64,000 nt of DNA from Pontibacter lucknowensis (lineage in GTDB: Bacteria > Bacteroidota > Bacteroidia > Cytophagales > Hymenobacteraceae): assembly GCF_900156415.1 (NCBI RefSeq), contig NZ_FTNM01000001.1, positions 186,001 to 250,000 on the forward strand, in the 5' to 3' direction. Below are positions 1 through 64,000 of this stretch, piece by piece (positions within the stretch are counted from its first letter, which is position 1; every line of letters begins with the position of its first letter). Under the pieces are notes generated by a model. That model searched no databases. It was not told the origin of the DNA and saw nothing but the letters and a program-made list of their open reading frames with translations. Made by a program: the position numbers and the translations under genes.

Positions 1-94
1 AAAATGGCAGGTGTAAACTGACTAGCCCGTCACTTTTACGTAAACGGTAGACCGGCTATACCTGTATCATCAAGAACTCAATCACCTGAAGTAT

Positions 95-349
95 ATGAAG
101 AACAAAGATAATTTTCACGAAAAGAAAAATGACAGCGGCCATCTGGGCGAGGACAAGGACAGAAATAAAGTAAGCAAGAACCTTGCTCCCAAAGGCACTG
201 ACCGTGAGTCAGAGAACACACCACCCGGTAATGAAGTTTATGTAGACCTGGAGCCAGACGAATTGCACCTGGCCGATGAGGAAGATGAAGTGGAAGACGT
301 GAGCGACCTGCGCAGCAAAGACAAGGATAAAGACAAAAAGAAAAAATAA
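95..349 (+). CDS. Small highly charged protein of unknown function
   Basis: An 84-residue, strongly hydrophilic protein with almost no aromatic or long hydrophobic stretches. A lysine/asparagine-rich front is followed by an acidic middle (about residues 50-70) and a C-terminal run of alternating Lys/Asp ending in several lysines. It has no signal peptide or membrane segment and is probably intrinsically disordered and cytoplasmic. I do not recognise a family. The ATG at 95 is preceded by a purine-rich stretch, and the gene ends directly at a long terminator hairpin, which argues for a real transcription unit. Confidence 0.6.
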   Translation: MKNKDNFHEKKNDSGHLGEDKDRNKVSKNLAPKGTDRESENTPPGNEVYVDLEPDELHLADEEDEVEDVSDLRSKDKDKDKKKK

Positions 350-388
350 ACAAGAAGCGCTGCCTGAAAGGGCAGCGCTTCTTGTTTA
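347..388. terminator. Bidirectional intrinsic terminator
   Basis: A perfect 14-bp stem (351-364 with 371-384, loop TGAAAG) extends through A/T pairs to about 18 bp and overlaps the stop codon of the upstream gene. It lies between two convergent genes and has A-rich and T-rich arms, so it can serve both. Confidence 0.85.
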
Positions 389-392
389 TACC

Positions 393-728
393 TTAGTTAT
401 TATTGCCAACCGGCGGCCTGGTAGGAAGTATACGCAGGACTCGGTGCCGTGTGGAATCCACTGGGGCATGGGGCAGTTGCAGCGGTCTTACTTCGGGAGG
501 CAGGTTAACTGGTGCATTCCGATCGTACTCTTCAATATTGCGCTTGCGATTTATATCGCTTGCCTGCTCATACATTTGCCTACGTACCGGATCACCTTCG
601 CTAACTCTGACCCGCTGCGTATGACCAGGATCAGGAGGTAAAGTACCTCTCCCTCCTTCCGATAGCGACGTACAGCTCATGGCCCCCAGCAGCACGATGC
701 CCCCTATCCAGCTTCTATACCTTTTCAT
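393..728 (-). CDS. Small lipoprotein of unknown function
   Basis: A 111-residue protein with a clear lipoprotein signal: basic start (MKRYR), hydrophobic core, then a lipobox ending in Cys19 (GAMSC). The mature part is rich in Pro and Arg with no recognisable domain. It is presumably anchored in the outer or inner membrane on the periplasmic side. It shares a terminator with the convergent gene at 95-349. No family assignment is possible; overlapping plus-strand frames look like shadows because they lack such structure. Confidence 0.6.
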   Translation of the reverse strand: MKRYRSWIGGIVLLGAMSCTSLSEGGRGTLPPDPGHTQRVRVSEGDPVRRQMYEQASDINRKRNIEEYDRNAPVNLPPEVRPLQLPHAPVDSTRHRVLRILPTRPPVGNNN

Positions 729-818
729 CTTGTTTCATCTTAAAATAGTAAAATAAAGATGTCGATTAAAACACCCTATACTATGTATACGGATGAAAAA
801 GTATAAAAGAACGTACTC

Positions 819-1082
819 TTAATTATTATCCTTCAGGTTCTGCTGACCAACCTGTGTGAGCATTAGCCCCTCGGGTGCCGGCGTTACCCAGGCCAGTTTG
901 GCCAGGTGGTGCTCAGCCTCTTTCTGCACATCTTTGTATTTAGGGTAGCGTTCCTGCAGGTATGGGTATAGCTCCTGGTACGACAGCACGCTGCCAGCCT
1001 CTATGTTATGTTCCCTGAAGGCACCCATGATGCACTGCGCCACATTTTCTATATTATCCGCTTCGGAGTGTAGTTTGTTCAT
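819..1082 (-). CDS. Conserved hypothetical protein
   Basis: An 87-residue soluble protein with predicted helical segments and a C-terminal part that could be a small winged-helix-like fold (KEAEHHLAKLAWVTP...GLMLTQVGQQNL). No catalytic motif and no signal peptide. The winged-helix idea is only an impression from the alternation of helices and a hydrophobic strand. It stands alone between a lipoprotein gene and msrB, both on the same strand. Confidence 0.55.
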   Translation of the reverse strand: MNKLHSEADNIENVAQCIMGAFREHNIEAGSVLSYQELYPYLQERYPKYKDVQKEAEHHLAKLAWVTPAPEGLMLTQVGQQNLKDNN

Positions 1083-1163
1083 GTCTGTTGTCTCGTTAGT
1101 GTTGGATAGAAAATACGGGGTATGTGAGTCAAGAGTTGAAAGTTAAGACTCAAGAGTAAAACC

Positions 1164-1712
1164 CTACTCCGCTTTTATGAACCCAAGTGCTACCGAGTTG
1201 AGGCAGTAGCGCAGGCCGGTGGGCTTGGGTCCGTCGTCGAATACGTGGCCCAGGTGTCCGCCGCAGCGACCGCAGACTACTTCGGTGCGCACCATGCCCA
1301 TGCTACGGTCAGCTACTTCACGCACGTTCTTAGACGAAATCGGTCTGAAAAAACTCGGCCAGCCTGTGCCGGAGTCGAACTTCGTGTCAGAGGTGAATAC
1401 TTCATTTCCGCAGGCGGCGCAGGTATAGACGCCTTTTTCTTTGTGATCATTGTACTTGCCACTGAAGGCCCGCTCTGTTCCTTTTTGCCGCAGCACATAA
1501 TACTGAGCCGGCGTAAGTTGCTTTTTCCACTCCGCTTCGGTTTTGTTGATCTCGTAAGTTTGCTTTGATTTCTTTGAGTTGTCGTTTTGGGTGGCACTTA
1601 CATCCCCCGATCCTGCCACAATGGCCTCAGAATCGGTAATGGGCTGATCCTGCTGTCCGCAGGCGGGCAAGCTCAGGAGCAACAGCAAGGTATAGATATA
1701 AAACATTTTCAT
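1164..1712 (-). CDS. msrB: Peptide-methionine (R)-S-oxide reductase, lipoprotein form
   Basis: MsrB reduces methionine-R-sulfoxide in proteins. The domain runs from [15 protein letters not shown] to the C-terminus. It carries both zinc-binding pairs (CAAC and CGRC), the TGWPSF motif and the catalytic cysteine in RYCLNS. The N-terminus is a lipoprotein signal ending LLSLPAC, so the enzyme probably acts in the envelope. I place the start at 1712 (MKMFYIYT...) rather than the longer frame from 1739, because this gives a normal signal peptide. A linker of about 40 polar residues separates the lipidated Cys from the domain. Confidence 0.93.
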
Positions 1713-1897
1713 ACAGTTGTTTACGAAGTACAAGAGCAAAAAACAGGCCTCTTTTGATTATTTTATACCTAATTGAACAAAGCCAGCACACATAATGTTT
1801 GCTCCATAACCTTAGTCATCGTGCTGAGAGAGAAGATTTAATAATTACCTAACCTGTTTATTTCGAGCGGACTACTGTAAATGCGAAGGCTTTTTTA

Positions 1898-1906
1898 TAC
1901 CTTTGC
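1898..1906 (+). promoter_or_regulatory. -7 promoter element upstream of typA
   Basis: TACCTTTGC matches the Bacteroidota -7 consensus TAnnTTTGC exactly and ends 19 bases before the ATG at 1926. No convincing -33 TTTG is visible. Its position excludes the longer in-frame start at 1881 for typA. Confidence 0.6.
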
Positions 1907-1925
1907 ACCTCGAAAAATCAATTCA

Positions 1926-3737
1926 ATGCAAAATATTCGAAATATCGCGATTATCGCACACGTAGACCACGGCAAGACAACGCTCGTGGACAAAATCATC
2001 CACGCTTCAAAGCTATTTGCTGACCACCAGCACTTTGACGACCTCATTCTGGACAACAATGACCTGGAGCGCGAGCGCGGTATCACGATCGTTTCCAAGA
2101 ACGTATCGGTTCGTTACAAGGATGTTAAGATCAACATCATCGACACACCTGGTCACGCCGACTTCGGCGGTGAGGTAGAGCGTGTACTCAAGATGGCTGA
2201 CGGTGTACTCCTTTTGGTGGATGCCTTCGAAGGTGCCATGCCACAGACACGTTTCGTACTGGGCAAAGCGATTCAGCTTGGCCTGAAGCCGATCGTAGTA
2301 GTAAACAAAGTAGACAAAGAAAACTGCCGTCCTGATGAAGTGCACGAGCAAGTGTTCGACCTGATGTTCAACCTCGAGGCTACTGAAGACCAGTTGGACT
2401 TCACAACGCTTTACGGTTCTTCCAAGCAGGGCTGGATGAGTACTGACTGGACACAGCCAACTGATAACATCACGCCACTGCTGGATGCCATCATCGATGT
2501 GATCCCTCCTGCTCCTTACCGTGAAGGTACGCCGCAAATGCAGATCACTTCGCTTGACTACTCTTCTTTCGTGGGTCGTATCGCCATTGGTCGTGTGCAC
2601 CGTGGTACGTTGAAAGAAGGTATGCCAATCAGCTTGATGAAAGCCGACGGTTCAATTAAGAAAGGTCGTATCAAGGAGCTTCAGGTTTTTGAAGGTCTTG
2701 GCAGAAAGTCTGTACAGGAAGTAACTGCCGGCGAAATTTGCGCCATTACAGGTATAGAGGGCTTCGACATTGGCGATACGATTGCTGATGCTGAGAACCC
2801 TGAGGCTTTGGCCCGTATCTCGATTGACGAGCCAACCATGAACATGCTCTTCACGATCAACAACTCTCCTTTCTTTGGTAAAGAGGGTAAGTTCGTGACG
2901 TCGCGCCACCTGCGTGACCGCCTGTTCAAAGAAACTGAGAAAAACCTGGCCCTGCGCGTACAGGAAACCGACCGCGAAGATACCTTCCTGGTATTCGGTC
3001 GCGGTATCCTTCACTTGTCAGTACTGATCGAAACGATGCGTCGTGAAGGTTACGAACTGCAGGTTGGTCAGCCACAGGTTATCTATAAAGAAATTGACGG
3101 CCAGCGCCACGAGCCAATTGAGCACCTGGTAGTAGACGTTCCGGAAGAGACTGCCGGTAAGGTAATCGAGCTGGTATCGATGCGCAAAGGTGAACTGACG
3201 ATCATGGAGCCGAAGGGCGACCTGCAGCACCTGGAGTTCAATATTCCGGCGCGTGGTCTGATCGGTCTGCGTAACAACGTACTGACTGCCACTGCTGGTG
3301 AGGCGATCATGAACCACCGCTTCCTGGCGTACGAGCCTTACAAAGGCGCTATACCTGGCCGTAACAACGGTTCTATCATTTCGATGGAAACAGGCCCGGG
3401 TACAGCTTACTCTATCGACAAGCTGCAGGATCGTGGTGTGTTCTTCGTTGATCCGGGTGTAGATGTATACATGGGCCAGGTAATTGGTGAGCACAACCGC
3501 CAGAACGATATCACGGTGAACATCCAGAAGGGCAAGAAGCTGACAAACATGCGTGCTTCCGGTTCTGATGACAACACTAAGATCGCTCCGGCCAAGAACT
3601 TCTCACTGGAAGAAGCCATGGAATACATCCAGAAGGATGAGTACCTGGAAGTGACGCCAAAGAGCCTGCGTATGCGTAAGATCTACCTCGACGAGAACGA
3701 GCGTAACCGCATGGGCAAGAAAGAAGAAGTAGCGTAG
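1926..3737 (+). CDS. typA: Translational GTPase TypA/BipA
   Basis: A ribosome-binding GTPase of the elongation-factor family, involved in ribosome assembly and stress or cold adaptation. From Met at 1926 it is 603 residues, normal for the family. Visible motifs: P-loop AHVDHGKTT (residues 11-19), switch region [24 protein letters not shown] (G3) and [10 protein letters not shown] (G4). Later come the EF-G-like domains III and V ([20 protein letters not shown]) and the TypA-specific C-terminal domain. An in-frame start at 1881 would add 15 residues but lies upstream of the -7 promoter element, so 1926 is preferred. Codon use here is biased, as expected of a well-expressed gene. Confidence 0.97.
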
Positions 3738-3758
3738 GTATAGTCTGCTCTCAATTAT

Positions 3759-3792
3759 AAAGCCCCGGCTGATTAAGTTCAGTCGGGGCTTT
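3759..3792 (+). terminator. Intrinsic terminator after typA
   Basis: Stem AAAGCCCCG/CGGGGCTTT (3759-3767 with 3784-3792) with an inner CTGA/TCAG pairing, followed by TTTTG. Confidence 0.85.
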
Positions 3793-3918
3793 TTGTTTGG
3801 ATAATTTGTAAAGTGCTATGGTTGAGGCATATTGATCATGGTAAAGCAATCTAAAAACTACACCTGGAGTATAACTTCTACTAAACAAGTACCACTACAT
3901 CAGCTAGCAGTTCTCCCC

Positions 3919-4591
3919 ATGGTAAATCAATTAAAGATCACCACTACCTTTTTACTGTTAGCGCTGTTGGTTATGGCCCTGAAATGTGATGATGACTACC
4001 CGCTGGAAGAATTCAAATACAACTTTGAGGAGACTGTGGATATCCTGCCTGTGAAAAAGAGCTACAAGCTAGGTGATACCATCTGGATAAAGTATCAGAA
4101 TAGTGACAAACGGCTTCATGACGCCATTACGAAGCAAGACATCCTCACCGACTCAGTATCTTTAGGATTTAATATGTCGTTTGAAGGCACTTATTATTCC
4201 CTGTTATACCCACCGGGAGGGCATTGTGAATTCATAACCTCCGACCGAAACATAGACCAGGCTTCGAGCAGATCAGGCGAGTCCACAGCGGCCTTAAGAT
4301 TGATATATGGGTGCGCTAACACCCAAAGTTTTGAAGCAGGAGTAGTCTTAAAGCAGAGGGGGAATCTATAAGCTAAGTCTTTACCAGTACAGCCCTGTCA
4401 GTAGGGTAGTAAGCTGCACCGGTCAACCGGCTGCCTTCCCCTTATCAACCATAGCCTATAAATTCAATGTAGCAGATGGCAACAAGGATGTATACCTTAG
4501 CATTCCGCCCATTTCGAGGGGAGAAAGCCCTAAAGGGACTACAGAAAGTAAAATTGACAGCAAACAGATGTTTATTGTGAAGGTCGAATAA
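3919..4591 (+). pseudogene. Lipoprotein gene interrupted by a single-base frameshift
   Basis: The intact frame starts at ATG 3919 (an upstream ATG at 3838 or alternative start at 3832 would add an unlikely leader). It encodes a hydrophobic signal ending near ALKC, then a polar periplasmic domain, and stops at 4369-4371. Removing one G from the G5 run at 4358-4362 restores a continuous frame to TAA at 4589-4591. The restored tail reads smoothly (GIYKLSLY..., NVADGNKDVYLSIPP, KQMFIVKVE), and the whole would be 223 residues. The tail resembles the C-termini of lipoproteins I associate with this bacterial group, from memory only. It could be a true pseudogene, a phase-variable homopolymer or a sequencing error. 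Confidence 0.8.
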
Positions 4592-4755
4592 GGTCTGTGT
4601 CAGCTAACATCATACTTTCCTGCTCTCCAGCATCCATTTACCGGCTATCAAGAATCAAAACATCAAATTATTAAAATTTCATAGAAGTCCGTGTGGAATT
4701 TCAGGGTCAACTGAATCTATAAGTTGGTATATGATTATCACCTTATAAATTCATC

Positions 4756-5631
4756 ATGCTCCGAAGACACTTTTCTATAGCTGAATTGCATTCTATCACC
4801 TGCGCCTTTCACAGGAGTGCAATCAATCGTCCTAAACCCAGCTTGCTTTTCATCACGAGGCTGATCCTGCTCACACTGCTATTGGCTGCCACCGGTTGCC
4901 AGTCACAGGAAGAAAGCCCTGAATACGAATCTGTCGAGATGACGATGGCACCTCCCCCTCCTGAGGCACCTACAATAGAGCTGCAAAGAAAGCTGATAAA
5001 AGAGGGAAGGGTGGAATATGAAACTGATGATATCAGCGCTACACGCCAGCAAGTATTTGCCGCGATAAAGCGATATAGGGGCTATGTTTCTTCTGACGAG
5101 GAACACAAATCTCCGGGAAGAACCAGCAACACCCTTGTGATCAGAGTACCGGCAGAGAACTTTGATAACCTGCTAAAGGAAGCCACTACAGGCGTCAGGA
5201 AATTTGACATCAGGGAAATAAATGTGAAAGATGTCACTGAAGAATTTCTGGACATACAGGCCCGCCTTAAAACTAAAAAGGAACTCGAAGCCAGGTTCCT
5301 GGAGCTATTGAAACAGGCTAATACAGTGACCGAAGTATTGGAAATTGAAAAGCAAATAGCCGCCCTGCGCTCCGACATCGAGTCGATAGAAGGACGGCTA
5401 AAGTATCTAGAGAACCAAGTTTCCCTCTCCACCCTCTCCATGACATTTTATGAGAGCACTCCTGTTCATACCGAATTTTCAGAAGAGTTTAAAGACAGCT
5501 TCCGGAATGGCTGGGACAACCTGATCTGGTTCCTTGTGTTTCTCACCAATATCTGGCCCTTTATCCTGCTCGGGCTCCTGCTGCTGATCGGACTAAGCGC
5601 TCTTAGAAAGCGACGGAGAAATGTCACCTGA
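4756..5631 (+). CDS. DUF4349 domain lipoprotein with C-terminal membrane segment
   Basis: Belongs to the DUF4349 family. After the lipobox (LAATGC, Cys48) and a proline-rich linker comes the DUF4349 region: an EGRVEYET strand, VRVPAENFDNLL-like core, and a coiled coil around residues 165-225 (LKTKKELEARFLELLKQ...). A single membrane helix near the end (about 255-280) is followed by a basic tail, RKRRR. It was likely anchored in the envelope at both ends. From ATG 4756 the n-region is unusually long; an in-frame TTG at 4843 would give a compact signal peptide and may be the true start. Function unknown. Confidence 0.85.
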   Translation: MLRRHFSIAELHSITCAFHRSAINRPKPSLLFITRLILLTLLLAATGCQSQEESPEYESVEMTMAPPPPEAPTIELQRKLIKEGRVEYETDDISATRQQVFAAIKRYRGYVSSDEEHKSPGRTSNTLVIRVPAENFDNLLKEATTGVRKFDIREINVKDVTEEFLDIQARLKTKKELEARFLELLKQANTVTEVLEIEKQIAALRSDIESIEGRLKYLENQVSLSTLSMTFYESTPVHTEFSEEFKDSFRNGWDNLIWFLVFLTNIWPFILLGLLLLIGLSALRKRRRNVT

Positions 5632-5744
5632 ATGGCGTGCTTTTGTGCTGTAAATTTGGTTTATGCACTATATCAATCCTCTGCCTGTAAACATTAACGC
5701 TGAATTACGTTAGATAGGCAGATAAATTTGATAACATACTTTGC

Positions 5745-7346
5745 ATGAAAAGCTACTACCTGCACGTTTTGTCACTCACGTGCATTATTCTATTTTCTTC
5801 GGGTTGTGCCCGCAAGAATTTCTTCGCTAAAACACCCGTCGTTGACCAGGATCGCTATCAGCAGCTGAAAACTGCTTCCCCTACTGATGTAGACAGTGTA
5901 ACCGTGATGGCTGGCCAGCATTACAAGCGAACTGGATTTCACAATTTCTTCTGGGGCAAGCATTACCGCGACGTATGGGCCACTCCCGTTACTGTCAAGG
6001 TGTTTGATATGAAAACAGCCAAGGGCGGGCTCTCCATCGAAAAGTTAGGGGGTGGTATGCAGACCACCAGCCTCACCCTGATAGATGACAGTGGCTTTAC
6101 CTACGCCCTGCGTTCACTGGACAAAGACCCGGCCGGTATACTGCCCAAGTTCTGGCGAAACACCTTTGTCGCTGACGTGCTCCGCGACCAGACCTCAGCC
6201 ATCAACCCCTATGCCGCTATCGTGCTGCCCACCATGGCAGAGGCTGCTGGTATACCACACTCCAAACCCGAATTGGTTTATGTGCTCCCCAACGACACTA
6301 CTTTCGGCGAGTACAGCGACAGGTTTCAGGACGGAGTGTTTATGATCGAGGAGAAGTATGATAGCGACCGCACTATTACGCCCCTGATTGAAGGAGCCAC
6401 AGATATTGCCGGCTCCAAAAAGATGCTGAGAAAGCGGTTCGGCGACGATGATCACTTTATCGATCAGCGAGCGTTTGCCCGTGCCCGCCTCTTCGACTTG
6501 TTCATCAATGACTGGGACCGCCACGTAGGGCAGTGGGAGTGGGCAGTATATGACGATGGCAATAACAAGCACTACCGGGCTATTCCGAAAGACCGCGACA
6601 ATGCCTTCTTTAAGTTTGATGACGGTATTATCACCTGGCTGTTTAGCCGCAAGTGGGCCATACGCAAGTTCGAATCCTTCGACCCAAAGTACAAGGATGT
6701 GTATGCCCTGATGATGAATGCCACCTTCATCGACAGCCGCGGTCTGAACGAACTCACCCTACAGGACTACCAGGACCTGGCTGCTGAGCTGCAGGCTGCA
6801 TTAACGGATGAAGTAATCGAAAGTGCTATCAGGCAATTCCCGCCTCAGGTATACGCACAGATCGGAGAGCAAACCATACGAACCCTGAAGAGTCGCCGCG
6901 ATCTGCTACCTCAGGCTGCGCAGGAGTTTTACATGCACCTGGCCAAAGATCCGCTTGTGATAGGCACTGATAAGGAGGAACGCTTCGAAGTGGAGCGCCT
7001 CAACGACGAGGAAACATCTGTAAAAGTGACACGCTTATCAGATGACAAGCAGGTATACCACCGAATATTCAAGCGCAGTGAAACAAAGCAGATCACCCTG
7101 TACGGTCTGGCTGAGGATGATGAGTTTGAGGTGAGTGGCGAAGTCAGTAAGGGTATCCGCGTAGTGATCGTGGGTGGCCGCGGTGAGGACGAAATAAAGG
7201 ACAAATCGCGGGTGAACAGTTGGCGTCGGAAGACGATTGTATATGACACCAAGCGTGGCAACGAATTTGAATTTGGACCTGAGACAGTAGACAAAACCAC
7301 CCGCGATGTAAGAGTGCACGCTTTTGACAGGGAAGGGAACAAATAA
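5745..7346 (+). CDS. Kinase-like lipoprotein, first of a tandem pair
   Basis: A 533-residue protein with a lipoprotein signal (FSSGC, Cys21). The rest resembles the central domain of the roughly 1,200-residue Bacteroidota outer-membrane proteins that join a metallophosphoesterase to a BamA/TamA-like barrel; here both partners are absent. Key motifs: ALRSLDKDP (121-129), a PYAAIVLP segment, NDWDRHVGQWEW (255-266) and IPKDRDNAFFKFDDG (280-294). The DRH followed by a DRD...F pattern resembles the catalytic and metal-binding motifs of FAM20/HipA-type kinases; that is my inference from motif order, not an established assignment. A C-terminal beta-rich repeat-like region follows (ITLYGLAEDDEFEVSG...). 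About 40 bases separate it from its paralogue at 7386. Confidence 0.75.
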   Translation: MKSYYLHVLSLTCIILFSSGCARKNFFAKTPVVDQDRYQQLKTASPTDVDSVTVMAGQHYKRTGFHNFFWGKHYRDVWATPVTVKVFDMKTAKGGLSIEKLGGGMQTTSLTLIDDSGFTYALRSLDKDPAGILPKFWRNTFVADVLRDQTSAINPYAAIVLPTMAEAAGIPHSKPELVYVLPNDTTFGEYSDRFQDGVFMIEEKYDSDRTITPLIEGATDIAGSKKMLRKRFGDDDHFIDQRAFARARLFDLFINDWDRHVGQWEWAVYDDGNNKHYRAIPKDRDNAFFKFDDGIITWLFSRKWAIRKFESFDPKYKDVYALMMNATFIDSRGLNELTLQDYQDLAAELQAALTDEVIESAIRQFPPQVYAQIGEQTIRTLKSRRDLLPQAAQEFYMHLAKDPLVIGTDKEERFEVERLNDEETSVKVTRLSDDKQVYHRIFKRSETKQITLYGLAEDDEFEVSGEVSKGIRVVIVGGRGEDEIKDKSRVNSWRRKTIVYDTKRGNEFEFGPETVDKTTRDVRVHAFDREGNK

Positions 7347-7385
7347 GTAAACCCGCACCACCAACCAACGAACCTACCAACACCC

Positions 7386-9014
7386 ATGCGCCCCTCCTAC
7401 TACCGATTACCATTCCTGATCAGCCTATTACCGGTGATGCTTGTGAGTAGCTGCATCGGCAACAAGTATACCCATAGCCTGCAGCAGGTTCCACCCCCAG
7501 CTCAATCAACAGCAGGTATACATGAGTACAGTGATAGCACCGTGACAGTAGCTGTTGGCGAACACTACGGTCGCGGCCGACTGCACACGTTCTTCTATGG
7601 CAAGCATTACCGCCCCGCCTGGACTACTCCTGTCTCTTTCCGGGTGCTCGACCTGGGCACTGAAAAGGGTGGCCTGACACCGACGCAGCAAGGTGGTAGC
7701 AGACAGACCTTGAACCTTCGTCTCAAAAATCCGGAGGGTAAAGAGTATGTGCTCCGCTCTGTTGACAAAGACCCCGCCACTGCCCTGCCCGAAAGGTGGC
7801 AGCAAAGCTATGCTGCCAACATCATACGCGATGCCACCTCAGCTACACATCCTTATGCTGCTCTCGTGCTGCCACCCATGGCCGAGGCAATCGGCATACA
7901 CCACACTAAGCCAGAACTGGTCTACATACCGCACGACCCCAGGCTAGGTGAGTACCAGGAAAACTTCGGTGGCATGGTCGCCCTGCTTGAGATCAGGCCT
8001 GATGATGACCTGTCAGATGAACCAGGTATGGGAAACTCTGAAAATATCAAGAGCACCAGGGCCATGCTCAAGGACCACTTTTTTGAAAACAACAGCGACA
8101 TAGACGCACGTTACTACCTGCGGGCCCGCCTCTTCGACATGCTGATCGGTGACTGGAGCCGACATGAAGATAACTGGCGCTGGGCACAGTATAAACAGGA
8201 CGGTGTAAAGGTATATCAGGCCGTGCCCCGTGATCGTGATAATGTGTTTTACAAGCTCAATGATGCGATCATTCCCTGGCTCTTTATGCGCACTGGCCTT
8301 AAGAAGCACTTTCAGACTTACAGCAATAACCTTTCAAACCTGGATGACCTGAACAGAAGCGGGCGCAACCTGGATGAAACCATACTCGCCGGCCTCACTT
8401 ACCAGGACTGGATAGAAGTAGCCGACAGCGTCAGTAGTGCGCTAACAAATGAGGTGATCGAGAAGTCTTTCCGGCAAATGCCCGATACCATTTACCAACT
8501 CACGGCTTCTCCCATCATGAACCAGCTAAAGTCCCGCCGGGACAAGCTGGGTAAATCTGTCCAAAAGTATTACAAAAGTTTAATGCGGGAGGCAATTGTC
8601 GTAGGTTCAGACAAGCATGAGCGATTTGAAGTAGAGGTGCTGTCTGCAAACGAGGTACGGGTACAGGTATACAAGATTAAGAAAGATGGCGAAGAAAGAA
8701 GGCAGCTCTTTGACCGGGTATTTCAGGCCAACGACACAAAAGAGATACACCTGTACGGCCTCAACGGCGATGACGAATTTGTAGTGAAGGGTGACGTCCG
8801 GCCGAAGATAAAAATCAGAATGTGGGGCGGTGCAGGCGAGGACAGCTATACCGTAAAAGGAAGCAAACCCATGGCCCGTCGCATTTGGATAGAAGATACT
8901 GAATACCGCAATACTTATGACCTGAGCAAAGGTACCCGCCAAAAAACAGAGCAAAGCCCTGCCGCTAATCAGTTTGACGCAGAGGGTTGGCTATTGCGCT
9001 ATTACCTTGACTAG
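7386..9014 (+). CDS. Kinase-like lipoprotein, second of a tandem pair
   Basis: A 542-residue paralogue of the preceding gene, colinear along its whole length. Lipobox LVSSC (Cys23). It shares YVLRSVDKDP (121-130), HPYAALVLPP, PRDRDNVF (281-288) and the C-terminal strand repeats (IHLYGLNGDDEFVVKG). The motif that reads DWDRH in the first copy reads DWSRH here (Ser258). If the fold is kinase-like, this replaces the presumed catalytic Asp, so this copy may be inactive or have a different role. It ends just before a strong terminator, so the pair probably forms one operon. Confidence 0.75.
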   Translation: MRPSYYRLPFLISLLPVMLVSSCIGNKYTHSLQQVPPPAQSTAGIHEYSDSTVTVAVGEHYGRGRLHTFFYGKHYRPAWTTPVSFRVLDLGTEKGGLTPTQQGGSRQTLNLRLKNPEGKEYVLRSVDKDPATALPERWQQSYAANIIRDATSATHPYAALVLPPMAEAIGIHHTKPELVYIPHDPRLGEYQENFGGMVALLEIRPDDDLSDEPGMGNSENIKSTRAMLKDHFFENNSDIDARYYLRARLFDMLIGDWSRHEDNWRWAQYKQDGVKVYQAVPRDRDNVFYKLNDAIIPWLFMRTGLKKHFQTYSNNLSNLDDLNRSGRNLDETILAGLTYQDWIEVADSVSSALTNEVIEKSFRQMPDTIYQLTASPIMNQLKSRRDKLGKSVQKYYKSLMREAIVVGSDKHERFEVEVLSANEVRVQVYKIKKDGEERRQLFDRVFQANDTKEIHLYGLNGDDEFVVKGDVRPKIKIRMWGGAGEDSYTVKGSKPMARRIWIEDTEYRNTYDLSKGTRQKTEQSPAANQFDAEGWLLRYYLD

Positions 9015-9026
9015 CGGACAACCGGG

Positions 9027-9072
9027 CACAAAAAAAGGAGCCGGCTATACCTAGCCGGCTCCTTTTTTTGTG
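9027..9072. terminator. Long bidirectional terminator
   Basis: A perfect 20-bp stem (9027-9046 with 9053-9072) with A7/T7 arms separates the convergent genes at 7386 and 9342. Its 6-base loop and the adjoining stem bases contain TATACCT, a copy of the window-wide 7-mer. Confidence 0.9.
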
Positions 9073-9081
9073 TCTTGTAGA

Positions 9082-9342
9082 TTAATCTTCTTTACCTGTT
9101 TTGTTTTGGGCTCCCTGGCCTCCGCCGCCACTGCCACTTCGGCTACCTGTACGGTTATCTTTGTCTTTGGCTCCCCAGGCTCCCTGGCCCTGCTGCTGGC
9201 TGGCCGTGGCCTTTGTGCCATCCGTGCCCAGGTCTACAGCTCCTTTGTGGTTTGCCTCATTTGAAAACTCGTCTGGCATTGGCTGCGAGTTCGCGTTACT
9301 GTCAGGTTTCTGTCTGTTCTGGTTATCTTTGTTATTAGCCAT
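9082..9342 (-). CDS. Small Gly/Asn/Gln-rich hydrophilic protein
   Basis: From ATG 9342 it is 86 residues (MANNKDNQNRQ...), with about one residue in six glycine, many Asn/Gln/Lys/Asp and nearly no hydrophobic residues. It has a C-terminal SGSGGGGQGAQ stretch. It is likely disordered and resembles hydrophilins in composition only. An ATG at 9363 (MKKNRRDM...) would add seven residues; the AGAAGAGAT just upstream of 9342 favours the shorter form. Plus-strand frames over the same bases are Cys/Pro/Leu-rich and look like shadows. Confidence 0.55.
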   Translation of the reverse strand: MANNKDNQNRQKPDSNANSQPMPDEFSNEANHKGAVDLGTDGTKATASQQQGQGAWGAKDKDNRTGSRSGSGGGGQGAQNKTGKED

Positions 9343-9439
9343 ATCTCTTCTATTTTTCTTCAACTCAGGTCCGTAACTCTTACGGACGTCTCCCTTGTAG
9401 GTACGGTGGGCCGCAAGGGTGGGTTGTCGAAGAAGAGGG

Positions 9440-10192
9440 CTACAGCTGCTTGTTCAATACCGTAGCAGATGCCTGTGCAGCCGGCAAGATCAGCACTTCA
9501 GCGATGTTCACATGGGCAGGGCGCGTCACCATAAAGGTGATCAGGTCAGCAATATCATCTGCACGAAGCGGCTCATAGCCCTGGTATACACCGGCAGCAC
9601 GTTCTCTGTCGCCTTTGAAGCGCACCTCCGAGAACTCCGTCTCTACCAGGCCCGGGTTCACTTCCGATACTTTTATACCTTCCTGTATCAGGTCAATGCG
9701 CATTCCTTTGGAGATGGCGTCTACCGCAAACTTGGAGGCGCAGTACACATTGCCATTGGCATACACCTCTTTGCCGGCAATAGAACCAATGTTGATGATG
9801 TGGCCCTTCTTGCGGTTGAGCATCAGTGGAAGCACAGCGTGTGTTACGTAGAGCAGTCCTTTCACATTGATATCAAGCATGGCGTCCCAGTCGGCTATGT
9901 TGCCGCTCTGCACCGGCGCCAGGCCGTGGGCATTGCCAGCGTTGTTTACCAGCACGTCTATACCTTTCCAGTCGGCAGGCAGACTACTGATAGCCTCTTG
10001 CACGGCCTCACGATCACGCACATCAAAAGCTAGGGTATAAACGGGCACTTCCGTGATCTGCTCTTTTAGCTCTTGCAGGCGCTCTGTTCTGCGACCAGTC
10101 GCGATGATGTGGTAGCCTGCTTTGGCCAGAGCAAATGCCGTAGCGCGGCCTATACCTGATGTAGCTCCTGTTACAAGTGCAATACGTGCCAT
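9440..10192 (-). CDS. SDR-family NAD(P)-dependent oxidoreductase
   Basis: A classical short-chain dehydrogenase of 250 residues. It has the cofactor motif TGATSGIG near residue 8, NNAG in the middle, and the catalytic YCASK with a preceding IGS serine. Overall it is most like the YdfG group (3-hydroxy acid or serine dehydrogenases), with the typical INVKGLLYVTHAVLP segment. Basic residues after the Gly-rich loop (ATGRRTERL) suggest NADP(H). It is the last gene of the compact run ubiE-porT-SDR, starting one base after the porT stop, so it is surely cotranscribed; there is no obvious functional link. Confidence 0.9.
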   Translation of the reverse strand: MARIALVTGATSGIGRATAFALAKAGYHIIATGRRTERLQELKEQITEVPVYTLAFDVRDREAVQEAISSLPADWKGIDVLVNNAGNAHGLAPVQSGNIADWDAMLDINVKGLLYVTHAVLPLMLNRKKGHIINIGSIAGKEVYANGNVYCASKFAVDAISKGMRIDLIQEGIKVSEVNPGLVETEFSEVRFKGDRERAAGVYQGYEPLRADDIADLITFMVTRPAHVNIAEVLILPAAQASATVLNKQL

Positions 10193-10193
10193 G

Positions 10194-10949
10194 TTATTCG
10201 AAGTGGAAGATTAAGGAAACGTTTCGGGTAGTCATTCTGTCTATAAGCGGACTGTACTCTCCACCAGCAGTACTTTTCTGGTCCATGAGTCCGTGAGAGT
10301 AGCGCAGTTCAGGTGCAAACTTGAAGAATGGATAAAAGATATCCAGCCCCACGCCATACTCAATAGATAAGTCATTACGGTTAACCTGCAGCAGGTTACC
10401 ATTCTGGGTATGGGTCGTATTCCCCAGCATACGGCTGGCTTTTACACCACCCACCATGTACATCCTGAAATTGCCACGACGTTTCGCTCTGTATTTGAGC
10501 AACAAGGGCAGCTCGATCACCGGGGAGGCAAACGTAGTGTTATCGAAGTTTCCGCCTTCTTCGCCTTCCACGTTTCTTTCAAAATCGATGCTGCGGCCAT
10601 AGAAGCCCACACCAGGCACGAAACGGGCATCCAGGTACTCAAACAGGCGCACGTTCAACACCAGGCCAGGATAGAAGCCCAGGCTGTTCATCGTGTTTAC
10701 TTTCGTGCCGTTCGTAATCTGATCCACATAAGCCTGCGAGTGCTCAATGTAATACTTCGAATAAGACATACCCAGGTAAAATCCGTAATGTATGCGCTTT
10801 TCGTCATAGCCTGGTTTGTTTTCGCCCATTACTTTCTGGTTCTGAGCCTGTACCTGCGTGGTACCTGCCATCAAAACAAAAAGAAGTACCGCAAAACTTA
10901 TTTTTTGCCGGTGTAGATGGAGCTGATGCCAAATGTGAGTGAATGCCAT
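10194..10949 (-). CDS. porT: PorT-like outer-membrane protein (type IX secretion / gliding)
   Basis: PorT is an outer-membrane beta-barrel protein needed for type IX secretion in Bacteroidota. The 251-residue product has a signal peptide ending VQAQ, then alternating amphipathic strands ([14 protein letters not shown]..., [40 protein letters not shown]) and a C-terminal aromatic strand ending in F-E. Its place directly downstream of ubiE is the arrangement known for porT, which strengthens the call. The start overlaps the end of ubiE by 52 bases; no alternative start fits a signal peptide. Translational coupling is likely. Confidence 0.85.
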
Positions 10950-11620
10950 TTTGTTTGTTTAAAGCCAACTTCTTCAAAGATACTCAGGAATTCCCTGCCG
11001 TCCGGGAAAGCCTGCACCGACTCGGGCAGGTAGGTATAGGCGGCACGGTCCTTAGAAACGAATTTACCTACCATCGGTAGTATATTCTTAAAATAAAATT
11101 GATACAGCTGTTTCATCGGGAAGCTCTGTGGCTTGGAAAACTCCAGCACCACGGCTGTACCGCCCGGCTTGAGCACACGTCGCATCTCTGACAGGCCCTG
11201 CTTCAGGTTTTCGAAGTTACGCACCCCAAACGCTACCGTGATCGCATCGAAACTGTTATCCTCAAACGGCAGGTTCTCAGAGTCACCATACCGTAGCTCG
11301 ATCTTATTTGTCAGCCCCTTGCGCTTCAGCTTTTCACGTCCCACAGCCAGCATCCCTTCCGAAATGTCAACTCCTGTTATTTTATCAGGATTGAGGTTCA
11401 GCGCTTCGATCGCAAAGTCAGCTGTGCCAGTGGCTATGTCCAGCATTTGCTTCGGCTTCTCGGCTTTGAGCAGGCTCACGGCCTTTTTGCGCCAAACGAT
11501 GTCGATGCCAGCACTCAGGAAGTGGTTCAGAAAATCGTATTTGCCCGCAATGTTGTCAAACATCTGCGCAACCTGCGATTTCTTGTCGTTATTCTGGTCT
11601 TTGTAGGGTACTACCGCCAT
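10898..11620 (-). CDS. ubiE: Demethylmenaquinone methyltransferase
   Basis: MenG/UbiE methylates demethylmenaquinone to menaquinone, the last step of menaquinone synthesis. The 240-residue protein shows [17 protein letters not shown] near the N-terminus, the SAM motif [12 protein letters not shown], and the signature [13 protein letters not shown] with RVLKPGG. It heads the ubiE-porT-SDR operon and has its own -7 element 26 bases upstream. Confidence 0.96.
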
Positions 11621-11645
11621 GGGTTATGCTTATGTAATAAAAGAA

Positions 11646-11653
11646 CAAAAATA
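11646..11653 (-). promoter_or_regulatory. -7 promoter element of ubiE-porT operon
   Basis: Reads TATTTTTG on the minus strand, matching TAnnTTTG, 25 bases before the ubiE ATG. A -33 TTTG is not evident. Confidence 0.5.
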
Positions 11654-11696
11654 CTGTAACTGTAACTATTATGCACAGTATATGTTCCATTATTAT

Positions 11697-11734
11697 AAAA
11701 AAACAGGCTGAGCGTGTGCCCAGCCTGTTTTTTT
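11697..11734 (-). terminator. Terminator of the PorE-like gene
   Basis: A 14-bp perfect stem (11697-11710 with 11721-11734) with A7/T7 arms, just past the stop of the minus-strand gene ending at 11759. Confidence 0.85.
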
Positions 11735-11758
11735 ATTTATTCAGCATGTTCGCTCAGC

Positions 11759-13768
11759 TTAGTTTACAGGCACTTCCTGCTGTGTATCCTGGCGCTGGAT
11801 GATTCTGAACTCAGTTCTTCTGTTCAGCTGCATGTTAGCAGAAGAGTTGTTTGGCGCTGTAGGACGGCGTTCGCCGTAGCTTACTGTTACCAGTCTGCGT
11901 GGAGAGATGCCCTGCTGCACCAGGTAATCGAAGGCAGCGTTAGCACGGTTTTCACCGAGAGTCATGTTATATTGTTCACTTGCACGTGAGTCAGTATGAC
12001 CTTCGATGCTTACATTCACATTAGGGTTGGCTTTCATGAAGGCTGCCACGGCATCCAGCTCACGAATAGACTCAGCACGCAGTTCGTACTTGTCGGTGTC
12101 GTAGTAGATGTTCTTGAACTCCATGCTAGCAGCCTTGTCTGTAGATGTGCCTCTATCTGCCAACGTAGGTGCTGAAGTTACACGCGTAGTGTCATCACCG
12201 AAGTCGATGTAGAAGTTCTGCTCGATCGTAGTCGTATCGTTCAGCACCATTGGCATTTCGAAAGACTCTGTCGTTAATACTTCACCATCTTTAGTGATCT
12301 CTACCTGATACGTACGACCAGAGAGAACACGCAGGTCGTACAGACCATCTTCCTGCTTGGTTACGTCACGGTAAGAGATCGGACGCTTGTCAGCCTGCTG
12401 ACCGTTGAACACAAGCTCCAGGCCAGGTATAGCCAGGCTGTCGTTAGAAGCATACACACGACCCGTCACACGGGCAGCACGGATGTAGTTGATGGTGTAG
12501 ATATCCTTTTCACCGTAACCACCGATGCGGTAAGAAGACAGGTAAGCATAGCTTCCGTCTGGGCTCAAGCGATAGTATGTGTCATCGTCTGGTGTGTTTA
12601 CCGGGTAGCCCAGGTTCTCAGGACGGGCAAAACGCTTCGCAACTGAGTCATAACGGGCCACAAAGATGTCATAGCCACCCATTGAGTTGTGACCGCGTGA
12701 AGCGAAGTATAACGAACCGTCAGCAGCCATATACGGGCTGTCGTCGTCAAACTTGGTGTTGATAGCGGCACCTACGCTGCGTGGCTTGCCCCACTCACCG
12801 TTGCGCTGACGCTGCGACACGTAAATGTCCAGGTCACCGTCTTCAGAGTAATGGCTGGTTGAGAAATACAGGCGCTGGTTGTCTGGTGTAATGAAAGCAT
12901 CAGACTCAAAGTCGGCTGTGTTGATGTTAGAACCAATGCTCTTGGCATCGCCCCATGAACCATCCGCCTGACGCTCCGAGTACATGATATCACCGTTGTT
13001 CACAGAACGATACAGCAGCATTTTGGTATCGTTGTCGAACAGCTGGATAGATGCGTCGTGGCCTGAGCTCTTCAGGTTACCAGCGATAGAGCGTGGTTGC
13101 TCCCACTCGTCACCCTGGATACGGCGTGTTTCGTAGATATCCTCAAAATACTCACCATCAGAAGCTTTGGAGCCACTCTGGTTGTTACCGGCACTGCGTG
13201 AAGTGAAAAGCAGGTAATTGTCGTCAGAAGAGATCACCGGGCTGTGCTCAGAAAACTCAGAGTTCACCACCCCACCCAGGTTCTTCACAAAGATGTCTTT
13301 CGGGTTAGCAACCTCTTTCTGTGCGTTGCGGCTCTGCTGGATCAGCATGGACACTTCCTCACGACGCCAGTCATCACGCTTACGAATATTCGGGATATAC
13401 GCCTGGTAATGCTTGATGGCATCGTCGAAACGGTAGTTGATGTGGTTGATACGGCCCAGCCAGTATTCAATATCACGATCAACGTTAGGCTTTACAGACT
13501 GTGCTTTGTTGATGTATTCTGCTGCTTTCTCCTTATCGAAAGTCATGTAGCTGATACCCGCAAAGTAGAGGGCTTCAGCGTTGTTTGGATCATTGGCCAG
13601 CACTTGCTCATAATATGGCAGGGCAGCGCGGTAGTTTTCACGGTCAAAAAATTTGTTTCCAGTCCGTACCAGCTTTCTGTTGCTCTGGGCATCTACTGTG
13701 TAAGCACTCACACAGGTAACCGCCAGCGCTAATGAAAGCCGTGAAAATAATTTGGCTAAATTATTCAT
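11759..13768 (-). CDS. PorE-like TPR / beta-propeller / OmpA envelope protein
   Basis: A 669-residue protein with a signal peptide ending VDAQ. Domains in order: TPR repeats (about 30-150, e.g. AALPYYEQVLANDPNNAEALYF), a PD40/WD40-like propeller (about 170-430, repeated FTSRSAGN, YFSTSHYSEDGDLDIYVS, YFASRGHNSMGGYDIFVA). Then comes a carboxypeptidase-regulatory-like domain (about 435-525) and a C-terminal OmpA peptidoglycan-binding domain (IEGHTDSRASEQYN, LGENRA, NRRTEF). This order matches PorE of the type IX secretion system, which ties the complex to the cell wall. Many genomes hold several proteins of this layout, so PorE itself is likely but not certain. Confidence 0.88.
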   Translation of the reverse strand: MNNLAKLFSRLSLALAVTCVSAYTVDAQSNRKLVRTGNKFFDRENYRAALPYYEQVLANDPNNAEALYFAGISYMTFDKEKAAEYINKAQSVKPNVDRDIEYWLGRINHINYRFDDAIKHYQAYIPNIRKRDDWRREEVSMLIQQSRNAQKEVANPKDIFVKNLGGVVNSEFSEHSPVISSDDNYLLFTSRSAGNNQSGSKASDGEYFEDIYETRRIQGDEWEQPRSIAGNLKSSGHDASIQLFDNDTKMLLYRSVNNGDIMYSERQADGSWGDAKSIGSNINTADFESDAFITPDNQRLYFSTSHYSEDGDLDIYVSQRQRNGEWGKPRSVGAAINTKFDDDSPYMAADGSLYFASRGHNSMGGYDIFVARYDSVAKRFARPENLGYPVNTPDDDTYYRLSPDGSYAYLSSYRIGGYGEKDIYTINYIRAARVTGRVYASNDSLAIPGLELVFNGQQADKRPISYRDVTKQEDGLYDLRVLSGRTYQVEITKDGEVLTTESFEMPMVLNDTTTIEQNFYIDFGDDTTRVTSAPTLADRGTSTDKAASMEFKNIYYDTDKYELRAESIRELDAVAAFMKANPNVNVSIEGHTDSRASEQYNMTLGENRANAAFDYLVQQGISPRRLVTVSYGERRPTAPNNSSANMQLNRRTEFRIIQRQDTQQEVPVN

Positions 13769-14278
13769 GCTGTAAAGGGTTTGTTATACTTATTGATTGT
13801 ATGGAAATATGTGTTAATCTTTTCTTGAAAAACGTAGTAAAGGTCTCTCCGCCCAATTGATTTGGAATACCGGCGGTTTACTTCCTTTATTCTATTGTGT
13901 TATTTTCTTTCCTTCCCACATCCCAACAACTTCCCCCTTACGCTACTATCGCTATAATAGATACACTAATATCTATTTTTATATACTGACACAGTAACCC
14001 AATTCAAGAACAGAGAGCAAATATATTAAAATATACATATAAACTATATAGCTTTCTTGATTATTTATTAAAACGATTTTAGTTTTCATCTAACTTAGAT
14101 ACCCTCTCCCCATCTGTGAAGCCCGCGCTACAGGCTGACTCAAATTAAGTTTGCCAAAATAATAGTAATTTTGACAAATAAGCTATGTGCTCATATCCCG
14201 GGCACTCCGCACATCGTAAATTATAATTGCCACATCAGCAAGTCAACTATAGGCTTGGTGACTTAAGCTAGCAACTGC
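13769..14278. other. AT-rich divergent intergenic region
   Basis: About 510 bases between the PorE-like gene and engB, clearly richer in A/T than its surroundings. It holds no frame I would call a gene and no tRNA. It must carry promoters for both divergent genes; one minus-strand -7 match is listed separately. A TTGACA at 14173 resembles a sigma-70 -35 box but is not expected to work in this phylum. Confidence 0.6.
14017..14025 (-). promoter_or_regulatory. Candidate -7 element of the PorE-like gene
   Basis: Reads TATATTTGC on the minus strand, an exact match to TAnnTTTGC. It would give a leader of roughly 240 bases, longer than others in the window, and lies in AT-rich DNA, so a chance match is possible. 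Confidence 0.35.
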
Positions 14279-14881
14279 ATGGTTATCAAAGAAGCAAAAT
14301 TTTTAATAAGTAATACCCGGGTTGACTTATGCCCGGAACCTAACAAACCGGAGTATGCCTTTATCGGCCGCTCCAATGTGGGCAAGTCCTCGCTCATCAA
14401 CATGCTTACCGAGCAAAAAGGGTTGGCCAAGACCTCCCAGTCTCCGGGCAAAACACAGCTCATAAACCATTTTCTGATCAATGACCAGTGGTACCTGGTC
14501 GATTTGCCAGGCTACGGCTATGCCAAAGTGAGCAAGGAGTCGCGGGAGCAATGGCGAAAGATGATCAACTACTACATGCAGAAGCGGGAAAACCTTACCT
14601 GTGTGTTTGTGCTTATAGACTCGCGTCATGAGCCCATGAAGGTTGACCTCGACTTTATGCAACATCTGGGCGAACTCGGCGTTCCTTTTGTGATCGTGTT
14701 CACCAAAACCGACAAGCAGTCAGCCACCAAGACCGACTCAACCATAGCCGCGTATGCCCGTAAGATGCAGGAAACCTGGGATGAACTTCCCCGCATGTTC
14801 AAAACCTCTGCTGAAAAAAGAACAGGTCGCGAAGAGATCCTTCAATTTATAGAAGAGGTAAACGCACAGGTGCAATACTAA
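14279..14881 (+). CDS. engB: Ribosome biogenesis GTP-binding protein EngB/YihA
   Basis: A small GTPase needed for large-subunit assembly. It is 200 residues, normal for the family. Motifs: P-loop GRSNVGKSS (30-38), [11 protein letters not shown] (G2), DLPGYG (75-80, G3), TKTDK (142-146, G4) and TSAEKRTG (G5). Confidence 0.96.
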
Positions 14882-14954
14882 TTGCCACAGGGTATGCGGT
14901 TTGGGGGAAGACTTGCCAGGTGTGCACCAACTCAAACTTAAATTCTTTACCCTT

Positions 14955-15353
14955 ATGAAAAGTAGAATCTCAATTTTGTTTCTTTTATTTGCCTTTATGA
15001 CCTTTGCCGCTTCTGCTCAATCAGCCGACACGGCAACGGAGAAGGAAGTATGGATGCCGTCCAAGTCTATACCTGTGGCGGAGTACTACAAAGGTGGCCA
15101 GGAGGCCATGTACAAGTTCATCGACAAGCAGATACAGTACCCGGCGTTGGCCCGCAAAAATCGGGTGCAGGGCGAGTGCATCATCGGCTTCACTCTGAAT
15201 GAAGACGGCTCCACCTCAGGCTTCAGAGTGCTGAAAAATGCAGGCGCAGGCACCGGAGAGGAAGCCATGCGCATTGCCAAGATGCTGAAATTCAAGGCAC
15301 CCGGCCCCGGCTTCGGCATGGTGGCCAGTGTGCCCATAATGTTTAAACTATAA
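14955..15353 (+). CDS. Secreted TonB C-terminal domain protein
   Basis: From ATG 14955 it is 132 residues: signal peptide ending ASAQ, a short linker, and one TonB-C domain (QYPALARKNRVQGECIIGFT..., GFRVLKNAGAG, ALRIAK-like helix, VPIMFKL). Unlike a true TonB energy transducer it has no N-terminal membrane anchor and Pro-rich spacer, so it is probably a soluble periplasmic protein. A longer frame from 14901 would bury the signal sequence and is less likely. It is followed 22 bases later by the DUF5606 gene. Confidence 0.85.
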   Translation: MKSRISILFLLFAFMTFAASAQSADTATEKEVWMPSKSIPVAEYYKGGQEAMYKFIDKQIQYPALARKNRVQGECIIGFTLNEDGSTSGFRVLKNAGAGTGEEAMRIAKMLKFKAPGPGFGMVASVPIMFKL

Positions 15354-15375
15354 CCAACAGTTTTTATACCTGATT

Positions 15376-15858
15376 ATGCCTATTGATTTAAGACAAGTTG
15401 CAGCCATTGCCGGCATGAGCGGACTTTACCGCATCGTAAAGCCAACACGCAATGGCGTAATCGTAGAGAGCCTTTCTGACAAGCCTACCCGCATGGTAGC
15501 CCAGGCGCGTCACCGCATGTCGCTGCTGGACGAAATCTCGATCTACACCAACGACGAGGAAGCAACCGTGCCCCTGGCTGATGTGATGGACCGCATCCAC
15601 CAGAAATACAACGGGGAGCTGCCTTTCGGCGACAAGCCTTCTGACGAGGAGTTGAAGAGCTTTATGTCGGACGTACTGCCTGACTATGACGAAGACCGCG
15701 TGTATATATCTGACATGAAAAAGCTCGCGGCCTGGTATAGCATTGTGAACCAGCACATTGGTTTTACAGCAGACGGAGAAGCTGCCTCAGCCGAAAGCGG
15801 CGAAGAAGCTGAAACAGAAGAAAAGGCTGAATCAAAGGCAAAGAAAACCAAGAAGTAA
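15376..15858 (+). CDS. DUF5606 domain protein
   Basis: A 160-residue cytoplasmic protein of a family conserved in Bacteroidota. The N-terminal part (AAIAGMSGLYRIVKPTRNGVIVESL, then ISSLEEISIYT-like) is typical of DUF5606. After about residue 130 it becomes an acidic and lysine-rich tail (EEAETEEKAESKAKK), probably disordered. Function unknown. It ends at a strong terminator. Confidence 0.88.
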   Translation: MPIDLRQVAAIAGMSGLYRIVKPTRNGVIVESLSDKPTRMVAQARHRMSLLDEISIYTNDEEATVPLADVMDRIHQKYNGELPFGDKPSDEELKSFMSDVLPDYDEDRVYISDMKKLAAWYSIVNQHIGFTADGEAASAESGEEAETEEKAESKAKKTKK

Positions 15859-15872
15859 AATCCTAGCCATAG

Positions 15873-15899
15873 AAAAGCCCTCCGGACAGGAGGGCTTTT
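15873..15899 (+). terminator. Intrinsic terminator after DUF5606 gene
   Basis: Perfect stem AAAAGCCCTCC/GGAGGGCTTTT with loop GGACA, followed by a T run. Confidence 0.9.
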
Positions 15900-15910
15900 T
15901 TTTATCGCTA

Positions 15911-15935
15911 TGACTCGTCCTGAAATAAGTTGACA
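15911..15935 (+). repeat. Left terminal inverted repeat of the IS
   Basis: 25 bases, 21 of them matching the complement of the right end at 17196-17220. Confidence 0.93.
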
Positions 15936-15947
15936 CTATTTAGACTT

Positions 15948-16343
15948 ATGAAAGGAAAAGAAGCAGCAGGGGGCAGCAGGCGTACGAGTCGGGACTACCC
16001 GCTAGGCTTTAAACTGGCCGTTGTAAGGCAGGTTGAAGAAGGCGAGATGACTTACAAGCAGGCCCAGCGCCATTACGGAATCCAGGGGCGCTCAACGGTT
16101 TTGGTGTGGCTCAGAAAACACGGCCGGCTGGATTGGCGTTATCCCGGTATACACACTCGCATGATGAAAGCCGAAACCCCAGCCCAGAAGATCAAGCGCC
16201 TGGAGCGCGAGCTCTCCGATGAGCGCCTCAAGAACCAGGTGCTGGAGAAGACCATTCAAACCATCGAGCAACAGGTAGGCCACAGGCTGGCAAAAAAGCC
16301 CTTACCCGGACAATGTGGATCTTCCAGCAAGAGAGGGGCGTGA
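15948..16343 (+). CDS. IS3-family OrfA (helix-turn-helix protein)
   Basis: From ATG 15948 it is 131 residues. Residues about 15-75 form the transposase_8/HTH region (FKLAVVRQVEEGEMTYKQAQRHYGI...WLRKHG), which binds the IS ends. A leucine-zipper-like helix follows (KIKRLERELSDERLKNQVLEKTIQ). The tail after AKK is the zero-frame product only; at the A AAA AAG heptamer ribosomes can slip -1 into OrfB. A TTG at 15930 is in frame but lies inside the terminal repeat and is unlikely. Confidence 0.9.
   Translation: MKGKEAAGGSRRTSRDYPLGFKLAVVRQVEEGEMTYKQAQRHYGIQGRSTVLVWLRKHGRLDWRYPGIHTRMMKAETPAQKIKRLERELSDERLKNQVLEKTIQTIEQQVGHRLAKKPLPGQCGSSSKRGA
16292..16298 (+). other. -1 ribosomal frameshift site of the IS
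   Basis: A AAA AAG in the OrfA frame is the canonical IS3-type slippery heptamer. A 7-bp stem (16329-16335 with 16355-16361) lies about 30 bases downstream and could stimulate slipping. Reading -1 continues in OrfB without a stop. Confidence 0.85.
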
Positions 16344-17191
16344 GCCTGGCGCGTCTCTCTTCTTTGTTCGGGTGCAGCAGGCAGTCGCTCTACCAGCTAA
16401 GAGCGCGGCAGAAGAGGCGGGCAGCCCAGCTGGCTCCTGTGCGGGAGCTGGTGCAACAGGTGCGCCGGCAGCTGCCCCGTGTGGGTGCCCGCAAGCTGCA
16501 CTACCTGCTCTCGGGCAGGTTGCAGGAGCAGGGCATCAAGCTGGGCCGGGATGGCCTGTTTGCCTATCTGCGGGCCGAGAACCTGCTGATCTCCCCCCGC
16601 CGCTGCTACACCAGGACCACCAACTCCAAACACTGGCTTAGAAAGTATCCCAACCTGGTAAAGCAGCTGGCCGTGGAGCGCTCAGAGCAGGTCTTTGTCT
16701 CCGACATCACGTATGTCAAAAGCCGGCAGCGCACCCATTACCTGTCGCTGGTCACCGATGCCTTCAGCCGCCGCATCATGGGCTACGCCCTAAGCGATGA
16801 CCTGAGCGCCGAGAGTGTGGGCAGGGCCCTGAAGATGGCCATCAAGGGGCGCTCAACGAGCCTGCCACTCATCCACCATTCGGATCGCGGGCTGCAGTAC
16901 TGCTCTGAGCACTACCAGCAGATCCTGAGGAAACATCAGGTGAGCTGCTCGATGACCGATGGCTATGACTGCTACCAGAATGCATTGGCCGAGCGCATGA
17001 ACGGCATACTCAAAGAAGAATTCTTGATTTACCCCTGCAATACCAGACAGGAACTGGAGTTGCTCGTAAAGCAGGCTGTGGAAAGCTACAATACCCGAAG
17101 GCCTCACCTGAGCCTGAAAATGCTCACTCCACAGCAGGTACATGAAAAAACCTGTGAGCAGCTGCTCACAGGTTCTCTAAAATCATTGTAA
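16313..17191 (+). CDS. IS3-family OrfB transposase (DDE integrase core)
   Basis: A 292-residue catalytic subunit, normally made as an OrfAB fusion. It has an HTH_21-like front (residues about 40-90), then the rve integrase core with the DDE triad: Asp in FVSDITYV, Asp in IHHSDRGLQYCS, and Glu in NALAERMNGILKEEF. The C-terminal YNTRRPHLSLKMLTP motif is typical. The ATG at 16313 may also allow independent OrfB production. Confidence 0.95.
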   Translation: MWIFQQERGVSLARLSSLFGCSRQSLYQLRARQKRRAAQLAPVRELVQQVRRQLPRVGARKLHYLLSGRLQEQGIKLGRDGLFAYLRAENLLISPRRCYTRTTNSKHWLRKYPNLVKQLAVERSEQVFVSDITYVKSRQRTHYLSLVTDAFSRRIMGYALSDDLSAESVGRALKMAIKGRSTSLPLIHHSDRGLQYCSEHYQQILRKHQVSCSMTDGYDCYQNALAERMNGILKEEFLIYPCNTRQELELLVKQAVESYNTRRPHLSLKMLTPQQVHEKTCEQLLTGSLKSL

Positions 17192-17195
17192 AACC

Positions 17196-17220
17196 TGTCA
17201 ACCTATTTTAGGACAGGTCA
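17196..17220 (-). repeat. Right terminal inverted repeat of the IS
   Basis: Pairs with 15911-15935. Immediately followed by CTA, the second copy of the target duplication. Confidence 0.93.
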
Positions 17221-17241
17221 CTATACCTTACGCTTACAGCT

Positions 17242-17550
17242 ATGACTTACTCTCCTGCCCTACTTGCAAGTGCCGCACGACAGCTGCAACGGGTGTTTGA
17301 ATCAGAGCACCGGCTGCCTACCCAGGAAAACGACTTAATACAGGAGGTGTCCCGCATGGTGCTATACCTGCTCCGGCATAACCTGAACCAACTCCTGCAT
17401 ATACTTTACCGCATCGATGTGGAGGAGCGTAAAGTAAAACAGGCTATGCTCGCGGCCTCCGAAGATGAAGTAGCCGAAAACATAGCCCGTTTGATTGTGG
17501 AGCGGGAGCTGCTTAAAGCGCAGATCCGCTTCCGCTATAGTCAGAATTAG
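17242..17550 (+). CDS. Conserved hypothetical helical protein
   Basis: A 102-residue, mostly helical, cytoplasmic protein ([32 protein letters not shown]...). No known domain. It lies just after the IS, whose insertion may have separated it from its native promoter. Its stop codon overlaps that of the convergent fbp gene by four bases. Confidence 0.65.
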
Positions 17551-18572
17551 TTAGCTGTTACCGCTTCAGTTTTTTTTACCTCCGCTTTCATAAACTCCTC
17601 CACCTTGTCCACCATTTCGGCAGATCCGATGATCAGTGGAGAGCGCTGGTGCAGCTCAGTTGGCTCCATCTCCATGATGCGGCCTTTACCGTTAGAAGCT
17701 TTGCCACCTGCCTGCTCTGCAATGAAAGCCAGGGCGTTGCACTCGTACAGCAGGCGTAACTTGCCATTAGGCGCTTTTGCTGTAGAAGGATAAATGTATA
17801 CTCCGCCCTTGATCAGGTTACGGTGGAAGTCAGACACCAGCGAACCGATGTAGCGGCCTGAATAACCATTTTCTTTGCAATAGCTCAGGTAGTTTTTGAT
17901 GCCTTCCGGAAAGCTGTTGTAGCCACCCTCGTTGCAAGAGTAGATCGTGCCTGTTTTTGGGGTGCACATGTTTGGGTGCGACAGGAAAAACTCACCCAAC
18001 GATGGCTCATACGTAAAGCCGTTCACGCCATGACCTGTCGTGTATACCAGCATCGTAGACGAGCCATACACTACATAGCCAGCTGCGATCTGGTGTGTGC
18101 CGTTCTGCATGCAGTCTTCCATTGTACCTTCTGTGCCTACCTCAGACACACGGCGGTAAATCGAGAAGATGGTACCGATAGACACGTTCACGTCGATGTT
18201 GGAAGAGCCGTCCAACGGGTCGATGGCCACAATATACTTGCCTTTGAGGTTGCCTGTATGAATGATTTCGTCCTCTTCTTCTGAAATGATCGCACACACC
18301 TCGCCTCCGTTACGAAGGGCGCGTATGAAGCGGATGTTGGCGATCACGTCGAGTTTCTGTTGTTCTTCTCCCTGCACATTCTGCTGACCGTAGGCACCTG
18401 TCACATCGATCAGGCCGGCACGGTTAATTTCACGGTTCACAATCTTGGCTGCCAGGGCGATGTCGCGTAGCAACTGCGAAAGTTCTCCGGTCGCAAAAGG
18501 GAAGTCCTCCTGCTTTCTCATGATAAACCTGTCAAGCGTGGTGCCGACAGGAAGCGCTAGTTTGTCATTCAT
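17547..18572 (-). CDS. fbp: Fructose-1,6-bisphosphatase, class I
   Basis: Hydrolyses fructose 1,6-bisphosphate in gluconeogenesis. It is 341 residues, normal for class I. Metal ligands: ISEEED (Glu98-100) and DPLDGSSN (118-125). The substrate-binding region [20 protein letters not shown] is intact near the C-terminus. The gene has its own -7 element. It is convergent with the preceding small gene, sharing TTAG at the stops. Confidence 0.97.
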
Positions 18573-18598
18573 TATGGTGAAATTTAAATATATAGCTA

Positions 18599-18606
18599 CA
18601 AAAATA
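18599..18606 (-). promoter_or_regulatory. -7 promoter element of fbp
   Basis: Reads TATTTTTG on the minus strand, 26 bases before the fbp ATG. Confidence 0.5.
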
Positions 18607-18664
18607 TGATATTTTGAAACATAACCGAAGGATACTTACATTTACGCAGCAATAGTCTCAATTG

Positions 18665-19930
18665 ATGAAAGTATTTAAGTTTGGTGGCGCTTCTGTAAAA
18701 GATGCCGTTGCACTGCAAAATCTGGCTCACATTGTATCTGCGCAGGGCGGCGAAAAAGAACTGCTTCTGGTCGTGTCCGCTATGGGCAAAACGACCAATG
18801 CCCTGGAACAGGTATATGGCCTGGCCGCTGCGGGGCAGGACTTCCATGACGCGCTGCACCAGAGCCGCCAATACCATCTATCTATTGTTCATGAGCTTTT
18901 TCCGAACCGGGAACACCCTGTATACGAACGACTCGAACATCTGTTCGCTCAATTGCAGCAGGTACTGCAGTCTGCCAAAGGCCAGTCAGCCTCTGATTAC
19001 GACAAAGGCTATGACCAGGTAGTGAGTTTTGGCGAGCTAATATCTTCTGTTATAGTACATTATTTTTTGCAGGAACAAGGTATAGCCAGCACCTGGGTGG
19101 ACAGCCGGAAATATATTCAGACAGACAACACCTGGCGTGAAGCCCGCGTGGACTGGCCTTGGACGGAGCGCGTGATCAAGCGTGATTTGCCAGGTATACT
19201 GGCGCAACAAATTATCGTGACGCAGGGCTTCCTGGGCGGCACCAACAACGGCCTCACCACTACCCTTGGCCGCGAGGGATCCGACTTCAGCGGTGCTATC
19301 TTTGCTTACTGCCTCGATGCAGCAGGACTTTATATCTGGAAAGACGTAGCCGGTCTACTCAACGCTGATCCAAAGCGTTTTGCGAATACCGTGCGCTACC
19401 GCGAGTTGGACTACCAGGAGACAGTCGAAATGGCATACTACGGTGCTTCCGTGATTCACCCGAAGACGATCAAGCCACTGGCCAATAAGTCAATCCCGCT
19501 TTACGTGAAGTCTTTTCTGGACCCCACAGCGGAAGGTACCAAGATCTGCGATTGCCGTTTCGAGAAACTGGCTCCGGCATTTATTGTGAAAGACGACCAG
19601 TGCCTTGTGTCGTTCAGCGCCAAGGATTTTACTTTTATCAGCGAGAAAAACCTGGGCACTATTTTCAATGCCCTTTCGGAGCTGCGCCTCAAGATCAACC
19701 TGATGCAGAACTCGGCCATTTCGTTTTCAATCTGTACTGATTATAACGATGAGCGTCTCCAGAAGCTACTGGATACTTTGAAAGATCAGTTCACGATCCA
19801 TTACAATACAGGGCTGCAGCTCTTTACGGTCAAGAATTACGACAACGATAGTATACAGGAAATTACCAAAGGCAAGGAGGTACTGTTAGAACAGCGCACC
19901 CGTACGACGTTTCAGGTAGTGTGCAGGTAA
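18665..19930 (+). CDS. Aspartate kinase
   Basis: Phosphorylates aspartate at the head of lysine, threonine and methionine synthesis. From ATG 18665 it is 421 residues. It shows the KFGGAS motif (residues 5-10), VVSAMGKTTN, TTLGREGSDFSGA and the VIHPKTIKPL segment, followed by a regulatory C-terminal third with ACT-like folds (VSFSAKDFTFISEKNLGTIF...). It is monofunctional, with no homoserine dehydrogenase domain. A TTG three bases upstream is in frame but the ATG is preferred. Divergent from fbp. Confidence 0.93.
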   Translation: MKVFKFGGASVKDAVALQNLAHIVSAQGGEKELLLVVSAMGKTTNALEQVYGLAAAGQDFHDALHQSRQYHLSIVHELFPNREHPVYERLEHLFAQLQQVLQSAKGQSASDYDKGYDQVVSFGELISSVIVHYFLQEQGIASTWVDSRKYIQTDNTWREARVDWPWTERVIKRDLPGILAQQIIVTQGFLGGTNNGLTTTLGREGSDFSGAIFAYCLDAAGLYIWKDVAGLLNADPKRFANTVRYRELDYQETVEMAYYGASVIHPKTIKPLANKSIPLYVKSFLDPTAEGTKICDCRFEKLAPAFIVKDDQCLVSFSAKDFTFISEKNLGTIFNALSELRLKINLMQNSAISFSICTDYNDERLQKLLDTLKDQFTIHYNTGLQLFTVKNYDNDSIQEITKGKEVLLEQRTRTTFQVVCR

Positions 19931-19998
19931 CTGCTCCCTGCCCTTTTCCCGATTTCCTTAAAAGCCGTAACTTAGTCCGAAACTAATACGACTAAACT

Positions 19999-20772
19999 AT
20001 GGAATTTATACTTGTTACCCCACAGGCCCGTCCGCACGTGGCCCTTATCCAGCTGAACCGCCCCAAAGAACTCAATGCCCTGAACCTGCAACTGATGGGC
20101 GAACTGCGGGATGCCCTGAAAGAACTGGACGATAACGACGACGTGCGTGCCATCATCATTACAGGAAACGAACGTGCTTTTGCCGCCGGCGCTGACATCA
20201 AGCAAATGGCTGGTAAAACGGCGATCGACATGCTCAACATCGACCAGTTCTCCACCTGGGATCAGATTCGCAAAACCAAGAAGCCCATCATTGCGGCAGT
20301 ATCCGGTTTTGCACTGGGTGGTGGCTGCGAACTGGCCATGACCTGCGACATGATCGTGGCTTCGGAAACAGCGCAGTTTGGACAACCAGAGATCAAGATC
20401 GGGGTAATGCCGGGCGCAGGCGGTACACAGCGCCTAACCAAAGCCATCGGCAAAGCCAAAGCTATGGAAATGGTACTAACCGGCAAGTTCATGAGTGCCG
20501 ACGAAGCTGAGAAGCATGGCTTAATCAACCGTGTGGTGCCGGTGGAGCTATACCTGGAAGAAGCTTTTAAACTTGCTGGTGAGGTTGCCCAGATGTCGCC
20601 GGTAGCTGCCAAGCTTGCGAAGGAATCTGTGAACCGCTCTTTCGAAACCAACCTCGACGAAGGCCTGCACTTCGAGCGCAAGAACTTCTACCTCTGCTTC
20701 GCCTCCGAAGACCAAACCGAAGGCATGAACGCCTTTGTAGAGAAGCGCAAGCCGGAATTTAAAGGACGGTAA
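19999..20772 (+). CDS. Enoyl-CoA hydratase/isomerase family protein
   Basis: A 257-residue crotonase. It has the oxyanion-hole region FAAGADIKQM (61-70) and the two catalytic glutamates Glu111 (GGGCELAM) and Glu131 (GQPEIKIGVMPGAGG), spaced as in true enoyl-CoA hydratases. It most likely hydrates short-chain enoyl-CoA in fatty-acid beta-oxidation. No other beta-oxidation gene is nearby. A 12-mer repeat starts four bases after its stop. Confidence 0.93.
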   Translation: MEFILVTPQARPHVALIQLNRPKELNALNLQLMGELRDALKELDDNDDVRAIIITGNERAFAAGADIKQMAGKTAIDMLNIDQFSTWDQIRKTKKPIIAAVSGFALGGGCELAMTCDMIVASETAQFGQPEIKIGVMPGAGGTQRLTKAIGKAKAMEMVLTGKFMSADEAEKHGLINRVVPVELYLEEAFKLAGEVAQMSPVAAKLAKESVNRSFETNLDEGLHFERKNFYLCFASEDQTEGMNAFVEKRKPEFKGR

Positions 20773-20776
20773 TTTA

Positions 20777-20788
20777 AGTTTAGGAGTT
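20777..20788 (+). repeat. AGTTTAGGAGTT 3'-end repeat, copy 1
   Basis: The 12-mer lies four bases after the crotonase stop and continues into related GTTT/GAG-rich sequence to about 20815. The same 12-mer recurs at 38666-38677, 54758-54769 and 54901-54912. Confidence 0.8.
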
Positions 20789-20821
20789 TATAAGTTTGAG
20801 AGTTTAGGATCTAAACTCCAC

Positions 20822-20898
20822 TTGTCATTTCGAACACAGTGAGAAATCTGATAAAGCATCGGCACACTTCAGATTTCTCATTGCGTTCGAAATGACAA
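20822..20898. repeat. Hairpin repeat with TCATTTCGAA arms
   Basis: Arms 20822-20851 and 20869-20898 are inverted copies matching at 28 of 30 positions, separated by 17 bases. The outer part TTGTCATTTCGAA and the inner GAGAAATCTGA are the kind of interspersed hairpin I recall between genes in related genomes; copy number cannot be checked here. Confidence 0.75.
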
Positions 20899-20904
20899 TT
20901 TCAT

Positions 20905-21016
20905 TGCCCTCGCTCGCGTCCTGGAAGGATGAGTGATTTGGTGGCGCGCCGGTGGTACGAACACCAGTAGCAGAGTCCGCTATACAGCTCACACTCGCGG
21001 GACGCGAGCGAGGGCA
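20905..21016. repeat. Second inverted-repeat element, MITE-like
   Basis: A perfect 17-bp inverted repeat (20905-20921 with 21000-21016, core CCCTCGCTCGCGTCC) encloses about 78 bases with smaller internal pairings (GGTGGTACGAACACC). It has no coding capacity. It resembles a non-autonomous miniature element or a REP-like structure. Confidence 0.65.
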
Positions 21017-21193
21017 CAACAGGTATAGCCAGCACACGATTCGGACAGGTCGCGACCTGTGCCTACAAGTACCTGATAATTAACACTCATGCAATTCTTA
21101 AACTCCTCAACTCCCAAACTTCTTTAACTCTCAAAGTTCCCCCATTCACAAACAACTTTTAACTGTTCACTTTTAATTCTTAAAGAGAAGCTA

Positions 21194-21202
21194 TACCTTT
21201 GC
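21194..21202 (+). promoter_or_regulatory. -7 promoter element of the perR-ahpC unit
   Basis: TACCTTTGC is an exact match to TAnnTTTGC, 38 bases before the ATG at 21241. No clear -33 element. Confidence 0.6.
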
Positions 21203-21217
21203 GGAACTATTCCTAGT

Positions 21218-21232
21218 TAAGAATCATTCTTA
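21218..21232 (+). promoter_or_regulatory. Palindromic Fur-family operator candidate
   Basis: TAAGAATCATTCTTA is a perfect 7-1-7 inverted repeat, the layout of Fur/PerR boxes. It lies 8 bases before the start of a Fur-family gene and just downstream of its -7 element, so autoregulation by roadblock is likely. Confidence 0.65.
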
Positions 21233-21240
21233 TCTGCAGT

Positions 21241-21705
21241 ATGCAACACCTGACCCGAGACGAAATACGACAAAGCCTGATTGAGTGCGGCCTAAAGGCC
21301 ACGCACCAGCGCATTGTTGTGCTCGAAGCGGTAACAGAGTTGCACGGGTCGCACCCGACGGCAGAGGATATCTTTCAGCGGCTACGACCGGCTAACCCGA
21401 CGATTTCGCTGGGCACGGTTTATAAAACACTGGATACCTTTACCGAGACAGGTATGTTGCGACGGGTGGTGTCAGAACAGGGCAGCAAGCGTTATGACTC
21501 CAATACGATGACGCACAGCCACATCTACTGTAGCAAGACCAAGGAGATCGTCGATTTTGAGGACGAAGAGTTGGAGCAGTTGCTGCTCAAATTCTTCAGT
21601 GAGCGAAAGCTCGAGAACTTCGAAATCAAAGGCTTTTCGGTGCAGTTGACAGGATGCAAAGTGGAGCCCGACAAAAAGATTAGTATTACACGAGTACCTA
21701 AATAG
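21241..21705 (+). CDS. Fur-family regulator, PerR-like
   Basis: A 154-residue metal-dependent repressor. The winged-helix front carries THQRIVVLEAV and SLGTVYKTLDTF. Residues equivalent to PerR metal ligands are in place: His38, Asp86, His92, His94 and Asp105 (HPTAEDIF; RYDSNTMTHSHIYC; VDFED). The CxxC pairs of the structural zinc site in classical Fur/PerR are missing; only single cysteines at 97 and near the end remain. With a 2-Cys peroxiredoxin 31 bases downstream, peroxide sensing is the most likely role. Fur or Zur function cannot be excluded. Confidence 0.88.
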   Translation: MQHLTRDEIRQSLIECGLKATHQRIVVLEAVTELHGSHPTAEDIFQRLRPANPTISLGTVYKTLDTFTETGMLRRVVSEQGSKRYDSNTMTHSHIYCSKTKEIVDFEDEELEQLLLKFFSERKLENFEIKGFSVQLTGCKVEPDKKISITRVPK

Positions 21706-21736
21706 ATTATTTCAAAACCCAATAAAACAAAACAAA

Positions 21737-22366
21737 ATGGCAGTATTAGTAGGTAAAAAAGCACCTTCTTTCAAAGCTACAGCAGTAGTTAACGGCGAGT
21801 TCGTAGAAGACTTCTCTCTTGACCAGTACATCGGTAAGAAGCACGTTGTTTTCTATTTCTACCCAATGGACTTTACTTTCGTTTGCCCTACCGAGATCAT
21901 CGCGTTCCAGGACAGAATGGAAGAGTTCGAGCGTAAGAACGTAGCCGTAGTGGGTTGCTCTACCGACACGCATTTTTCTCACTTCGCATGGTTGAACACG
22001 CCACGTAACCAAGGTGGTATCGAGGGTGTTGAGTACCCGCTGGTAGCTGACGCTGCTAAGACGATCGCTCAGAACTTCGACGTGCTGGCTGGTCACTACG
22101 ACTACAACGAAGAAGGCGAAGCTATCTTCGTAGGCGAGCCGGTTGCTTACCGCGGTCTGTTCCTGATCGACAAAGAAGGTGTTGTTCGTCACCAGGTGGT
22201 AAACGACCTTCCGCTTGGCCGTTCTATCAACGAGGCCCTGCGTATGGTAGATGCCCTGCAGTATTTTGAGCAGAAAGGCGAAGTTTGCCCAGCCAACTGG
22301 TCTGAAGGTAAAGAAGCCATGAGCGCTACAAAAGAAGGCGTATCTAACTACCTTGCAAAGCACTAA
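21737..22366 (+). CDS. 2-Cys peroxiredoxin
   Basis: A thiol peroxidase of the AhpC/Prx1 group that reduces H2O2 and organic peroxides. It is 209 residues, with peroxidatic Cys50 in FYPMDFTFVCPTE and resolving Cys184 in GEVCPANW. The C-terminal tail after the resolving Cys is of the sensitive type. It is cotranscribed with the PerR-like gene and probably under its control. Biased codon use and absence of the AGGTATA 7-mer suggest high expression. Confidence 0.96.
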   Translation: MAVLVGKKAPSFKATAVVNGEFVEDFSLDQYIGKKHVVFYFYPMDFTFVCPTEIIAFQDRMEEFERKNVAVVGCSTDTHFSHFAWLNTPRNQGGIEGVEYPLVADAAKTIAQNFDVLAGHYDYNEEGEAIFVGEPVAYRGLFLIDKEGVVRHQVVNDLPLGRSINEALRMVDALQYFEQKGEVCPANWSEGKEAMSATKEGVSNYLAKH

Positions 22367-22388
22367 GCTTTAAATAACCTGATTATAG

Positions 22389-22416
22389 AAAAGCCCTGGC
22401 AGTAGCCGGGGCTTTT
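22389..22416 (+). terminator. Intrinsic terminator after peroxiredoxin gene
   Basis: Stem AAAAGCCCTGGC/GCCGGGGCTTTT with loop AGTA and one T-G pair, followed by TGTTTT. Confidence 0.85.
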
Positions 22417-22430
22417 TGTTTTGGAGCAGG

Positions 22431-23051
22431 TCAAAGGCGCACAAGTTTTCCATCATCTTTCACAAGCCAGGCCCGATCAGCCTCGTCCAGTATATTTTCT
22501 TTATTATCGGAATAGGCTTCCACAATTCTGTAAGGCTTCCCATTGAAGTGCTTATCCAGACGCTTGATCTTTTCTTCGTCCTTGCAGGCTTTCCCCTCCA
22601 CTATATAGGTTTCTCCGTTATACCTGGTTTGTGTTCCGAAAAAAAGATCAACCGGGTATAGCTCGAACAATGGCTTCACGTATACCTCCAATGCTCCGGT
22701 GGCGCAGATGACCTGAATACCTTCCTTCTTGTACCTGTCCAGTTTGGCTTTTATCTCTTCATTGAACTCGTCGGGAAACTCTTGTTGCCAGAACTCACGG
22801 GCGTACTGCTCTACCTGTTTGGGAGGGATGTTGTCGAGGTAGTTGAAGAAGTTTTCTTTGAACTCCGTCATCCGGATCTGGTGCAGCTTGAGAAGCACTT
22901 TGTAATAGATCATCTGGAAATAATAGGCCAGTTTGTGTGGCTTCTTCTTGCTGATGAACTTGAAGAACTCTTCTTTGGAGCTCTTGTTATAGAAGGTGCC
23001 GTTCAGGTCGAATACCACGACTTTTATCTCGTTTTGCTGTTTTTCCGTCAT
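22431..23051 (-). CDS. HAD-superfamily protein with altered motif I
   Basis: A 206-residue HAD-IB-like protein. Motif I is VVFDLNGTFYNKSS, with nucleophile Asp15 kept but the acid/base Asp replaced by Asn17 (usual pattern DxDGT). Motif II (VICATGA), a Lys in GKACKDEEK and the acidic motif IV (EAYSDNKEN) are recognisable. A helical cap lies between about residues 25 and 105. Phosphatase activity is doubtful given Asn17; a binding or transferase role is possible. Convergent with the peroxiredoxin gene. Confidence 0.8.
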   Translation of the reverse strand: MTEKQQNEIKVVVFDLNGTFYNKSSKEEFFKFISKKKPHKLAYYFQMIYYKVLLKLHQIRMTEFKENFFNYLDNIPPKQVEQYAREFWQQEFPDEFNEEIKAKLDRYKKEGIQVICATGALEVYVKPLFELYPVDLFFGTQTRYNGETYIVEGKACKDEEKIKRLDKHFNGKPYRIVEAYSDNKENILDEADRAWLVKDDGKLVRL

Positions 23052-23223
23052 ACTAAGGTGAGTTTATACCTGCCGGGGCAGGTATGGGGTTTACGGAAAA
23101 CGAACAGGCAGGGCTATACCTTTTGCTGGAACGGCCTAAGTAGTGAAGGTATACCTACTCTAGTAAAACACGAAGTCCCGGCAAGTGCCAGGGCTGTGGG
23201 GTTCATACCTGGACAAAACCAGC

Positions 23224-24132
23224 TTACAGTTTCATCCACAAAGCGCCATTCTTAGAAGCGTACTTCCCGATCTTGCCTGCTGCGTGTAGCTCCTGCAGAT
23301 GTGCTTCAGCCTCCGTAGTTTTCATACCTGCGACCACGGCATACTCCCTGGTTGTAAGGGTGCTATACTTACCAAAGAGTGAGGTATAGACCTTATCGTA
23401 TTCCTGCTTTTTTGCTTTGGGATGTAGCTGAAGCAACGCCTGTTCGTAGTACTCGTAAGGGCGGGAGCCGTACACCAGAATGCGGTTGTCCTCTGCATCA
23501 GTCACAAAGATGGTTGGAAAGCCTCTCACCCCCAGCTGACGCGCCAGCGCCAGATCCTTTTGAAACAGCGCGACTGCCTTGCCCTCAGAATCAGCTTTAA
23601 ACTGCACCACATTCAGACCAGCTTGCTCAGCTGCAAGCGCCAGGTTTTCCCATCGGGCGATGTTCTTCTTTTCCAGAAAAACCATCTCCTTAATTCTTCT
23701 TAAAAACTTGCCGGCTTTTTCTTGACCTTGCAGTTGGGCCGCTTTGAAGGCGATGGAAGGTGGATAAGACGATGGCAGCGGGTCTTCCAGCCACAGGTCA
23801 CCGTCTATAGGCATTTCATAGTGAGCACCGGCTTCTTCCCAGTGTCTGGCTACACTCTTCGGTCCGTTCACGTCGCGACCGCCGTAGGTTTCCCAACTCT
23901 GCAACAAACCTCCCATGCGGTACTCTACTTCAAAGTAGGCCCCATATTCCAGTGCCATTTTCTTCAGTTGCGGATCGATGCCCCAGCACGAGGAGCAGAT
24001 CGGGTCGGTGAAGTACAGCAGTTTGATCGGTTTCCTGGTCGCCGCAATATTTGTATCTTCTGAGTTTTCTCGTGTCACCGGAATTTCACAAATGCCGGTT
24101 TCTATATCACAATGCATCGGTTTTGTCTCCAT
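23224..24132 (-). CDS. DsbA/FrnE-family thioredoxin-fold protein
   Basis: A 302-residue cytoplasmic protein (no signal peptide) with the active site PICSSCW (Cys46, Cys49) in a thioredoxin fold and the cis-proline loop GVRGFPTIFV. The family includes SpxH/YjbH-type adaptors and dithiol oxidoreductases; the long helical insert and C-terminal winged-helix-like tail (TTREYAVVAGMKTTEAEAHLQEL) fit that group. It is divergent from an HxlR-type regulator with a palindrome between them, so the two probably form a thiol-stress module. Confidence 0.85.
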   Translation of the reverse strand: METKPMHCDIETGICEIPVTRENSEDTNIAATRKPIKLLYFTDPICSSCWGIDPQLKKMALEYGAYFEVEYRMGGLLQSWETYGGRDVNGPKSVARHWEEAGAHYEMPIDGDLWLEDPLPSSYPPSIAFKAAQLQGQEKAGKFLRRIKEMVFLEKKNIARWENLALAAEQAGLNVVQFKADSEGKAVALFQKDLALARQLGVRGFPTIFVTDAEDNRILVYGSRPYEYYEQALLQLHPKAKKQEYDKVYTSLFGKYSTLTTREYAVVAGMKTTEAEAHLQELHAAGKIGKYASKNGALWMKL

Positions 24133-24202
24133 GGTCTATCCATTTTCGTTAAACTTTGTAAATGCAGGCCTGTTAGCCTTATCTACCAGTCCTGATTTAA
24201 CT

Positions 24203-24216
24203 ACCTTTACAAAGGT
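24203..24216. promoter_or_regulatory. Candidate HxlR operator
   Basis: ACCTTTACAAAGGT is a perfect 6-2-6 palindrome in the 122-base gap between the divergent dsbA-like and hxlR-like genes. Confidence 0.45.
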
Positions 24217-24254
24217 CAGCCTATAATTCAGAAGAGTCAATTAGTCAAGAAAAC

Positions 24255-24569
24255 ATGACTACCAACAATTTACCACAGGAGGAGGCGAGCTGCCCTGCCG
24301 AAAACATTTTAAAGCAGTTGTCGGGTAAGTGGAAGCCACAGATTTTCAGACTGGCTCTGGATGAGCCGGTGCGCTTTAACAGGCTGCTGCGCCAGCTGCC
24401 AGGCTCTAACAAGCAGTCGGTGGCTACGGCACTGAAAGAAATGGAGGAAGCGGATATTCTGGTGAAAACCGTGGTACAGGAAAAGCCACTGCATATCGAG
24501 TATACCCTGTCGGAAAGAGGAACGGCGATGGTATCGGTCTTCAGAAGTATGGAAGGCCTGCTAGGTTAG
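24255..24569 (+). CDS. HxlR-family winged-helix regulator
   Basis: A 104-residue repressor of the HxlR/DUF24 family. It shows the conserved Cys (EEASCPAENILKQLSGKWKP), the recognition region RFNRLLRQLPGSNKQSVATALKEMEEADIL, and the wing IEYTLSERG. Single-Cys members often sense electrophiles or disulfide stress. Divergent from the DsbA-like gene, its likely target. Ends 4 bases before the convergent crcB. Confidence 0.92.
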   Translation: MTTNNLPQEEASCPAENILKQLSGKWKPQIFRLALDEPVRFNRLLRQLPGSNKQSVATALKEMEEADILVKTVVQEKPLHIEYTLSERGTAMVSVFRSMEGLLG

Positions 24570-24573
24570 TCTG

Positions 24574-24945
24574 CTACAACAACTTGACCAGGCCTATACC
24601 TGCAAAGGTAGCCAGCAATCCCAGTAGCACACTTGCCAGAATATATGCTATCGCATGCCCGTACTGCGCTGCCTGCAGCATGTGAACAGACTCCAGTGAA
24701 AAAGCGGAGAAAGTAGTAAAACCACCCAACACGCCAGTCACCAGGAAAAGGCGCCACTCAGGACCCACCGAGCTTTTGGAAAGCAGCGCAAAGAGTAATC
24801 CCATCAAAAAGCAGCCAACCAGGTTTACGGCCAGGGTCCCAAACGGAAAAGCAATGGTAGCACGGGTTTGAACAAACAGGGTGAGCAGGTAGCGTAGTAT
24901 GCCCCCAATAAAACTCCCTGCTCCTATGGCTAAAAGTATTTTCAT
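24574..24945 (-). CDS. crcB: Fluoride ion channel CrcB/Fluc
   Basis: A 123-residue membrane protein with four helices. It carries GAGSFIGGILRY, the conserved FPFGTLAVNLVGCFLMG and GVLGGFTTFSAFSLE motifs with the Phe and Thr of the fluoride pore. It works as a dimer exporting F-. It is the last gene of the TRIC-GNAT-methyltransferase-crcB run. The 40-base gap upstream is too short for a fluoride riboswitch. Confidence 0.95.
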   Translation of the reverse strand: MKILLAIGAGSFIGGILRYLLTLFVQTRATIAFPFGTLAVNLVGCFLMGLLFALLSKSSVGPEWRLFLVTGVLGGFTTFSAFSLESVHMLQAAQYGHAIAYILASVLLGLLATFAGIGLVKLL

Positions 24946-24985
24946 GTATCGATGACAGGTTCTGAGTGTATAAAAGTAGGGTTTT

Positions 24986-25612
24986 CTATACCTTCTGCAA
25001 AAGGAGAGTCAGGATACGTGGTATACCTGTGCGGTCGCCGTCGTCAAAATATTCGTTCAGATCGATCAGCTTCAAGCCATGCTTTTTTGCGATCTGCGTA
25101 AACTCCGATATGTGGTGGGTATAGCATGCCACCTCCTGCCGCCCTTCATCTGTGTCGAAGCGGGCCCTGGTGCCGGTGTATTGCTTGAAAGGATGCAGTT
25201 CGCCGATGTAGACATAGCCTCCAGGCTTAAGGGCAGCTGCCGTTTGCTCGAAGATAAAATCCAGTTTTAAGATATGTTCCAGCACAAGGCTGAAAGTAAC
25301 AAGGTCGTATACCTGCGTGGCGAATTGCCAGGGCTGAGTGATATCGGCTTGTTGGAACACAACCTTGTTGGAGCTCACTTTCTTTCGGGCCCGTTCCAGC
25401 ATTTCAGAGGATAGATCCACTGCCGTAACGTGCATGGCCTTGCGCACCAGCCACTCCGTATTTTTGCCTGTGCCGCAGCCTATTTCAAGGCATGCCTCAA
25501 AGAGCACATCAGCCAGTGTAGCCCGTAAGCCCACGGCCTCCAGATCGCGGGTTCGGTTCTTGTTGGTGTCGTACTGCGCGGCCCAACTGTTGTAGGCTTG
25601 TTCTACGTTCAT
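24986..25612 (-). CDS. Class I SAM-dependent methyltransferase
   Basis: A 208-residue methyltransferase with motif I LEIGCGTGKNTEWL, acidic VTAVDLSSEML, and FSLVLEHI followed by LKPGGYVYIGE. It belongs to the Methyltransf_11/25 type; the substrate cannot be told. It overlaps the preceding GNAT gene by four bases (ATGA), so the two are translationally coupled. Confidence 0.88.
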   Translation of the reverse strand: MNVEQAYNSWAAQYDTNKNRTRDLEAVGLRATLADVLFEACLEIGCGTGKNTEWLVRKAMHVTAVDLSSEMLERARKKVSSNKVVFQQADITQPWQFATQVYDLVTFSLVLEHILKLDFIFEQTAAALKPGGYVYIGELHPFKQYTGTRARFDTDEGRQEVACYTHHISEFTQIAKKHGLKLIDLNEYFDDGDRTGIPRILTLLLQKV

Positions 25613-26091
25613 AGGTCTTTCAGCATCCAGATGTTGCAGGCGTAGTGGCCCGAGTTACCCAAGGCATGTGCGATGGGCCTGAAGCCTGCTTTCTCATACA
25701 TAGATACGGCTTTGGCCAGTTCGGGGAAAGATTCCAGGTATAGCTGGGTATAGCCAAGCTCCCGTGCGGCTGCTATACTTTGCTGCATGAGTCGGTTACC
25801 AATGCCCTTCCCTCTGGCTTCGGCGGCGAGGTAAAACTTCACCAGCTCGGCACAGCCCGCTGGCAGGCCCTCGGTAGGGTATACGCCGCAGCCACCGATG
25901 ATGACGCCATTTTCTTCTGCCACAAAGTAGGCGCTGCCGGGTTGCTGAAACAGTTCGTACAAGGCGTCGGTGGTCGGGTCAGTATACACCGTGCCGGGCT
26001 TGTCGATCTTAAACTCACGGAAAACCTTTCGGATCAAAGTGGCCAGCAGCGCATTGTTGGATGGCTGAATGGGGCGAATAGTAAGGGACAT
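25609..26091 (-). CDS. GNAT-family N-acetyltransferase
   Basis: A 160-residue GCN5-type acetyltransferase with AELVKFYLAAEARGKGIGNRLMQ, containing the acetyl-CoA loop RGKGIG, and the C-terminal YEKAGFRPI motif. The substrate is unknown. It lies between the TRIC channel gene (8 bases) and a methyltransferase gene (4-base overlap). Confidence 0.9.
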   Translation of the reverse strand: MSLTIRPIQPSNNALLATLIRKVFREFKIDKPGTVYTDPTTDALYELFQQPGSAYFVAEENGVIIGGCGVYPTEGLPAGCAELVKFYLAAEARGKGIGNRLMQQSIAAARELGYTQLYLESFPELAKAVSMYEKAGFRPIAHALGNSGHYACNIWMLKDL

Positions 26092-26099
26092 GCTTGGTA

Positions 26100-26744
26100 T
26101 TAAGGTTTATCGGGTTCGTTTCTGTCCTCGTCTTTTACAGGGCTCATCACCGGCAAATGGATCTTAAACTTCTCGGCTACTACACGCACCAGTATCACAA
26201 CCGATGCAGCCATCAGTTCAGTTACGCTCGTGGAAAGGTTGAGCTGAGTGCACAGGAAATAAACAAGTCCACCCGCCACACAGGCCAGCGCATAAATATT
26301 TCTGCGTAACAGAAGCGGCACTTCGTTTAACAGCACATCCCGGATCAAACCTCCAACAGAGCCTGTGATGGTCCCCATTACGATCGCCACCCAGAACGGC
26401 AGTTGCGCATCCAGGCTTTTGCTGATGCCCACCACCGTGAACAACCCAAGTCCGATGGCGTCGAAGAGAAACAGGGTTCCTGCCAGTCTAAAAATTCTGT
26501 CTTGAAACAGCAGAGCCGCCAAAAGGGCGATGCCGGTTGTGAGGAAATACATACCGTCCAGCATCCAGAAAGGCGTCACACCCAGCAGCAAATCACGGGT
26601 GGTGCCACCGCCAATGGCTGTAACCAAACCGATGATGTACGCCCCGAACCAGTCGATGTTCTTACCCGAAGCCAGCCTGATGCCGCTTATGGCAAAGGCG
26701 AAAGTTCCGGTGAGGTCGATGGCGGTGATGAAGAGTCCTTCCAA
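26100..26744 (-). CDS. TRIC-type cation channel / YicG family membrane protein
   Basis: A 214-residue membrane protein made of two homologous three-helix units (UPF0126). Each unit carries the glycine-arginine signature: TAIGGGTTRDLLLG and TGSVGGLIRDVLLNEVP. Bacterial TRIC homologues form trimeric K+-permeable channels. The hydrophilic tail is charged (VKDEDRNEPDKP). First gene of a four-gene minus-strand run. Confidence 0.92.
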   Translation of the reverse strand: MEGLFITAIDLTGTFAFAISGIRLASGKNIDWFGAYIIGLVTAIGGGTTRDLLLGVTPFWMLDGMYFLTTGIALLAALLFQDRIFRLAGTLFLFDAIGLGLFTVVGISKSLDAQLPFWVAIVMGTITGSVGGLIRDVLLNEVPLLLRRNIYALACVAGGLVYFLCTQLNLSTSVTELMAASVVILVRVVAEKFKIHLPVMSPVKDEDRNEPDKP

Positions 26745-26878
26745 GGGAGTTGGGGTTGAGTGGAGTAAGATTGTTATCTTTTTATAAATAGTGTTTTTAG
26801 CAGGTAACGGTGTTCGTGTATACCTTGTGAGAGGCCATCAGCCGAAGCATAGTGTATAAACTTTGTTGCACGTCGCTT

Positions 26879-27490
26879 TTATTCATCCCAGTTAGGCCTT
26901 TTATAACCGATTATATTCTCTGTCTTTGATTCTTTTAATAGTTCTTCATACTCAGTACTATTAATAGCTTTGATTTCTTTGAGCCAGCTTAGGTGACCTT
27001 GCTTTACCTCGTAAGGTGTATCTGTGTCAAAACTTGTGTATTTATTTTTATAATGAAGTCGCATAGCATTGTGAATCGCCTCGATGAAAGAGGATACTGA
27101 TTCTTTATCGGGCTTCACTGCTAATAATTCCAAAGCCTTTTGACCACCCGTCAAGTAGATAACATCTTTGTTTCTACTATAAAAAGACATAACAGTCATA
27201 ATTGAAAAGAATCCCAAAGCTCCAACCCAAAACAGTTGCTGCGAAAATGGCTCTTTATCGATGATAGAACTTATTATCAGTCCAATGTAAAGTAAGTCGA
27301 ATACTAAAAAGATGTAAAAAGGAATGTTTGCTGATTTAACCCTCTTTTTGATTATATCAAAACCAAGTTCTTCAAACCTGATTCTGTACTCAAGGTCTTC
27401 CCTAATATCCTTTGTTTTTATGAGCAAACCATCATCCTCAATGGTAACTTCTTTTTTAGAAGCCCAACTTTTTTGAATTAATTGTATCAT
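26879..27490 (-). CDS. Two-helix membrane protein of unknown function
   Basis: From ATG 27490 it is 203 residues: a polar N-terminal domain, two adjacent membrane helices (about 75-125; FYIFLVFDLLYIGLIISSI and a second), and a cytoplasmic C-terminal domain (LHYKNKYTSFDTDTPYEV...IKAINSTEYEELLKESK). The C-terminal part resembles short-SHOCT or bacterial PH-like membrane proteins only loosely. The gene is noticeably richer in A/T than its neighbours and lacks the AGGTATA 7-mer, both hints of recent acquisition. A longer frame to 27586 exists but its leader looks non-coding. Confidence 0.7.
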   Translation of the reverse strand: MIQLIQKSWASKKEVTIEDDGLLIKTKDIREDLEYRIRFEELGFDIIKKRVKSANIPFYIFLVFDLLYIGLIISSIIDKEPFSQQLFWVGALGFFSIMTVMSFYSRNKDVIYLTGGQKALELLAVKPDKESVSSFIEAIHNAMRLHYKNKYTSFDTDTPYEVKQGHLSWLKEIKAINSTEYEELLKESKTENIIGYKRPNWDE

Positions 27491-27643
27491 CTTACTCTTC
27501 TTGAAATGTCGTGCAACTTGTAGATAAACGCAATTACCTACGTTTATCCTACCAAATATAGCAGATATCAGTAACTTAGTTATCATTCTTCCCTCCCCTC
27601 CTATAAACTAAAGCCTCCTTACCACTATCGCTTCAGAATACCT

Positions 27644-27652
27644 TATATTTGC
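27644..27652 (+). promoter_or_regulatory. -7 promoter element of kdtA
   Basis: TATATTTGC matches TAnnTTTGC exactly, 55 bases before the TTG start. Confidence 0.55.
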
Positions 27653-27707
27653 AGCTTGAAGACAGCGTACAAATCGCGACGCTGTCATGCTATAGCTCAA
27701 AACATAT

Positions 27708-28949
27708 TTGAAACTACTCTACGACATCGGACTGAAAGCTTACCAGGCGGCTATCGCGTTGGCAGCCCCTTTTCACCAAAAGGCAAAGCTGATGCAGACG
27801 GGACGTGCGGAGCAGTTTGAGCGGATGGCGCAGAAGCTGCAGGGGAACACGGTGCCGGTGGTGTGGTTTCATTGCGCGTCGCTAGGGGAATTTGAGCAAG
27901 GGCGGCCAGTCATCGAGGCATTTCGGGAGGAGTTTCCAGGATATAAGGTGGTGCTGACCTTCTTCTCCCCTTCTGGCTACGAGGTGCGCAAAAACTACGC
28001 GGGCGCCGACTACATCTTCTACCTGCCGCTCGATAGCCAAAGCAACGCCAAACGTTTTCTGGACATCGTGCAGCCGAAGCTGGCCGTGTTCGTGAAGTAC
28101 GAGTTCTGGCACTACTACTTGCAGACGATGCAGGAGCGGGCTATACCTGTGCTGTCCATTTCAGCTATCTTCCGTCCCGACCAGGTGTTCTTCAAACCTT
28201 ACGGCGGTTTCAACCGCAGCATGCTGCAGCGCTTCACGCATATTTATACCCAAAACGAGGCCTCACTGAAACTCCTGCAAGGTATAGGCATAGCCAAAGC
28301 CAGCGTTGCCGGCGACACCCGTTTCGACCGGGTGCTGCAAACGGCGGCCAGCGTGAAGACTATACCTGAGGTGGAGGCTTTTGCGCAGGGCAAGGAGGTG
28401 TTTATGGTGGGCAGTAGCTGGCCAGCGGATATCGAGGTGCTCTTGCCGCTGATTCAAAAGCACCGGCAAGGTATACAGTTCATCATCGCCCCGCACGAGA
28501 TTCACGAAAGCGGCATCAGTCAACTCATGCAACAGCTCGGTGAGAGTGCCGTGCGTTTTTCGCAGGCCAAAGAGGCGGACGCTGGCAGGTATAACGTGCT
28601 GGTGATTGACAACATCGGCATGCTTTCGTCGCTCTACAGCTACGGCACATATGCCTACATTGGCGGGGCTTTCGGCAAGGGGCTGCACAACACATTAGAG
28701 GCAGCGGTGTTTGGGCTGCCGCTGTTCTTCGGGCCGAAGTTTGAGAAGTTTCAGGAAGCGAAGGATCTGGTACAGTTGGGTTGCGCCTTCCCGATAAACA
28801 ATGCAGAGGAGCTGATGCAGGCATTTGAGCGGGTGCATAACACGCCCGGACTGCGCCAAGGTATAACCGACAAAGAAAAAACTTACGTACACGAACAGGC
28901 GGGCGCCACAGCCAAAATTATGGCCGATGTGCGTCAGCTGTTGAAATAA
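27708..28949 (+). CDS. waaA: 3-deoxy-D-manno-octulosonic acid transferase
   Basis: KdtA/WaaA adds Kdo to lipid A precursor at the inner membrane. It is 413 residues of GT-B fold: N-terminal hydrophobic anchor (LYDIGLKAYQAAIALAAPF), VWFHCASLGEFEQGRPVI, VLTFFSPSGYEVRKNY, VKYEFWHYYL, and the C-terminal VGSSWP...FIIAPHE and YIGGAFGKGLHNTLEAA. The start is a TTG: the KLLYDIGLKAY N-terminus matches the family and the next Met is 28 residues in, while an in-frame stop lies just upstream. It is 5 bases from rsgA. Confidence 0.95.
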   Translation: MKLLYDIGLKAYQAAIALAAPFHQKAKLMQTGRAEQFERMAQKLQGNTVPVVWFHCASLGEFEQGRPVIEAFREEFPGYKVVLTFFSPSGYEVRKNYAGADYIFYLPLDSQSNAKRFLDIVQPKLAVFVKYEFWHYYLQTMQERAIPVLSISAIFRPDQVFFKPYGGFNRSMLQRFTHIYTQNEASLKLLQGIGIAKASVAGDTRFDRVLQTAASVKTIPEVEAFAQGKEVFMVGSSWPADIEVLLPLIQKHRQGIQFIIAPHEIHESGISQLMQQLGESAVRFSQAKEADAGRYNVLVIDNIGMLSSLYSYGTYAYIGGAFGKGLHNTLEAAVFGLPLFFGPKFEKFQEAKDLVQLGCAFPINNAEELMQAFERVHNTPGLRQGITDKEKTYVHEQAGATAKIMADVRQLLK

Positions 28950-28954
28950 AACGA

Positions 28955-29878
28955 ATGAAAGGAGTTGTAGTAAAATCGACGGGGTCATGGTATCTGGTGC
29001 GTGACGAGGAGGGCAAGCTGCACCGGGCGCGTCTGCGCGGCAAGTTCAAGCTCAAGGGCATGAAGGTGAGCAATCCGCTGGCCGTGGGCGACCGTGTGGA
29101 GTTCGATGTGGAGACTACGGGCGAAGACACCGCTGTGATCCACAAAATCGAAGACCGCGAAAACTACATTATCCGTAAATCCACGCACAAGGCCGAGCAC
29201 GCGCACATCATCGCCGCCAACCTCGACCAGGCCCTGCTCATTGCCACTTTGGTGTCGCCGCGCACTTCTTTCGGCTTCATCGACCGCTTTCTGGTCACGG
29301 CTGAGGCCTATGGTATACCTACCGTGATTGTCTACAACAAAACCGACCTCTACGACGAGGACATGCAGGAGTACCAGCGGCAGATCGCCTACCTGTACGA
29401 GCGCATCGGCTATAAGGTGATGGCTGTATCGGCACATACCAACGAAGGTATAGACGAGCTCAAAGAGCTGCTGCACGGCAAAACTTCCCTCTTCTCCGGC
29501 CACTCAGGCGTAGGCAAGTCCACACTTATCAATCTGATCGTACCTGACCTCGACCTGAAAACCTCCGAAATCTCCGGCTTCTCCGACAAAGGCGTGCACA
29601 CGACTACTTTCGCCGAGATGTTCGAAATAGACCCCGAAACCTTCATCATCGACACGCCCGGCATTAAAGAGCTCGGCATCGTCGACATCCCCAAACAAGA
29701 GCTCGGCCACTTCTTCCCCGAAATGCGCGAGCGCCTCAACCAGTGCCGCTTCAACAACTGCACCCACTTCAACGAACCCGGCTGCGCCATCGTAGAAGCC
29801 GTCCGCAAAAACGAAATTGCCCTGACCAGGTATGAGAGTTACCTGAGTATGCTACAGGGAGAGGATAACAGAAAGTAA
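28955..29878 (+). CDS. rsgA: Ribosome small subunit-dependent GTPase A
   Basis: A circularly permuted GTPase that checks 30S maturation. It is 307 residues: OB-fold N-terminus, NKTD (G4) before the P-loop GHSGVGKSTL, DTPGIKELG (G3), and a zinc-binding tail CRFNNCTHFNEPGC. Directly downstream of waaA with a 5-base gap, so cotranscribed. Confidence 0.96.
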   Translation: MKGVVVKSTGSWYLVRDEEGKLHRARLRGKFKLKGMKVSNPLAVGDRVEFDVETTGEDTAVIHKIEDRENYIIRKSTHKAEHAHIIAANLDQALLIATLVSPRTSFGFIDRFLVTAEAYGIPTVIVYNKTDLYDEDMQEYQRQIAYLYERIGYKVMAVSAHTNEGIDELKELLHGKTSLFSGHSGVGKSTLINLIVPDLDLKTSEISGFSDKGVHTTTFAEMFEIDPETFIIDTPGIKELGIVDIPKQELGHFFPEMRERLNQCRFNNCTHFNEPGCAIVEAVRKNEIALTRYESYLSMLQGEDNRK

Positions 29879-29948
29879 ATCACACCCAACTTATTTAACC
29901 ATCCCCCCTCCATAACGTTACAGAAAGCCTAACCATACCTGTACTGTT

Positions 29949-30650
29949 ATGAAAATTGAAAACGCGAATATCCTGATCACAGGCGGCACACTCGGCATCG
30001 GCTATGCCACGGCCAGACTACTCATCGAACACGGCGCAAACGTAGCCATTACAGGTCGTGACGAGAAACGCACGCACAAAGCAGCCAGGGAACTCGGCGC
30101 CATGCCGATCACAGCTGATGTGGCGAATCCGGATGACGTGAAGCAGACTTTTAAAACCTTCATGAATGAATACGGCAGGTTAGATGCACTGATCAACAAT
30201 GCAGGCATCGGCTACTCCAAAAGATTAGAGGATGTATCGCTGGAAGACTTTCAGCAAATCTATAGCGTGAACGTGTTCGGAGCAGCCATGATGGGAAAGC
30301 GGGCGGCTGAGATCTTCAAAAAACAGAACTACGGCAACATCATCAACATTGGCTCTACAGCTGCTACTAAAGGCTATGAGGGCGGTACGGTATACGCTTC
30401 TTCTAAATTTGCCTTACGCGGCATGACACAGTGCTGGCAGATGGAACTACGCCCCTACAATGTGCGGGTTATGTTGCTGAATCCGAGCGAGGTTACCACG
30501 GCATTTGGGCGTGAAGAACGGGAAGAGCGCGACAGCCAGCCAAACAAACTACGCGGTCGCGAGATTGCGCGGGCGATCAAAGGAGCGCTGGAACTCGATG
30601 ACAGGGGCTTTATACCTGAGATGGCCGTCTGGGCGACAAATCCTTTCTAA
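29949..30650 (+). CDS. SDR-family oxidoreductase
   Basis: A 233-residue classical SDR with TGGTLGIG, NNAGIG, an IGSTAA serine and the YASSK catalytic pair. NADP(H) preference is suggested by AITGRDEKR. It is probably a 3-oxoacyl-ACP-reductase-like enzyme of unknown substrate. Convergent with the fasciclin gene, 7 bases apart. Confidence 0.9.
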   Translation: MKIENANILITGGTLGIGYATARLLIEHGANVAITGRDEKRTHKAARELGAMPITADVANPDDVKQTFKTFMNEYGRLDALINNAGIGYSKRLEDVSLEDFQQIYSVNVFGAAMMGKRAAEIFKKQNYGNIINIGSTAATKGYEGGTVYASSKFALRGMTQCWQMELRPYNVRVMLLNPSEVTTAFGREEREERDSQPNKLRGREIARAIKGALELDDRGFIPEMAVWATNPF

Positions 30651-30657
30651 GCTAAGC

Positions 30658-31287
30658 TTACAGGATAGTTTCTTCCACTGGCACGAGTACCTTGTCTATC
30701 GTATGCAGCACACCATTGCTACTCATTCCATCAGGATCCTCAATCACAGCACTGTCAATGCGCACGTTACTTTTGTGCTTTGTGACTTTCAGTTGCCGTC
30801 CTGCCGCTGTTTTCAGGATGGCGCCGTCCTGCAAGTCGCTTGTGGTCAGCTTGCCTGCTATAATGTGATTGTTGAGTACTTGCTGTAGCAGTTCCCGGTG
30901 ATCTGGGCTATTCAGGTTCTCACGCAAACTATCAGGCAAGGCCTGAAAGGCTGCCTCGGTGGGAGCAAATACGGTATAGGGGCCCGTTCCACTCAGACTT
31001 TTTGCAACGCTAGCCGTGCGCAAAAGCGAGCTGAAAGTACTCAGGTCATTGTTTGCTGCTACATTATCGAGTAAACTGCGTGCAGATACACGGGCAGCCT
31101 CGGTGCCGCCCGGAATCTGGCGTGCAGTGCTGGCTTGCGGCTCCACAGGCCCATTCGTCTGCAGGGCATTGGAGCTTTCCTGTAGGTCGGCTTCGTTTCC
31201 GGTTTGGGTATCCTTGGGCTGATCACAGGCAGTAAGCAGCAGCATGGCGAGCCCAAACAGGGTTAATATGTAGGAATTTGCTTTCAT
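30658..31287 (-). CDS. Fasciclin-domain lipoprotein
   Basis: A 209-residue protein with lipobox LLLTAC (Cys21), a polar linker to about residue 65 and one FAS1 domain. The domain shows the H1 motif GPYTVFAPTEAAFQALPDSL, the NNHIIAGKL segment and the H2 motif SNGVLHTIDKVLVP. FAS1 domains mediate adhesion at the cell surface. No partner genes are nearby. Confidence 0.93.
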   Translation of the reverse strand: MKANSYILTLFGLAMLLLTACDQPKDTQTGNEADLQESSNALQTNGPVEPQASTARQIPGGTEAARVSARSLLDNVAANNDLSTFSSLLRTASVAKSLSGTGPYTVFAPTEAAFQALPDSLRENLNSPDHRELLQQVLNNHIIAGKLTTSDLQDGAILKTAAGRQLKVTKHKSNVRIDSAVIEDPDGMSSNGVLHTIDKVLVPVEETIL

Positions 31288-31435
31288 AGGAGGCTCAGGT
31301 TTTAGTCTAATTCACGGGTCGCGCTATAGTACAATTACTGTTTTAAGGCGCTTCAAGTTTTAGCAAATACCAAGCCAGTAGCCTCTTCAGCCAAATCGGC
31401 CTGTTGGTCGACTGGCTGCCAATGGATATTTTGCG

Positions 31436-31443
31436 TACTTTTG
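31436..31443 (+). promoter_or_regulatory. -7 promoter element of the cyclophilin gene
   Basis: TACTTTTG matches TAnnTTTG, 38 bases before ATG 31482. Confidence 0.5.
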
Positions 31444-31481
31444 TAGTTGATAGTATTACATTACCTCAAACGAATAGAATT

Positions 31482-31943
31482 ATGAGCACTGCAGAAATCC
31501 ATACCGCCAAAGGCGTCATGAAAGTAGAATTTTACGATAAAGACGCCCCTAAAACGGTTCAGAATTTTAAAGACCTGGCCAAGAAAGGCTTTTATGATGG
31601 CTTGACATTCCACCGTGTAATTCCTGACTTCGTGATTCAGGGCGGTTGCCCTAACTCACGTGAAGGCGCTAAGGGTGTACCAGGCACAGGTGGCCCGGGC
31701 TACAAAATCGATTGCGAACTGACTGGCGAAAACCAGTACCATGACCGTGGCGTGCTGAGCATGGCCCATGCCGGCCGCAACACCGGTGGGTCGCAGTTCT
31801 TCATCTGCCATAGCCGTAAGAATACAGCACACCTCGACCGTAACCATACCTGCTTCGGCAAAGTGGTAGAAGGCCTGGACGTGATCGACCAGATCAAAGC
31901 CAATGACAAAATTGAAAAGATCGTGGTGAGCGAGGAGGCATAA
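31482..31943 (+). CDS. Cyclophilin-type peptidyl-prolyl isomerase
   Basis: A 153-residue single-domain cyclophilin, cytoplasmic by lack of signal. It has FHRVIPDFVIQGG, with the catalytic Arg and Phe of the active site, LSMAHAGRNTGGSQFFI and HLDRNHTCFGKVVEG. The frame is open back to 31404, but the -7 element at 31436 and the family N-terminus (AEIHTAKGVMKVEF) favour 31482. A terminator follows. Confidence 0.95.
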   Translation: MSTAEIHTAKGVMKVEFYDKDAPKTVQNFKDLAKKGFYDGLTFHRVIPDFVIQGGCPNSREGAKGVPGTGGPGYKIDCELTGENQYHDRGVLSMAHAGRNTGGSQFFICHSRKNTAHLDRNHTCFGKVVEGLDVIDQIKANDKIEKIVVSEEA

Positions 31944-31969
31944 GCTTATCGACACTAGATCATCTAACC

Positions 31970-31998
31970 AAAAAGACCGCACCAGTTGCGGTCTTTTT
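31970..31998 (+). terminator. Intrinsic terminator after cyclophilin gene
   Basis: Perfect 12-bp stem AAAAAGACCGCA/TGCGGTCTTTTT with a 5-base loop. Confidence 0.88.
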
Positions 31999-32217
31999 CT
32001 TTTATAAAACCGCTCTATCGGGCCCCACTGAGCATTAAATTCCGGAATTGAGATATTCCGGCCTTTTCTGAAGGATTTTGCTTAATTTTACCTGACGCGG
32101 GCATACTTTACAGGCTCTTTGGCGGCGCCATACCTGATATTTTGCCTGCACGCATTAATCTGAACCTTACACCAAACATGGGTGGGCTCGTTTACATTGC
32201 CCGCCACCATCCTGTTT

Positions 32218-33531
32218 ATGAAGAAGTTAGCCCTGCACTGGCAGATTCTTATTGGTATGGCCCTCGGGGTAGCATGGGGAATCTCTGCCAGCTCCTTCGG
32301 CCTTATCGAGTTCACTGCCGACTTTATCAAACCCTTTGGCACCATCTTTATCAACCTGCTCAAGCTGATCGCGGTGCCATTGGTACTCGTGTCGCTGATA
32401 ACAGGGGTGGCCAGTCTGAGTGATGTGAGCAAGCTCTCGCGCATTGGTACCAAAACCATCGGCATGTACATTATGACCACTATCGTGGCGGTAGTGCTGG
32501 GCTTGATTATTGTGAACCTGGTGGAGCCGGGCAAGGCTTTCTCACCTGAGAAGCGGGAAGAGTTTAAATCGCAGTTTGCAGCTACCACCGAGCAGCGATC
32601 ATCCGATGCAGCCGCAGTAGAGCAACAGGGTCCTTTGCAGGCGCTGGTCGATATTGTGCCGGACAATATTTTCGGGGCGATGACCAACAACAGCAGCATG
32701 CTGCAGGTGATCTTCTTCGCACTGCTTTTTGGCATCGCACTTATCATGATTCCCAAAGATAAGTCTGCCCCCATCAATGCCTTTTTCGACGGTGTCAACC
32801 TGGTTATACTCAAGATGGTAGACATCATCATGATGGCGGCTCCTTATGGCGTATTTGCCCTGCTGGCCGGACTGGTAGTGGATTTTGCAGGAGACGATCC
32901 GGCGGCTGCCGTTGAGCTGTTGCTGGTGCTGGGCTATTATGGCCTGGTCGTGATTGCAGGCCTTGCCATCATGATGCTTTTGGTATACCCAACACTTGTC
33001 GTGACCATCGGCAAAACAAAATACACAGACTTCTTTAAAGGCATTTTCCCGGCGCAGATGCTGGCGCTTTCCACTTCTTCCAGCGCGGCTACGCTTCCTG
33101 TTACCATGGAGCGCTGCGAGGAGCGACTGGGCATCAACCGTGAGATCACCAGCTTTGTGCTGCCGCTGGGTGCTACTATCAACATGGACGGTACCAGCCT
33201 TTACCAGTCTGTAGCTGCTGTGTTTATAGCGCAGGCTTATGGAATGGACCTCGACCTGATGACGCAGCTGGGCATTGTGATGACAGCGACGCTGGCCTCC
33301 ATTGGTGCCGCCGCCGTGCCGGGTGCTGGTGTGGTGATGCTTGTGATCGTGCTGCAGCAGGCAGGCATCCCGATCGAAGGTATCGCCCTGATCCTGGCCC
33401 CTGACCGTATTCTGGATATGCTCCGTACCACCGTGAACGTAACCGGCGATGCAACGGTAGCCATGGTGATCGCCCAAACAGAAGGTCAGTTACACCCTCC
33501 TTCACTGGAAGACGTGGGCCTGCACGACTAA
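32218..33531 (+). CDS. Dicarboxylate/amino acid:cation symporter
   Basis: A 437-residue member of the glutamate-transporter fold (DAACS/SLC1). It shows the serine-rich HP1 hairpin STSSSAATLPVT, the NMDGT motif of TM7 (Na+ site) and the HP2 region GAAAVPGAG, plus the Asp/Arg pocket near APDRILDMLRTTVNV. It likely takes up glutamate, aspartate or C4-dicarboxylates with Na+ or H+. An upstream GTG at 32182 is in frame; ATG 32218 (MKKLALHW) is preferred. The large loop about 110-150 (EKREEFKSQF...) is typical of bacterial members. A hairpin with 7-bp arms (32042-32061) lies upstream. Confidence 0.93.
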   Translation: MKKLALHWQILIGMALGVAWGISASSFGLIEFTADFIKPFGTIFINLLKLIAVPLVLVSLITGVASLSDVSKLSRIGTKTIGMYIMTTIVAVVLGLIIVNLVEPGKAFSPEKREEFKSQFAATTEQRSSDAAAVEQQGPLQALVDIVPDNIFGAMTNNSSMLQVIFFALLFGIALIMIPKDKSAPINAFFDGVNLVILKMVDIIMMAAPYGVFALLAGLVVDFAGDDPAAAVELLLVLGYYGLVVIAGLAIMMLLVYPTLVVTIGKTKYTDFFKGIFPAQMLALSTSSSAATLPVTMERCEERLGINREITSFVLPLGATINMDGTSLYQSVAAVFIAQAYGMDLDLMTQLGIVMTATLASIGAAAVPGAGVVMLVIVLQQAGIPIEGIALILAPDRILDMLRTTVNVTGDATVAMVIAQTEGQLHPPSLEDVGLHD

Positions 33532-33553
33532 TAAATTCAGAATATCCTTTTGG

Positions 33554-33584
33554 AACACAAGGCTGCCCCCTGCGGTCTTGTGTT
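33554..33584 (+). terminator. Intrinsic terminator after symporter gene
   Basis: Stem AACACAAG/CTTGTGTT with a 15-base loop, followed by T5. Confidence 0.7.
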
Positions 33585-33653
33585 TTTTTATGTACCTTGG
33601 TTAACTATACCGTACTCCAACAGGTATACAAAGGCACATTAAACAGCCTAGGC

Positions 33654-34388
33654 ATGAAGCAGAAAGACATGCAGCTATTCCGGCTATACCCACTTGGCGA
33701 CAGCGCCATTACGGTGCAGTTTGGCGATAGCATTGATGAAGCCACTCACACCAAGGTGCGCGCCTTCAGTACCTATCTGGACCGGCATCCTTTTACTGGC
33801 TTCAGAGAACAGGTGCCTGCTTTTAACACTGTCACGGTGTACTATGACCCCTGGCAGGCAAGTGAGCGAGGTTTTTACAACCCCTACACCCGCGTGACGG
33901 ACCAGCTACAGCACATGCTTAAAGTGGCCCGCGAAAATGGTAAAGGTACTAAGCCCCGTGTAGTGGAGATTCCGGTGTGTTACAATGGCTCCTTCGGCCC
34001 TGACCTGGAGTATGTAGCCCGGCATACCAAACTTACCCCTCAGGAAGTCATCGCCAGCCACGTACGCGGCAAGTACCAGGTATACATGATCGGCTTTGCG
34101 CCTGGCTTCCCCTACCTGGGCGGCATGGCGAAAAAGCTGGCTACTCCCCGCAAGCAAAACCCCAGACCGCGCATCCCTGCCGGATCGGTAGGTATAGCGG
34201 GCGGCCAGACAGGCATCTACCCCATCGAGACACCGGGTGGCTGGCAACTGATCGGCCGTACGCCACTCCGGCTTTTTGACCCCGACCGGGAGCAGCCCAG
34301 TCTGCTGCAGGCCGGTGATCAGGTGAAATTTGTGGCTATCTCTGAAAAAGAATACTGGCAGCGAAAGGAGAAATCGCATGGGGCTTGA
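33654..34388 (+). CDS. pxpB: 5-oxoprolinase subunit PxpB
   Basis: PxpB (KipI family) works with PxpC and PxpA in ATP-dependent hydrolysis of 5-oxoproline to glutamate. From ATG 33654 it is 244 residues. The cyclophilin-like C-terminal part carries the family motifs IGFAPGFPYLGGM, PRIPAGSVGIAGGQTGIYP and PGGWQLIGRTP. Other in-frame starts (33597, 33669) are possible. The ORF ends 11 bases inside pxpC, so the two are coupled. Confidence 0.94.
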   Translation: MKQKDMQLFRLYPLGDSAITVQFGDSIDEATHTKVRAFSTYLDRHPFTGFREQVPAFNTVTVYYDPWQASERGFYNPYTRVTDQLQHMLKVARENGKGTKPRVVEIPVCYNGSFGPDLEYVARHTKLTPQEVIASHVRGKYQVYMIGFAPGFPYLGGMAKKLATPRKQNPRPRIPAGSVGIAGGQTGIYPIETPGGWQLIGRTPLRLFDPDREQPSLLQAGDQVKFVAISEKEYWQRKEKSHGA

Positions 34389-35385
34389 GATCATAAAGCC
34401 AGGCCTGCTCACCACACTGCAGGATAAGGGCAGGTATGGACACCAGAAAGAGGGCATCATCACAAGCGGTGCCATGGATACCTTCGCCTCCCGGGTAGCC
34501 AATATGCTGGCTGGCAACCCGGAGCACGAAGCCGTGCTGGAAATAACGCTGATCGGACCTACGATACGCTTTACCGAGGACCAACTGATCGCCCTGACCG
34601 GCGCTGACCTGTCAGCTGAGCTTAACGGGGAGAAGCTGCGTCTGTGGCGTCCTTATTTTGTGAAGAGCGGCAGCATTTTGTCTTTTGGAGCACCCCAATC
34701 CGGCTGCAGGGCTTATATGGCCGTGTCGGGTGGTTTTGATATACCACAAGTGATGGGCAGCTACGCCACCTACCTGCAGGCAGGTATAGGCGGGTACCAG
34801 GGACGGGCACTGCAAGCCAGCGACTTTATACCTTGCAACAGCCCCACCGCTACAGGTATAGCGCTGTTTTCACAGGCAACAGGTACTACAGACGGCCACG
34901 ATTACCTAGCCGCCACCTGGACACCCGACCCGCAGTTCTACCCCAACTACAAGCCTAACCCGACCCTTCGGGCTATTAAAGGTCCTGAATTTGAGCTCTT
35001 CTCTGACACCAGCCAGGAGCAGATCTGGGTGGAGCGCTTTCAGGTATCAAGCCAGTCTGATCGGATGGGCTACCGGTTGCAGGGCGTATCATTATACCTG
35101 AACGAAGCGACGGAGCTTATCTCCACTGCTGTGACTTTTGGCACGGTACAGGTGCCGCCTGAGGGCAAGCCAATTGTGCTGATGGCCGACCACCAGACAA
35201 CAGGCGGTTACCCGCGCATCCTGCAGGTGATTAGCGTCGATTTGCCTATATTAGCCCAGGTTGCGCCGGGTCAGACCATTGCGTTTGAGGAAGTATCGCT
35301 GGAAGAAGCCCAGCAGCTTTACATCCGGCAGGAGCAGAACCTGACACAGCTGGCACACGCCATCCACCTAAAACACAGCAAATGA
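34378..35385 (+). CDS. pxpC: 5-oxoprolinase subunit PxpC
   Basis: KipA/PxpC family, 335 residues, the larger partner of PxpB. Motifs: [35 protein letters not shown], the [12 protein letters not shown] segment and [10 protein letters not shown], and [12 protein letters not shown]. The start at 34378 is preceded by AAAGGAG at a good distance, one of the few strong Shine-Dalgarno sequences in the window. Overlaps pxpA by four bases (ATGA). Confidence 0.94.
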
Positions 35386-36161
35386 ACACACCCCTCTCCG
35401 TTGACCTGAACTGCGACCTGGGCGAGAGTTTTGGCGCCTACCGTATAGGGAATGACGATCAAATACTTCCCTATGTCACTTCGGCCAACATTGCCTGTGG
35501 CTTTCATGCCGGCGACCCTGGCGTGATGCGTAAAACCGTGCAACTTTGTCTGCAGCACAATGTTGCCATCGGTGCCCATCCCGGCCTGCCCGACCTGGTG
35601 GGCTTTGGAAGGCGCAATATGGCTGTTTCGGCAGAGGAGGTATACGACATGGTCATTTACCAGATTGGCGCGTTGCAGGCTTTTGTGCAGGCCGAGGGCG
35701 GCACCCTTCACCACGTGAAACCGCACGGTGCCCTCTATAACATGGCCGCAACCGATGTCAAACTGGCCGAGGCCATTGCCGAAGCCGTTTACAAGGTAAA
35801 GCCCGAGGCACTGCTTTACGGGCTGGCCGGAAGTGAGCTGATAAAAGCCGCCAACCGGCTCAATCTGGTTGCTGCTAACGAAGTGTTTGCCGACCGTACC
35901 TACCAGCAGGACGGCACCCTTACCTCCCGTCGTCAGCCCGACGCATTCATCACCGACCCTGACAAAGCTGCCAGCCAGGTACTGCTGATGGTGCAGGAAG
36001 GTAAAGTACAGTCGCAGCAAGGCACCGACATAAATATACAGGCCGACACGATTTGCATACACGGCGATGGCCCGCATGCCCTGGAGTTTGCCCGCCATAT
36101 ACAAGAAACCCTGCAGCGCGAAGGTATAGCGCTTGCCACACCAAAAGTGCAGCGCCCATGA
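35382..36161 (+). CDS. pxpA: 5-oxoprolinase subunit PxpA
   Basis: LamB/YcsF family, 259 residues with a TIM-like barrel. Motifs: [12 protein letters not shown] at the N-terminus, [28 protein letters not shown] and [10 protein letters not shown], with metal/substrate-binding His and Asp residues, and CIHGDGPHA near the end. It completes the pxpBCA set. The stop overlaps the start of the transporter gene (ATGA). Confidence 0.95.
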
Positions 36162-37348
36162 AGCAGAAACGCAACTGGAGCGTACTGCTCGGTGCCGCTT
36201 TCCTGATGGCAACTTCTGCGGTCGGACCCGGCTTCCTTACCCAGACCACTGTTTTCACGCAATCACTCGCCGCCAGCTTTGGCTTTGTGATCCTGGCCTC
36301 CATTATCCTAGATATCGGGGTGCAGCTCAACGTATGGCGTGTAATTGCCGTGTCGGAGAAGCGGGCGCAGGACATTGCCAACCTGGTGCTGCCAGGCCTG
36401 GGACTTTTTGTGGCGGTGCTGATTGTACTTGGTGGCTTTGCTTTCAACATCGGCAACGTAGGCGGTGCCGGACTAGGCTTCAACGTGCTGTTCGGCATCT
36501 CTCCTGAGTTGGGTGCCATCATTGCCGCAGGTATAGCCATTGGGATCTTCCTGGTGCGCGAAGCCAAAAAAATGATGGACCGCTTTGCCCAGTTTATGGG
36601 CCTGCTGATGATCCTGCTGATTGTGTACGTGGCCATCACCTCTGCCCCACCTGTGGCCGAAGCCGTGACCAAAACTTTCATACCTGATCAGATCGATTTT
36701 ATCTCGATCATCACGCTGGTAGGTGGCACAGTAGGCGGCTACATTACGTTTGCAGGCGGTCACCGTCTGCTCGATGCCGGCGTGAAAGGCGAAGATGCCC
36801 TGCCAGAGGTAAACACCAGTGCTGTGTCAGGTATAACAGTAGCTTCCATCATTCGGATTTTCCTGTTTCTGGCAGCATTGGGAGTAGTAAGCAAAGGCCT
36901 TGTGTTCGACGAAAGCAACCCGCCGGCCTCCGTGTTTCAGTTGGCGGCTGGCAATGTTGGCTATAAGCTTTTCGGCATAGTGATGGTCTCGGCGGCTATT
37001 ACCTCTGTGATCGGCTCGGCCTATACCTCTGTGTCTTTCATCAAGTCCTTCCACCGGAGCATCGAGCGGAACGAGAACTGGTTCATCATCGGCTTTATCG
37101 CTATTTCCACTGCTATCTTCGTCACTATCGGCCGTCCGGTGCACCTGCTGATCCTGGCTGGCGCCCTCAACGGCCTTATCTTACCCCTTACGCTTGGCAC
37201 TATTTTGATCGCTGCTCACAAAGTGAAGGTTATCGGCAGGTATAAGCACCCGCTGTGGTTGACCATTTTTGGGGTACTGGTTGTGTTGGTGATGGCCTGG
37301 ATGGGTGGTTACACCCTGGTGAAGCAGTTGCCGGCTTTATTTAGCTAG
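36158..37348 (+). CDS. NRAMP-family transporter lacking the canonical metal motif
   Basis: A 396-residue membrane protein with about 11 helices, of the NRAMP/APC fold and like B. subtilis YcsG, which also sits in a pxp locus. In TM1 the metal-binding DPGN of true Nramps reads GPGF (residues 23-26, [12 protein letters not shown]). The TM6 region ([16 protein letters not shown]) has no MPH motif. Both metal-ligand positions thus appear changed. Coupling by a 4-base overlap to pxpA suggests it imports 5-oxoproline or a related compound rather than Mn2+; this is inference. Confidence 0.88.
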
Positions 37349-37430
37349 GCTTGGGAGTGCTATACCTTGTTTGGCTAGTATGTAAACTTTGCTATATTGT
37401 ATAAAGTTTTCTCACCTTAAGCTTATTACG

Positions 37431-38261
37431 ATGACTCGCCTACCTGCTTCAAAACCAGCAGTCGCCAGCATTTGGGGATTCTTTGCCTTAAGTTTTGCAT
37501 TTTCGTGGTTGGTCTGGGGCGCTATCCTGGCGCTGCCGCTTCCTGACGACCTGCTGCTGCCTTGTATTATTCTGGGTGCTTTCGGGCCTTCGTTCGCAGC
37601 GATTTACCTGGTGCAGCGCTATGGTCAGGCAGCAGAGAAGCGTGACTTCTGGAGCCGGGTTTTCAGTTTCAGTCGAATTGGTTGGGCATGGTACCTGGTC
37701 ATTATGCTTATCTTTCCGGCGATCTACTTTCTGGGTTATTACATCTACTCTTTTTTCGGTGGCACACAGCCGCCGGTAGCGAGTTTGTTCAGCGGTCTCG
37801 ACTCACCTTCGTCTATACTTATTTTTGCGCTGATCATACTGTTCGCAGGTCCTGTTTCAGAAGAACTGGGCTGGCGTGGTTACGTACTGGACCCACTGCA
37901 GGAAAAGTATGGTGCTATTGCAGGCAGTTTAATACTAGGCCTCTTTTGGATAGCCTGGCACCTGCCGCTTTTCTTCATCGAAGGCACCTCACAGCACGCC
38001 AAAGGCTTTGGCTTTCAGTTCTGGTCCTGGTCTTTCCAACTGATCATGCTTTCTTTTGTCTTCACGTGGGTATACAACCACACCCACCGCAGTATACTGG
38101 GCGCTATCCTGCTCCACCTGATGGCAAACATAGCTTACCCAACTAACCTGGATCTGACTGGGGAAGTGGTTTTTACTTTACTCAGGTTGATTATTGTGCT
38201 TGGGATTGTAGTTGCCTGGAAACGGGAGAAGCCTATTTCATTAACCTTGGTGTCAAATTAA
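37431..38261 (+). CDS. CPBP-family intramembrane glutamic protease
   Basis: A 276-residue membrane protein of the CAAX protease/bacteriocin-processing (ABI) family. Conserved motif 1 PVSEELGWRG (Glu144-Glu145), motif 2 FWIAWHLPLFF (His177) and motif 3 near SILGAILLHLMANI are all present, so it should be active. Substrate unknown. An earlier in-frame start at 37389 is less likely than MTRLPASK at 37431. It runs into the next small gene with a 3-base gap. Confidence 0.92.
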   Translation: MTRLPASKPAVASIWGFFALSFAFSWLVWGAILALPLPDDLLLPCIILGAFGPSFAAIYLVQRYGQAAEKRDFWSRVFSFSRIGWAWYLVIMLIFPAIYFLGYYIYSFFGGTQPPVASLFSGLDSPSSILIFALIILFAGPVSEELGWRGYVLDPLQEKYGAIAGSLILGLFWIAWHLPLFFIEGTSQHAKGFGFQFWSWSFQLIMLSFVFTWVYNHTHRSILGAILLHLMANIAYPTNLDLTGEVVFTLLRLIIVLGIVVAWKREKPISLTLVSN

Positions 38262-38264
38262 GAA

Positions 38265-38555
38265 ATGAACCTACACGCCTTCAAAGCCAGCTTATCCGCT
38301 CTCGCCCCACCTTCGGAGGTATCGGTATACCTGCAGGCGCTGTGGTATGAGGCGAAGGGTGATTGGGACAAGGCGCATGTTTTGATCCAGGACCTGCCAG
38401 ACAAAACTGCTGCCTGGATTCATGCTTACCTGCACCGCAAAGAGGGCGACACCTGGAATGCAGACTATTGGTATAGCCGGGCTGGTCGTAAAAGGCCCAA
38501 CACCTCCCTTCAGGAAGAATGGGAAAGTATCGTCTCCGACTTGCTTCAGGTATAA
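38265..38555 (+). CDS. Small conserved hypothetical protein
   Basis: A 96-residue soluble protein: LQALWYEAKGDWDKAHVLIQDL and WIHAYLHRKEGDTWNADYWYSRAGRK look like one and a half TPR-like helical hairpins. I recognise this as a widespread small protein of unknown role. Probably cotranscribed with the CPBP protease; ends at a very strong terminator. Confidence 0.75.
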   Translation: MNLHAFKASLSALAPPSEVSVYLQALWYEAKGDWDKAHVLIQDLPDKTAAWIHAYLHRKEGDTWNADYWYSRAGRKRPNTSLQEEWESIVSDLLQV

Positions 38556-38588
38556 ATTCCTTTTCTCTTTAAGACCGAGATTATTCAC

Positions 38589-38650
38589 TAGATAATAGAA
38601 AAAAGGCAGCAGCGGTACCAGTACCGCTGCTGCCTTTTTTCTATTATCTA
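38589..38650. terminator. Very long bidirectional terminator hairpin
   Basis: A perfect inverted repeat of about 30 bp (38589-38618 with 38621-38650) with A6/T6 tracts inside the arms and GGTACC-like apex, between convergent genes. It is unusually long for a simple terminator. Confidence 0.88.
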
Positions 38651-38665
38651 ACTCCAAAACACTCT

Positions 38666-38677
38666 AACTCCTAAACT
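38666..38677 (-). repeat. AGTTTAGGAGTT 3'-end repeat, copy 2
   Basis: On the minus strand the 12-mer begins three bases after the stop of the AAA+ gene (38680). Confidence 0.8.
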
Positions 38678-38679
38678 TC

Positions 38680-40200
38680 TTAAAAGTCATCTTCGTCTTC
38701 TTCCTCACCGAAGCTCGGCATAGTGAACATGCCACTAAGCAGGTCCTTGAACTGCAGGCCGGTGCTGAGGCGGTTTTTGCTGAGTTGACTGTGCTCTGCT
38801 AAACCATGCAGGGCAAATTCCATCATGAATAGCTTCTCTTCTCCTTTTGCTTCTGAGCGGTGCTTTTCTACCAGTTCGCTCAGGCCAGGTATAGCCTGCA
38901 AAGCTTTCTTGTATTCCGAGGCAGGCGCATCATTCAGGATATCCACTGTGTTGCCGTCACCAAACCAATCGGTTATTTTCTTGTACGGATTTCCTTCCTT
39001 TGACTTCTTAGCCTTGTCGGGGTCGGGAAAGTATTGGAGGAACTGCGTGCGGATAGCTTTGCCCATAAGCACCTGCGCTACATGCCCTGCGCCTTCCTGC
39101 TCGCCTTCGTATACCAGCTCTACTTTGCCCGTTACGGCAGGTATGGTGTTCAGGAAGTCTGACAAGCGCACATAGGTTTTGCTTTCGCCGTTCAGCAAGG
39201 CCCGGCGCTCAGCAGCACTCAGCAAATTTTCAAAAGCCGATATCGTCAGACGAGCCGACACGCCACTCTTGGCATCGACGTACTCACTCTCGCGGGCCTC
39301 AAAGGCCACCTGCTCTATCAGGTCGCTGATGATGTCGTTGGTGGTCACCAGCTGTTCCTGCTCCTCTTTGATATGCGCTTCCTGCCGTGTGATCTTCTTA
39401 CCAATCTCGATGGACTTCGGATAGTGCGTGATTATCTGGGAGTCGATACGGTCTTTAAGCGGCGTCACAATGGAGCCACGGTTGGTGTAATCCTCAGGGT
39501 TGGCCGTGAACACAAACTGGATATCGAGCGGCAGACGTACTTTGAAACCACGTATCTGAATATCGCCCTCCTGCAGAATGTTGAACAAGGCCACCTGGAT
39601 GCGGGCCTGCAGATCGGGCAGTTCGTTGATGACAAAGATGCCGCGGTGAGACCGTGGAATCAACCCGAAATGAATCACCCGCTCATCAGAGTAAGGCAAC
39701 TTGAGCGTAGCAGCTTTGATAGGATCTGCATCACCGATCAGGTCAGCTACCGATACGTCGGGAGTGGCCAGCTTCTCGGTATACCTGTCAGAGCGGTGCA
39801 TCCAACTGATGGGCGTGTCATCGCCGTGCTCGTGCACCAGGTCTTTGGCAAAACGAGAGAGCGGTTGCAGCGGATCATCGTTTAGTTCGGCCCCCTGCAC
39901 TACAGGTATGTACTCGTCCAGCAAGTCTACCATCAGGCGGGCGATCCGGGTCTTGGCCTGCCCACGCAAGCCCAGCAGGTTAATGTGGTGCATCGACAGG
40001 ATAGCCCGTTGTAAATCCGGCAAAACAGTCTCTTCGTAGCCCCAGATACCTGGAAATACTTCCTCTTTGCGCTGCAGTTTGCGGATCAGGTTATGGCGCA
40101 GCTCCTTCTTTACGGTTTGCGGTTCGTACCCGGCGGCACGTAGCTGCCCGAGCGTTTTTATCTTAAGTAAGTTCTCTGCTGGTATGTCTTTGTATTGCAT
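38680..40200 (-). CDS. MoxR/chelatase-type AAA+ ATPase
   Basis: A 506-residue AAA+ protein of the magnesium-chelatase/MoxR clade. The Walker A is GLRGQAKT (77-84), with Ala where GK is usually preceded by Gly. Walker B reads GIFVINELPDL, with Asn192-Glu193 instead of Asp-Glu. A sensor region follows (FVFTANPEDYTNRGSIVTPLKDRID). The C-terminus is acidic (EEEDEDDF). It is the second gene of an operon with a vWA protein 56 bases upstream. Such pairs act as metal chelatases or protein remodelling machines; the target here is unknown. Confidence 0.85.
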   Translation of the reverse strand: MQYKDIPAENLLKIKTLGQLRAAGYEPQTVKKELRHNLIRKLQRKEEVFPGIWGYEETVLPDLQRAILSMHHINLLGLRGQAKTRIARLMVDLLDEYIPVVQGAELNDDPLQPLSRFAKDLVHEHGDDTPISWMHRSDRYTEKLATPDVSVADLIGDADPIKAATLKLPYSDERVIHFGLIPRSHRGIFVINELPDLQARIQVALFNILQEGDIQIRGFKVRLPLDIQFVFTANPEDYTNRGSIVTPLKDRIDSQIITHYPKSIEIGKKITRQEAHIKEEQEQLVTTNDIISDLIEQVAFEARESEYVDAKSGVSARLTISAFENLLSAAERRALLNGESKTYVRLSDFLNTIPAVTGKVELVYEGEQEGAGHVAQVLMGKAIRTQFLQYFPDPDKAKKSKEGNPYKKITDWFGDGNTVDILNDAPASEYKKALQAIPGLSELVEKHRSEAKGEEKLFMMEFALHGLAEHSQLSKNRLSTGLQFKDLLSGMFTMPSFGEEEDEDDF

Positions 40201-40256
40201 TCTTTTTTGGTTGAATGGCTGTTGAAATATTAACTGCTAAGATGAATCGTTATATG

Positions 40257-41357
40257 CTAAAAACTCTTCTTTCGGTTGCGGCCATAGTCCCGGAACACCA
40301 GGTGTCCTAAGCCTTTCAGCGAACTGTAGTAAGCCTGGCCATTATTTACTTTCGTAAACTCGTCTACGAACTGCTGCAGGTATGGGTCCGATGCGATCAT
40401 GAAGGTAGTGATCGGGATTTTGATGCGGCGGCATTGGGCGGCGAGGTTCAGCGTCTTGTTCACCACTTTGCGATCCAGGCCGAAACTGTTTTTGTAGTAA
40501 TGCACCCCTTCTTTCAGGCAGGTCGGTTTGCCGTCCGTGATCATGAAGATCTGCTTGTTCGGCGTCTTACGCTTACGCAGGATATCCATCGCCAACTCGA
40601 GCCCGGCCACGGTATTGGTATGGTACGGCCCCACTTCCAGGTAAGGCAAATCCTTGATCTCGATCTGCCAGGCGTCGTTGCCGAACACGATCACATCCAG
40701 CGTGTCTTTCGGGTACTTCTGCTTCACGAGTTCGGCAAGCGCCATGGCAACCTTCTTAGCTGGGGTAATGCGGTCCTCGCCATACAGGATCATGGAGTGC
40801 GAAATGTCGATCATCAGCACTGTGGACGATTGTGTTTTGTGCTCCGTCTCGGTAATCTCGAGGTCCTGCTCAGTCAGCCGAAAGTCAGAAAGGCCGTGGT
40901 TGATCTGGGCATTTCGGATCGAGTCCGTCATGGAAATCTGCTCCAGCGCATCGCCAAAGCGATACTCACGGCGGTCGGTGCTGGCTTCGTCGCCTATACC
41001 TGTCTGCGGTGTGGCATGGCTGCCTTTGCCACCTTTCTTCAACTTGCCAAAAATTTCCTCCAGCGCACTCTTACGAATGTTCTGCTCACTCTTGGCCGTC
41101 AATTTCAACACGCCCTCCTCTTGTGGGTTTTCGTCGATGTAGCCCTTCTTTTTGAGGTCCTCGATAAAGTCGCCAATGCCGTAATCATCGCCCGTCAGGC
41201 CGTACTGCTTATCCAACGAACTAAGCCACGACAGCGCCTCAGCCACATCGCCGGAAGTGATCATCACCAGCTGCAAAAAGATTTTGAGCAGCGACTCGAA
41301 GCCCTGCTTATCATCCTGCGGTGGTATATACTCTGCAAATCTATACCCTATACTCAT
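40257..41357 (-). CDS. vWA-domain partner of the AAA+ ATPase
   Basis: A 366-residue protein. The N-terminal 150 residues are helical and charged. The vWA domain then starts with an intact MIDAS: VLMIDISHSM (DxSxS at 184-188), a Thr in PYHTNTVAGLELA, and FMITDGKPT. It is predicted to bind a substrate or the AAA+ ring through the metal ion, as in chelatase D/CoxE-type proteins. No signal peptide, hence cytoplasmic. Confidence 0.87.
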   Translation of the reverse strand: MSIGYRFAEYIPPQDDKQGFESLLKIFLQLVMITSGDVAEALSWLSSLDKQYGLTGDDYGIGDFIEDLKKKGYIDENPQEEGVLKLTAKSEQNIRKSALEEIFGKLKKGGKGSHATPQTGIGDEASTDRREYRFGDALEQISMTDSIRNAQINHGLSDFRLTEQDLEITETEHKTQSSTVLMIDISHSMILYGEDRITPAKKVAMALAELVKQKYPKDTLDVIVFGNDAWQIEIKDLPYLEVGPYHTNTVAGLELAMDILRKRKTPNKQIFMITDGKPTCLKEGVHYYKNSFGLDRKVVNKTLNLAAQCRRIKIPITTFMIASDPYLQQFVDEFTKVNNGQAYYSSLKGLGHLVFRDYGRNRKKSF

Positions 41358-41513
41358 ATGCTCTCTCCTGATTTATACTCTAACAACGCTACGCAGCCGA
41401 ATGTTCTTGCACACCGGTTCTTATACGTACAATATCGCACAAGCACAGGTATGGTAACAATAAGCCCAATGCTGCAGTACCATATATACAGAAACTAACT
41501 AAACTTTATCACA

Positions 41514-41795
41514 ATGAAAGCAATATTCAACGATATCGTAATAGCGGAAAGCGAACGAACTGTTAAAGTAGGCGGCAACCATTATTTCCCATCAAATGAA
41601 GTAAACCACCAGTATCTGGAAGAAAGCAGAACGCACACTACGCAGGAAGGTATGGGCGAGGCATCCTTCTACCATGTGAAAGTAAATGGAGAGGTGAAGC
41701 TGGATGCAGCCTGGACTTACCCGAACCCCGAGAAGAAGGCAGAAGAAGTAAGAAGCTATATTGCCTTTACTGATGCGGTGGAACTGAAGGACTAA
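41514..41795 (+). CDS. DUF427 domain protein
   Basis: A 93-residue single-domain protein of the DUF427 family. It carries KAIFNDIVIAESERTVKVGGNHYFP, the YHVKVNGE strand and AAWTYPNPEKKAEEVRSYIAFT, typical of the small beta-rich fold. Biochemical role unknown. Monocistronic, closed by a strong terminator. Confidence 0.9.
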   Translation: MKAIFNDIVIAESERTVKVGGNHYFPSNEVNHQYLEESRTHTTQEGMGEASFYHVKVNGEVKLDAAWTYPNPEKKAEEVRSYIAFTDAVELKD

Positions 41796-41804
41796 CGAAA
41801 GTTA

Positions 41805-41854
41805 ATAAAAAGAGCGGGGCCTGTCAAAAAACTGACAGGCCCCGCTCTTTTTAT
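41805..41854. terminator. Bidirectional intrinsic terminator
   Basis: Perfect 22-bp stem (41805-41826 with 41833-41854), loop AAAAAC, with A5/T5 arms, between convergent genes. Confidence 0.92.
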
Positions 41855-41871
41855 AATTTTATCACACCGGA

Positions 41872-42849
41872 TTAATCGATCCAGCGGAACTTATATTCCA
41901 GTTGTGGCGATCTCATACGCTCAGCTACTCTGCGCAGACGATCTGGCAAGGCAATCAGATAATCGCGGGCACGCTCGCCTGCGTCGTTCAGACCAGTCAC
42001 TGTTTCAAGCTTCCACTCTTTCACGAGGTCTTTCAGAATATCGGTATAGTCAAGCGCCGTGTATACATTGATGCGCTGGGCGGCATCGGTAAAGTGTCCA
42101 AAGGTCTTGCCCATGTCCACACCCAGTTCACGCATGTAGTGTGCAGGCATTACAATCTTCTTGCGCATCATGTCTTCAAAGGCCAGCATCATCTCGTTCG
42201 GATCGGCCTCAAATATTTTGCCTACAAAAGCCTTGTACGCTTTGGCGTGACGGGCCTCGTCAGAAGCAACATAGCCGCAAAGCTTTGCCAGCATGCCATC
42301 GCCCTGTTTCTTGGCAATCTGGGCTACGCGGCGGTGCGACAGGTTGGTTGCTGTTTCCTGGAATGAGGTATAGACAAAAGCACGGTAAGGGTCATTGTCT
42401 GTCTGAAGGTCAAAACCATCGGCGATCAGGTACTGCGTGGAGGCCTCCATTTCACGCATGTTGATGCGACCGGTCAGGTAGAGGTACTTATTCAGCAGGT
42501 CACCGTGACGGTTTTCCTCAGCAGTCCAGGCGCGGTTCCACTTCATCCAGGGGCTATCCTCGTTGCTTGGCACATCCTTGATAGACATCAGCCAGCTTTC
42601 GTAAGTTGGCAGCGCTTCTTCCGTGATGGTATCTCCTACCAGCACGGCCAGCAGGTCATAACTCAGGTCACGGGCACGCTCCTGCAGGTTTTTAATTTCT
42701 TCAAAGAAATTTTCCATACGGGCGTCAGGCAGCAAGTCAGCGGGCTGCCAGCTGTCTTCAACAGACTTGAGAAACTCTGTCATCTTTTCCTGGACAAAGT
42801 CTTCCATCCATTTCATGACTTCTACACGGGAGGCAATGGCTGTAATCAT
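41872..42849 (-). CDS. Acyl-ACP desaturase
   Basis: A soluble di-iron stearoyl-ACP delta-9-type desaturase of 325 residues. Iron ligands are in TAEENRHGDLL (ENRH) and ASDEARHAKAY (DEARH), with additional Glu residues at their usual positions. It introduces a double bond into acyl-ACP for membrane unsaturation. The gene has a -7 element 25 bases upstream and appears monocistronic. Confidence 0.94.
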   Translation of the reverse strand: MITAIASRVEVMKWMEDFVQEKMTEFLKSVEDSWQPADLLPDARMENFFEEIKNLQERARDLSYDLLAVLVGDTITEEALPTYESWLMSIKDVPSNEDSPWMKWNRAWTAEENRHGDLLNKYLYLTGRINMREMEASTQYLIADGFDLQTDNDPYRAFVYTSFQETATNLSHRRVAQIAKKQGDGMLAKLCGYVASDEARHAKAYKAFVGKIFEADPNEMMLAFEDMMRKKIVMPAHYMRELGVDMGKTFGHFTDAAQRINVYTALDYTDILKDLVKEWKLETVTGLNDAGERARDYLIALPDRLRRVAERMRSPQLEYKFRWID

Positions 42850-42874
42850 GGTGTTGTTTTAGGCGATTGAATTT

Positions 42875-42882
42875 CAAATATA
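42875..42882 (-). promoter_or_regulatory. -7 promoter element of the desaturase gene
   Basis: Reads TATATTTG on the minus strand, 25 bases before the ATG at 42849. Confidence 0.55.
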
Positions 42883-43100
42883 GGCATTTATACTAAAATA
42901 GTAATCCGCAGCGTCATATTAAGTTCATGCACTGCTAAAAAAGGAAATCGGACTCGGAAGCGTGTTTAGACTCTAACCTGCCAGCTCTTCATTTGCACAA
43001 ACCACAAAACACGCCTGGGATAATTAATACTTACGTAGAAAGACAAAACGGTTTTCATTTTCACCCCCAATATGTAGTAAGTCCCTGACAGAGTGCAATT

Positions 43101-44078
43101 TCAGCGATTTAAAAGCTTCTGATACAGCGCTCTGATGAAGCGAAGGTCTACTTTAAGTTTACTAAGGAAATGAATGGTGTGATAAACCGGTCCTAGTCCG
43201 GCATGCTGCCGCAGGAGGTCCAAAAACTGCTCCGCCTGCCGGTAGTGACCGGTCAGGTAAGCATGGCGTGCCTCATACTGCAGGCGGCGGCTCAGTGCCT
43301 GACGCTCTTCAGAATTTTGAACCAGTTTAGCCGCTTTCTCGCAGACAAGCACGGTAGAGTTCAGCTGCCTGTCACCCGGCTTATACAATTGCTTCGAAAG
43401 CGAATGGGCGTGCAAGCGGCGCCTCGTTGTGATGGCATCCAGAAAGAAGTACTTATACCTGCGGGAAGAGCGCACCCAGAAATCAAAGTCCTCGTAGGCC
43501 AGCGCTTCGTCATAGCCCTGCAGGTCTTCAAATACCTGCCGCTTCATCATCATGGTAGGCGGACAGATAAAATAGCGGCTCAGCAGGTGCTCAAAGATGT
43601 CGCCGGACGGTACGAAGGAAACTACCTCACCAGCCTTGTTGCGCTGGCAGTGAAACTTAACATGCCTGCCATTGTCGTCAATATACTCTGCATCCGAGTA
43701 AACAACCCCATAACTATCGTCCAGCTTTTCGAATGCCGCCACCTGCTGCGCCACCCGCTCGGGCAGTAGCACATCGTCGGTGGCAAAGTCGATGATGTAG
43801 TCGCCTTTGGAGGCCCGCCAGGCCATGTTGAAGGCCCTCGTGTTGCCCAGATTCGTACCGGTGCTCATGAAAGTGAGCTGCGGATATTGCCGGACATATT
43901 CCTGGATGATGGCCACACTGTTGTCGGTGCTGCAATCGTTCATGATGATGATCTCCAGGTTGGGGTAGGTCTGGGCCAGCACTGAGTCCAGCGCCTCGGC
44001 AATGAAGCGCTCGTGGTTGTAGCACAGGCAGATGACCGATACCAGCGGCAGTGAAGAAGCATCAGTCATGGCGCTCAA
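43101..44078 (-). CDS. Family 2 glycosyltransferase
   Basis: A 325-residue GT-A enzyme with LVSVICLCYNHERFIAEALDS at the N-terminus, the nucleotide motif MNDCSTDNS (46-54) and DFATDDVLLPE, whose DD pair (101-102) is the metal site. FDFWVRSSRRY lies later. The C-terminal helical part has no membrane anchor. It overlaps the upstream aminotransferase gene by 17 bases and likely transfers the amino sugar made by the two upstream gene products. A start at 44069 is also possible. Confidence 0.9.
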   Translation of the reverse strand: MSAMTDASSLPLVSVICLCYNHERFIAEALDSVLAQTYPNLEIIIMNDCSTDNSVAIIQEYVRQYPQLTFMSTGTNLGNTRAFNMAWRASKGDYIIDFATDDVLLPERVAQQVAAFEKLDDSYGVVYSDAEYIDDNGRHVKFHCQRNKAGEVVSFVPSGDIFEHLLSRYFICPPTMMMKRQVFEDLQGYDEALAYEDFDFWVRSSRRYKYFFLDAITTRRRLHAHSLSKQLYKPGDRQLNSTVLVCEKAAKLVQNSEERQALSRRLQYEARHAYLTGHYRQAEQFLDLLRQHAGLGPVYHTIHFLSKLKVDLRFIRALYQKLLNR

Positions 44079-45183
44079 AGAAAGTGTGTATAGACGTGAT
44101 AACTGCTTCCTGCTCCGCCTCCGTCATACCGGGAAAAAGCGGCAGACTCAGGCTTGTTGCGGCCAGTTCTTCAGCCACCGGAAAGCTTCCTTTGCTATAC
44201 CCCAGCCAGGTATAGGCCTCCTGCAAATGCACGGGAACCGGGTAATGTATGGCCGTCTGTATACCTTGCGCAGACAGGTATAGCTGCAAAGCATCGCGCT
44301 GCCTGGTGCAGATGTTGAAGATGTGGTAAACGTGCGTACAGCCCGGCGCTGTGACAGGCAGCACCAGGTCGCCTATACCTTGCAAGGCCGTCAGGTATAC
44401 CTGCGCCAGTCGTTGCCGCTCGCTGTTCAGTGCATCGAGGTGGTGCAGCTTGGTGCGCAGCACGGCCGCCTGCAGTGTGTCGAGGCGGGAGTTGACACCT
44501 ATGATTTGGTTGTGGTATTTCTGTTGCTGTCCGTAGTTGCGGTACATGCGGGCATAGGCTGCCAGCTCAGGATCAGAAGTAACTACTGCCCCACCGTCAC
44601 CCAACGCTCCCAGGTTTTTGGTGGGATAAAAACTGGTGGCACTGACACGGCCGAAGCTACCGACCGGACGGCCTTTGTAGCTTGCGCCCTGTGCCTGGGC
44701 AAAGTCTTCGATCAGGACCAGGTGGTGTTGTTCGGCTAACTCCAAAAACCCCGTCATCTCGCAGGCTTGCCCATACAGGTGCACAGGTATAATGGCTTTG
44801 GTGCGGGGTGTTATGTGAGTAGCGGCCACAGCAGCAGTCAGGTTGCAGGTATGGCGGTCGGGTTCGGCCAGCACAGGTATAGCGCCTACCCACACTACGG
44901 CATTCACAGTTGCAATGAAGGTGTTAGCCGGCACAATCACTTCGTCGCCTGCGCCTATACCTGCCGCTTTCAGAGCCACCACCAAAGCATCGTAGCCATT
45001 GCCCACGCCGATGGTCATACCTGCCTGCACGTACTTCGCAAACTCACCCTCGAATTGCTCCACCGCTTCGCCCAAAATGTACTGCTGAGCACGTAAGGCA
45101 CCCAACAGCGCCTCCTCCACCTGCTGGTTTATACCTGCAGGGTAGTCACGGAAGACGAAGTATGGGACCTGGGTTGTAGACAT
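44062..45183 (-). CDS. DegT/DnrJ/EryC1-family sugar aminotransferase
   Basis: A PLP enzyme of 373 residues that aminates nucleotide-linked keto sugars. It shows GVGNGYDALVVALKAAGI, the EDFAQAQGASYKGRPVGSFG segment, the PLP lysine Lys189 in SFYPTKNLGALGDGGA, and YRNYGQQQKYHN...NSRLDTLQAAVL. Given the FdtA-type isomerase 11 bases upstream, the likely product is a dTDP-3-amino-3,6-dideoxyhexose (FdtB-like). The gene is dense in AGGTATA 7-mers. Confidence 0.92.
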   Translation of the reverse strand: MSTTQVPYFVFRDYPAGINQQVEEALLGALRAQQYILGEAVEQFEGEFAKYVQAGMTIGVGNGYDALVVALKAAGIGAGDEVIVPANTFIATVNAVVWVGAIPVLAEPDRHTCNLTAAVAATHITPRTKAIIPVHLYGQACEMTGFLELAEQHHLVLIEDFAQAQGASYKGRPVGSFGRVSATSFYPTKNLGALGDGGAVVTSDPELAAYARMYRNYGQQQKYHNQIIGVNSRLDTLQAAVLRTKLHHLDALNSERQRLAQVYLTALQGIGDLVLPVTAPGCTHVYHIFNICTRQRDALQLYLSAQGIQTAIHYPVPVHLQEAYTWLGYSKGSFPVAEELAATSLSLPLFPGMTEAEQEAVITSIHTFFERHD

Positions 45184-45194
45184 AGGTATAGCTT

Positions 45195-45608
45195 TTACAG
45201 GGCCAGGTGTGCGGCCAGGCGCTTAAACGTGGCGTAGTCGCGGATGTAGTCGGAATCTTCGAAATCGGTGGAAGTCAGGCAGACCGCTATGGTGCCCGGA
45301 GCAAAATGCAGGTCAGTCCAGCACATGGCCGGCAGGTACAGCCCTATTGCCGGATTGTCCAGTACGAAGGTCTCCTTACTGCGACCATTGTCTGTCTCAA
45401 CGGTAATGCTTCCCGTCACGGCTACCAGCACCTCTTCGGTGGCTTTGTTGGCATGCTGCCCGCGCAGCACACCTGCCGGAGTACCGTAAGTCCAGAACAC
45501 CCGTTTGATCTCAAAAGGTATGTTTTGAGCCAGCTGTGTAGAGGCTATAAAGCCTATCTCTTGGTTACCGGTTTCGGTTAAGTGGATCAGGTATGGCGTG
45601 GCAGACAA
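45195..45608 (-). CDS. FdtA/QdtA-type sugar 3,4-ketoisomerase (cupin)
   Basis: A 137-residue single cupin. PFEIKRVFWTYGTPAGVLRGQHANKATEEVLVAVTGSITVE and the tail DSDYIRDYATFKRL are the family signature; the His in RGQHANK is catalytic. The enzyme converts dTDP-4-keto-6-deoxyglucose to the 3-keto isomer for amination by the next gene. The dTDP-sugar genes rmlA and rmlB are not in the window and must be elsewhere. Confidence 0.9.
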   Translation of the reverse strand: MSATPYLIHLTETGNQEIGFIASTQLAQNIPFEIKRVFWTYGTPAGVLRGQHANKATEEVLVAVTGSITVETDNGRSKETFVLDNPAIGLYLPAMCWTDLHFAPGTIAVCLTSTDFEDSDYIRDYATFKRLAAHLAL

Positions 45609-45676
45609 ATGGAAAAATTTAGTGCAGCCACAAATTAAAACATTTTCGGTTAATGTGCCTATAAAAGGGGCATGGC

Positions 45677-45708
45677 TTGGCGCTTGCTGGCGCTTCTGTT
45701 ACTTTTGC
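45677..45708 (+). promoter_or_regulatory. Promoter of the EamA gene, with -33 and -7 elements
   Basis: TTGG at 45677-45680 and TACTTTTGC at 45700-45708 give a TTG, 20-base spacer, TAnnTTTGC arrangement, the best full Bacteroidota promoter in the window. It lies inside the longest open frame, so translation must start downstream, at 45746. Confidence 0.65.
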
Positions 45709-45745
45709 AAATCAGGTCCTGCTGCAGGCCCTTGATGCTATACCT

Positions 45746-46654
45746 ATGCTATACCTGATCCTGAGTGTGCTATCGGGCGTTTCGCTCGTGTTTATCTTCA
45801 AGCTTTACCAGCGCTTCAATGTACATACGTTTCAGGCCATCGTTGTCAATTACGTTGTCTGTATCCTGGTTGGGCTGGCCTTTCCGGGAGGTACTGATGT
45901 GCTGCAGGCGGGTGTGTTTCAGAAGCCCTGGGCGCTGCATGCGCTGGTGCTCGGTGCTATTTTTATCGGGGCTTTCTACCTGATTGCACTCTCTACCCAA
46001 AAAGTGGGCGTAACTGCTACCTCCGTGGCAGCTAAAATCTCGCTGGTCATTCCGGTGCTGTTTAGCCTGCTGGTACTGCAAAACAGCGTGAAGGAATATT
46101 CGGTGATCAACTACGTGGGCATGGGCCTGGCGCTGGTGGCGATTGTGCTTTCATCTGTACGCCCCGGCTCCGAGGGCGGAAAACCCACTGCTCGATTGCT
46201 CAGTTTCGCGCTGCCGTTCATCATTTTCCTGAGCAGTGGCTTTGCAGATTCGCTTATCAACTACGTAAACGAGTATCACCTCCAGGCCCATGAAGCCAGC
46301 CAGTTTACGATGCTGACCTTCACGGCCTCCGCCGTACTCGGTTTGGTGGTGCTGCTCTACCAACTTTTCACTGGCAGTACCTCATTCAGGGCTAAGAGCA
46401 TTTGGGCAGGTATAGCCTTGGGTGTGCCCAACTATTTCTCTATCTTTTTCCTGATCATGGCCCTCTCAGCCTTTGGCAACGATGGTGCTTTCCTCTACCC
46501 CGTCAATAACATGGGCATCATCATGGCGGGGGCACTGGGAGCTGTAATGATATTCGGGGAGCGGCTGAGTGCGATCAACCTCGTCGGTCTGTCACTGGCA
46601 GTGCTGGCCCTGGTGCTGCTTTCGTATCAGGAATTAGCCGCCAATCTGTTTTAA
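45746..46654 (+). CDS. EamA/DMT-family transporter
   Basis: A 302-residue membrane protein with about ten helices in two EamA repeats (LIALSTQKVGVTATSVAAKISLVIPVLFSL in the first half; LYPVNNMGIIMAGALGAVMIFGERLSAINLVG in the second). It is a drug/metabolite exporter of unknown substrate. The frame is open back to 45677, but that ATG overlaps the promoter. Followed after 3 bases by the YigZ gene. Confidence 0.9.
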   Translation: MLYLILSVLSGVSLVFIFKLYQRFNVHTFQAIVVNYVVCILVGLAFPGGTDVLQAGVFQKPWALHALVLGAIFIGAFYLIALSTQKVGVTATSVAAKISLVIPVLFSLLVLQNSVKEYSVINYVGMGLALVAIVLSSVRPGSEGGKPTARLLSFALPFIIFLSSGFADSLINYVNEYHLQAHEASQFTMLTFTASAVLGLVVLLYQLFTGSTSFRAKSIWAGIALGVPNYFSIFFLIMALSAFGNDGAFLYPVNNMGIIMAGALGAVMIFGERLSAINLVGLSLAVLALVLLSYQELAANLF

Positions 46655-46657
46655 TTT

Positions 46658-47260
46658 ATGGAAGATACCTACCGTACCATCGAGTCCCCCTCCGAAGGCC
46701 TCTACAAAGAGAAAGGCAGCAAGTTTATCGCCTTAGCCTACCCCGTATACTCGGAAGAGGAAGTAAAAGAGGTCTTAACCGACCTGCGCAAACAGTATTA
46801 CGATGCCCGCCATCACTGCTATGCCTACAGCCTGGGCGCCGACAAGAGCCGCTACCGCGCCAACGACGACGGCGAGCCCAATCACTCCGCCGGCGACCCC
46901 ATCCTGGGCCAGATCCGCTCCTTTGACCTGAGCAATGTGCTCGTAGTAGTGGTGCGCTACTTCGGAGGCACTAAACTCGGCGTCAGTGGGCTCATCACCG
47001 CCTACAAGACCTCCACTGCAGAAGCACTCAGCAACGCTACGATCATTGAAAAGCACGAAACGACGTTGCTGCAGGTACACTTTGCCTACCCCCAGATGAA
47101 CGACGTGATGAGTCTGGTGAAAGAATACGAACTCGGCGTGAAAGACCAGCAATTTGAACTCGACTGCCGCATGACGCTGGAGGTGCGCAGGAAGCTGCAG
47201 GAAGAGGTAAGCGGAAAGCTGGAAGGTATAGACGGAGTTACTGTAGAGGTAGTGGAGTAG
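46658..47260 (+). CDS. YigZ/IMPACT-family protein
   Basis: A 200-residue UPF0029 protein. The N-terminal IMPACT domain has KEKGSKFIALAYPV, YDARHHCYAYSLG, NDDGEPNHSAGDPILGQI and VVVVRYFGGTKLGVSGLI. A C-terminal DUF1949 domain with an EF-G domain-V-like fold follows. Relatives regulate translation or sugar metabolism; the exact role is unknown. Confidence 0.93.
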   Translation: MEDTYRTIESPSEGLYKEKGSKFIALAYPVYSEEEVKEVLTDLRKQYYDARHHCYAYSLGADKSRYRANDDGEPNHSAGDPILGQIRSFDLSNVLVVVVRYFGGTKLGVSGLITAYKTSTAEALSNATIIEKHETTLLQVHFAYPQMNDVMSLVKEYELGVKDQQFELDCRMTLEVRRKLQEEVSGKLEGIDGVTVEVVE

Positions 47261-47317
47261 CAGAGCAAAACCTTATTTTTATTAACTTGTACAGCTGCAG
47301 TACACCCTGACAACCCT

Positions 47318-48445
47318 ATGGCTAAGAAAAAACGACACCGCTCCAGACATAAAATACTTGACCGTAAGCTCGGCATCAGCCCGGGTACGCTCTTTATACC
47401 TACTGAGTCGCACGCCCCACGCTACTTTCTGATGTCGTTTAACGAGCAGCTATTCAAAGAGCAGGAATTCGTTTCTTATGCCGAACTGTTGCAGCAGGTA
47501 CAGTCCCAACCCAACGCCACACATTGGATCGACATCCGGGGCTATGCCGACCTGACTATGCTGGAGTTGCTCAAGCAGGACTTCGGTATACACTCGCTGC
47601 AGATGGAGGACGTGATCAATGACTACCAGCGCCCGAAGGTAGACGAACTTGACGACCGTCTCTTCATCATCACCCGCATGCTGCGTTGGAAGGAAGAGTA
47701 CCATACCCTGGACGATGTGCAGCTGTCGGTTTTCTCAGGTCCTAATTATGTGCTTACCCTGCAGAGTGACTACGACGATTGTCTTGATCCGCTTCGTGAG
47801 CGTATTCGGGTTGGCAAAGGCATTATCCGGCAGCGACCGCCGATGTATGTGGTATATGCCATACTGGACGTGGTGCTCGACTATTACTTCCCTGTAATGG
47901 GAGCCATCGGCACTTACATTGAGGAGTTGGAGCAGAAGATCCTGGATAAGCCTTCAAAGCAGACCCTGCGGGAGATCCTCGATCTGAAAAACGAGCTGAT
48001 CAAGTTGCGCCGTATCGCCTGGCCGGAGCGCGATAAAATGAATGAACTACTGCGCATGGACGAGGACATTATACCTGACAACCTGAAGGTATACTTCCGC
48101 GATGCTTACGATCACACCATCCAGCTGATCGACCTGATCGACAGCCACAAGGAAATGTCGACGAGTTTGGTGGAGCTCTACATGTCCACAGTGAGCAACC
48201 GCATGAATGAGATCATGAAAGTGCTCACCATCATCTCCAGTATCTTTATCCCGCTGAGCTTTATCGCCGGGGTATATGGTATGAATTTCTCGCGAGAAGA
48301 CCCTGAAACAGGCGAAGTGTTCCGATGGAGCATGCCCGAGCTATACCAGCCCTACAGTTATCCAATTTTGATGATGCTGATGACCACGCTGGTGCTGGTA
48401 CAGCTATACCTGTTTTATAAGAAAGGCTGGTTTAAGAGCTTCTAG
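47318..48445 (+). CDS. corA: CorA magnesium/cobalt transporter
   Basis: A 375-residue CorA channel protein. It has an N-terminal cytoplasmic alpha/beta domain, a long stalk helix and two C-terminal membrane helices. The selectivity signature GMN lies at 321-323 in VYGMNFSRED, and the tail is basic (KKGWFKSF), as needed for the pentamer. Its stop overlaps the convergent 904-residue gene by CTAG. Confidence 0.95.
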   Translation: MAKKKRHRSRHKILDRKLGISPGTLFIPTESHAPRYFLMSFNEQLFKEQEFVSYAELLQQVQSQPNATHWIDIRGYADLTMLELLKQDFGIHSLQMEDVINDYQRPKVDELDDRLFIITRMLRWKEEYHTLDDVQLSVFSGPNYVLTLQSDYDDCLDPLRERIRVGKGIIRQRPPMYVVYAILDVVLDYYFPVMGAIGTYIEELEQKILDKPSKQTLREILDLKNELIKLRRIAWPERDKMNELLRMDEDIIPDNLKVYFRDAYDHTIQLIDLIDSHKEMSTSLVELYMSTVSNRMNEIMKVLTIISSIFIPLSFIAGVYGMNFSREDPETGEVFRWSMPELYQPYSYPILMMLMTTLVLVQLYLFYKKGWFKSF

Positions 48446-51156
48446 TTAGGCAGCTTAAAATTGAGCTTCTGCAGTTCGTTGCGGAACACTTTGTACACAG
48501 AGTAGTTGTTGCCCACCTCATTGTAATGGATGCTCACGGCTTGGTTGCTTTCCAGCGACCTGCCCCCTATCAGGCGGGCATCCGGACCGTATAGGTATGT
48601 TTTCTGCGGGCCGGTTTCGGTGATGGCGTATATCTGATTGCCCCCCCCGAAGTTGAAGTACTGCACGATCTTCGGGGTTGAGGTCACGTAGCGTTTCTCA
48701 AATAGCTCCTCCAGGTCCTGGTCGAAGGCAGCTACTTTTCCCTGGTCCTGCCGCACAATGATATAAGAGCGGCCGCTGGCATCGGGCACGAGGTCGAACA
48801 TGGCACTCTTGCTTGGGCGCGGCAGCTGCTCCCGTTTCACCACCTGTCCCTGCAGGTTAAACTCCACCACCTCACCATAGCGCGTCACCACCGTTACCAC
48901 AGATCGACGCAGGTCAGCACCTGCCCGAATGACGCCTTCCGAAGTGATCGGCACCCGCAAACTGAAGGGGAAGCCCGGGTAGGTTTCGCCTTTGGTGTTC
49001 AGGGCGTACACATAGCCGTTTTCTAGCAACACCAGGATGACATCGCGACCTCCAACCCGCACATGCTGCGGGGTAGCGGCCAGACGGTAGTCCATGCGGC
49101 GGGGCTGCCAGCCAGGTATAGCGTTACCGCGTGTGTCGAACATGTACAGGTTGCCCAGGGCATCATCCACCAGAAAGCGGTAATCACGGTTTTTCTCGAA
49201 ATCGAACACGGCCAGGCGCTGCAGGCGGAGCGTGTCGCCTACGTTAAAAGGGAAGTGCTCCAGGTTACGTCCCAGGTTGTCGATGGCCTGTATGCGGTTG
49301 GCAGTCGCGAACACGTAGCGAAGTCGCTTGTCGTTGCCGAGCTCCACTTGCTGCAGGGCGCCCCGCACCTGAGTTTGCAAGGAGTCGGTCCAGCCGCGGC
49401 TGCCGGTGGCGGTAATATTGTGCAGCACCTGCATAGAGTCCTGCACCACCACTTCACGACTGCGGTCTATGGCGTTCTGAATCGGATAAGGCGGGGATAT
49501 CAGGCGGCTGGCAAATGGGATGGTCAGCTCTTCTTCAAAGCCTTCTTGTCCACCATCGGTGTTGCGCTCCTGCCTTCTGAACAGCACACTGGTATAGTAC
49601 TGGTTTTCGGCGCGGGCAAACTGTACACTAACCTGGTTAAAGCGCCTGATCAGGCTGGAGTTCTGCAGCAGGTCCTCGCGATTCTCCTCCTGCACATAGC
49701 GGTTCAGGATATACCAGGCATTCACAGTGTTCAGGTACAGACTGAAGTTACCTTCCTGCAGCGTTTCCTCCAGAAAAGACTTTTGTGCCACCGAGCGTCC
49801 CCATACCTCACCTGCATTGATGTCGTCGATAAGCGCACGCAGGCTGGCGATATCCGGTGAAAAGATCATGTAATTGTCGAGCTGCAGCACGTAGCTCTGT
49901 TCAAAGCCGGAGAACAGGCTGCCAAACAGGCGGGCGGGCAGTTCTTCCAAGTCCAGCAGTTGTAAGGTATAGTTGCCGTACTGCTCGGTATAGATCTTCT
50001 CGCTTTGGGCTTTGCTTAGCTGTTGTGCCAATGCCTGAAGGCGAGCCCCGGTTTTGCCGCTGCTTTCCATGCGGGCAATGACCATTTTGTCGGGACTCGT
50101 GTTCATGTTGTATGACTCCATGTAAGCCAGTGCGATCTCCTGATTGAAGGACCGGGCCAGACTATCGATGGTGGGGCTATACGCATCTTTGGGAGCTTTG
50201 CCATCGCGCAGACGCGCCACCTCCCCTACCCCAAAGTGCATCAGCATGGCCGTGCGGGTTGGCAGCAGCAGCTTGATTTCGAGCGGGCGCGGTTTGGAAG
50301 GATGGAGTTGCGCCTGAAAAGAGCCTTCGAGTGTCTCGGGATTTGAGAAACCGTTCAGGAAAAGCTTGTTCCGGTCGAGCTTGAGCTCCAGCATGGCATT
50401 GCGGCAAAAGCTGCTCAGGTAGCGCACCTGCGGCATGAGGTCTTCCTGCACAAAGAGTCCCAGCAGGTCAGGCAGGGCACGGTAGTTCACAAACACGTTG
50501 GCATACACATCAGCCTGACTCAGGTAATTCACCTTTTTATAATCAGCTGCGATGGAAGTAAGCTTTCCCCGGTTGATGCGGCGCACGATCTCCTCTACCA
50601 GCACCGGCGAGGCACTCAGAATGATGTTATTGTGATAAGAAAAGTAGCTGAAGCTGGTGCCTAGCTGCGTATTGGTCACGTCGGTCAGGAGCATGCCCTG
50701 GTACTCTCTGCTCTGCTCCGTAAATGCCGGACTCTTGACAATATTTTCGGTGAGTGTGCGCAGAAAGCGGTGCTCCCCCACTGACACGACCGGTATGTAG
50801 TATACAAATTCTACATCAGTTTTACCCAGCACATGGATCGAGGTGAGTATGTTCTTTTTGTCCAGGAAACGATCGAGGCGCTGGTTGCCGGGGGCCACAC
50901 TGTCGAGCATGGCCATATTCTCCTGAAAGCGCTGCGTTACCGGAAGCAGCGAGAAACTTTCCCATAGTGCGGTTTCCTCCAGGTGCTCTCTCAACTCGCT
51001 GTGGTTGTTTGTCTCCACCACAAAAGCCGCCGTCTCAGGTACCAGCGTCCAAAGGTCCACCTTCAGTCGGGAGTCCTGCCACCTGCTAAAGCCATAATAG
51101 ACCAGAGAGGCCAGCACTACAAATGCGATGAAGTAAAAGACAATGCGTTGCGGCAT
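48442..51156 (-). CDS. Large DUF3352-type envelope protein with C-terminal propeller
   Basis: A 904-residue protein with one N-terminal membrane helix (about 5-25) and a large periplasmic part. Residues about 35-560 resemble DUF3352-type proteins (VPETAAFVVETNN..., LDRFLDKKNILTSIHVLGK..., NFSLYLNTVNAWYIL). The last 300 residues contain repeated short strands with Asp/Gly turns (LRYVFATANRIQAIDNLG, YRFLVDDALGNLYMFDTRG, NGYVYALNTKGETYPGFPF), suggesting a PQQ/WD-like propeller. No catalytic motif seen. Function unknown; conserved length and anchor suggest a structural envelope role. Confidence 0.75.
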   Translation of the reverse strand: MPQRIVFYFIAFVVLASLVYYGFSRWQDSRLKVDLWTLVPETAAFVVETNNHSELREHLEETALWESFSLLPVTQRFQENMAMLDSVAPGNQRLDRFLDKKNILTSIHVLGKTDVEFVYYIPVVSVGEHRFLRTLTENIVKSPAFTEQSREYQGMLLTDVTNTQLGTSFSYFSYHNNIILSASPVLVEEIVRRINRGKLTSIAADYKKVNYLSQADVYANVFVNYRALPDLLGLFVQEDLMPQVRYLSSFCRNAMLELKLDRNKLFLNGFSNPETLEGSFQAQLHPSKPRPLEIKLLLPTRTAMLMHFGVGEVARLRDGKAPKDAYSPTIDSLARSFNQEIALAYMESYNMNTSPDKMVIARMESSGKTGARLQALAQQLSKAQSEKIYTEQYGNYTLQLLDLEELPARLFGSLFSGFEQSYVLQLDNYMIFSPDIASLRALIDDINAGEVWGRSVAQKSFLEETLQEGNFSLYLNTVNAWYILNRYVQEENREDLLQNSSLIRRFNQVSVQFARAENQYYTSVLFRRQERNTDGGQEGFEEELTIPFASRLISPPYPIQNAIDRSREVVVQDSMQVLHNITATGSRGWTDSLQTQVRGALQQVELGNDKRLRYVFATANRIQAIDNLGRNLEHFPFNVGDTLRLQRLAVFDFEKNRDYRFLVDDALGNLYMFDTRGNAIPGWQPRRMDYRLAATPQHVRVGGRDVILVLLENGYVYALNTKGETYPGFPFSLRVPITSEGVIRAGADLRRSVVTVVTRYGEVVEFNLQGQVVKREQLPRPSKSAMFDLVPDASGRSYIIVRQDQGKVAAFDQDLEELFEKRYVTSTPKIVQYFNFGGGNQIYAITETGPQKTYLYGPDARLIGGRSLESNQAVSIHYNEVGNNYSVYKVFRNELQKLNFKLPN

Positions 51157-51328
51157 AGCGAAGGTGTATGAGGTTACAAATTAACCGAAAAAATTAGAAA
51201 TCACCCGAGTCAAACTGCTACAGTGCTATTCCTTACATAAAACATCCAGATTTATCCAATTTTGGCCATGGCAGGTATACCCGGTACCAGCGCGTGCGTA
51301 TATATGGGCCAACCCATCACAGCCATCT

Positions 51329-52201
51329 ATGTATCGCATTCTTATACCCGTTGATTTTTCGGAGGGCTCTACCAAAGCCTGCCACTACGCTCTGCAGCTT
51401 GCCGCCGGCGTGCCTGGAGCTAAGCTCCTGTTGCTGCACTGCTTCCAGGATTACCTGGCCGATGGCGATCCCGTACCTGCCAGCGCCGCTGGTCTCAGCC
51501 CATCTGATCAAATTGCAGAACGCGTGTTGCATCGTAATGAACTGGAGGCACAGGAACAGCTTGAAGAACTGTACCAGGAGCTACTCCCGAAAGTGCGCAG
51601 CCTGGGTAGCAACCTGCAAATGGAGCGGGCTTTTATACACGGTCTTCCGGAAGAAGAAATACTGGAACAGGCAGAACGCTTCCGGCCCGCACTGGTGGTG
51701 ATGAGCACGAAAGGCGAGTCCAGCATTGGCCGTGCTGTATTCGGCACAGTGTCCACCAAGGTGATGGAGGAAACCAATGTACCCATCCTGACAATACCCA
51801 ACCACTATGAGGGCGCTATACCCAGCCGTATCCTCTACGCCACAAACTTCGGCAAGACAGATGTTAGCGACATGGACCGCATCCGGCAGTTGTTCAGCCA
51901 CCTGCAGCCCATGATCTACTGTGTGCACATTTCAGACGATCCGGAAGAAGACCGCGAAAAGTTGCTGCAACTGCAGCAAAACCTGCAACAAGCCCCTGAA
52001 AGTGACATCCGCTATGCCCTACTCGAAGGCGACGATGTAGCACAATCCCTGCAGGACTTTGCCCGCAGCGAAAGCATCGACCTGCTTGCTCTCACCACAC
52101 AGGAGCGCAGTACGTTTGAGTCGCTGTTTAACCCCAGTCTGGCCAAAAAGATGGTGCTGCATGCGCCCCTGCCAGTGCTGGTATTCCACAGCAGGGTTTA
52201 G
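51329..52201 (+). CDS. Universal stress protein, tandem domains
   Basis: A 290-residue protein with two UspA folds. The first (1-150) starts YRILIPVDFSEGS and has the ATP-binding-type glycine loop STKGESSIGRAVFGTVSTKV. The second (about 155-290) is weaker (RILYATNFGKTD...LLALTTQERSTFESLFNPSLAKKM). Cytoplasmic. Stop codon overlaps the convergent ATP-grasp gene by TTAG. Confidence 0.9.
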   Translation: MYRILIPVDFSEGSTKACHYALQLAAGVPGAKLLLLHCFQDYLADGDPVPASAAGLSPSDQIAERVLHRNELEAQEQLEELYQELLPKVRSLGSNLQMERAFIHGLPEEEILEQAERFRPALVVMSTKGESSIGRAVFGTVSTKVMEETNVPILTIPNHYEGAIPSRILYATNFGKTDVSDMDRIRQLFSHLQPMIYCVHISDDPEEDREKLLQLQQNLQQAPESDIRYALLEGDDVAQSLQDFARSESIDLLALTTQERSTFESLFNPSLAKKMVLHAPLPVLVFHSRV

Positions 52202-53100
52202 GCTTTACCCTCCACAGGTTGCTCCAGCAATTGCTGCAAGGCCTGGTAGTAGCGATCCAAAGCACCTTCGCTGGTACTCAGGAACAGGAAAGGCTCGATC
52301 AGTTCGAGTTCCATCAGCACGAGTTCGCCGTTCAGCTCCACTCCGTCTACGCGGGCGTACAGGCAGTCATGTGCAAACTGCTCCACGATGGTGGTGGCGG
52401 TTTGCAGCATACCTGCCGGGGGCGTTGGCGTATGCACGCTGCCACCGAAGAAGTGCTGTACCCGGAAGTCACCTGACTTGGCTGTTTTGAGCACGGCATG
52501 GCTATACCTGCCGTTAAAGAAAAGGAAGGACCACTCACCCTGTGTTCTGATCTCCTCAAGAAAGGGCTGTGCCAGGAATGGCTCATGCTGTAGCAGGGCA
52601 TTGACACGATCCGTGTAAGCGCCAACCTCTTCTCTGCTAATGGCCAGGGTGTTCTTGGCGGCACCGCTTACCCGCGGCTTCACAATGATTTTGTCACGCC
52701 CGATCGCAGTGAAGACGCTGTCTGCATCGAAGGTACTACCCTGCTCCAGCCATACGGTTGGCACAATCTTAACACCTTGCGCCTGCATATCTTTAAAGTA
52801 CTGTTTGTCTGCGTTCCATCGCAGTGTCCTCACGGGGTTGAGTACCGGGCAACCCATTGCTTCCAGCTTATCAAGCCAGGTATAGAAGGCGTTTATTTTA
52901 TCGAAGTAATCCCAGGGCGATTTGATGATAATGGCGTCGAAAGCGGTCCAGTCCACCTGCTCATCATCCCATACCTGAAAAGAAATTTTATGGCCTTTTT
53001 CGGCTAAATAACGGTACAGACGCTCATCTTCGCTATCGGCATTGGCAGTATAATCGCCTAAGCTCTGACAAGTGACCAAAGCTATTTGTTGTAATGACAT
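52198..53100 (-). CDS. ATP-grasp enzyme of unknown substrate
   Basis: A 300-residue ATP-grasp protein. It has an N-terminal Rossmann-like part (WDYFDKINAFYTWLDKLEAMG), the RTLRWNADKQYF lead-in, DKIIVKPRVSGAAKNT for ATP binding, FLEEIRTQGEWSFLFFNGRYSHAVLK and the metal-binding ELELIEPFLF end. It is closest in layout to DcsG/glutathione-synthetase-like ligases, which join a carboxylate to an amine or thiol. No biosynthetic neighbours are present, so the product cannot be guessed. Confidence 0.85.
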   Translation of the reverse strand: MSLQQIALVTCQSLGDYTANADSEDERLYRYLAEKGHKISFQVWDDEQVDWTAFDAIIIKSPWDYFDKINAFYTWLDKLEAMGCPVLNPVRTLRWNADKQYFKDMQAQGVKIVPTVWLEQGSTFDADSVFTAIGRDKIIVKPRVSGAAKNTLAISREEVGAYTDRVNALLQHEPFLAQPFLEEIRTQGEWSFLFFNGRYSHAVLKTAKSGDFRVQHFFGGSVHTPTPPAGMLQTATTIVEQFAHDCLYARVDGVELNGELVLMELELIEPFLFLSTSEGALDRYYQALQQLLEQPVEGKA

Positions 53101-53116
53101 AAATAATGATATTTGC

Positions 53117-53125
53117 GCAAAATTA
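53117..53125 (-). promoter_or_regulatory. -7 promoter element of the ATP-grasp gene
   Basis: Reads TAATTTTGC on the minus strand, an exact TAnnTTTGC match, 16 bases before the ATG. Confidence 0.55.
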
Positions 53126-53237
53126 TACTTTCTAGCCCGCAGAAGCTACAGAATAAATTTCCAATTAGTGAAAACTTTAAGAACGTCAGTTCTCGTATGT
53201 AAAGTATAATTTGCTTGCCCGCTTTTTAATCTACACC

Positions 53238-53888
53238 ATGTTACATCTTATCAGCCTCAGCCTACGACACAGGTACAGCCTCTCTGTACGCCTGCTGGTT
53301 CTGCTGTTGCTGATCACGACCACGGCGGGTGCCTGCAGCACTGAAGGCACGCACGACGAGCACTCGGACGAACCACAGGAGCGGAACCCGCAGCACATAG
53401 AGCCCGACACCATGCTGGCCAGACGGTCCACGGGCGGACCCGCGGCTACGATTGATTTTCTGGGCAACCCATTTCTGTCAGACTACCGCCAGAGCAAGAA
53501 GCTGGACGCCTACTTCGCCCGCATCAGCACCGACTTCACACTCGATGCCGACCCGGTGGAGAACATACACCGTCCGGCCATTACGGACACGATCTATACC
53601 ATCCGCTTTGGTGAATCGGTGATCGAGCTCTACGCCCCTACTCAAACCGGTGACCTGCTGCTGCAGGTAGCCGACATCCGCAATGCGGGCATTGCCCTGC
53701 GCAACAACATGAAGGTAGGTATGAGCCAGCCGGAGCTGATGACCAAGCTCAAAAACTTCGACGTGCGCATCCTGCAGACTAATTCCGAAATTGTAGCTAC
53801 CTCCGTGGAGGGTGCTCCTATCTCGCTGCGCTTCTTCCTGAAAAACGGCAAAGTGAACCGGATCAGGTATGAGGGCTATGTTGATTAA
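53238..53888 (+). CDS. Lipoprotein of unknown function
   Basis: From ATG 53238 it is 216 residues. The signal has a basic n-region (LRHRYSLSVR), a hydrophobic core and the lipobox TAGAC. The mature part is polar at first (about 40 residues), then a folded domain (DTIYTIRFGESVIELYAPTQ...; NNMKVGMSQPELMTKLKN; SLRFFLKNGKVNRIRYEGYVD). It loosely resembles small SmpA/OmlA- or DUF-type envelope domains, where GMSQPEL is a turn-helix. A TTG at 53211 is in frame but less likely. Confidence 0.72.
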   Translation: MLHLISLSLRHRYSLSVRLLVLLLLITTTAGACSTEGTHDEHSDEPQERNPQHIEPDTMLARRSTGGPAATIDFLGNPFLSDYRQSKKLDAYFARISTDFTLDADPVENIHRPAITDTIYTIRFGESVIELYAPTQTGDLLLQVADIRNAGIALRNNMKVGMSQPELMTKLKNFDVRILQTNSEIVATSVEGAPISLRFFLKNGKVNRIRYEGYVD

Positions 53889-53955
53889 CAAAAACCGCCC
53901 AGGGCATAAGTGATTCAGAAACCTTACCTTTGATGCTGAACCAAAGGTATACCCC

Positions 53956-54408
53956 ATGCGCATCGTCATCCAACGCGTTACCCAAGCTTCCGTTACCATC
54001 GACAATCAGGTAAAAGGCGAAATTGGCCTTGGTCTGCTGCTGCTGGCAGGTTTCACCAACGACGACACCGAAGAAGATCTGAAATGGATTGCCAACAAGG
54101 TGGTGCAGCTTCGCATCTTCAGCGACACCGATGACAAAATGAATCTGAGTGTGCAGGATGTGCAGGGCGACCTGCTTGTGATCAGCCAGTTTACCCTCTA
54201 TGCGCTCACCAAAAAAGGCAACCGCCCCTCTTACATCCAGGCCGCTCCTCCTGCAGTAGCTATACCTCTGTACGAGCGATTTGTAGTAATGCTTGAAGAG
54301 GCTTTGGGTAAAAAAGTACAGACCGGCGAGTTCGGTGCCGACATGAAAGTAGCCCTGCTCAACGACGGTCCGGTTACCATCACAATCGACTCCAAAAATC
54401 GGGAATAA
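53956..54408 (+). CDS. dtd: D-aminoacyl-tRNA deacylase
   Basis: Removes D-amino acids wrongly attached to tRNA. It is 150 residues, the usual size, with MRIVIQRVTQASVTID, the active-site SQFTLYA and NDGPVTITID motifs (including the Gly-cisPro-like NDGPVT loop), and RPSYIQAA. Followed 23 bases later by a MazG-like gene, probably cotranscribed. Confidence 0.96.
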   Translation: MRIVIQRVTQASVTIDNQVKGEIGLGLLLLAGFTNDDTEEDLKWIANKVVQLRIFSDTDDKMNLSVQDVQGDLLVISQFTLYALTKKGNRPSYIQAAPPAVAIPLYERFVVMLEEALGKKVQTGEFGADMKVALLNDGPVTITIDSKNRE

Positions 54409-54431
54409 TTTAAATCTACAGAGAACGCTTT

Positions 54432-54758
54432 ATGACCATCGCAGAAGCCCAAACCATCGTTGACAACTGGATCAAGGAAAACGGTGTTCGCTATTTCAAC
54501 GAACTGACCAATATGGCTATCCTTACAGAAGAGGTAGGTGAAGTAGCCCGCATCATGTCACGGCAGTACGGCGAGCAGTCTTTTAAGAAAAGCGATGAAG
54601 GCAAGCAGCTTTCCGACGAACTGGCTGACGTGCTTTTTGTGCTCATCTGCATCGCCAACCAGACAGGCATCGACCTCACCGAAGCCCTTCGCAAAAACCT
54701 GGAGAAGAAAACATCCCGCGATAGCGAAAGACACAGGCAGAACGAGAAACTGAAGTAA
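54432..54758 (+). CDS. MazG-like nucleotide pyrophosphohydrolase
   Basis: A 108-residue single-domain protein. It has the metal-binding EEVGEVARIM and DELADVLFVLICIAN helices of the MazG/dUTPase-2 fold, so it likely hydrolyses a non-canonical NTP to NMP and PPi. The stop codon TAA is part of the GTTTAGGAG-type repeat that follows. Confidence 0.9.
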   Translation: MTIAEAQTIVDNWIKENGVRYFNELTNMAILTEEVGEVARIMSRQYGEQSFKKSDEGKQLSDELADVLFVLICIANQTGIDLTEALRKNLEKKTSRDSERHRQNEKLK

Positions 54759-54782
54759 GTTTAGGAGTTGGGGAGTTTAAGA
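54758..54782 (+). repeat. AGTTTAGGAGTT 3'-end repeat, copy 3
   Basis: Begins on the last base of the MazG stop codon. The 24 bases 54759-54782 are exactly complementary to 54888-54911, and the terminator lies between them. Confidence 0.88.
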
Positions 54783-54803
54783 GTGATAAAGGAAAGAGTT
54801 AAA

Positions 54804-54853
54804 ATAAAAACAGAGCAGGTACCCCATTAAGATGGTTCCTGCTCTGTTTTTAT
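54804..54853. terminator. Bidirectional terminator nested within the repeat pair
   Basis: Stem of 16 perfect pairs (54804-54819 with 54838-54853, core ACAGAGCAGG) plus three more after one mismatch, with A5/T5 arms, between convergent genes. Confidence 0.88.
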
Positions 54854-54887
54854 GGATTTTAATTTTCCGGATAGAGTACTTCTGATT

Positions 54888-54911
54888 TCTTAAACTCCCC
54901 AACTCCTAAAC
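54888..54911 (-). repeat. AGTTTAGGAGTT 3'-end repeat, copy 4
   Basis: On the minus strand this covers the stop of comB (54906-54908) and the bases after it. The last comB codons (ESLGV-stop) are themselves made of GAG/TTT repeat sequence. Confidence 0.88.
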
Positions 54912-55634
54912 TCCCAAACTCTCAAACTCTTTCAGGTTTACCAACCTATCCCTTTTCCATACCGGCAACACGTTGTAGGTGTCGTGCTGGAGGCAGAATT
55001 CGATGTCCTTGTGGATCTCGAGATTTTCGAGGCGGCGCACGTGAGAGGACTGACGCAGGAACGTGACCATATCATCCTTAGCGGCGTGGTACAGGTATAG
55101 CGAAGCCAGTGTGGCGTCGTTCTCAAACTCAAACTCACCCTGCAGGCGCTCGGCAAGGGCTCCGGCATACAGTGTGTCTTCGAGGTTGAACTTGCCTTTC
55201 CAGCCGGCACATACCACCAGCACATCCAACTGCAGTTCGCGCAGGTGCTGCGCCACAGCCTCCAGGTTCAGGAAAGCCCCTACTATGATTTCCTGCGCTG
55301 CTTCTGACATGCGGATGGCACGGGTGCCGTTTGTAGTCGTAATGGCCACGGTTCGGTCCTTCACTTGCCCATTCATGTAAGCAAAAGGCGAGTTACCCAG
55401 GTCAAAGCCTTCGGCTTTGATGCCATTTCGCTCCGCTGCGGTCAGGCAGCCTTGCTCGGCATAAGCACGGCACTCCTCGAGCTGCATCACAGGTATAATA
55501 TCAGTGGCGCCATGTGCAAAGGCCGTTACCATCGTAGAGGTAGCACGCAGAATATCCACAGCCACCACTGCCTTCCCCTCCAGTTCGTACAAGTGCAACA
55601 GCTCCGGGCTGTAGCACACATCTATACTCGGCAT
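54906..55634 (-). CDS. comB: 2-phosphosulfolactate phosphatase family protein
   Basis: ComB hydrolyses 2-phosphosulfolactate; the fold is alpha/beta. The 242-residue protein has VVAVDILRATSTMVTAFAHGA, the TTTNGTRAI motif (conserved Thr/Asn around the active site), VCAGWKGKFNLEDTLYAGAL and a helical C-terminus. In bacteria outside methanogens the role is open, possibly sulfonate or sulfonolipid metabolism. It lies 10 bases downstream of gcvT, so it is cotranscribed with it. The final residues are encoded by intergenic-type repeat DNA. Confidence 0.9.
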   Translation of the reverse strand: MPSIDVCYSPELLHLYELEGKAVVAVDILRATSTMVTAFAHGATDIIPVMQLEECRAYAEQGCLTAAERNGIKAEGFDLGNSPFAYMNGQVKDRTVAITTTNGTRAIRMSEAAQEIIVGAFLNLEAVAQHLRELQLDVLVVCAGWKGKFNLEDTLYAGALAERLQGEFEFENDATLASLYLYHAAKDDMVTFLRQSSHVRRLENLEIHKDIEFCLQHDTYNVLPVWKRDRLVNLKEFESLGV

Positions 55635-55644
55635 TGTTTAATTG

Positions 55645-56733
55645 TTATTTCTTTACAAATGGTAGCTTTACGATCTGGCCTTTCATGTCCTTGTTGCGAA
55701 CGCGAACGAATACCTCAGTGCCTGGCTTGCTGTACTCGGTCTGCACATAACCCATCCCTATGCCTTTGCCCAATGATGGCGACATGGTACCTGAGGTTAC
55801 TTCACCGATCTGCTCGCCCTCTGCGTTCACGATCTCGTAATGCGCTCTAGGTATAGCTTTCTCCAGCATCTCAAAACCCACCAGCTTTTTGCTGACACCG
55901 GCCGCTTTCTGCTCCTTCAGGTTTTCTGAATTTACAAATTCCTTGTCAAACTTGGTGATCCAGCCCAGACCAGCCTCTAATGGCGAAGTCGTGTCGTTTA
56001 TGTCGTTGCCGTAGAGGCAGAAGCCCATCTCGAGGCGCAGCGTGTCGCGGGCGCCCAGACCAATCGGCTTGATGCCCTGCTCTTTACCAGCTTCCATGAT
56101 CGCATGGAACACCTTCTCGGCATCCTCATTCTTTACATAAATCTCAAATCCACCAGAGCCAGTATAGCCTGTGGCAGAGAGTATAACATCGGGCACACCG
56201 GCAAATTCACCTTTCTCAAAGGTATAGTATACCATGCTGCCCAAGTCTACAGACGTAAGCGATTGCAGTGCCTCTACTGTCTTGGGTCCCTGCACGGCAA
56301 ACAGCGACATCTTATCTGAAATGTTCTCAAGTTCCGCGCCCTTGGTGTTGTACTTACTCACCCAGGCCCAGTCCTTCTCGATGTTAGAGGCGTTCACCAC
56401 CAGCATGTACTCGTTCTCGGCCATGCAGTACACCAGCAGGTCGTCCACGATGCCGCCATCCTCGTTCGGGAAGCAAGAGTACTGGATCTTGCCCGGGGTC
56501 AGTTTAGAAGCGTCGTTTGAAGTGATGCGCTGGATCAGGTCAAGTGCCTCGGGGCCTTTAACCAGGAATTCGCCCATGTGCGACACGTCGAATATACCTA
56601 CGCCATTGCGCACAGTGTTGTGCTCTTCCAGATCAGACGAGTAACGCACAGGCATGTTATACCCTGCAAAAGGCACCATCTTCGCACCCAGCGACTCGTG
56701 CACATCATTCAAAGCTATTTTCTTCAGTTCCAT
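55645..56733 (-). CDS. gcvT: Aminomethyltransferase (glycine cleavage T protein)
   Basis: Transfers the methylene group from H-protein-bound aminomethyl to tetrahydrofolate in glycine cleavage. It is 362 residues, with [40 protein letters not shown] and the catalytic Asp region, plus [16 protein letters not shown]. The C-terminal barrel ends with GKGIGMGYV. It is the first gene of a gcvT-comB unit. Other gcv genes are not nearby. Confidence 0.97.
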
Positions 56734-57139
56734 ATCAGATTTGATTGCTAATAAAGTAGATGCCCAAAATTAAGTAAAATAAAACCGCTTCCGAAATTTT
56801 ATGTAGGAACAGGATTTATATAGCCCAAAAGCTATTAATCAGGAAACCTACCTGTCACTGATCGCCTGCAACCGTTTTTCCACATCCGTATGTGCATAAC
56901 CTTGTCTGATCCGGCACGTAAACCAAGCCGTCACTTTTTTAGCCAAAAGGAACATGCCATCTACTTCTTATTTCACCTTCGCACGCAGGAAAAGTGTGCC
57001 TGATTTTAATCTGACTTTGCCAAGCCTGACCACCCGTTTTGCCTGGCGCTTTATTTTGCTTCGCTCCATTTTTGCTAATTTAGCAGGATATCATCTGTCT
57101 AACCAAAAGCTCAGTCTGGCGCTAATCAGATAATAGTCC
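56734..57139. other. Divergent intergenic region gcvT / histidine kinase
   Basis: About 400 bases with no supported gene or RNA. It holds the gcvT -7 element and, near the kinase gene, TGCTAATTTAGCA (57073-57085), a perfect 6-1-6 palindrome that could be a regulator site. No T-box or glycine riboswitch was recognised upstream of gcvT by eye. Confidence 0.55.
56765..56772 (-). promoter_or_regulatory. -7 promoter element of gcvT-comB
   Basis: Reads TAATTTTG on the minus strand, 31 bases before the gcvT ATG. Confidence 0.5.
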
Positions 57140-58609
57140 ATGAAGCTATCAACCAAGCTGTTTATCGGGTTTGTCCTGATTTCACTGCTTTTCACCACTG
57201 TTGCCATCGTAAACTTCAGGTTGTCGGAGGATGTGATCGAAAACATGCGCTGGGTAACACGCTCTCAGATCGTGGTCCGAAACTCTGCTTCGCTGCAACG
57301 CAACATCATCGACATGGAATCGGGTTTGCGCGGCTACCTGCTCAACGGGAACGAAGTATTTCTGGAGCCTTATCACGAAGCGAAAAGACTACTGACCAGG
57401 CTTCGGGAAGATGTACGGAATTATACCGCTTCTGAGAGCCAGAAGCAGAAACTGGATAAAATCATCAGGACGCATGATGACTGGATAACGCAATATGCAG
57501 AGCCGCTTATCGAGATGAAAAGAAGCGACACACTGGAAGTCTCCACACGGGCCTTCGACATGAAACTCGATACACTGGTGCTGGGCGAAAAAGTATTGAT
57601 GGACACCATCCGAAGTGACTTCCGCGTGTTCAACTCGCATGAGTATACTCTGCGTGGGGAAAGAAATGACCGGCTGAACACCAGTATCAATACTACAAGG
57701 CAAGTATCCACCGTTCTTACCATATTATCGGTGTTACTGGGTCTCGGGTGGGCATGGTACATCACCCGGATCATCTCTAACCGTATCATGAAAATGGTGA
57801 CACTGGCCGAGAAGATCTCAAAAGGAGATTACCAGACCCAGATCATAGATACTTCCAAGGACGAACTCAGCCAGCTGTCTCACTCCCTGAACAGGATGTC
57901 AGCCACGATTGACGAGACCTTTTCGGAGCTTGATCGCAAGAACAAAGAGCTGGACCAGTTTGCCTATGTGGTGTCGCATGACCTGAAGGCGCCCTTAAGG
58001 GGTATAGAGGTTGCCTCGCGGTGGGTAGAAGAAGACATGGGGCAGAATCTGCCTGATAACATTAAAGAGTACCTACTGATGATGCGTGTGCGGGTACACC
58101 GCATGGAAAACCTGATCAACGGCATACTGGCACTTGCCCGTGTTGACCGGAACAGCTACGTGCAGGAAGTGGTGGATGTCCGGCAACTCTTAACAGAGGT
58201 TACGGATATGGCTTCGGCACCCAATGGGTTTACCATAAACATCGGTCCCGGAATGCCGGAAATATACACAGAGCGGGTGCATTTGCATCAGGTTTTTCTT
58301 AACCTGATCTCCAATGCGATCAAGTACCATGACCGGGAGGATGGGCATATCGACATCACTTGCCAGGAGGCAGAAAACTTTTATACCTTCTCGGTTTCAG
58401 ACGATGGTCCAGGTATAGCCCCAGAGTACCACGAGCGCATATTTGTGATCTTCCAGACACTGCAGGAACGTGACGCGGTCGAAAGTACAGGTGTGGGACT
58501 GGCTATAGTAAAAAAGATCGTAGAGCGACACGGAGGGAACATCTGGGTGGCCTCCAGCCCCGGCCAAGGGGCTACTTTCAGTTTTACCTGGCCTAAAAAC
58601 CAGGCGTAA
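57140..58609 (+). CDS. Membrane sensor histidine kinase with CHASE3-type sensor
   Basis: A 489-residue kinase. TM1 at about 7-26; periplasmic CHASE3-like four-helix sensor (about 35-185, with SLQRNIIDMESGLRGYLLNG); TM2 at about 190-210. A HAMP linker follows (KISKGDYQTQ), then HisKA with VSHDLKAPLRG (phospho-His280) and HATPase_c with an N-box in LNLISNAIKYH, DDGPGIAP and STGVGLAIVKKI. It is paired with a receiver-only protein 46 bases downstream. Signal unknown. Confidence 0.94.
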   Translation: MKLSTKLFIGFVLISLLFTTVAIVNFRLSEDVIENMRWVTRSQIVVRNSASLQRNIIDMESGLRGYLLNGNEVFLEPYHEAKRLLTRLREDVRNYTASESQKQKLDKIIRTHDDWITQYAEPLIEMKRSDTLEVSTRAFDMKLDTLVLGEKVLMDTIRSDFRVFNSHEYTLRGERNDRLNTSINTTRQVSTVLTILSVLLGLGWAWYITRIISNRIMKMVTLAEKISKGDYQTQIIDTSKDELSQLSHSLNRMSATIDETFSELDRKNKELDQFAYVVSHDLKAPLRGIEVASRWVEEDMGQNLPDNIKEYLLMMRVRVHRMENLINGILALARVDRNSYVQEVVDVRQLLTEVTDMASAPNGFTINIGPGMPEIYTERVHLHQVFLNLISNAIKYHDREDGHIDITCQEAENFYTFSVSDDGPGIAPEYHERIFVIFQTLQERDAVESTGVGLAIVKKIVERHGGNIWVASSPGQGATFSFTWPKNQA

Positions 58610-58655
58610 TTGAAAGATTTATATTAATTTTGATCATTGAATTTCGACAAGCGCT

Positions 58656-59090
58656 ATGATAAATAAAGAAGTTAATATCCTTTTAGTAGAAGATGACTAC
58701 CTGGATATTATGAATGTGGAACGTGAACTTAAAAAAATAGGCATTACGCACCCAATCCATGTGGCCCGCAATGGTCGTGAAGCACTTGATATGCTGCGCG
58801 GAAGTGGCGTGCCCAAAATATCGCCTGCTCCCAGTGTGATTCTGCTCGACATCAACATGCCGCGCATGAATGGTCTGGAGTTTTTAACCGAGCTGCGCCG
58901 TGAGCCGGAATTCAGCCACATTCCGGTGTTTATCATGACCACTTCGAACGAAGAAACGGATCGTATGGCTGCTCAGCGGCTCAATGTGTCAGGTTATATC
59001 GTCAAGCCGATGAGCTTTGATAACTTCGAAGCCAGCCCATCATCGCTCGATAACTTCACCCTGTTTCTCGACCTTATCAAACTTAAATAG
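58656..59090 (+). CDS. Receiver-only response regulator
   Basis: A 144-residue single REC domain of the Rcp1/phytochrome-partner type. It has acidic pocket Glu12-Asp13-Asp14, phospho-acceptor Asp65 in ILLDINMPRMNG, Thr in FIMTTSNEE, and Lys117 in VKPMS. There is no output domain, so it probably passes signals by phosphotransfer or binding. Likely cotranscribed with the kinase. Confidence 0.95.
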   Translation: MINKEVNILLVEDDYLDIMNVERELKKIGITHPIHVARNGREALDMLRGSGVPKISPAPSVILLDINMPRMNGLEFLTELRREPEFSHIPVFIMTTSNEETDRMAAQRLNVSGYIVKPMSFDNFEASPSSLDNFTLFLDLIKLK

Positions 59091-59104
59091 AGGTCCTGTT
59101 ACTC

Positions 59105-59713
59105 TTATTTAGGAAACAGCATCAATTGCTCTTCTGACAGCAACCTAAAGGATTGCCGATGGTACTGCGTAGCCCCAAACTGCGCAATACTAGTACGGTG
59201 CTCCTTCGTCGGGTAGCCTGCATTGCGCTCCCAGCCATAATGGCTGTGCTCCTTTGCCAGTGTGCACATGAGCTCATCACGATACGTTTTGGCCAACACC
59301 GAGGCTGCCGCAATAGACAGATACTTTCCATCCCCCTTTACCACACAGGTATGGCGCAGTGCGCCGTATGCCTTAAACCTGTTACCGTCCACAATCAGGT
59401 ACTCCGGCGTCAGTTCCAGTCCCTCAATAGCCCGGTGCATGGCCAGGTAGGTGGCCTGCAGAATGTTGATCTGGTCAATCTCCGCAGGGCTTGCCTCACC
59501 AATCGCCCAGGCTACCGCATCACGCACGATGTCGACCCGCAGCTGCAGCCTCTGCTTGTGGCTGAGCTGCTTTGAATCGTTCAATAGGGCATGGCTATAG
59601 TCTGGTGGCAGTATAACAGCAGCGGCCACCACAGGGCCTGCCAAACAGCCGCGGCCGGCCTCGTCTATACCGGCCTCCAAGGTATAGCCACTGTAGTTAG
59701 GTAGAAGTGCCAT
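59105..59713 (-). CDS. rnhB: Ribonuclease HII
   Basis: Cleaves RNA in RNA-DNA hybrids, including single ribonucleotides in DNA. It is 202 residues. Motifs: [16 protein letters not shown] with the first catalytic Asp-Glu pair, [17 protein letters not shown] with the third Asp and [13 protein letters not shown] with the fourth. The C-terminal GYPTKEH is conserved. The gene has its own -7 element. Confidence 0.96.
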
Positions 59714-59736
59714 AGCATCAAGAGAAATCTGAATGA

Positions 59737-59744
59737 CAAAAATA
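59737..59744 (-). promoter_or_regulatory. -7 promoter element of rnhB
   Basis: Reads TATTTTTG on the minus strand, 23 bases before the ATG at 59713. Confidence 0.5.
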
Positions 59745-59748
59745 AAAC

Positions 59749-59784
59749 AAAAAGCCCTGCCAGCTTGCGCTGACAGGGCTTTTT
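59749..59784 (-). terminator. Terminator of the susC-susD operon
   Basis: Stem AAAAAGCCCTG/CAGGGCTTTTT with an inner CAGC/GCTG pairing across a one-base bulge, directly after the susD stop on the minus strand. It overlaps the edge of the rnhB promoter region. Confidence 0.85.
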
Positions 59785-59806
59785 AAATCTATACTATCCG
59801 TATGGC

Positions 59807-61387
59807 TTAGTACCCAGGGTTCTGCTGCGCAGCTAACACAGGGTTAGATGCTACTTCAGATACCGGAATTGGCCAAATGAAACGGAAGTCCTCGTAAGGA
59901 ATGAACGGTATCGTGGTAGCAGGCATCGTACCGCTTCCTGCATTGTATTGCGGGATGTGGTTTGAGGTAGAGGCTACCTTAGCAGGTATACCAGCCGGAC
60001 CGAACACACCTTCTTTTGCCAGACGGTGGATGTCTTTCCAGCGCATACCTTCCGCCACGAATTCAATACGACGTTCGTTCACGATTGCCTGTGTCAGGGC
60101 ATTGCCAGTCAGGCCAGTGTAAGTCTGGTCAGTTGAGCGGCCACGAACTGCGTTCAGAAGTGCAAGCGCTCTGTCATTGTTACCAAGTCTTGACTCAGCC
60201 TCTGCTACGTTCAGCAGCACCTCTGCATAACGGATGATTGGCGACCAGTCAGACTGTGTACCAGCATCTCTGTACTTTCTGCTAAAGATAGCACGTGCAG
60301 TCGTCGTTGTGATATCACGACGGTCGTCATCTGCTGGCCAGAATTCGGCGTTCCAGATAAGTGGGCTAATTGCTACCAGCGCACGACCTCCAGGAAGGGC
60401 ATTGTACATCTGACCCAATGAACCGTTCACACTGGCGTTATCATTAGCCGTGTTCATGAAAGAGAAGATCGACTCAGAGTTGCCAGAGTTGTTGGCCCAA
60501 GGACCATCAGCAGAAGCAGTCAAAGCGTAACCACCGATAGGGCTTGTGAAAGACTCAGTACCTGAGATCAGTTTGTTACCCTCTGTCACTACACCTTGCC
60601 AGTCACGCATGTGCAGTTTAACGCGAGACTTCATCGCAATAGCAGCACCTTTTGTAGCTCTTGAGATTTTACCTCCGGCTGCACGAGTTTCAGGCAGGTT
60701 AGTCTCAGCATAGTCAAGGTCCGCCAGGATGGCAGCATAACCATCTCTTACAGAGTCACGGCCCTGCTGTCTTGCTTCCTCAACACGAGCTGGTGTGTTC
60801 ACCGGAATTGTTCTGATCGGAACTCCAGGGTGAGAAGCATCAGCTGTGTGGTTGTAAGGACGAGCGAAGTGAATAAGTAGTTCGTGGTTAGAAAGTGCAC
60901 GCAGGAAGCGAGCCTCAGCGCTGTAGGCATTGCCTACTTCAGCTGTGATCAGACCATCTGCTACTGCTTTATCAACACCCTCAATCACAATGTTTGCCTT
61001 GTTGATTACTGAGTAAAGCGTTTCAAAGTGGTACACGTTGTTCGCAGAGGCCGCGTTGTAAGTAGAGCCGTACGTGATGGCGTAGAACGCCTCCAGGTTC
61101 AGCATGTCCTCACCACGGTTATCGCCTTGCTCTATGTGAGCCGCACCGAACGGATAGCCACGCACAGCGCCACCAGCATAGAAACCACTTTGAGCAGCGT
61201 CATACACACCGGCTACAGCCAACTCTACACGCTCAGGGGTTGTAAAGGCACTTGCTTCAGTCAGACGGTCAAATGGATCTAGCTCCACTACGTCTTTCTC
61301 GCACGAAGTCAGCATCAGGGAGAAGCACACCGCAGGGGCGAGCAACGCTAACTTCAGTTTATTTTTGATGAATGATCTATTTTTCAT
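59807..61387 (-). CDS. SusD/RagB-family nutrient-binding lipoprotein
   Basis: A 526-residue surface lipoprotein (lipobox MLTSC, Cys29) that caps the SusC transporter and binds its ligand. It has the SusD-like N-terminal helices (DPFDRLTEASAFTTPERVELAVAGVYDA), TPR-like core (AEARFLRALSNHELLIHFARPYN) and the C-terminal RagB motif ERRIEFVAEGMRWKDIHRL with IWPIPVSEVASNP. The substrate cannot be told: no glycosidase, protease or regulator gene is next to it in the window. It starts 18 bases after susC. Confidence 0.95.
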   Translation of the reverse strand: MKNRSFIKNKLKLALLAPAVCFSLMLTSCEKDVVELDPFDRLTEASAFTTPERVELAVAGVYDAAQSGFYAGGAVRGYPFGAAHIEQGDNRGEDMLNLEAFYAITYGSTYNAASANNVYHFETLYSVINKANIVIEGVDKAVADGLITAEVGNAYSAEARFLRALSNHELLIHFARPYNHTADASHPGVPIRTIPVNTPARVEEARQQGRDSVRDGYAAILADLDYAETNLPETRAAGGKISRATKGAAIAMKSRVKLHMRDWQGVVTEGNKLISGTESFTSPIGGYALTASADGPWANNSGNSESIFSFMNTANDNASVNGSLGQMYNALPGGRALVAISPLIWNAEFWPADDDRRDITTTTARAIFSRKYRDAGTQSDWSPIIRYAEVLLNVAEAESRLGNNDRALALLNAVRGRSTDQTYTGLTGNALTQAIVNERRIEFVAEGMRWKDIHRLAKEGVFGPAGIPAKVASTSNHIPQYNAGSGTMPATTIPFIPYEDFRFIWPIPVSEVASNPVLAAQQNPGY

Positions 61388-61405
61388 TTTAAGGGAATTA
61401 AGAAA

Positions 61406-64000
61406 TTAGAAGCCAAGATTTAAACCAACTGTGAACACACGCTGCTGTGGCTGACCGTTCCAGTCTACACCAAGGTTGTTGTTGTTCAGGTTAGTGTAAG
61501 TTTCTGGATCAAGACCTGTGTAATCAGAGATTACGAAAGCGTTCTGTACCTGAGCATAGATTCTCAGACGGTCAACGCTGATGCGCTCAGACAGTGCCTT
61601 AGGCAGTGTGTAACCCAATGACAGGTTGCTCACTTTCAGGAAGTCGCCGCTCTCAACGAAACGTGAAGAAGACTCACCGTTTGTGTTGATGAAGTTACCG
61701 TAGTTAGCACCAGCAGCCAGTCTTGGAGTCTGTCCGTCACCTGGGTTTTCAGGAGACTGCCATCTGCCAAGGATCTCACGACCGTTGTTCTCAAACGCCA
61801 TTGTCAAAAGGTCCTGACGCGTACGGTTCATGATCTTGTTGCCACCAGAGAAACGCAGGAATACGTTTGCATCGAAGTTGCCCAGTTTGAAGTTGTTATC
61901 AAAACCACCGAACCACTTAGGAAGTGTGTTGCCTAGGATCACTTTGTCAGCAGATGACAGAGAAGACTGTGCACCCAGTGCGCTTGGGTTAGCCGGGTCA
62001 TAACCGTAGTATACACCAGCAGAACCACCGTTGCCAGAGATGTTACCCTGTACCAGTGAGCCATCACCTTTGCGGTAGATTGGGTTACCGTTTGCAGTGT
62101 TCACACCTTCGTACTGGTAACCGTAGATAGAGTTGATAGACTCACCTTCGCGGTGGATCGTGTATTCGTACACGATGTCCTGACCGTCAACCAGTGACTT
62201 CACTTCGTTATTCTGTGTAGAGAAGTTGAAGTTAGAGTTCCAGCTGAAGTTAGACTTGTCGATTATTGTACCAGAGATACCAATTTCGATACCGTTGTTA
62301 TCAACGCGGCCGATGTTACGCGTGATATAGTTGTTAGGCACACCCAGTGATGGAGGAGTTGGAGCCTGAAGAACGATGTCAGAGTTGTTCTTCATCCAGT
62401 AAGCCAATTCAACATTCAGACGTCCGTCGAACAAGCCCAGGTCGATACCGAAGTCGGTGATCTTCTGTGCTTCCCAACGCAGGTCAGGGTTACCAGTGTT
62501 GCTGAAGGCAATACCGTTGAAAGTACCGTACTGAGCAGCACCGAATGAACCCAAATATGGATAGTTACCTTGGATACCGATGTTTCCTACTTCAGCAAAG
62601 CTACCACGCAGTCTCAGGTCAGAGATAACGCTAAGTGCAGAAGAGTTCTTGAAGAATTCTTCTTCAGAGATTCTCCAGGCAGCAGACACGCCAGGGAAGT
62701 AACCCCAACGGTTATCTTCTGATAGCTTAGAAAGACCGTCAGCACGCATAGAAGCACCGATATAGTACTTGCTGGCATAGTTATAGTTGAAACGGCCCAG
62801 GTAAGAGGCAAGACCATTCTCACCGATACCACCGAAGGCAAACTGGTTAGCAAATGCACCAGATACCAGGTTTTCGTTGAAGAAACGGTCAGAAAGACCA
62901 GTACCCTGTGCCTGGAAGAAGCTAGATCTTGTTTTGTTGTATTCCTGTACTAACGTCGCATCCAGGTTGTGCACCTCGTTGAATGACTTGTTATAGCTCA
63001 GGATGTTCTGCCAGTTCCATGACTTAAGTGGAGAGTAAGCCTGAGAAACGACACCGCCAGAACCCTGACCGTCACCATGACGTGGGTCGTTGAACAGGAA
63101 GTCGTCAACCAGTGTCAAGTCAGCACCAAGCTGTGTTCTGAAGCGCAGGTTGTCAATCAGTTTGAAATCCAGGAATACGTTACCCAGACCGCGGTAAGTA
63201 GTAGCTCTACGTACGTTGTTATCCAACACGAAACGGATGTTTGGAATACCGTTGGCGATGATACCAGCGTTCGGTCCGCGGCCAAGTGCTCTAGGCTCCT
63301 GGAAGTCGATGTTGTAACCAGTTGGGTGTTCCGGGTTAAATACCGGTACGTTAGGGTGCATACGGATTACACCGAAGATGTTACCAGACAGGTTGTTAGA
63401 GCCAGTAAGCGGACCAGAGTTGATCTGATTGGTCAAACCGGCCTGTAAACCGAAATCAAGGAAGCTGGTTACTTTCGTCTGCAGGTTTGTGCGAACTGAA
63501 TAACGCTCCAGGCTGTTCGCACGTCCGATACCTTCCTGGTTTGAGTAACCAAGTGAGAAGTAGTAGTTTGTTTTGTCAGTACCACCGCTTGCAGAGAATG
63601 CATGGCTGTGCTGGAAAGCTCTACGGAATACTTCCTCGTTCCAGTCAGTGTCGGCATCACCCAGCGCAGCTGGAGAAGTCTGACCAAGGTTTGCATATTT
63701 CTCGTTTGTGATTTCAACGAACTCACGTGCGTTCAGCAGGTCATGCAGTTCGATTGCCTTGGCAGAACCTGCCCAGCCATCATAAGAGAACTTAGCCTGG
63801 CCTGACTTACCACGCTTGGTAGTAATAAGAATTACACCGTTAGAGGCACGTGAACCGTAAACCGCTGTAGCAGCACCATCCTTCAGGATCTCGAAAGACT
63901 CGATATCGTTCGGGTTGATGTCAGCAAGTGCGTTAGAAGGCGTAAATCCACCCAGGTTACCAGACGTAGCAGGTACACCATCGATTACGATAAGTGGCTG
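61406..64000 (-). CDS. SusC/RagA-family TonB-dependent transporter (5' end outside window)
   Basis: 864 residues are visible; the frame continues past the right edge, so signal peptide, CarboxypepD-like domain and the start of the plug are missing. The visible part begins in the plug: [44 protein letters not shown] (all SusC hallmarks). The 22-strand barrel follows and ends with [10 protein letters not shown], with the usual C-terminal Phe. It forms a TonB-powered importer with SusD downstream. It contains no AGGTATA 7-mer. Confidence 0.95.

Follow-up and report, generated by a model that had tools for sequence, protein, structure and literature searches.

AGGTATA and its dialects in Pontibacter: highly iterated DNA words with a possible role as self-DNA tags

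Why should one seven-base word, AGGTATA (TATACCT on the other strand), recur throughout the genome of Pontibacter lucknowensis, and what would maintain it there? The question arises from a 64,000-base stretch of this genome (the window, positions 1..64000), in which the first-pass annotation, made by eye, had described the word as iterated far beyond chance. An exact count gives 110 copies (57 of AGGTATA on the forward strand and 53 of TATACCT), or one per about 580 bases, where equal base frequencies would yield about 8; the whole 4.47-Mb genome holds 7,101 copies (3600 and 3501 on the two strands, one per about 630 bases), against 300 of the same word read backwards (148 and 152), so that the iteration is stronger than first claimed. 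Among all 16,384 heptamers, AGGTATA ranks first in a 464-kb part of the genome (717 copies, both strands together), with 19 times the expectation of a Markov model of order 1 and 7.8 times that of order 2, under which the overlapping CTATACC stands slightly higher (8.6 times). The order-5 comparison that had been proposed as a check gave, over the same 464 kb, an expectation of 568 against the 717 copies seen, and under a maximal-order model of the window alone the word falls outside the top 14 heptamers, with two of its own hexamers, ATACCT (z 3.8) and GGTATA (z 3.7), leading the hexamer list. Since such high-order models are trained on the hexamers inside the motif, we did not adopt them as a fair null. 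The pattern itself is near certain.

Fourteen copies (10+4, both strands) lie in 33622..37367, exactly as many as had been counted by eye for 33,600-37,370; they run across genes matching the CT_C_D, CT_A_B, LamB/YcsF and Nramp families, the last copy lying just past the end of the Nramp-like gene. Another cluster (44208..45190, both strands) occupies a DegT/DnrJ/EryC1-type aminotransferase gene and its edge; the clustering described by the first-pass annotation for 44,161-45,200 holds, and its number has to be raised from 10 to 11 (6+5). A copy on the reverse strand (9046..9052) spans, as had been noticed near 9045-9052, the loop of a terminator-like hairpin directly after the open reading frame 7386-9014, the fold of 9026-9075 having a perfect stem that carries A7/T7 tracts. 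The lone copy reported for the 4.2-kb SusCD region was recovered as well, making the SusD gene (reverse strand) and the stretch beyond it, up to the window end (59807..64000), a cold region. For typA/bipA (1881..3737, forward strand) two copies had been claimed and three complete ones are present, an about average density (1.6 per kb, with a coding mean of 1.39), and so the suggestion that highly expressed genes are depleted of the word gains no support from typA, the sole such gene counted.

The word is neither strand-specific nor tied to one reading frame. No consistent skew was seen over 464 kb, and the near-even genome-wide split likewise gives no sign of a replication-strand bias, which had also been proposed for checking (the origin was not located). 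Based on gene calls by a simple open-reading-frame method, with no trained gene finder, all six gene-relative phases are occupied (30, 60, 163, 99, 93 and 104 copies), intergenic DNA carries the word more densely than genes, and the codon pairs that spell it reach up to about 6 times the expectation from codon usage. The picture of a word on both strands, in all frames and also between genes is thus confirmed, and codon-pair usage in a single frame, named at the outset as one finding that would overturn it, is excluded by the six filled phases.

Conservation across orthologues, which had been suggested as a further check, is strong. In the region 25382..46160, aligned to ten relatives of the same dialect, P. 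lucknowensis has 45 sites (both strands), and of those that align 41-85% are kept, depending on the relative, against 9-44% of phase-matched flanking heptamers, a retention 1.9 to 4.6 times that of their neighbours. In nine of the ten relatives the flanking heptamers are themselves less conserved than all other heptamers (in L030, 0.20 against 0.29), which indicates that the sites occupy permissive places. The contrast in losses becomes smaller when an outgroup is required, with 11 losses among 34 motifs, 2,270 among 4,503 other heptamers and a single gain seen. Word sites in the codon alignment differ by substitution, one-base departures hit all seven positions with both transitions and transversions, and a gap accounts for only 1 of the 111 orthologous positions where the word is not kept; because the variation is substitutional, an origin by insertion as a unit, as a mobile element or as a REP sequence, is rejected. 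The retention and the changes at all seven positions also speak against mutational bias, which had been offered as an alternative that would also fit. Neither codon use, nor mutation bias, nor insertion explains AGGTATA.

The word is one of several dialects. In 10 of 37 Pontibacter genomes, whole-genome counts put AGGTATA at 2,866-4,796 copies per strand; AAGTATA occurs 2,000 times or more per strand in 23 of 50, and AACTATA 2,000 times or more in 7 of 50, with AAGTATA also high in three of these seven. Genome samples add an ATATATA dialect (G060) and a GGTATA dialect (G142), and in total 41 of the 50 genomes could be given a dialect, no clear word being detected in the other 9. The highest number was found in G031, where a dialect word attains 13,168 copies, one per 330 bases, and ACCTAGG reaches up to 8,746 copies in five genomes scattered over two other genera. 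Common to the dialect words are T at position 4, A at position 5, a purine at position 7 and avoidance of T at position 8; positions 4-5 are near-invariant, position 7 tolerates a change from A to G, and T is rare at position 8. In P. roseus DSM 17521, a laboratory strain of the AGG dialect, 25+17 copies were counted in 20.8 kb (L038).

In a one-gene tree, the AGG genomes cluster and so do the AAC genomes, and the AAG genomes are not one group. In-place conversion between dialects is not seen as the rule: in a one-gene alignment of 30 genomes six of the seven columns with at least four copies carry a single word; column 1976, where 11 genomes have AAGTATA and one has AACTATA, is a possible in-place switch judging from the alignment. 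Three other words were discarded as dialects: GAGGTAG in G028 is mostly a local tandem repeat of period 8; ATAGTATAG in G013 is a local tandem repeat of period 5 within L081, which was excluded from the G013 statistics on word-position tolerance, dipeptides and inverted pairs and included in its sampled dialect counts; and TAGGCCA, a candidate word for the wider family, is strongly raised in none of the 150 genomes of that family (at most 680/681 against 115/112, in G159), although CTAGGCCA has 19 dispersed occurrences in 20.8 kb of H. fodinae.

The next question is what could read such words. The family of type IV pilus, type II secretion and Tad pilus motors (PF00437) has some match in all 50 genomes, three of them above the cut-off, but the coverage of at most 66 of 370 positions means that no match looks like a motor, and at 30 loci the matched reading frame is, by eye, a helicase; the family does not track the dialects either. 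With no pilus motor found among these genomes, a pilin reader of the ComP type is not expected. ComEC (PF03772) is present in all 50 genomes (interrupted by an internal stop in G022 and in the high bearer G009) and, occurring with and without a dialect, does not discriminate. DUF5689 (PF18942), which has been tied to transformation in Riemerella, was rejected as reader, its presence in 22 of 50 genomes not following the dialects and P. lucknowensis lacking it; in 8 of 11 loci the adjacent genes, judged by eye, seem to encode proteins of nutrient uptake. None of the families compared with the dialects in the 50 genomes yielded a reader gene, and the literature matches listed hold no report of a transformable Pontibacter. 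In the same phylum, Riemerella transforms with ComEC, DprA, ComF and RecA plus four genes unlike known machinery (PMC8459023), and R. columbina prefers its own DNA (PMC7965970); the Riemerella k-mer table holds A/T-rich words only, with nothing resembling AGGTATA.

Our tentative preference, at somewhat under even chances, is that AGGTATA(G) and its dialects act as a sequence-specific tag of self-DNA, working like DNA uptake sequences. In such a mechanism, a short, non-palindromic, double-stranded word would be bound by a sequence-specific protein during DNA exchange between cells, most likely during uptake for natural transformation; DNA bearing the word would be preferentially taken up or recombined, and copies arisen by chance substitution would then spread and persist. 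We infer that one protein family reads all dialects and that the benefit, or drive, comes from the uptake and recombination of DNA; it is unlikely that the reader is the usual type IV pilin machine. A shift of the reader's preference at positions 2-3 (and also 6-7 between genera) would let the genome slowly refill with a new dialect. The sparseness of the word in low-GC genes of P. lucknowensis (22 copies in 38.2 kb below 44% GC, or 0.58 per kb, against 296 in 170.2 kb at or above 52% GC, or 1.74 per kb) is what would be expected of acquired DNA without the tag, low GC being only a proxy for acquired DNA; a BREX locus, within a low-GC island, holds 19 copies, and in G031 no such scarcity was seen (1.59-1.81 per kb in the four GC bins holding more than 1 kb). 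On a broader and more speculative reading, to which we give about one chance in three, Hymenobacteraceae could possess a pilus-independent recognition of self-DNA, with a putative reader of NNNTAKRV-type words that changes specificity fast (at least five dialects in Pontibacter, and ACCTAGG in two other genera) and forms a barrier to exchange between species. Such numerous words in a genus of the Bacteroidota in which no pilus motor was found would show that tags have arisen again with another reader. The dialect changes within Pontibacter are a natural experiment for a comparative search for the reader, and they offer a way to test whether tags isolate species.

Among the alternatives, a drive of the kind seen in cyanobacteria fares best, and we consider it unlikely: a methyltransferase would mark the word, and repair (mismatch or other) biased by that mark would create and protect it, with no benefit needed. 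HIP1, with observed-to-expected ratios of 55-228 in most cyanobacteria, accompanies methyltransferases for its inner sequences, and alternate HIPs occur sporadically there (PMC4390886), which the scattered ACCTAGG genomes recall; P. lucknowensis itself has PF01555 and Eco57I-type matches and, in its BREX locus, PglX. However, AGGTATA, AAGTATA, AACTATA and ACCTAGG are all non-palindromic, and across the 50 genomes none of three methyltransferase families fits the bearers: PF01555 (31 genomes), also rejected as reader, is missing from each of the four pure AACTATA genomes as well as from the AGG bearers G003 and G011, the C5 methylases (PF00145; 23 genomes), likewise rejected as reader, are absent from P. 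lucknowensis, and PF07669 has some match in 47 genomes, none of them in the bearers G022 and G142, its strong matches being patchy.

Dense sites might instead be kept by selection because a chromosome-organising or housekeeping protein (of the nucleoid, segregation or repair) needs them, a reading that the genome-wide spread, the conservation, the intergenic excess and a constant recognition half beside a variable one would suit; we find it rather improbable, as several dialects in one genus and the congeners in which no word was detected would be unexpected, no replication-strand bias was seen and the spacing is uneven (over-dispersed, with a CV of 1.33-1.37). Chi sites, at which AddAB or RecBCD pauses, are short, non-palindromic, over-represented and different between species, and a Chi-like mark of self-DNA would also agree with the scarcity in low-GC genes of P. 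lucknowensis; such a role is quite improbable, since strand polarity is absent, dialect switching within a genus would be unusual and, to our knowledge, known Chi sites are far less over-represented than AGGTATA and are not A+T-rich as it is. An account by mutational bias or by the usage of codons or dipeptides and nothing else, already disfavoured, has very little probability left: the order-5 expectation is high and dipeptides matching the dialects are mildly raised (Tyr-Thr 1.29 in P. lucknowensis, 1.54 in G013 and 1.01 in the motif-free G026), but enrichment in every phase and in intergenic DNA, the codon-pair excess, the site conservation, the one-base differences throughout the word and the congener G026 (18 AGGTATA in 140 kb, 25 expected) all oppose it.

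Coming back to the self-DNA tag, the likeness to HIP1 and uptake sequences that had been noted at first sight is supported, the word being hugely iterated, strand-symmetric, frame-independent, conserved and divided into clade dialects. In the cited literature, uptake tags belong to Neisseriaceae and Pasteurellaceae (PMC2397512 and PMC1939737) and HIP1 to cyanobacteria (PMC4390886). Like the Pontibacter words, the DUS of Neisseriaceae have thousands of copies, clade-linked dialects and a fixed core; according to PMC3630211, S. muelleri carries two dialects in one genome, as G033, G074 and G027 do, and five family genomes have no obvious DUS, comparable to the 9 of 50 Pontibacter. DUS copies are also highly conserved, and the parts of the core genome where they lie are permissive ones (PMC2397512); the same holds for AGGTATA. 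The Pontibacter words differ in being shorter (7-8 bp against 10-12) and denser, Neisseria DUS occurring about once per 1.15 kb, although the DUS of K. oralis comes close (5,918 copies over 2.4 Mb, or about one every 405 bases). Inverted pairs acting as terminators are typical of DUS, whereas close inverted AGGTATA pairs show no excess (non-overlapping neighbours 3-30 bases apart in 464 kb of P. lucknowensis: 6 and 12 inverted pairs, 11 and 12 direct ones), nor do word pairs in G031 or G013; overlapping inverted pairs number 11 in the 464 kb and 69 in 200 kb of G031. DUS are further distinguished by a type IV pilus with a ComP-like minor pilin as reader. The USS of Pasteurellaceae are likewise a genome-wide word in two slightly different versions (PMC1939737), but they are longer, belong to another phylum and, again, the pilus motor has no counterpart found in Pontibacter. 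Cyanobacterial HIPs are highly iterated 8-mers, and some relatives have other words in their place (PMC4390886), but HIPs are palindromes with cognate methyltransferases; being non-palindromic and untracked by the three methyltransferase families, AGGTATA stands closer to DUS than to HIP1.

AGGTATA occurs 3600 and 3501 times on the two strands of the whole Pontibacter lucknowensis genome, against 148 and 152 for the word read backwards, and the first-pass annotation was right to place it on both strands. No consistent strand skew was seen across a 464 kb sample (the window plus 400 kb of the same genome), for which the position of the replication origin was not fixed. In this sample AGGTATA tops the list of all 16,384 7-mers, with 717 copies against Markov expectations of 38 (order 1), 92 (order 2), 163 (order 3) and 568 (order 5). 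The over-abundance proposed earlier is clear against orders 1-3, but by the order-5 model originally named for the check the excess is only 1.26-fold; we do not take this model as a fair null, because the motif's own 6-mers are in it. The fullest 8-mer is AGGTATAG (395 copies against 9.8 expected at order 1), the word being followed by G 395 times, C 161, A 135 and T only 26, with C as the preceding base in 50% of cases and G in only 8%.

The window spans C5:186001-250000 of this genome (G000). By exact count, AGGTATA starts on its + strand at 1421, 1688, 2750, 3736, 6847, 7051, 7514, 8209, 8665, 11032, 12425, 18810, 19078, 19192, 21021, 23147, 23382, 25736, 28280, 28469, 28587, 28859, 29446, 33622, 34078, 34190, 34782, 34854, 35638, 36122, 36529, 36829, 37238, 38548, 38887, 42366, 44208, 44276, 44393, 44785, 44875, 45184, 46408, 47224, 48087, 49114, 49965, 51273, 52878, 53945, 55093, 55491, 55849, 56220, 58411, 59680 and 59984. 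Its reverse complement TATACCT (the word on the - strand) starts, also by exact count, at 57, 387, 716, 1764, 1896, 3350, 4491, 9046, 9674, 9959, 10151, 15068, 15365, 17222, 17363, 20549, 21192, 22619, 22681, 23065, 23115, 23150, 24595, 24987, 25022, 25308, 26819, 28142, 28361, 29314, 30611, 34827, 35093, 37022, 37361, 38326, 39780, 40995, 43454, 44260, 44374, 44396, 44956, 45130, 45739, 45750, 47395, 48070, 48405, 52503, 54261, 56593 and 58382.

Many relatives carry this word or a related one in its place (dialects), and a dialect could be assigned to 41 of 50 Pontibacter genomes. Ten of 37 Pontibacter genomes have 2,866-4,796 copies of AGGTATA on each strand and the remaining 27 have 347-1,300; sampled sequence holds 36 copies in 20 kb of G132 and, more weakly, 8 in 20 kb of G138. 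AAGTATA and AACTATA are present at least 2,000 times per strand in 23 and 7 of 50 genomes, respectively, with G027, G033 and G074 high in both, while samples show ATATATA in G060 (162 copies in 120 kb, the order-2 expectation being 42) and GGTATAA in G142 (78 against 15). No clear word was found in 27-160 kb samples of G002, G007, G024, G025, G026, G028, G034, G140 and G151, G002 and G007 showing weak excess only. In other families of the order, AGGTATA lies within twofold of the control in 20 of 22 genomes, the two outliers standing at 0.38 (G053) and 2.4 (G052) times their own control. A midpoint-rooted single-gene tree covering 30 genomes puts the 11 AGGTATA genomes in one group and the four with AACTATA, alone or with AAGTATA, in a second, with G002 adjoining; AAGTATA genomes and the remaining non-bearers are intermingled. 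The five dialects have a similar one-base tolerance (A to G at position 7, mostly non-T at position 8, positions 4-5 nearly fixed), a profile that looks like a binding preference. Overlapping inverted pairs number 69 in 200 kb of the AACTATA genome G031 (L246-L255), so that a palindromic 10-mer form is frequent in that genome. The AGGTATA genome has 11 such pairs in 464 kb, and 200 kb of the AAGTATA genome G013 has 6; G013 also has a period-5 tandem repeat containing TATA words (L081:940-1050).

With coding regions assigned by our own ORF calls, 549 copies fall wholly within coding sequence, at 1.39 per kb, and 158 wholly outside it, at 2.30 per kb. The suggestion that all codon frames are used held, with 30, 60, 163, 99, 93 and 104 copies in the six phases. 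Some codon pairs, among them GGT-ATA (217 against 42) and AGG-TAT (52 against 9), are commoner than codon usage predicts. Intergenic density follows the same order in three dialects, with convergent, co-directed and divergent gaps holding 3.61, 2.20 and 1.73 copies per kb in the own genome, 12.6, 9.1 and 7.0 in G031, and 9.3, 6.4 and 5.0 in G013. In the own genome, genes below 44% GC have 22 copies in 38.2 kb and those of at least 52% GC have 296 in 170.2 kb, a trend opposite to what composition only would predict for an A+T-rich word; it was not seen in G031, and low-GC genes are few in G013. Outside the window, a BREX-type locus at G000:C5:395622-409860 (L025:5622-19860), encoding PglZ, BrxHI, PglX, a RecD-like PDC-S68 protein and BrxC, sits within an AGGTATA-poor, low-GC stretch (C5:386-436 kb; 12 copies in the other 40 kb) and holds 19 copies between L025:6113 and 15511, as if its genes were long residents of AGGTATA-dialect genomes.

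Site conservation was followed in a 20-kb region around the LamB/YcsF gene (the nearest named relative of the window's protein being that of Pontibacter sp. FD36), aligned with ten AGGTATA-dialect relatives (L029-L038) 78-90% identical to it. Sites kept were, in order, 36/43, 27/40, 34/40, 31/40, 22/32, 29/41, 20/27, 31/41, 21/41 and 11/27, against 44, 20, 23, 18, 25, 23, 29, 21, 14 and 9% of phase-matched flanking 7-mers, and so the check on orthologues came out in favour of conservation. Identity is 0.91-0.96 at positions 2-7, 0.85 at position 1 and 0.65 to 0.93 outside the word. In nine of the ten relatives the flanking 7-mers are less well conserved than background ones (for example 0.20 against 0.29 in L030), the exception being L035 (0.29 against 0.27); the sites thus occupy permissive positions but are themselves conserved. 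Only 1 of 111 non-kept sites contains a gap, against 2,079 of 110,866 changed background 7-mers, and states one base off the word affect all seven positions, by transitions as well as transversions. When changes were polarised more strictly, with a control biased towards conserved sites, the contrast was weaker (11 losses among 34 ancestral motifs against 2,270 among 4,503 other 7-mers, with one gain). Three loci without the AGGTATA dialect keep few sites (L040 0/8, L053 1/10, L039 0/7).

Beyond the genus, ACCTAGG stands out in G062, a member of genus g25 within the family, with 27 copies in a 20-kb sample against 1.6. Of 150 family genomes, five (G062, G071, G084, G120 and G159) have 2,535-4,402 copies on each strand (controls 1-66), G106 (321/345) and G171 (224/244) fall in between, and the remaining 143 have at most 168 per strand. 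The high genomes are scattered, with three of eight in g25 (G062, G071, G084) and two of 66 in g26 (G120, G159), which, from its number and GC, is probably Hymenobacter. ACCTAGG in 20 kb of G062 is followed by G 16 times, A 6, C 5 and T 0; T being avoided as after the Pontibacter words, these words fit NNNTAKRV, a loose template whose sharing could be partly due to chance. In Hymenobacter fodinae (L039), CTAGGCCA has 19 dispersed copies in 20.8 kb against 1.1 expected; TAGGCCA was strongly raised in none of the 150 family genomes searched.

Such a pattern needs a sequence-specific reader that works across the whole genome; its preference at positions 2-3 would shift from clade to clade, with TA, R and V unchanged. 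A type IV pilin is an unlikely reader, because matches to the secretion/pilus motor family PF00437 are partial in the 50 genomes searched (at most 66 of 370 positions, three passing the cut-off) and the same search was positive in 14 of 14 control genomes. The matched ORF (642-668 residues, 30 loci fetched) is presumably a SMUBP2-like helicase. Neither DUF5689, taken from the Riemerella screen, nor any of the methyltransferase families PF01555, PF07669 and PF00145 follows the dialects. ComEC matches with an in-frame stop occur in dialect-bearing Pontibacter at G009:C76:160505-161305 and G022:C1:2771217-2771876, and could reflect assembly error or recent loss. According to PMC8459023 and PMC7965970, Bacteroidota such as Riemerella are capable of transformation with partly different machinery.

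A conversion process would be expected to deplete its substrate. The lowest near-miss of AGGTATA is AGGTCTAG (3 against 11.3), the others standing at about 0.5 or more, and AGGTCTAG is absent too from the sample of G026, a Pontibacter without the word. No report of such a word in Pontibacter was found among the matches listed in the literature on HIP1, uptake sequences and their dialects, Pontibacter/Hymenobacter motifs, methylomes, transformation and Riemerella, with subscription papers mostly, and bioRxiv preprints, outside scope; iterated words, Riemerella transformation and uptake sequences are treated in PMC4390886, PMC7965970, PMC8459023, PMC3630211, PMC2397512 and PMC1939737. Uptake or exchange of self DNA is the reading we favour, because the known systems with this combination of features are DNA uptake sequences (PMC3630211, PMC2397512).
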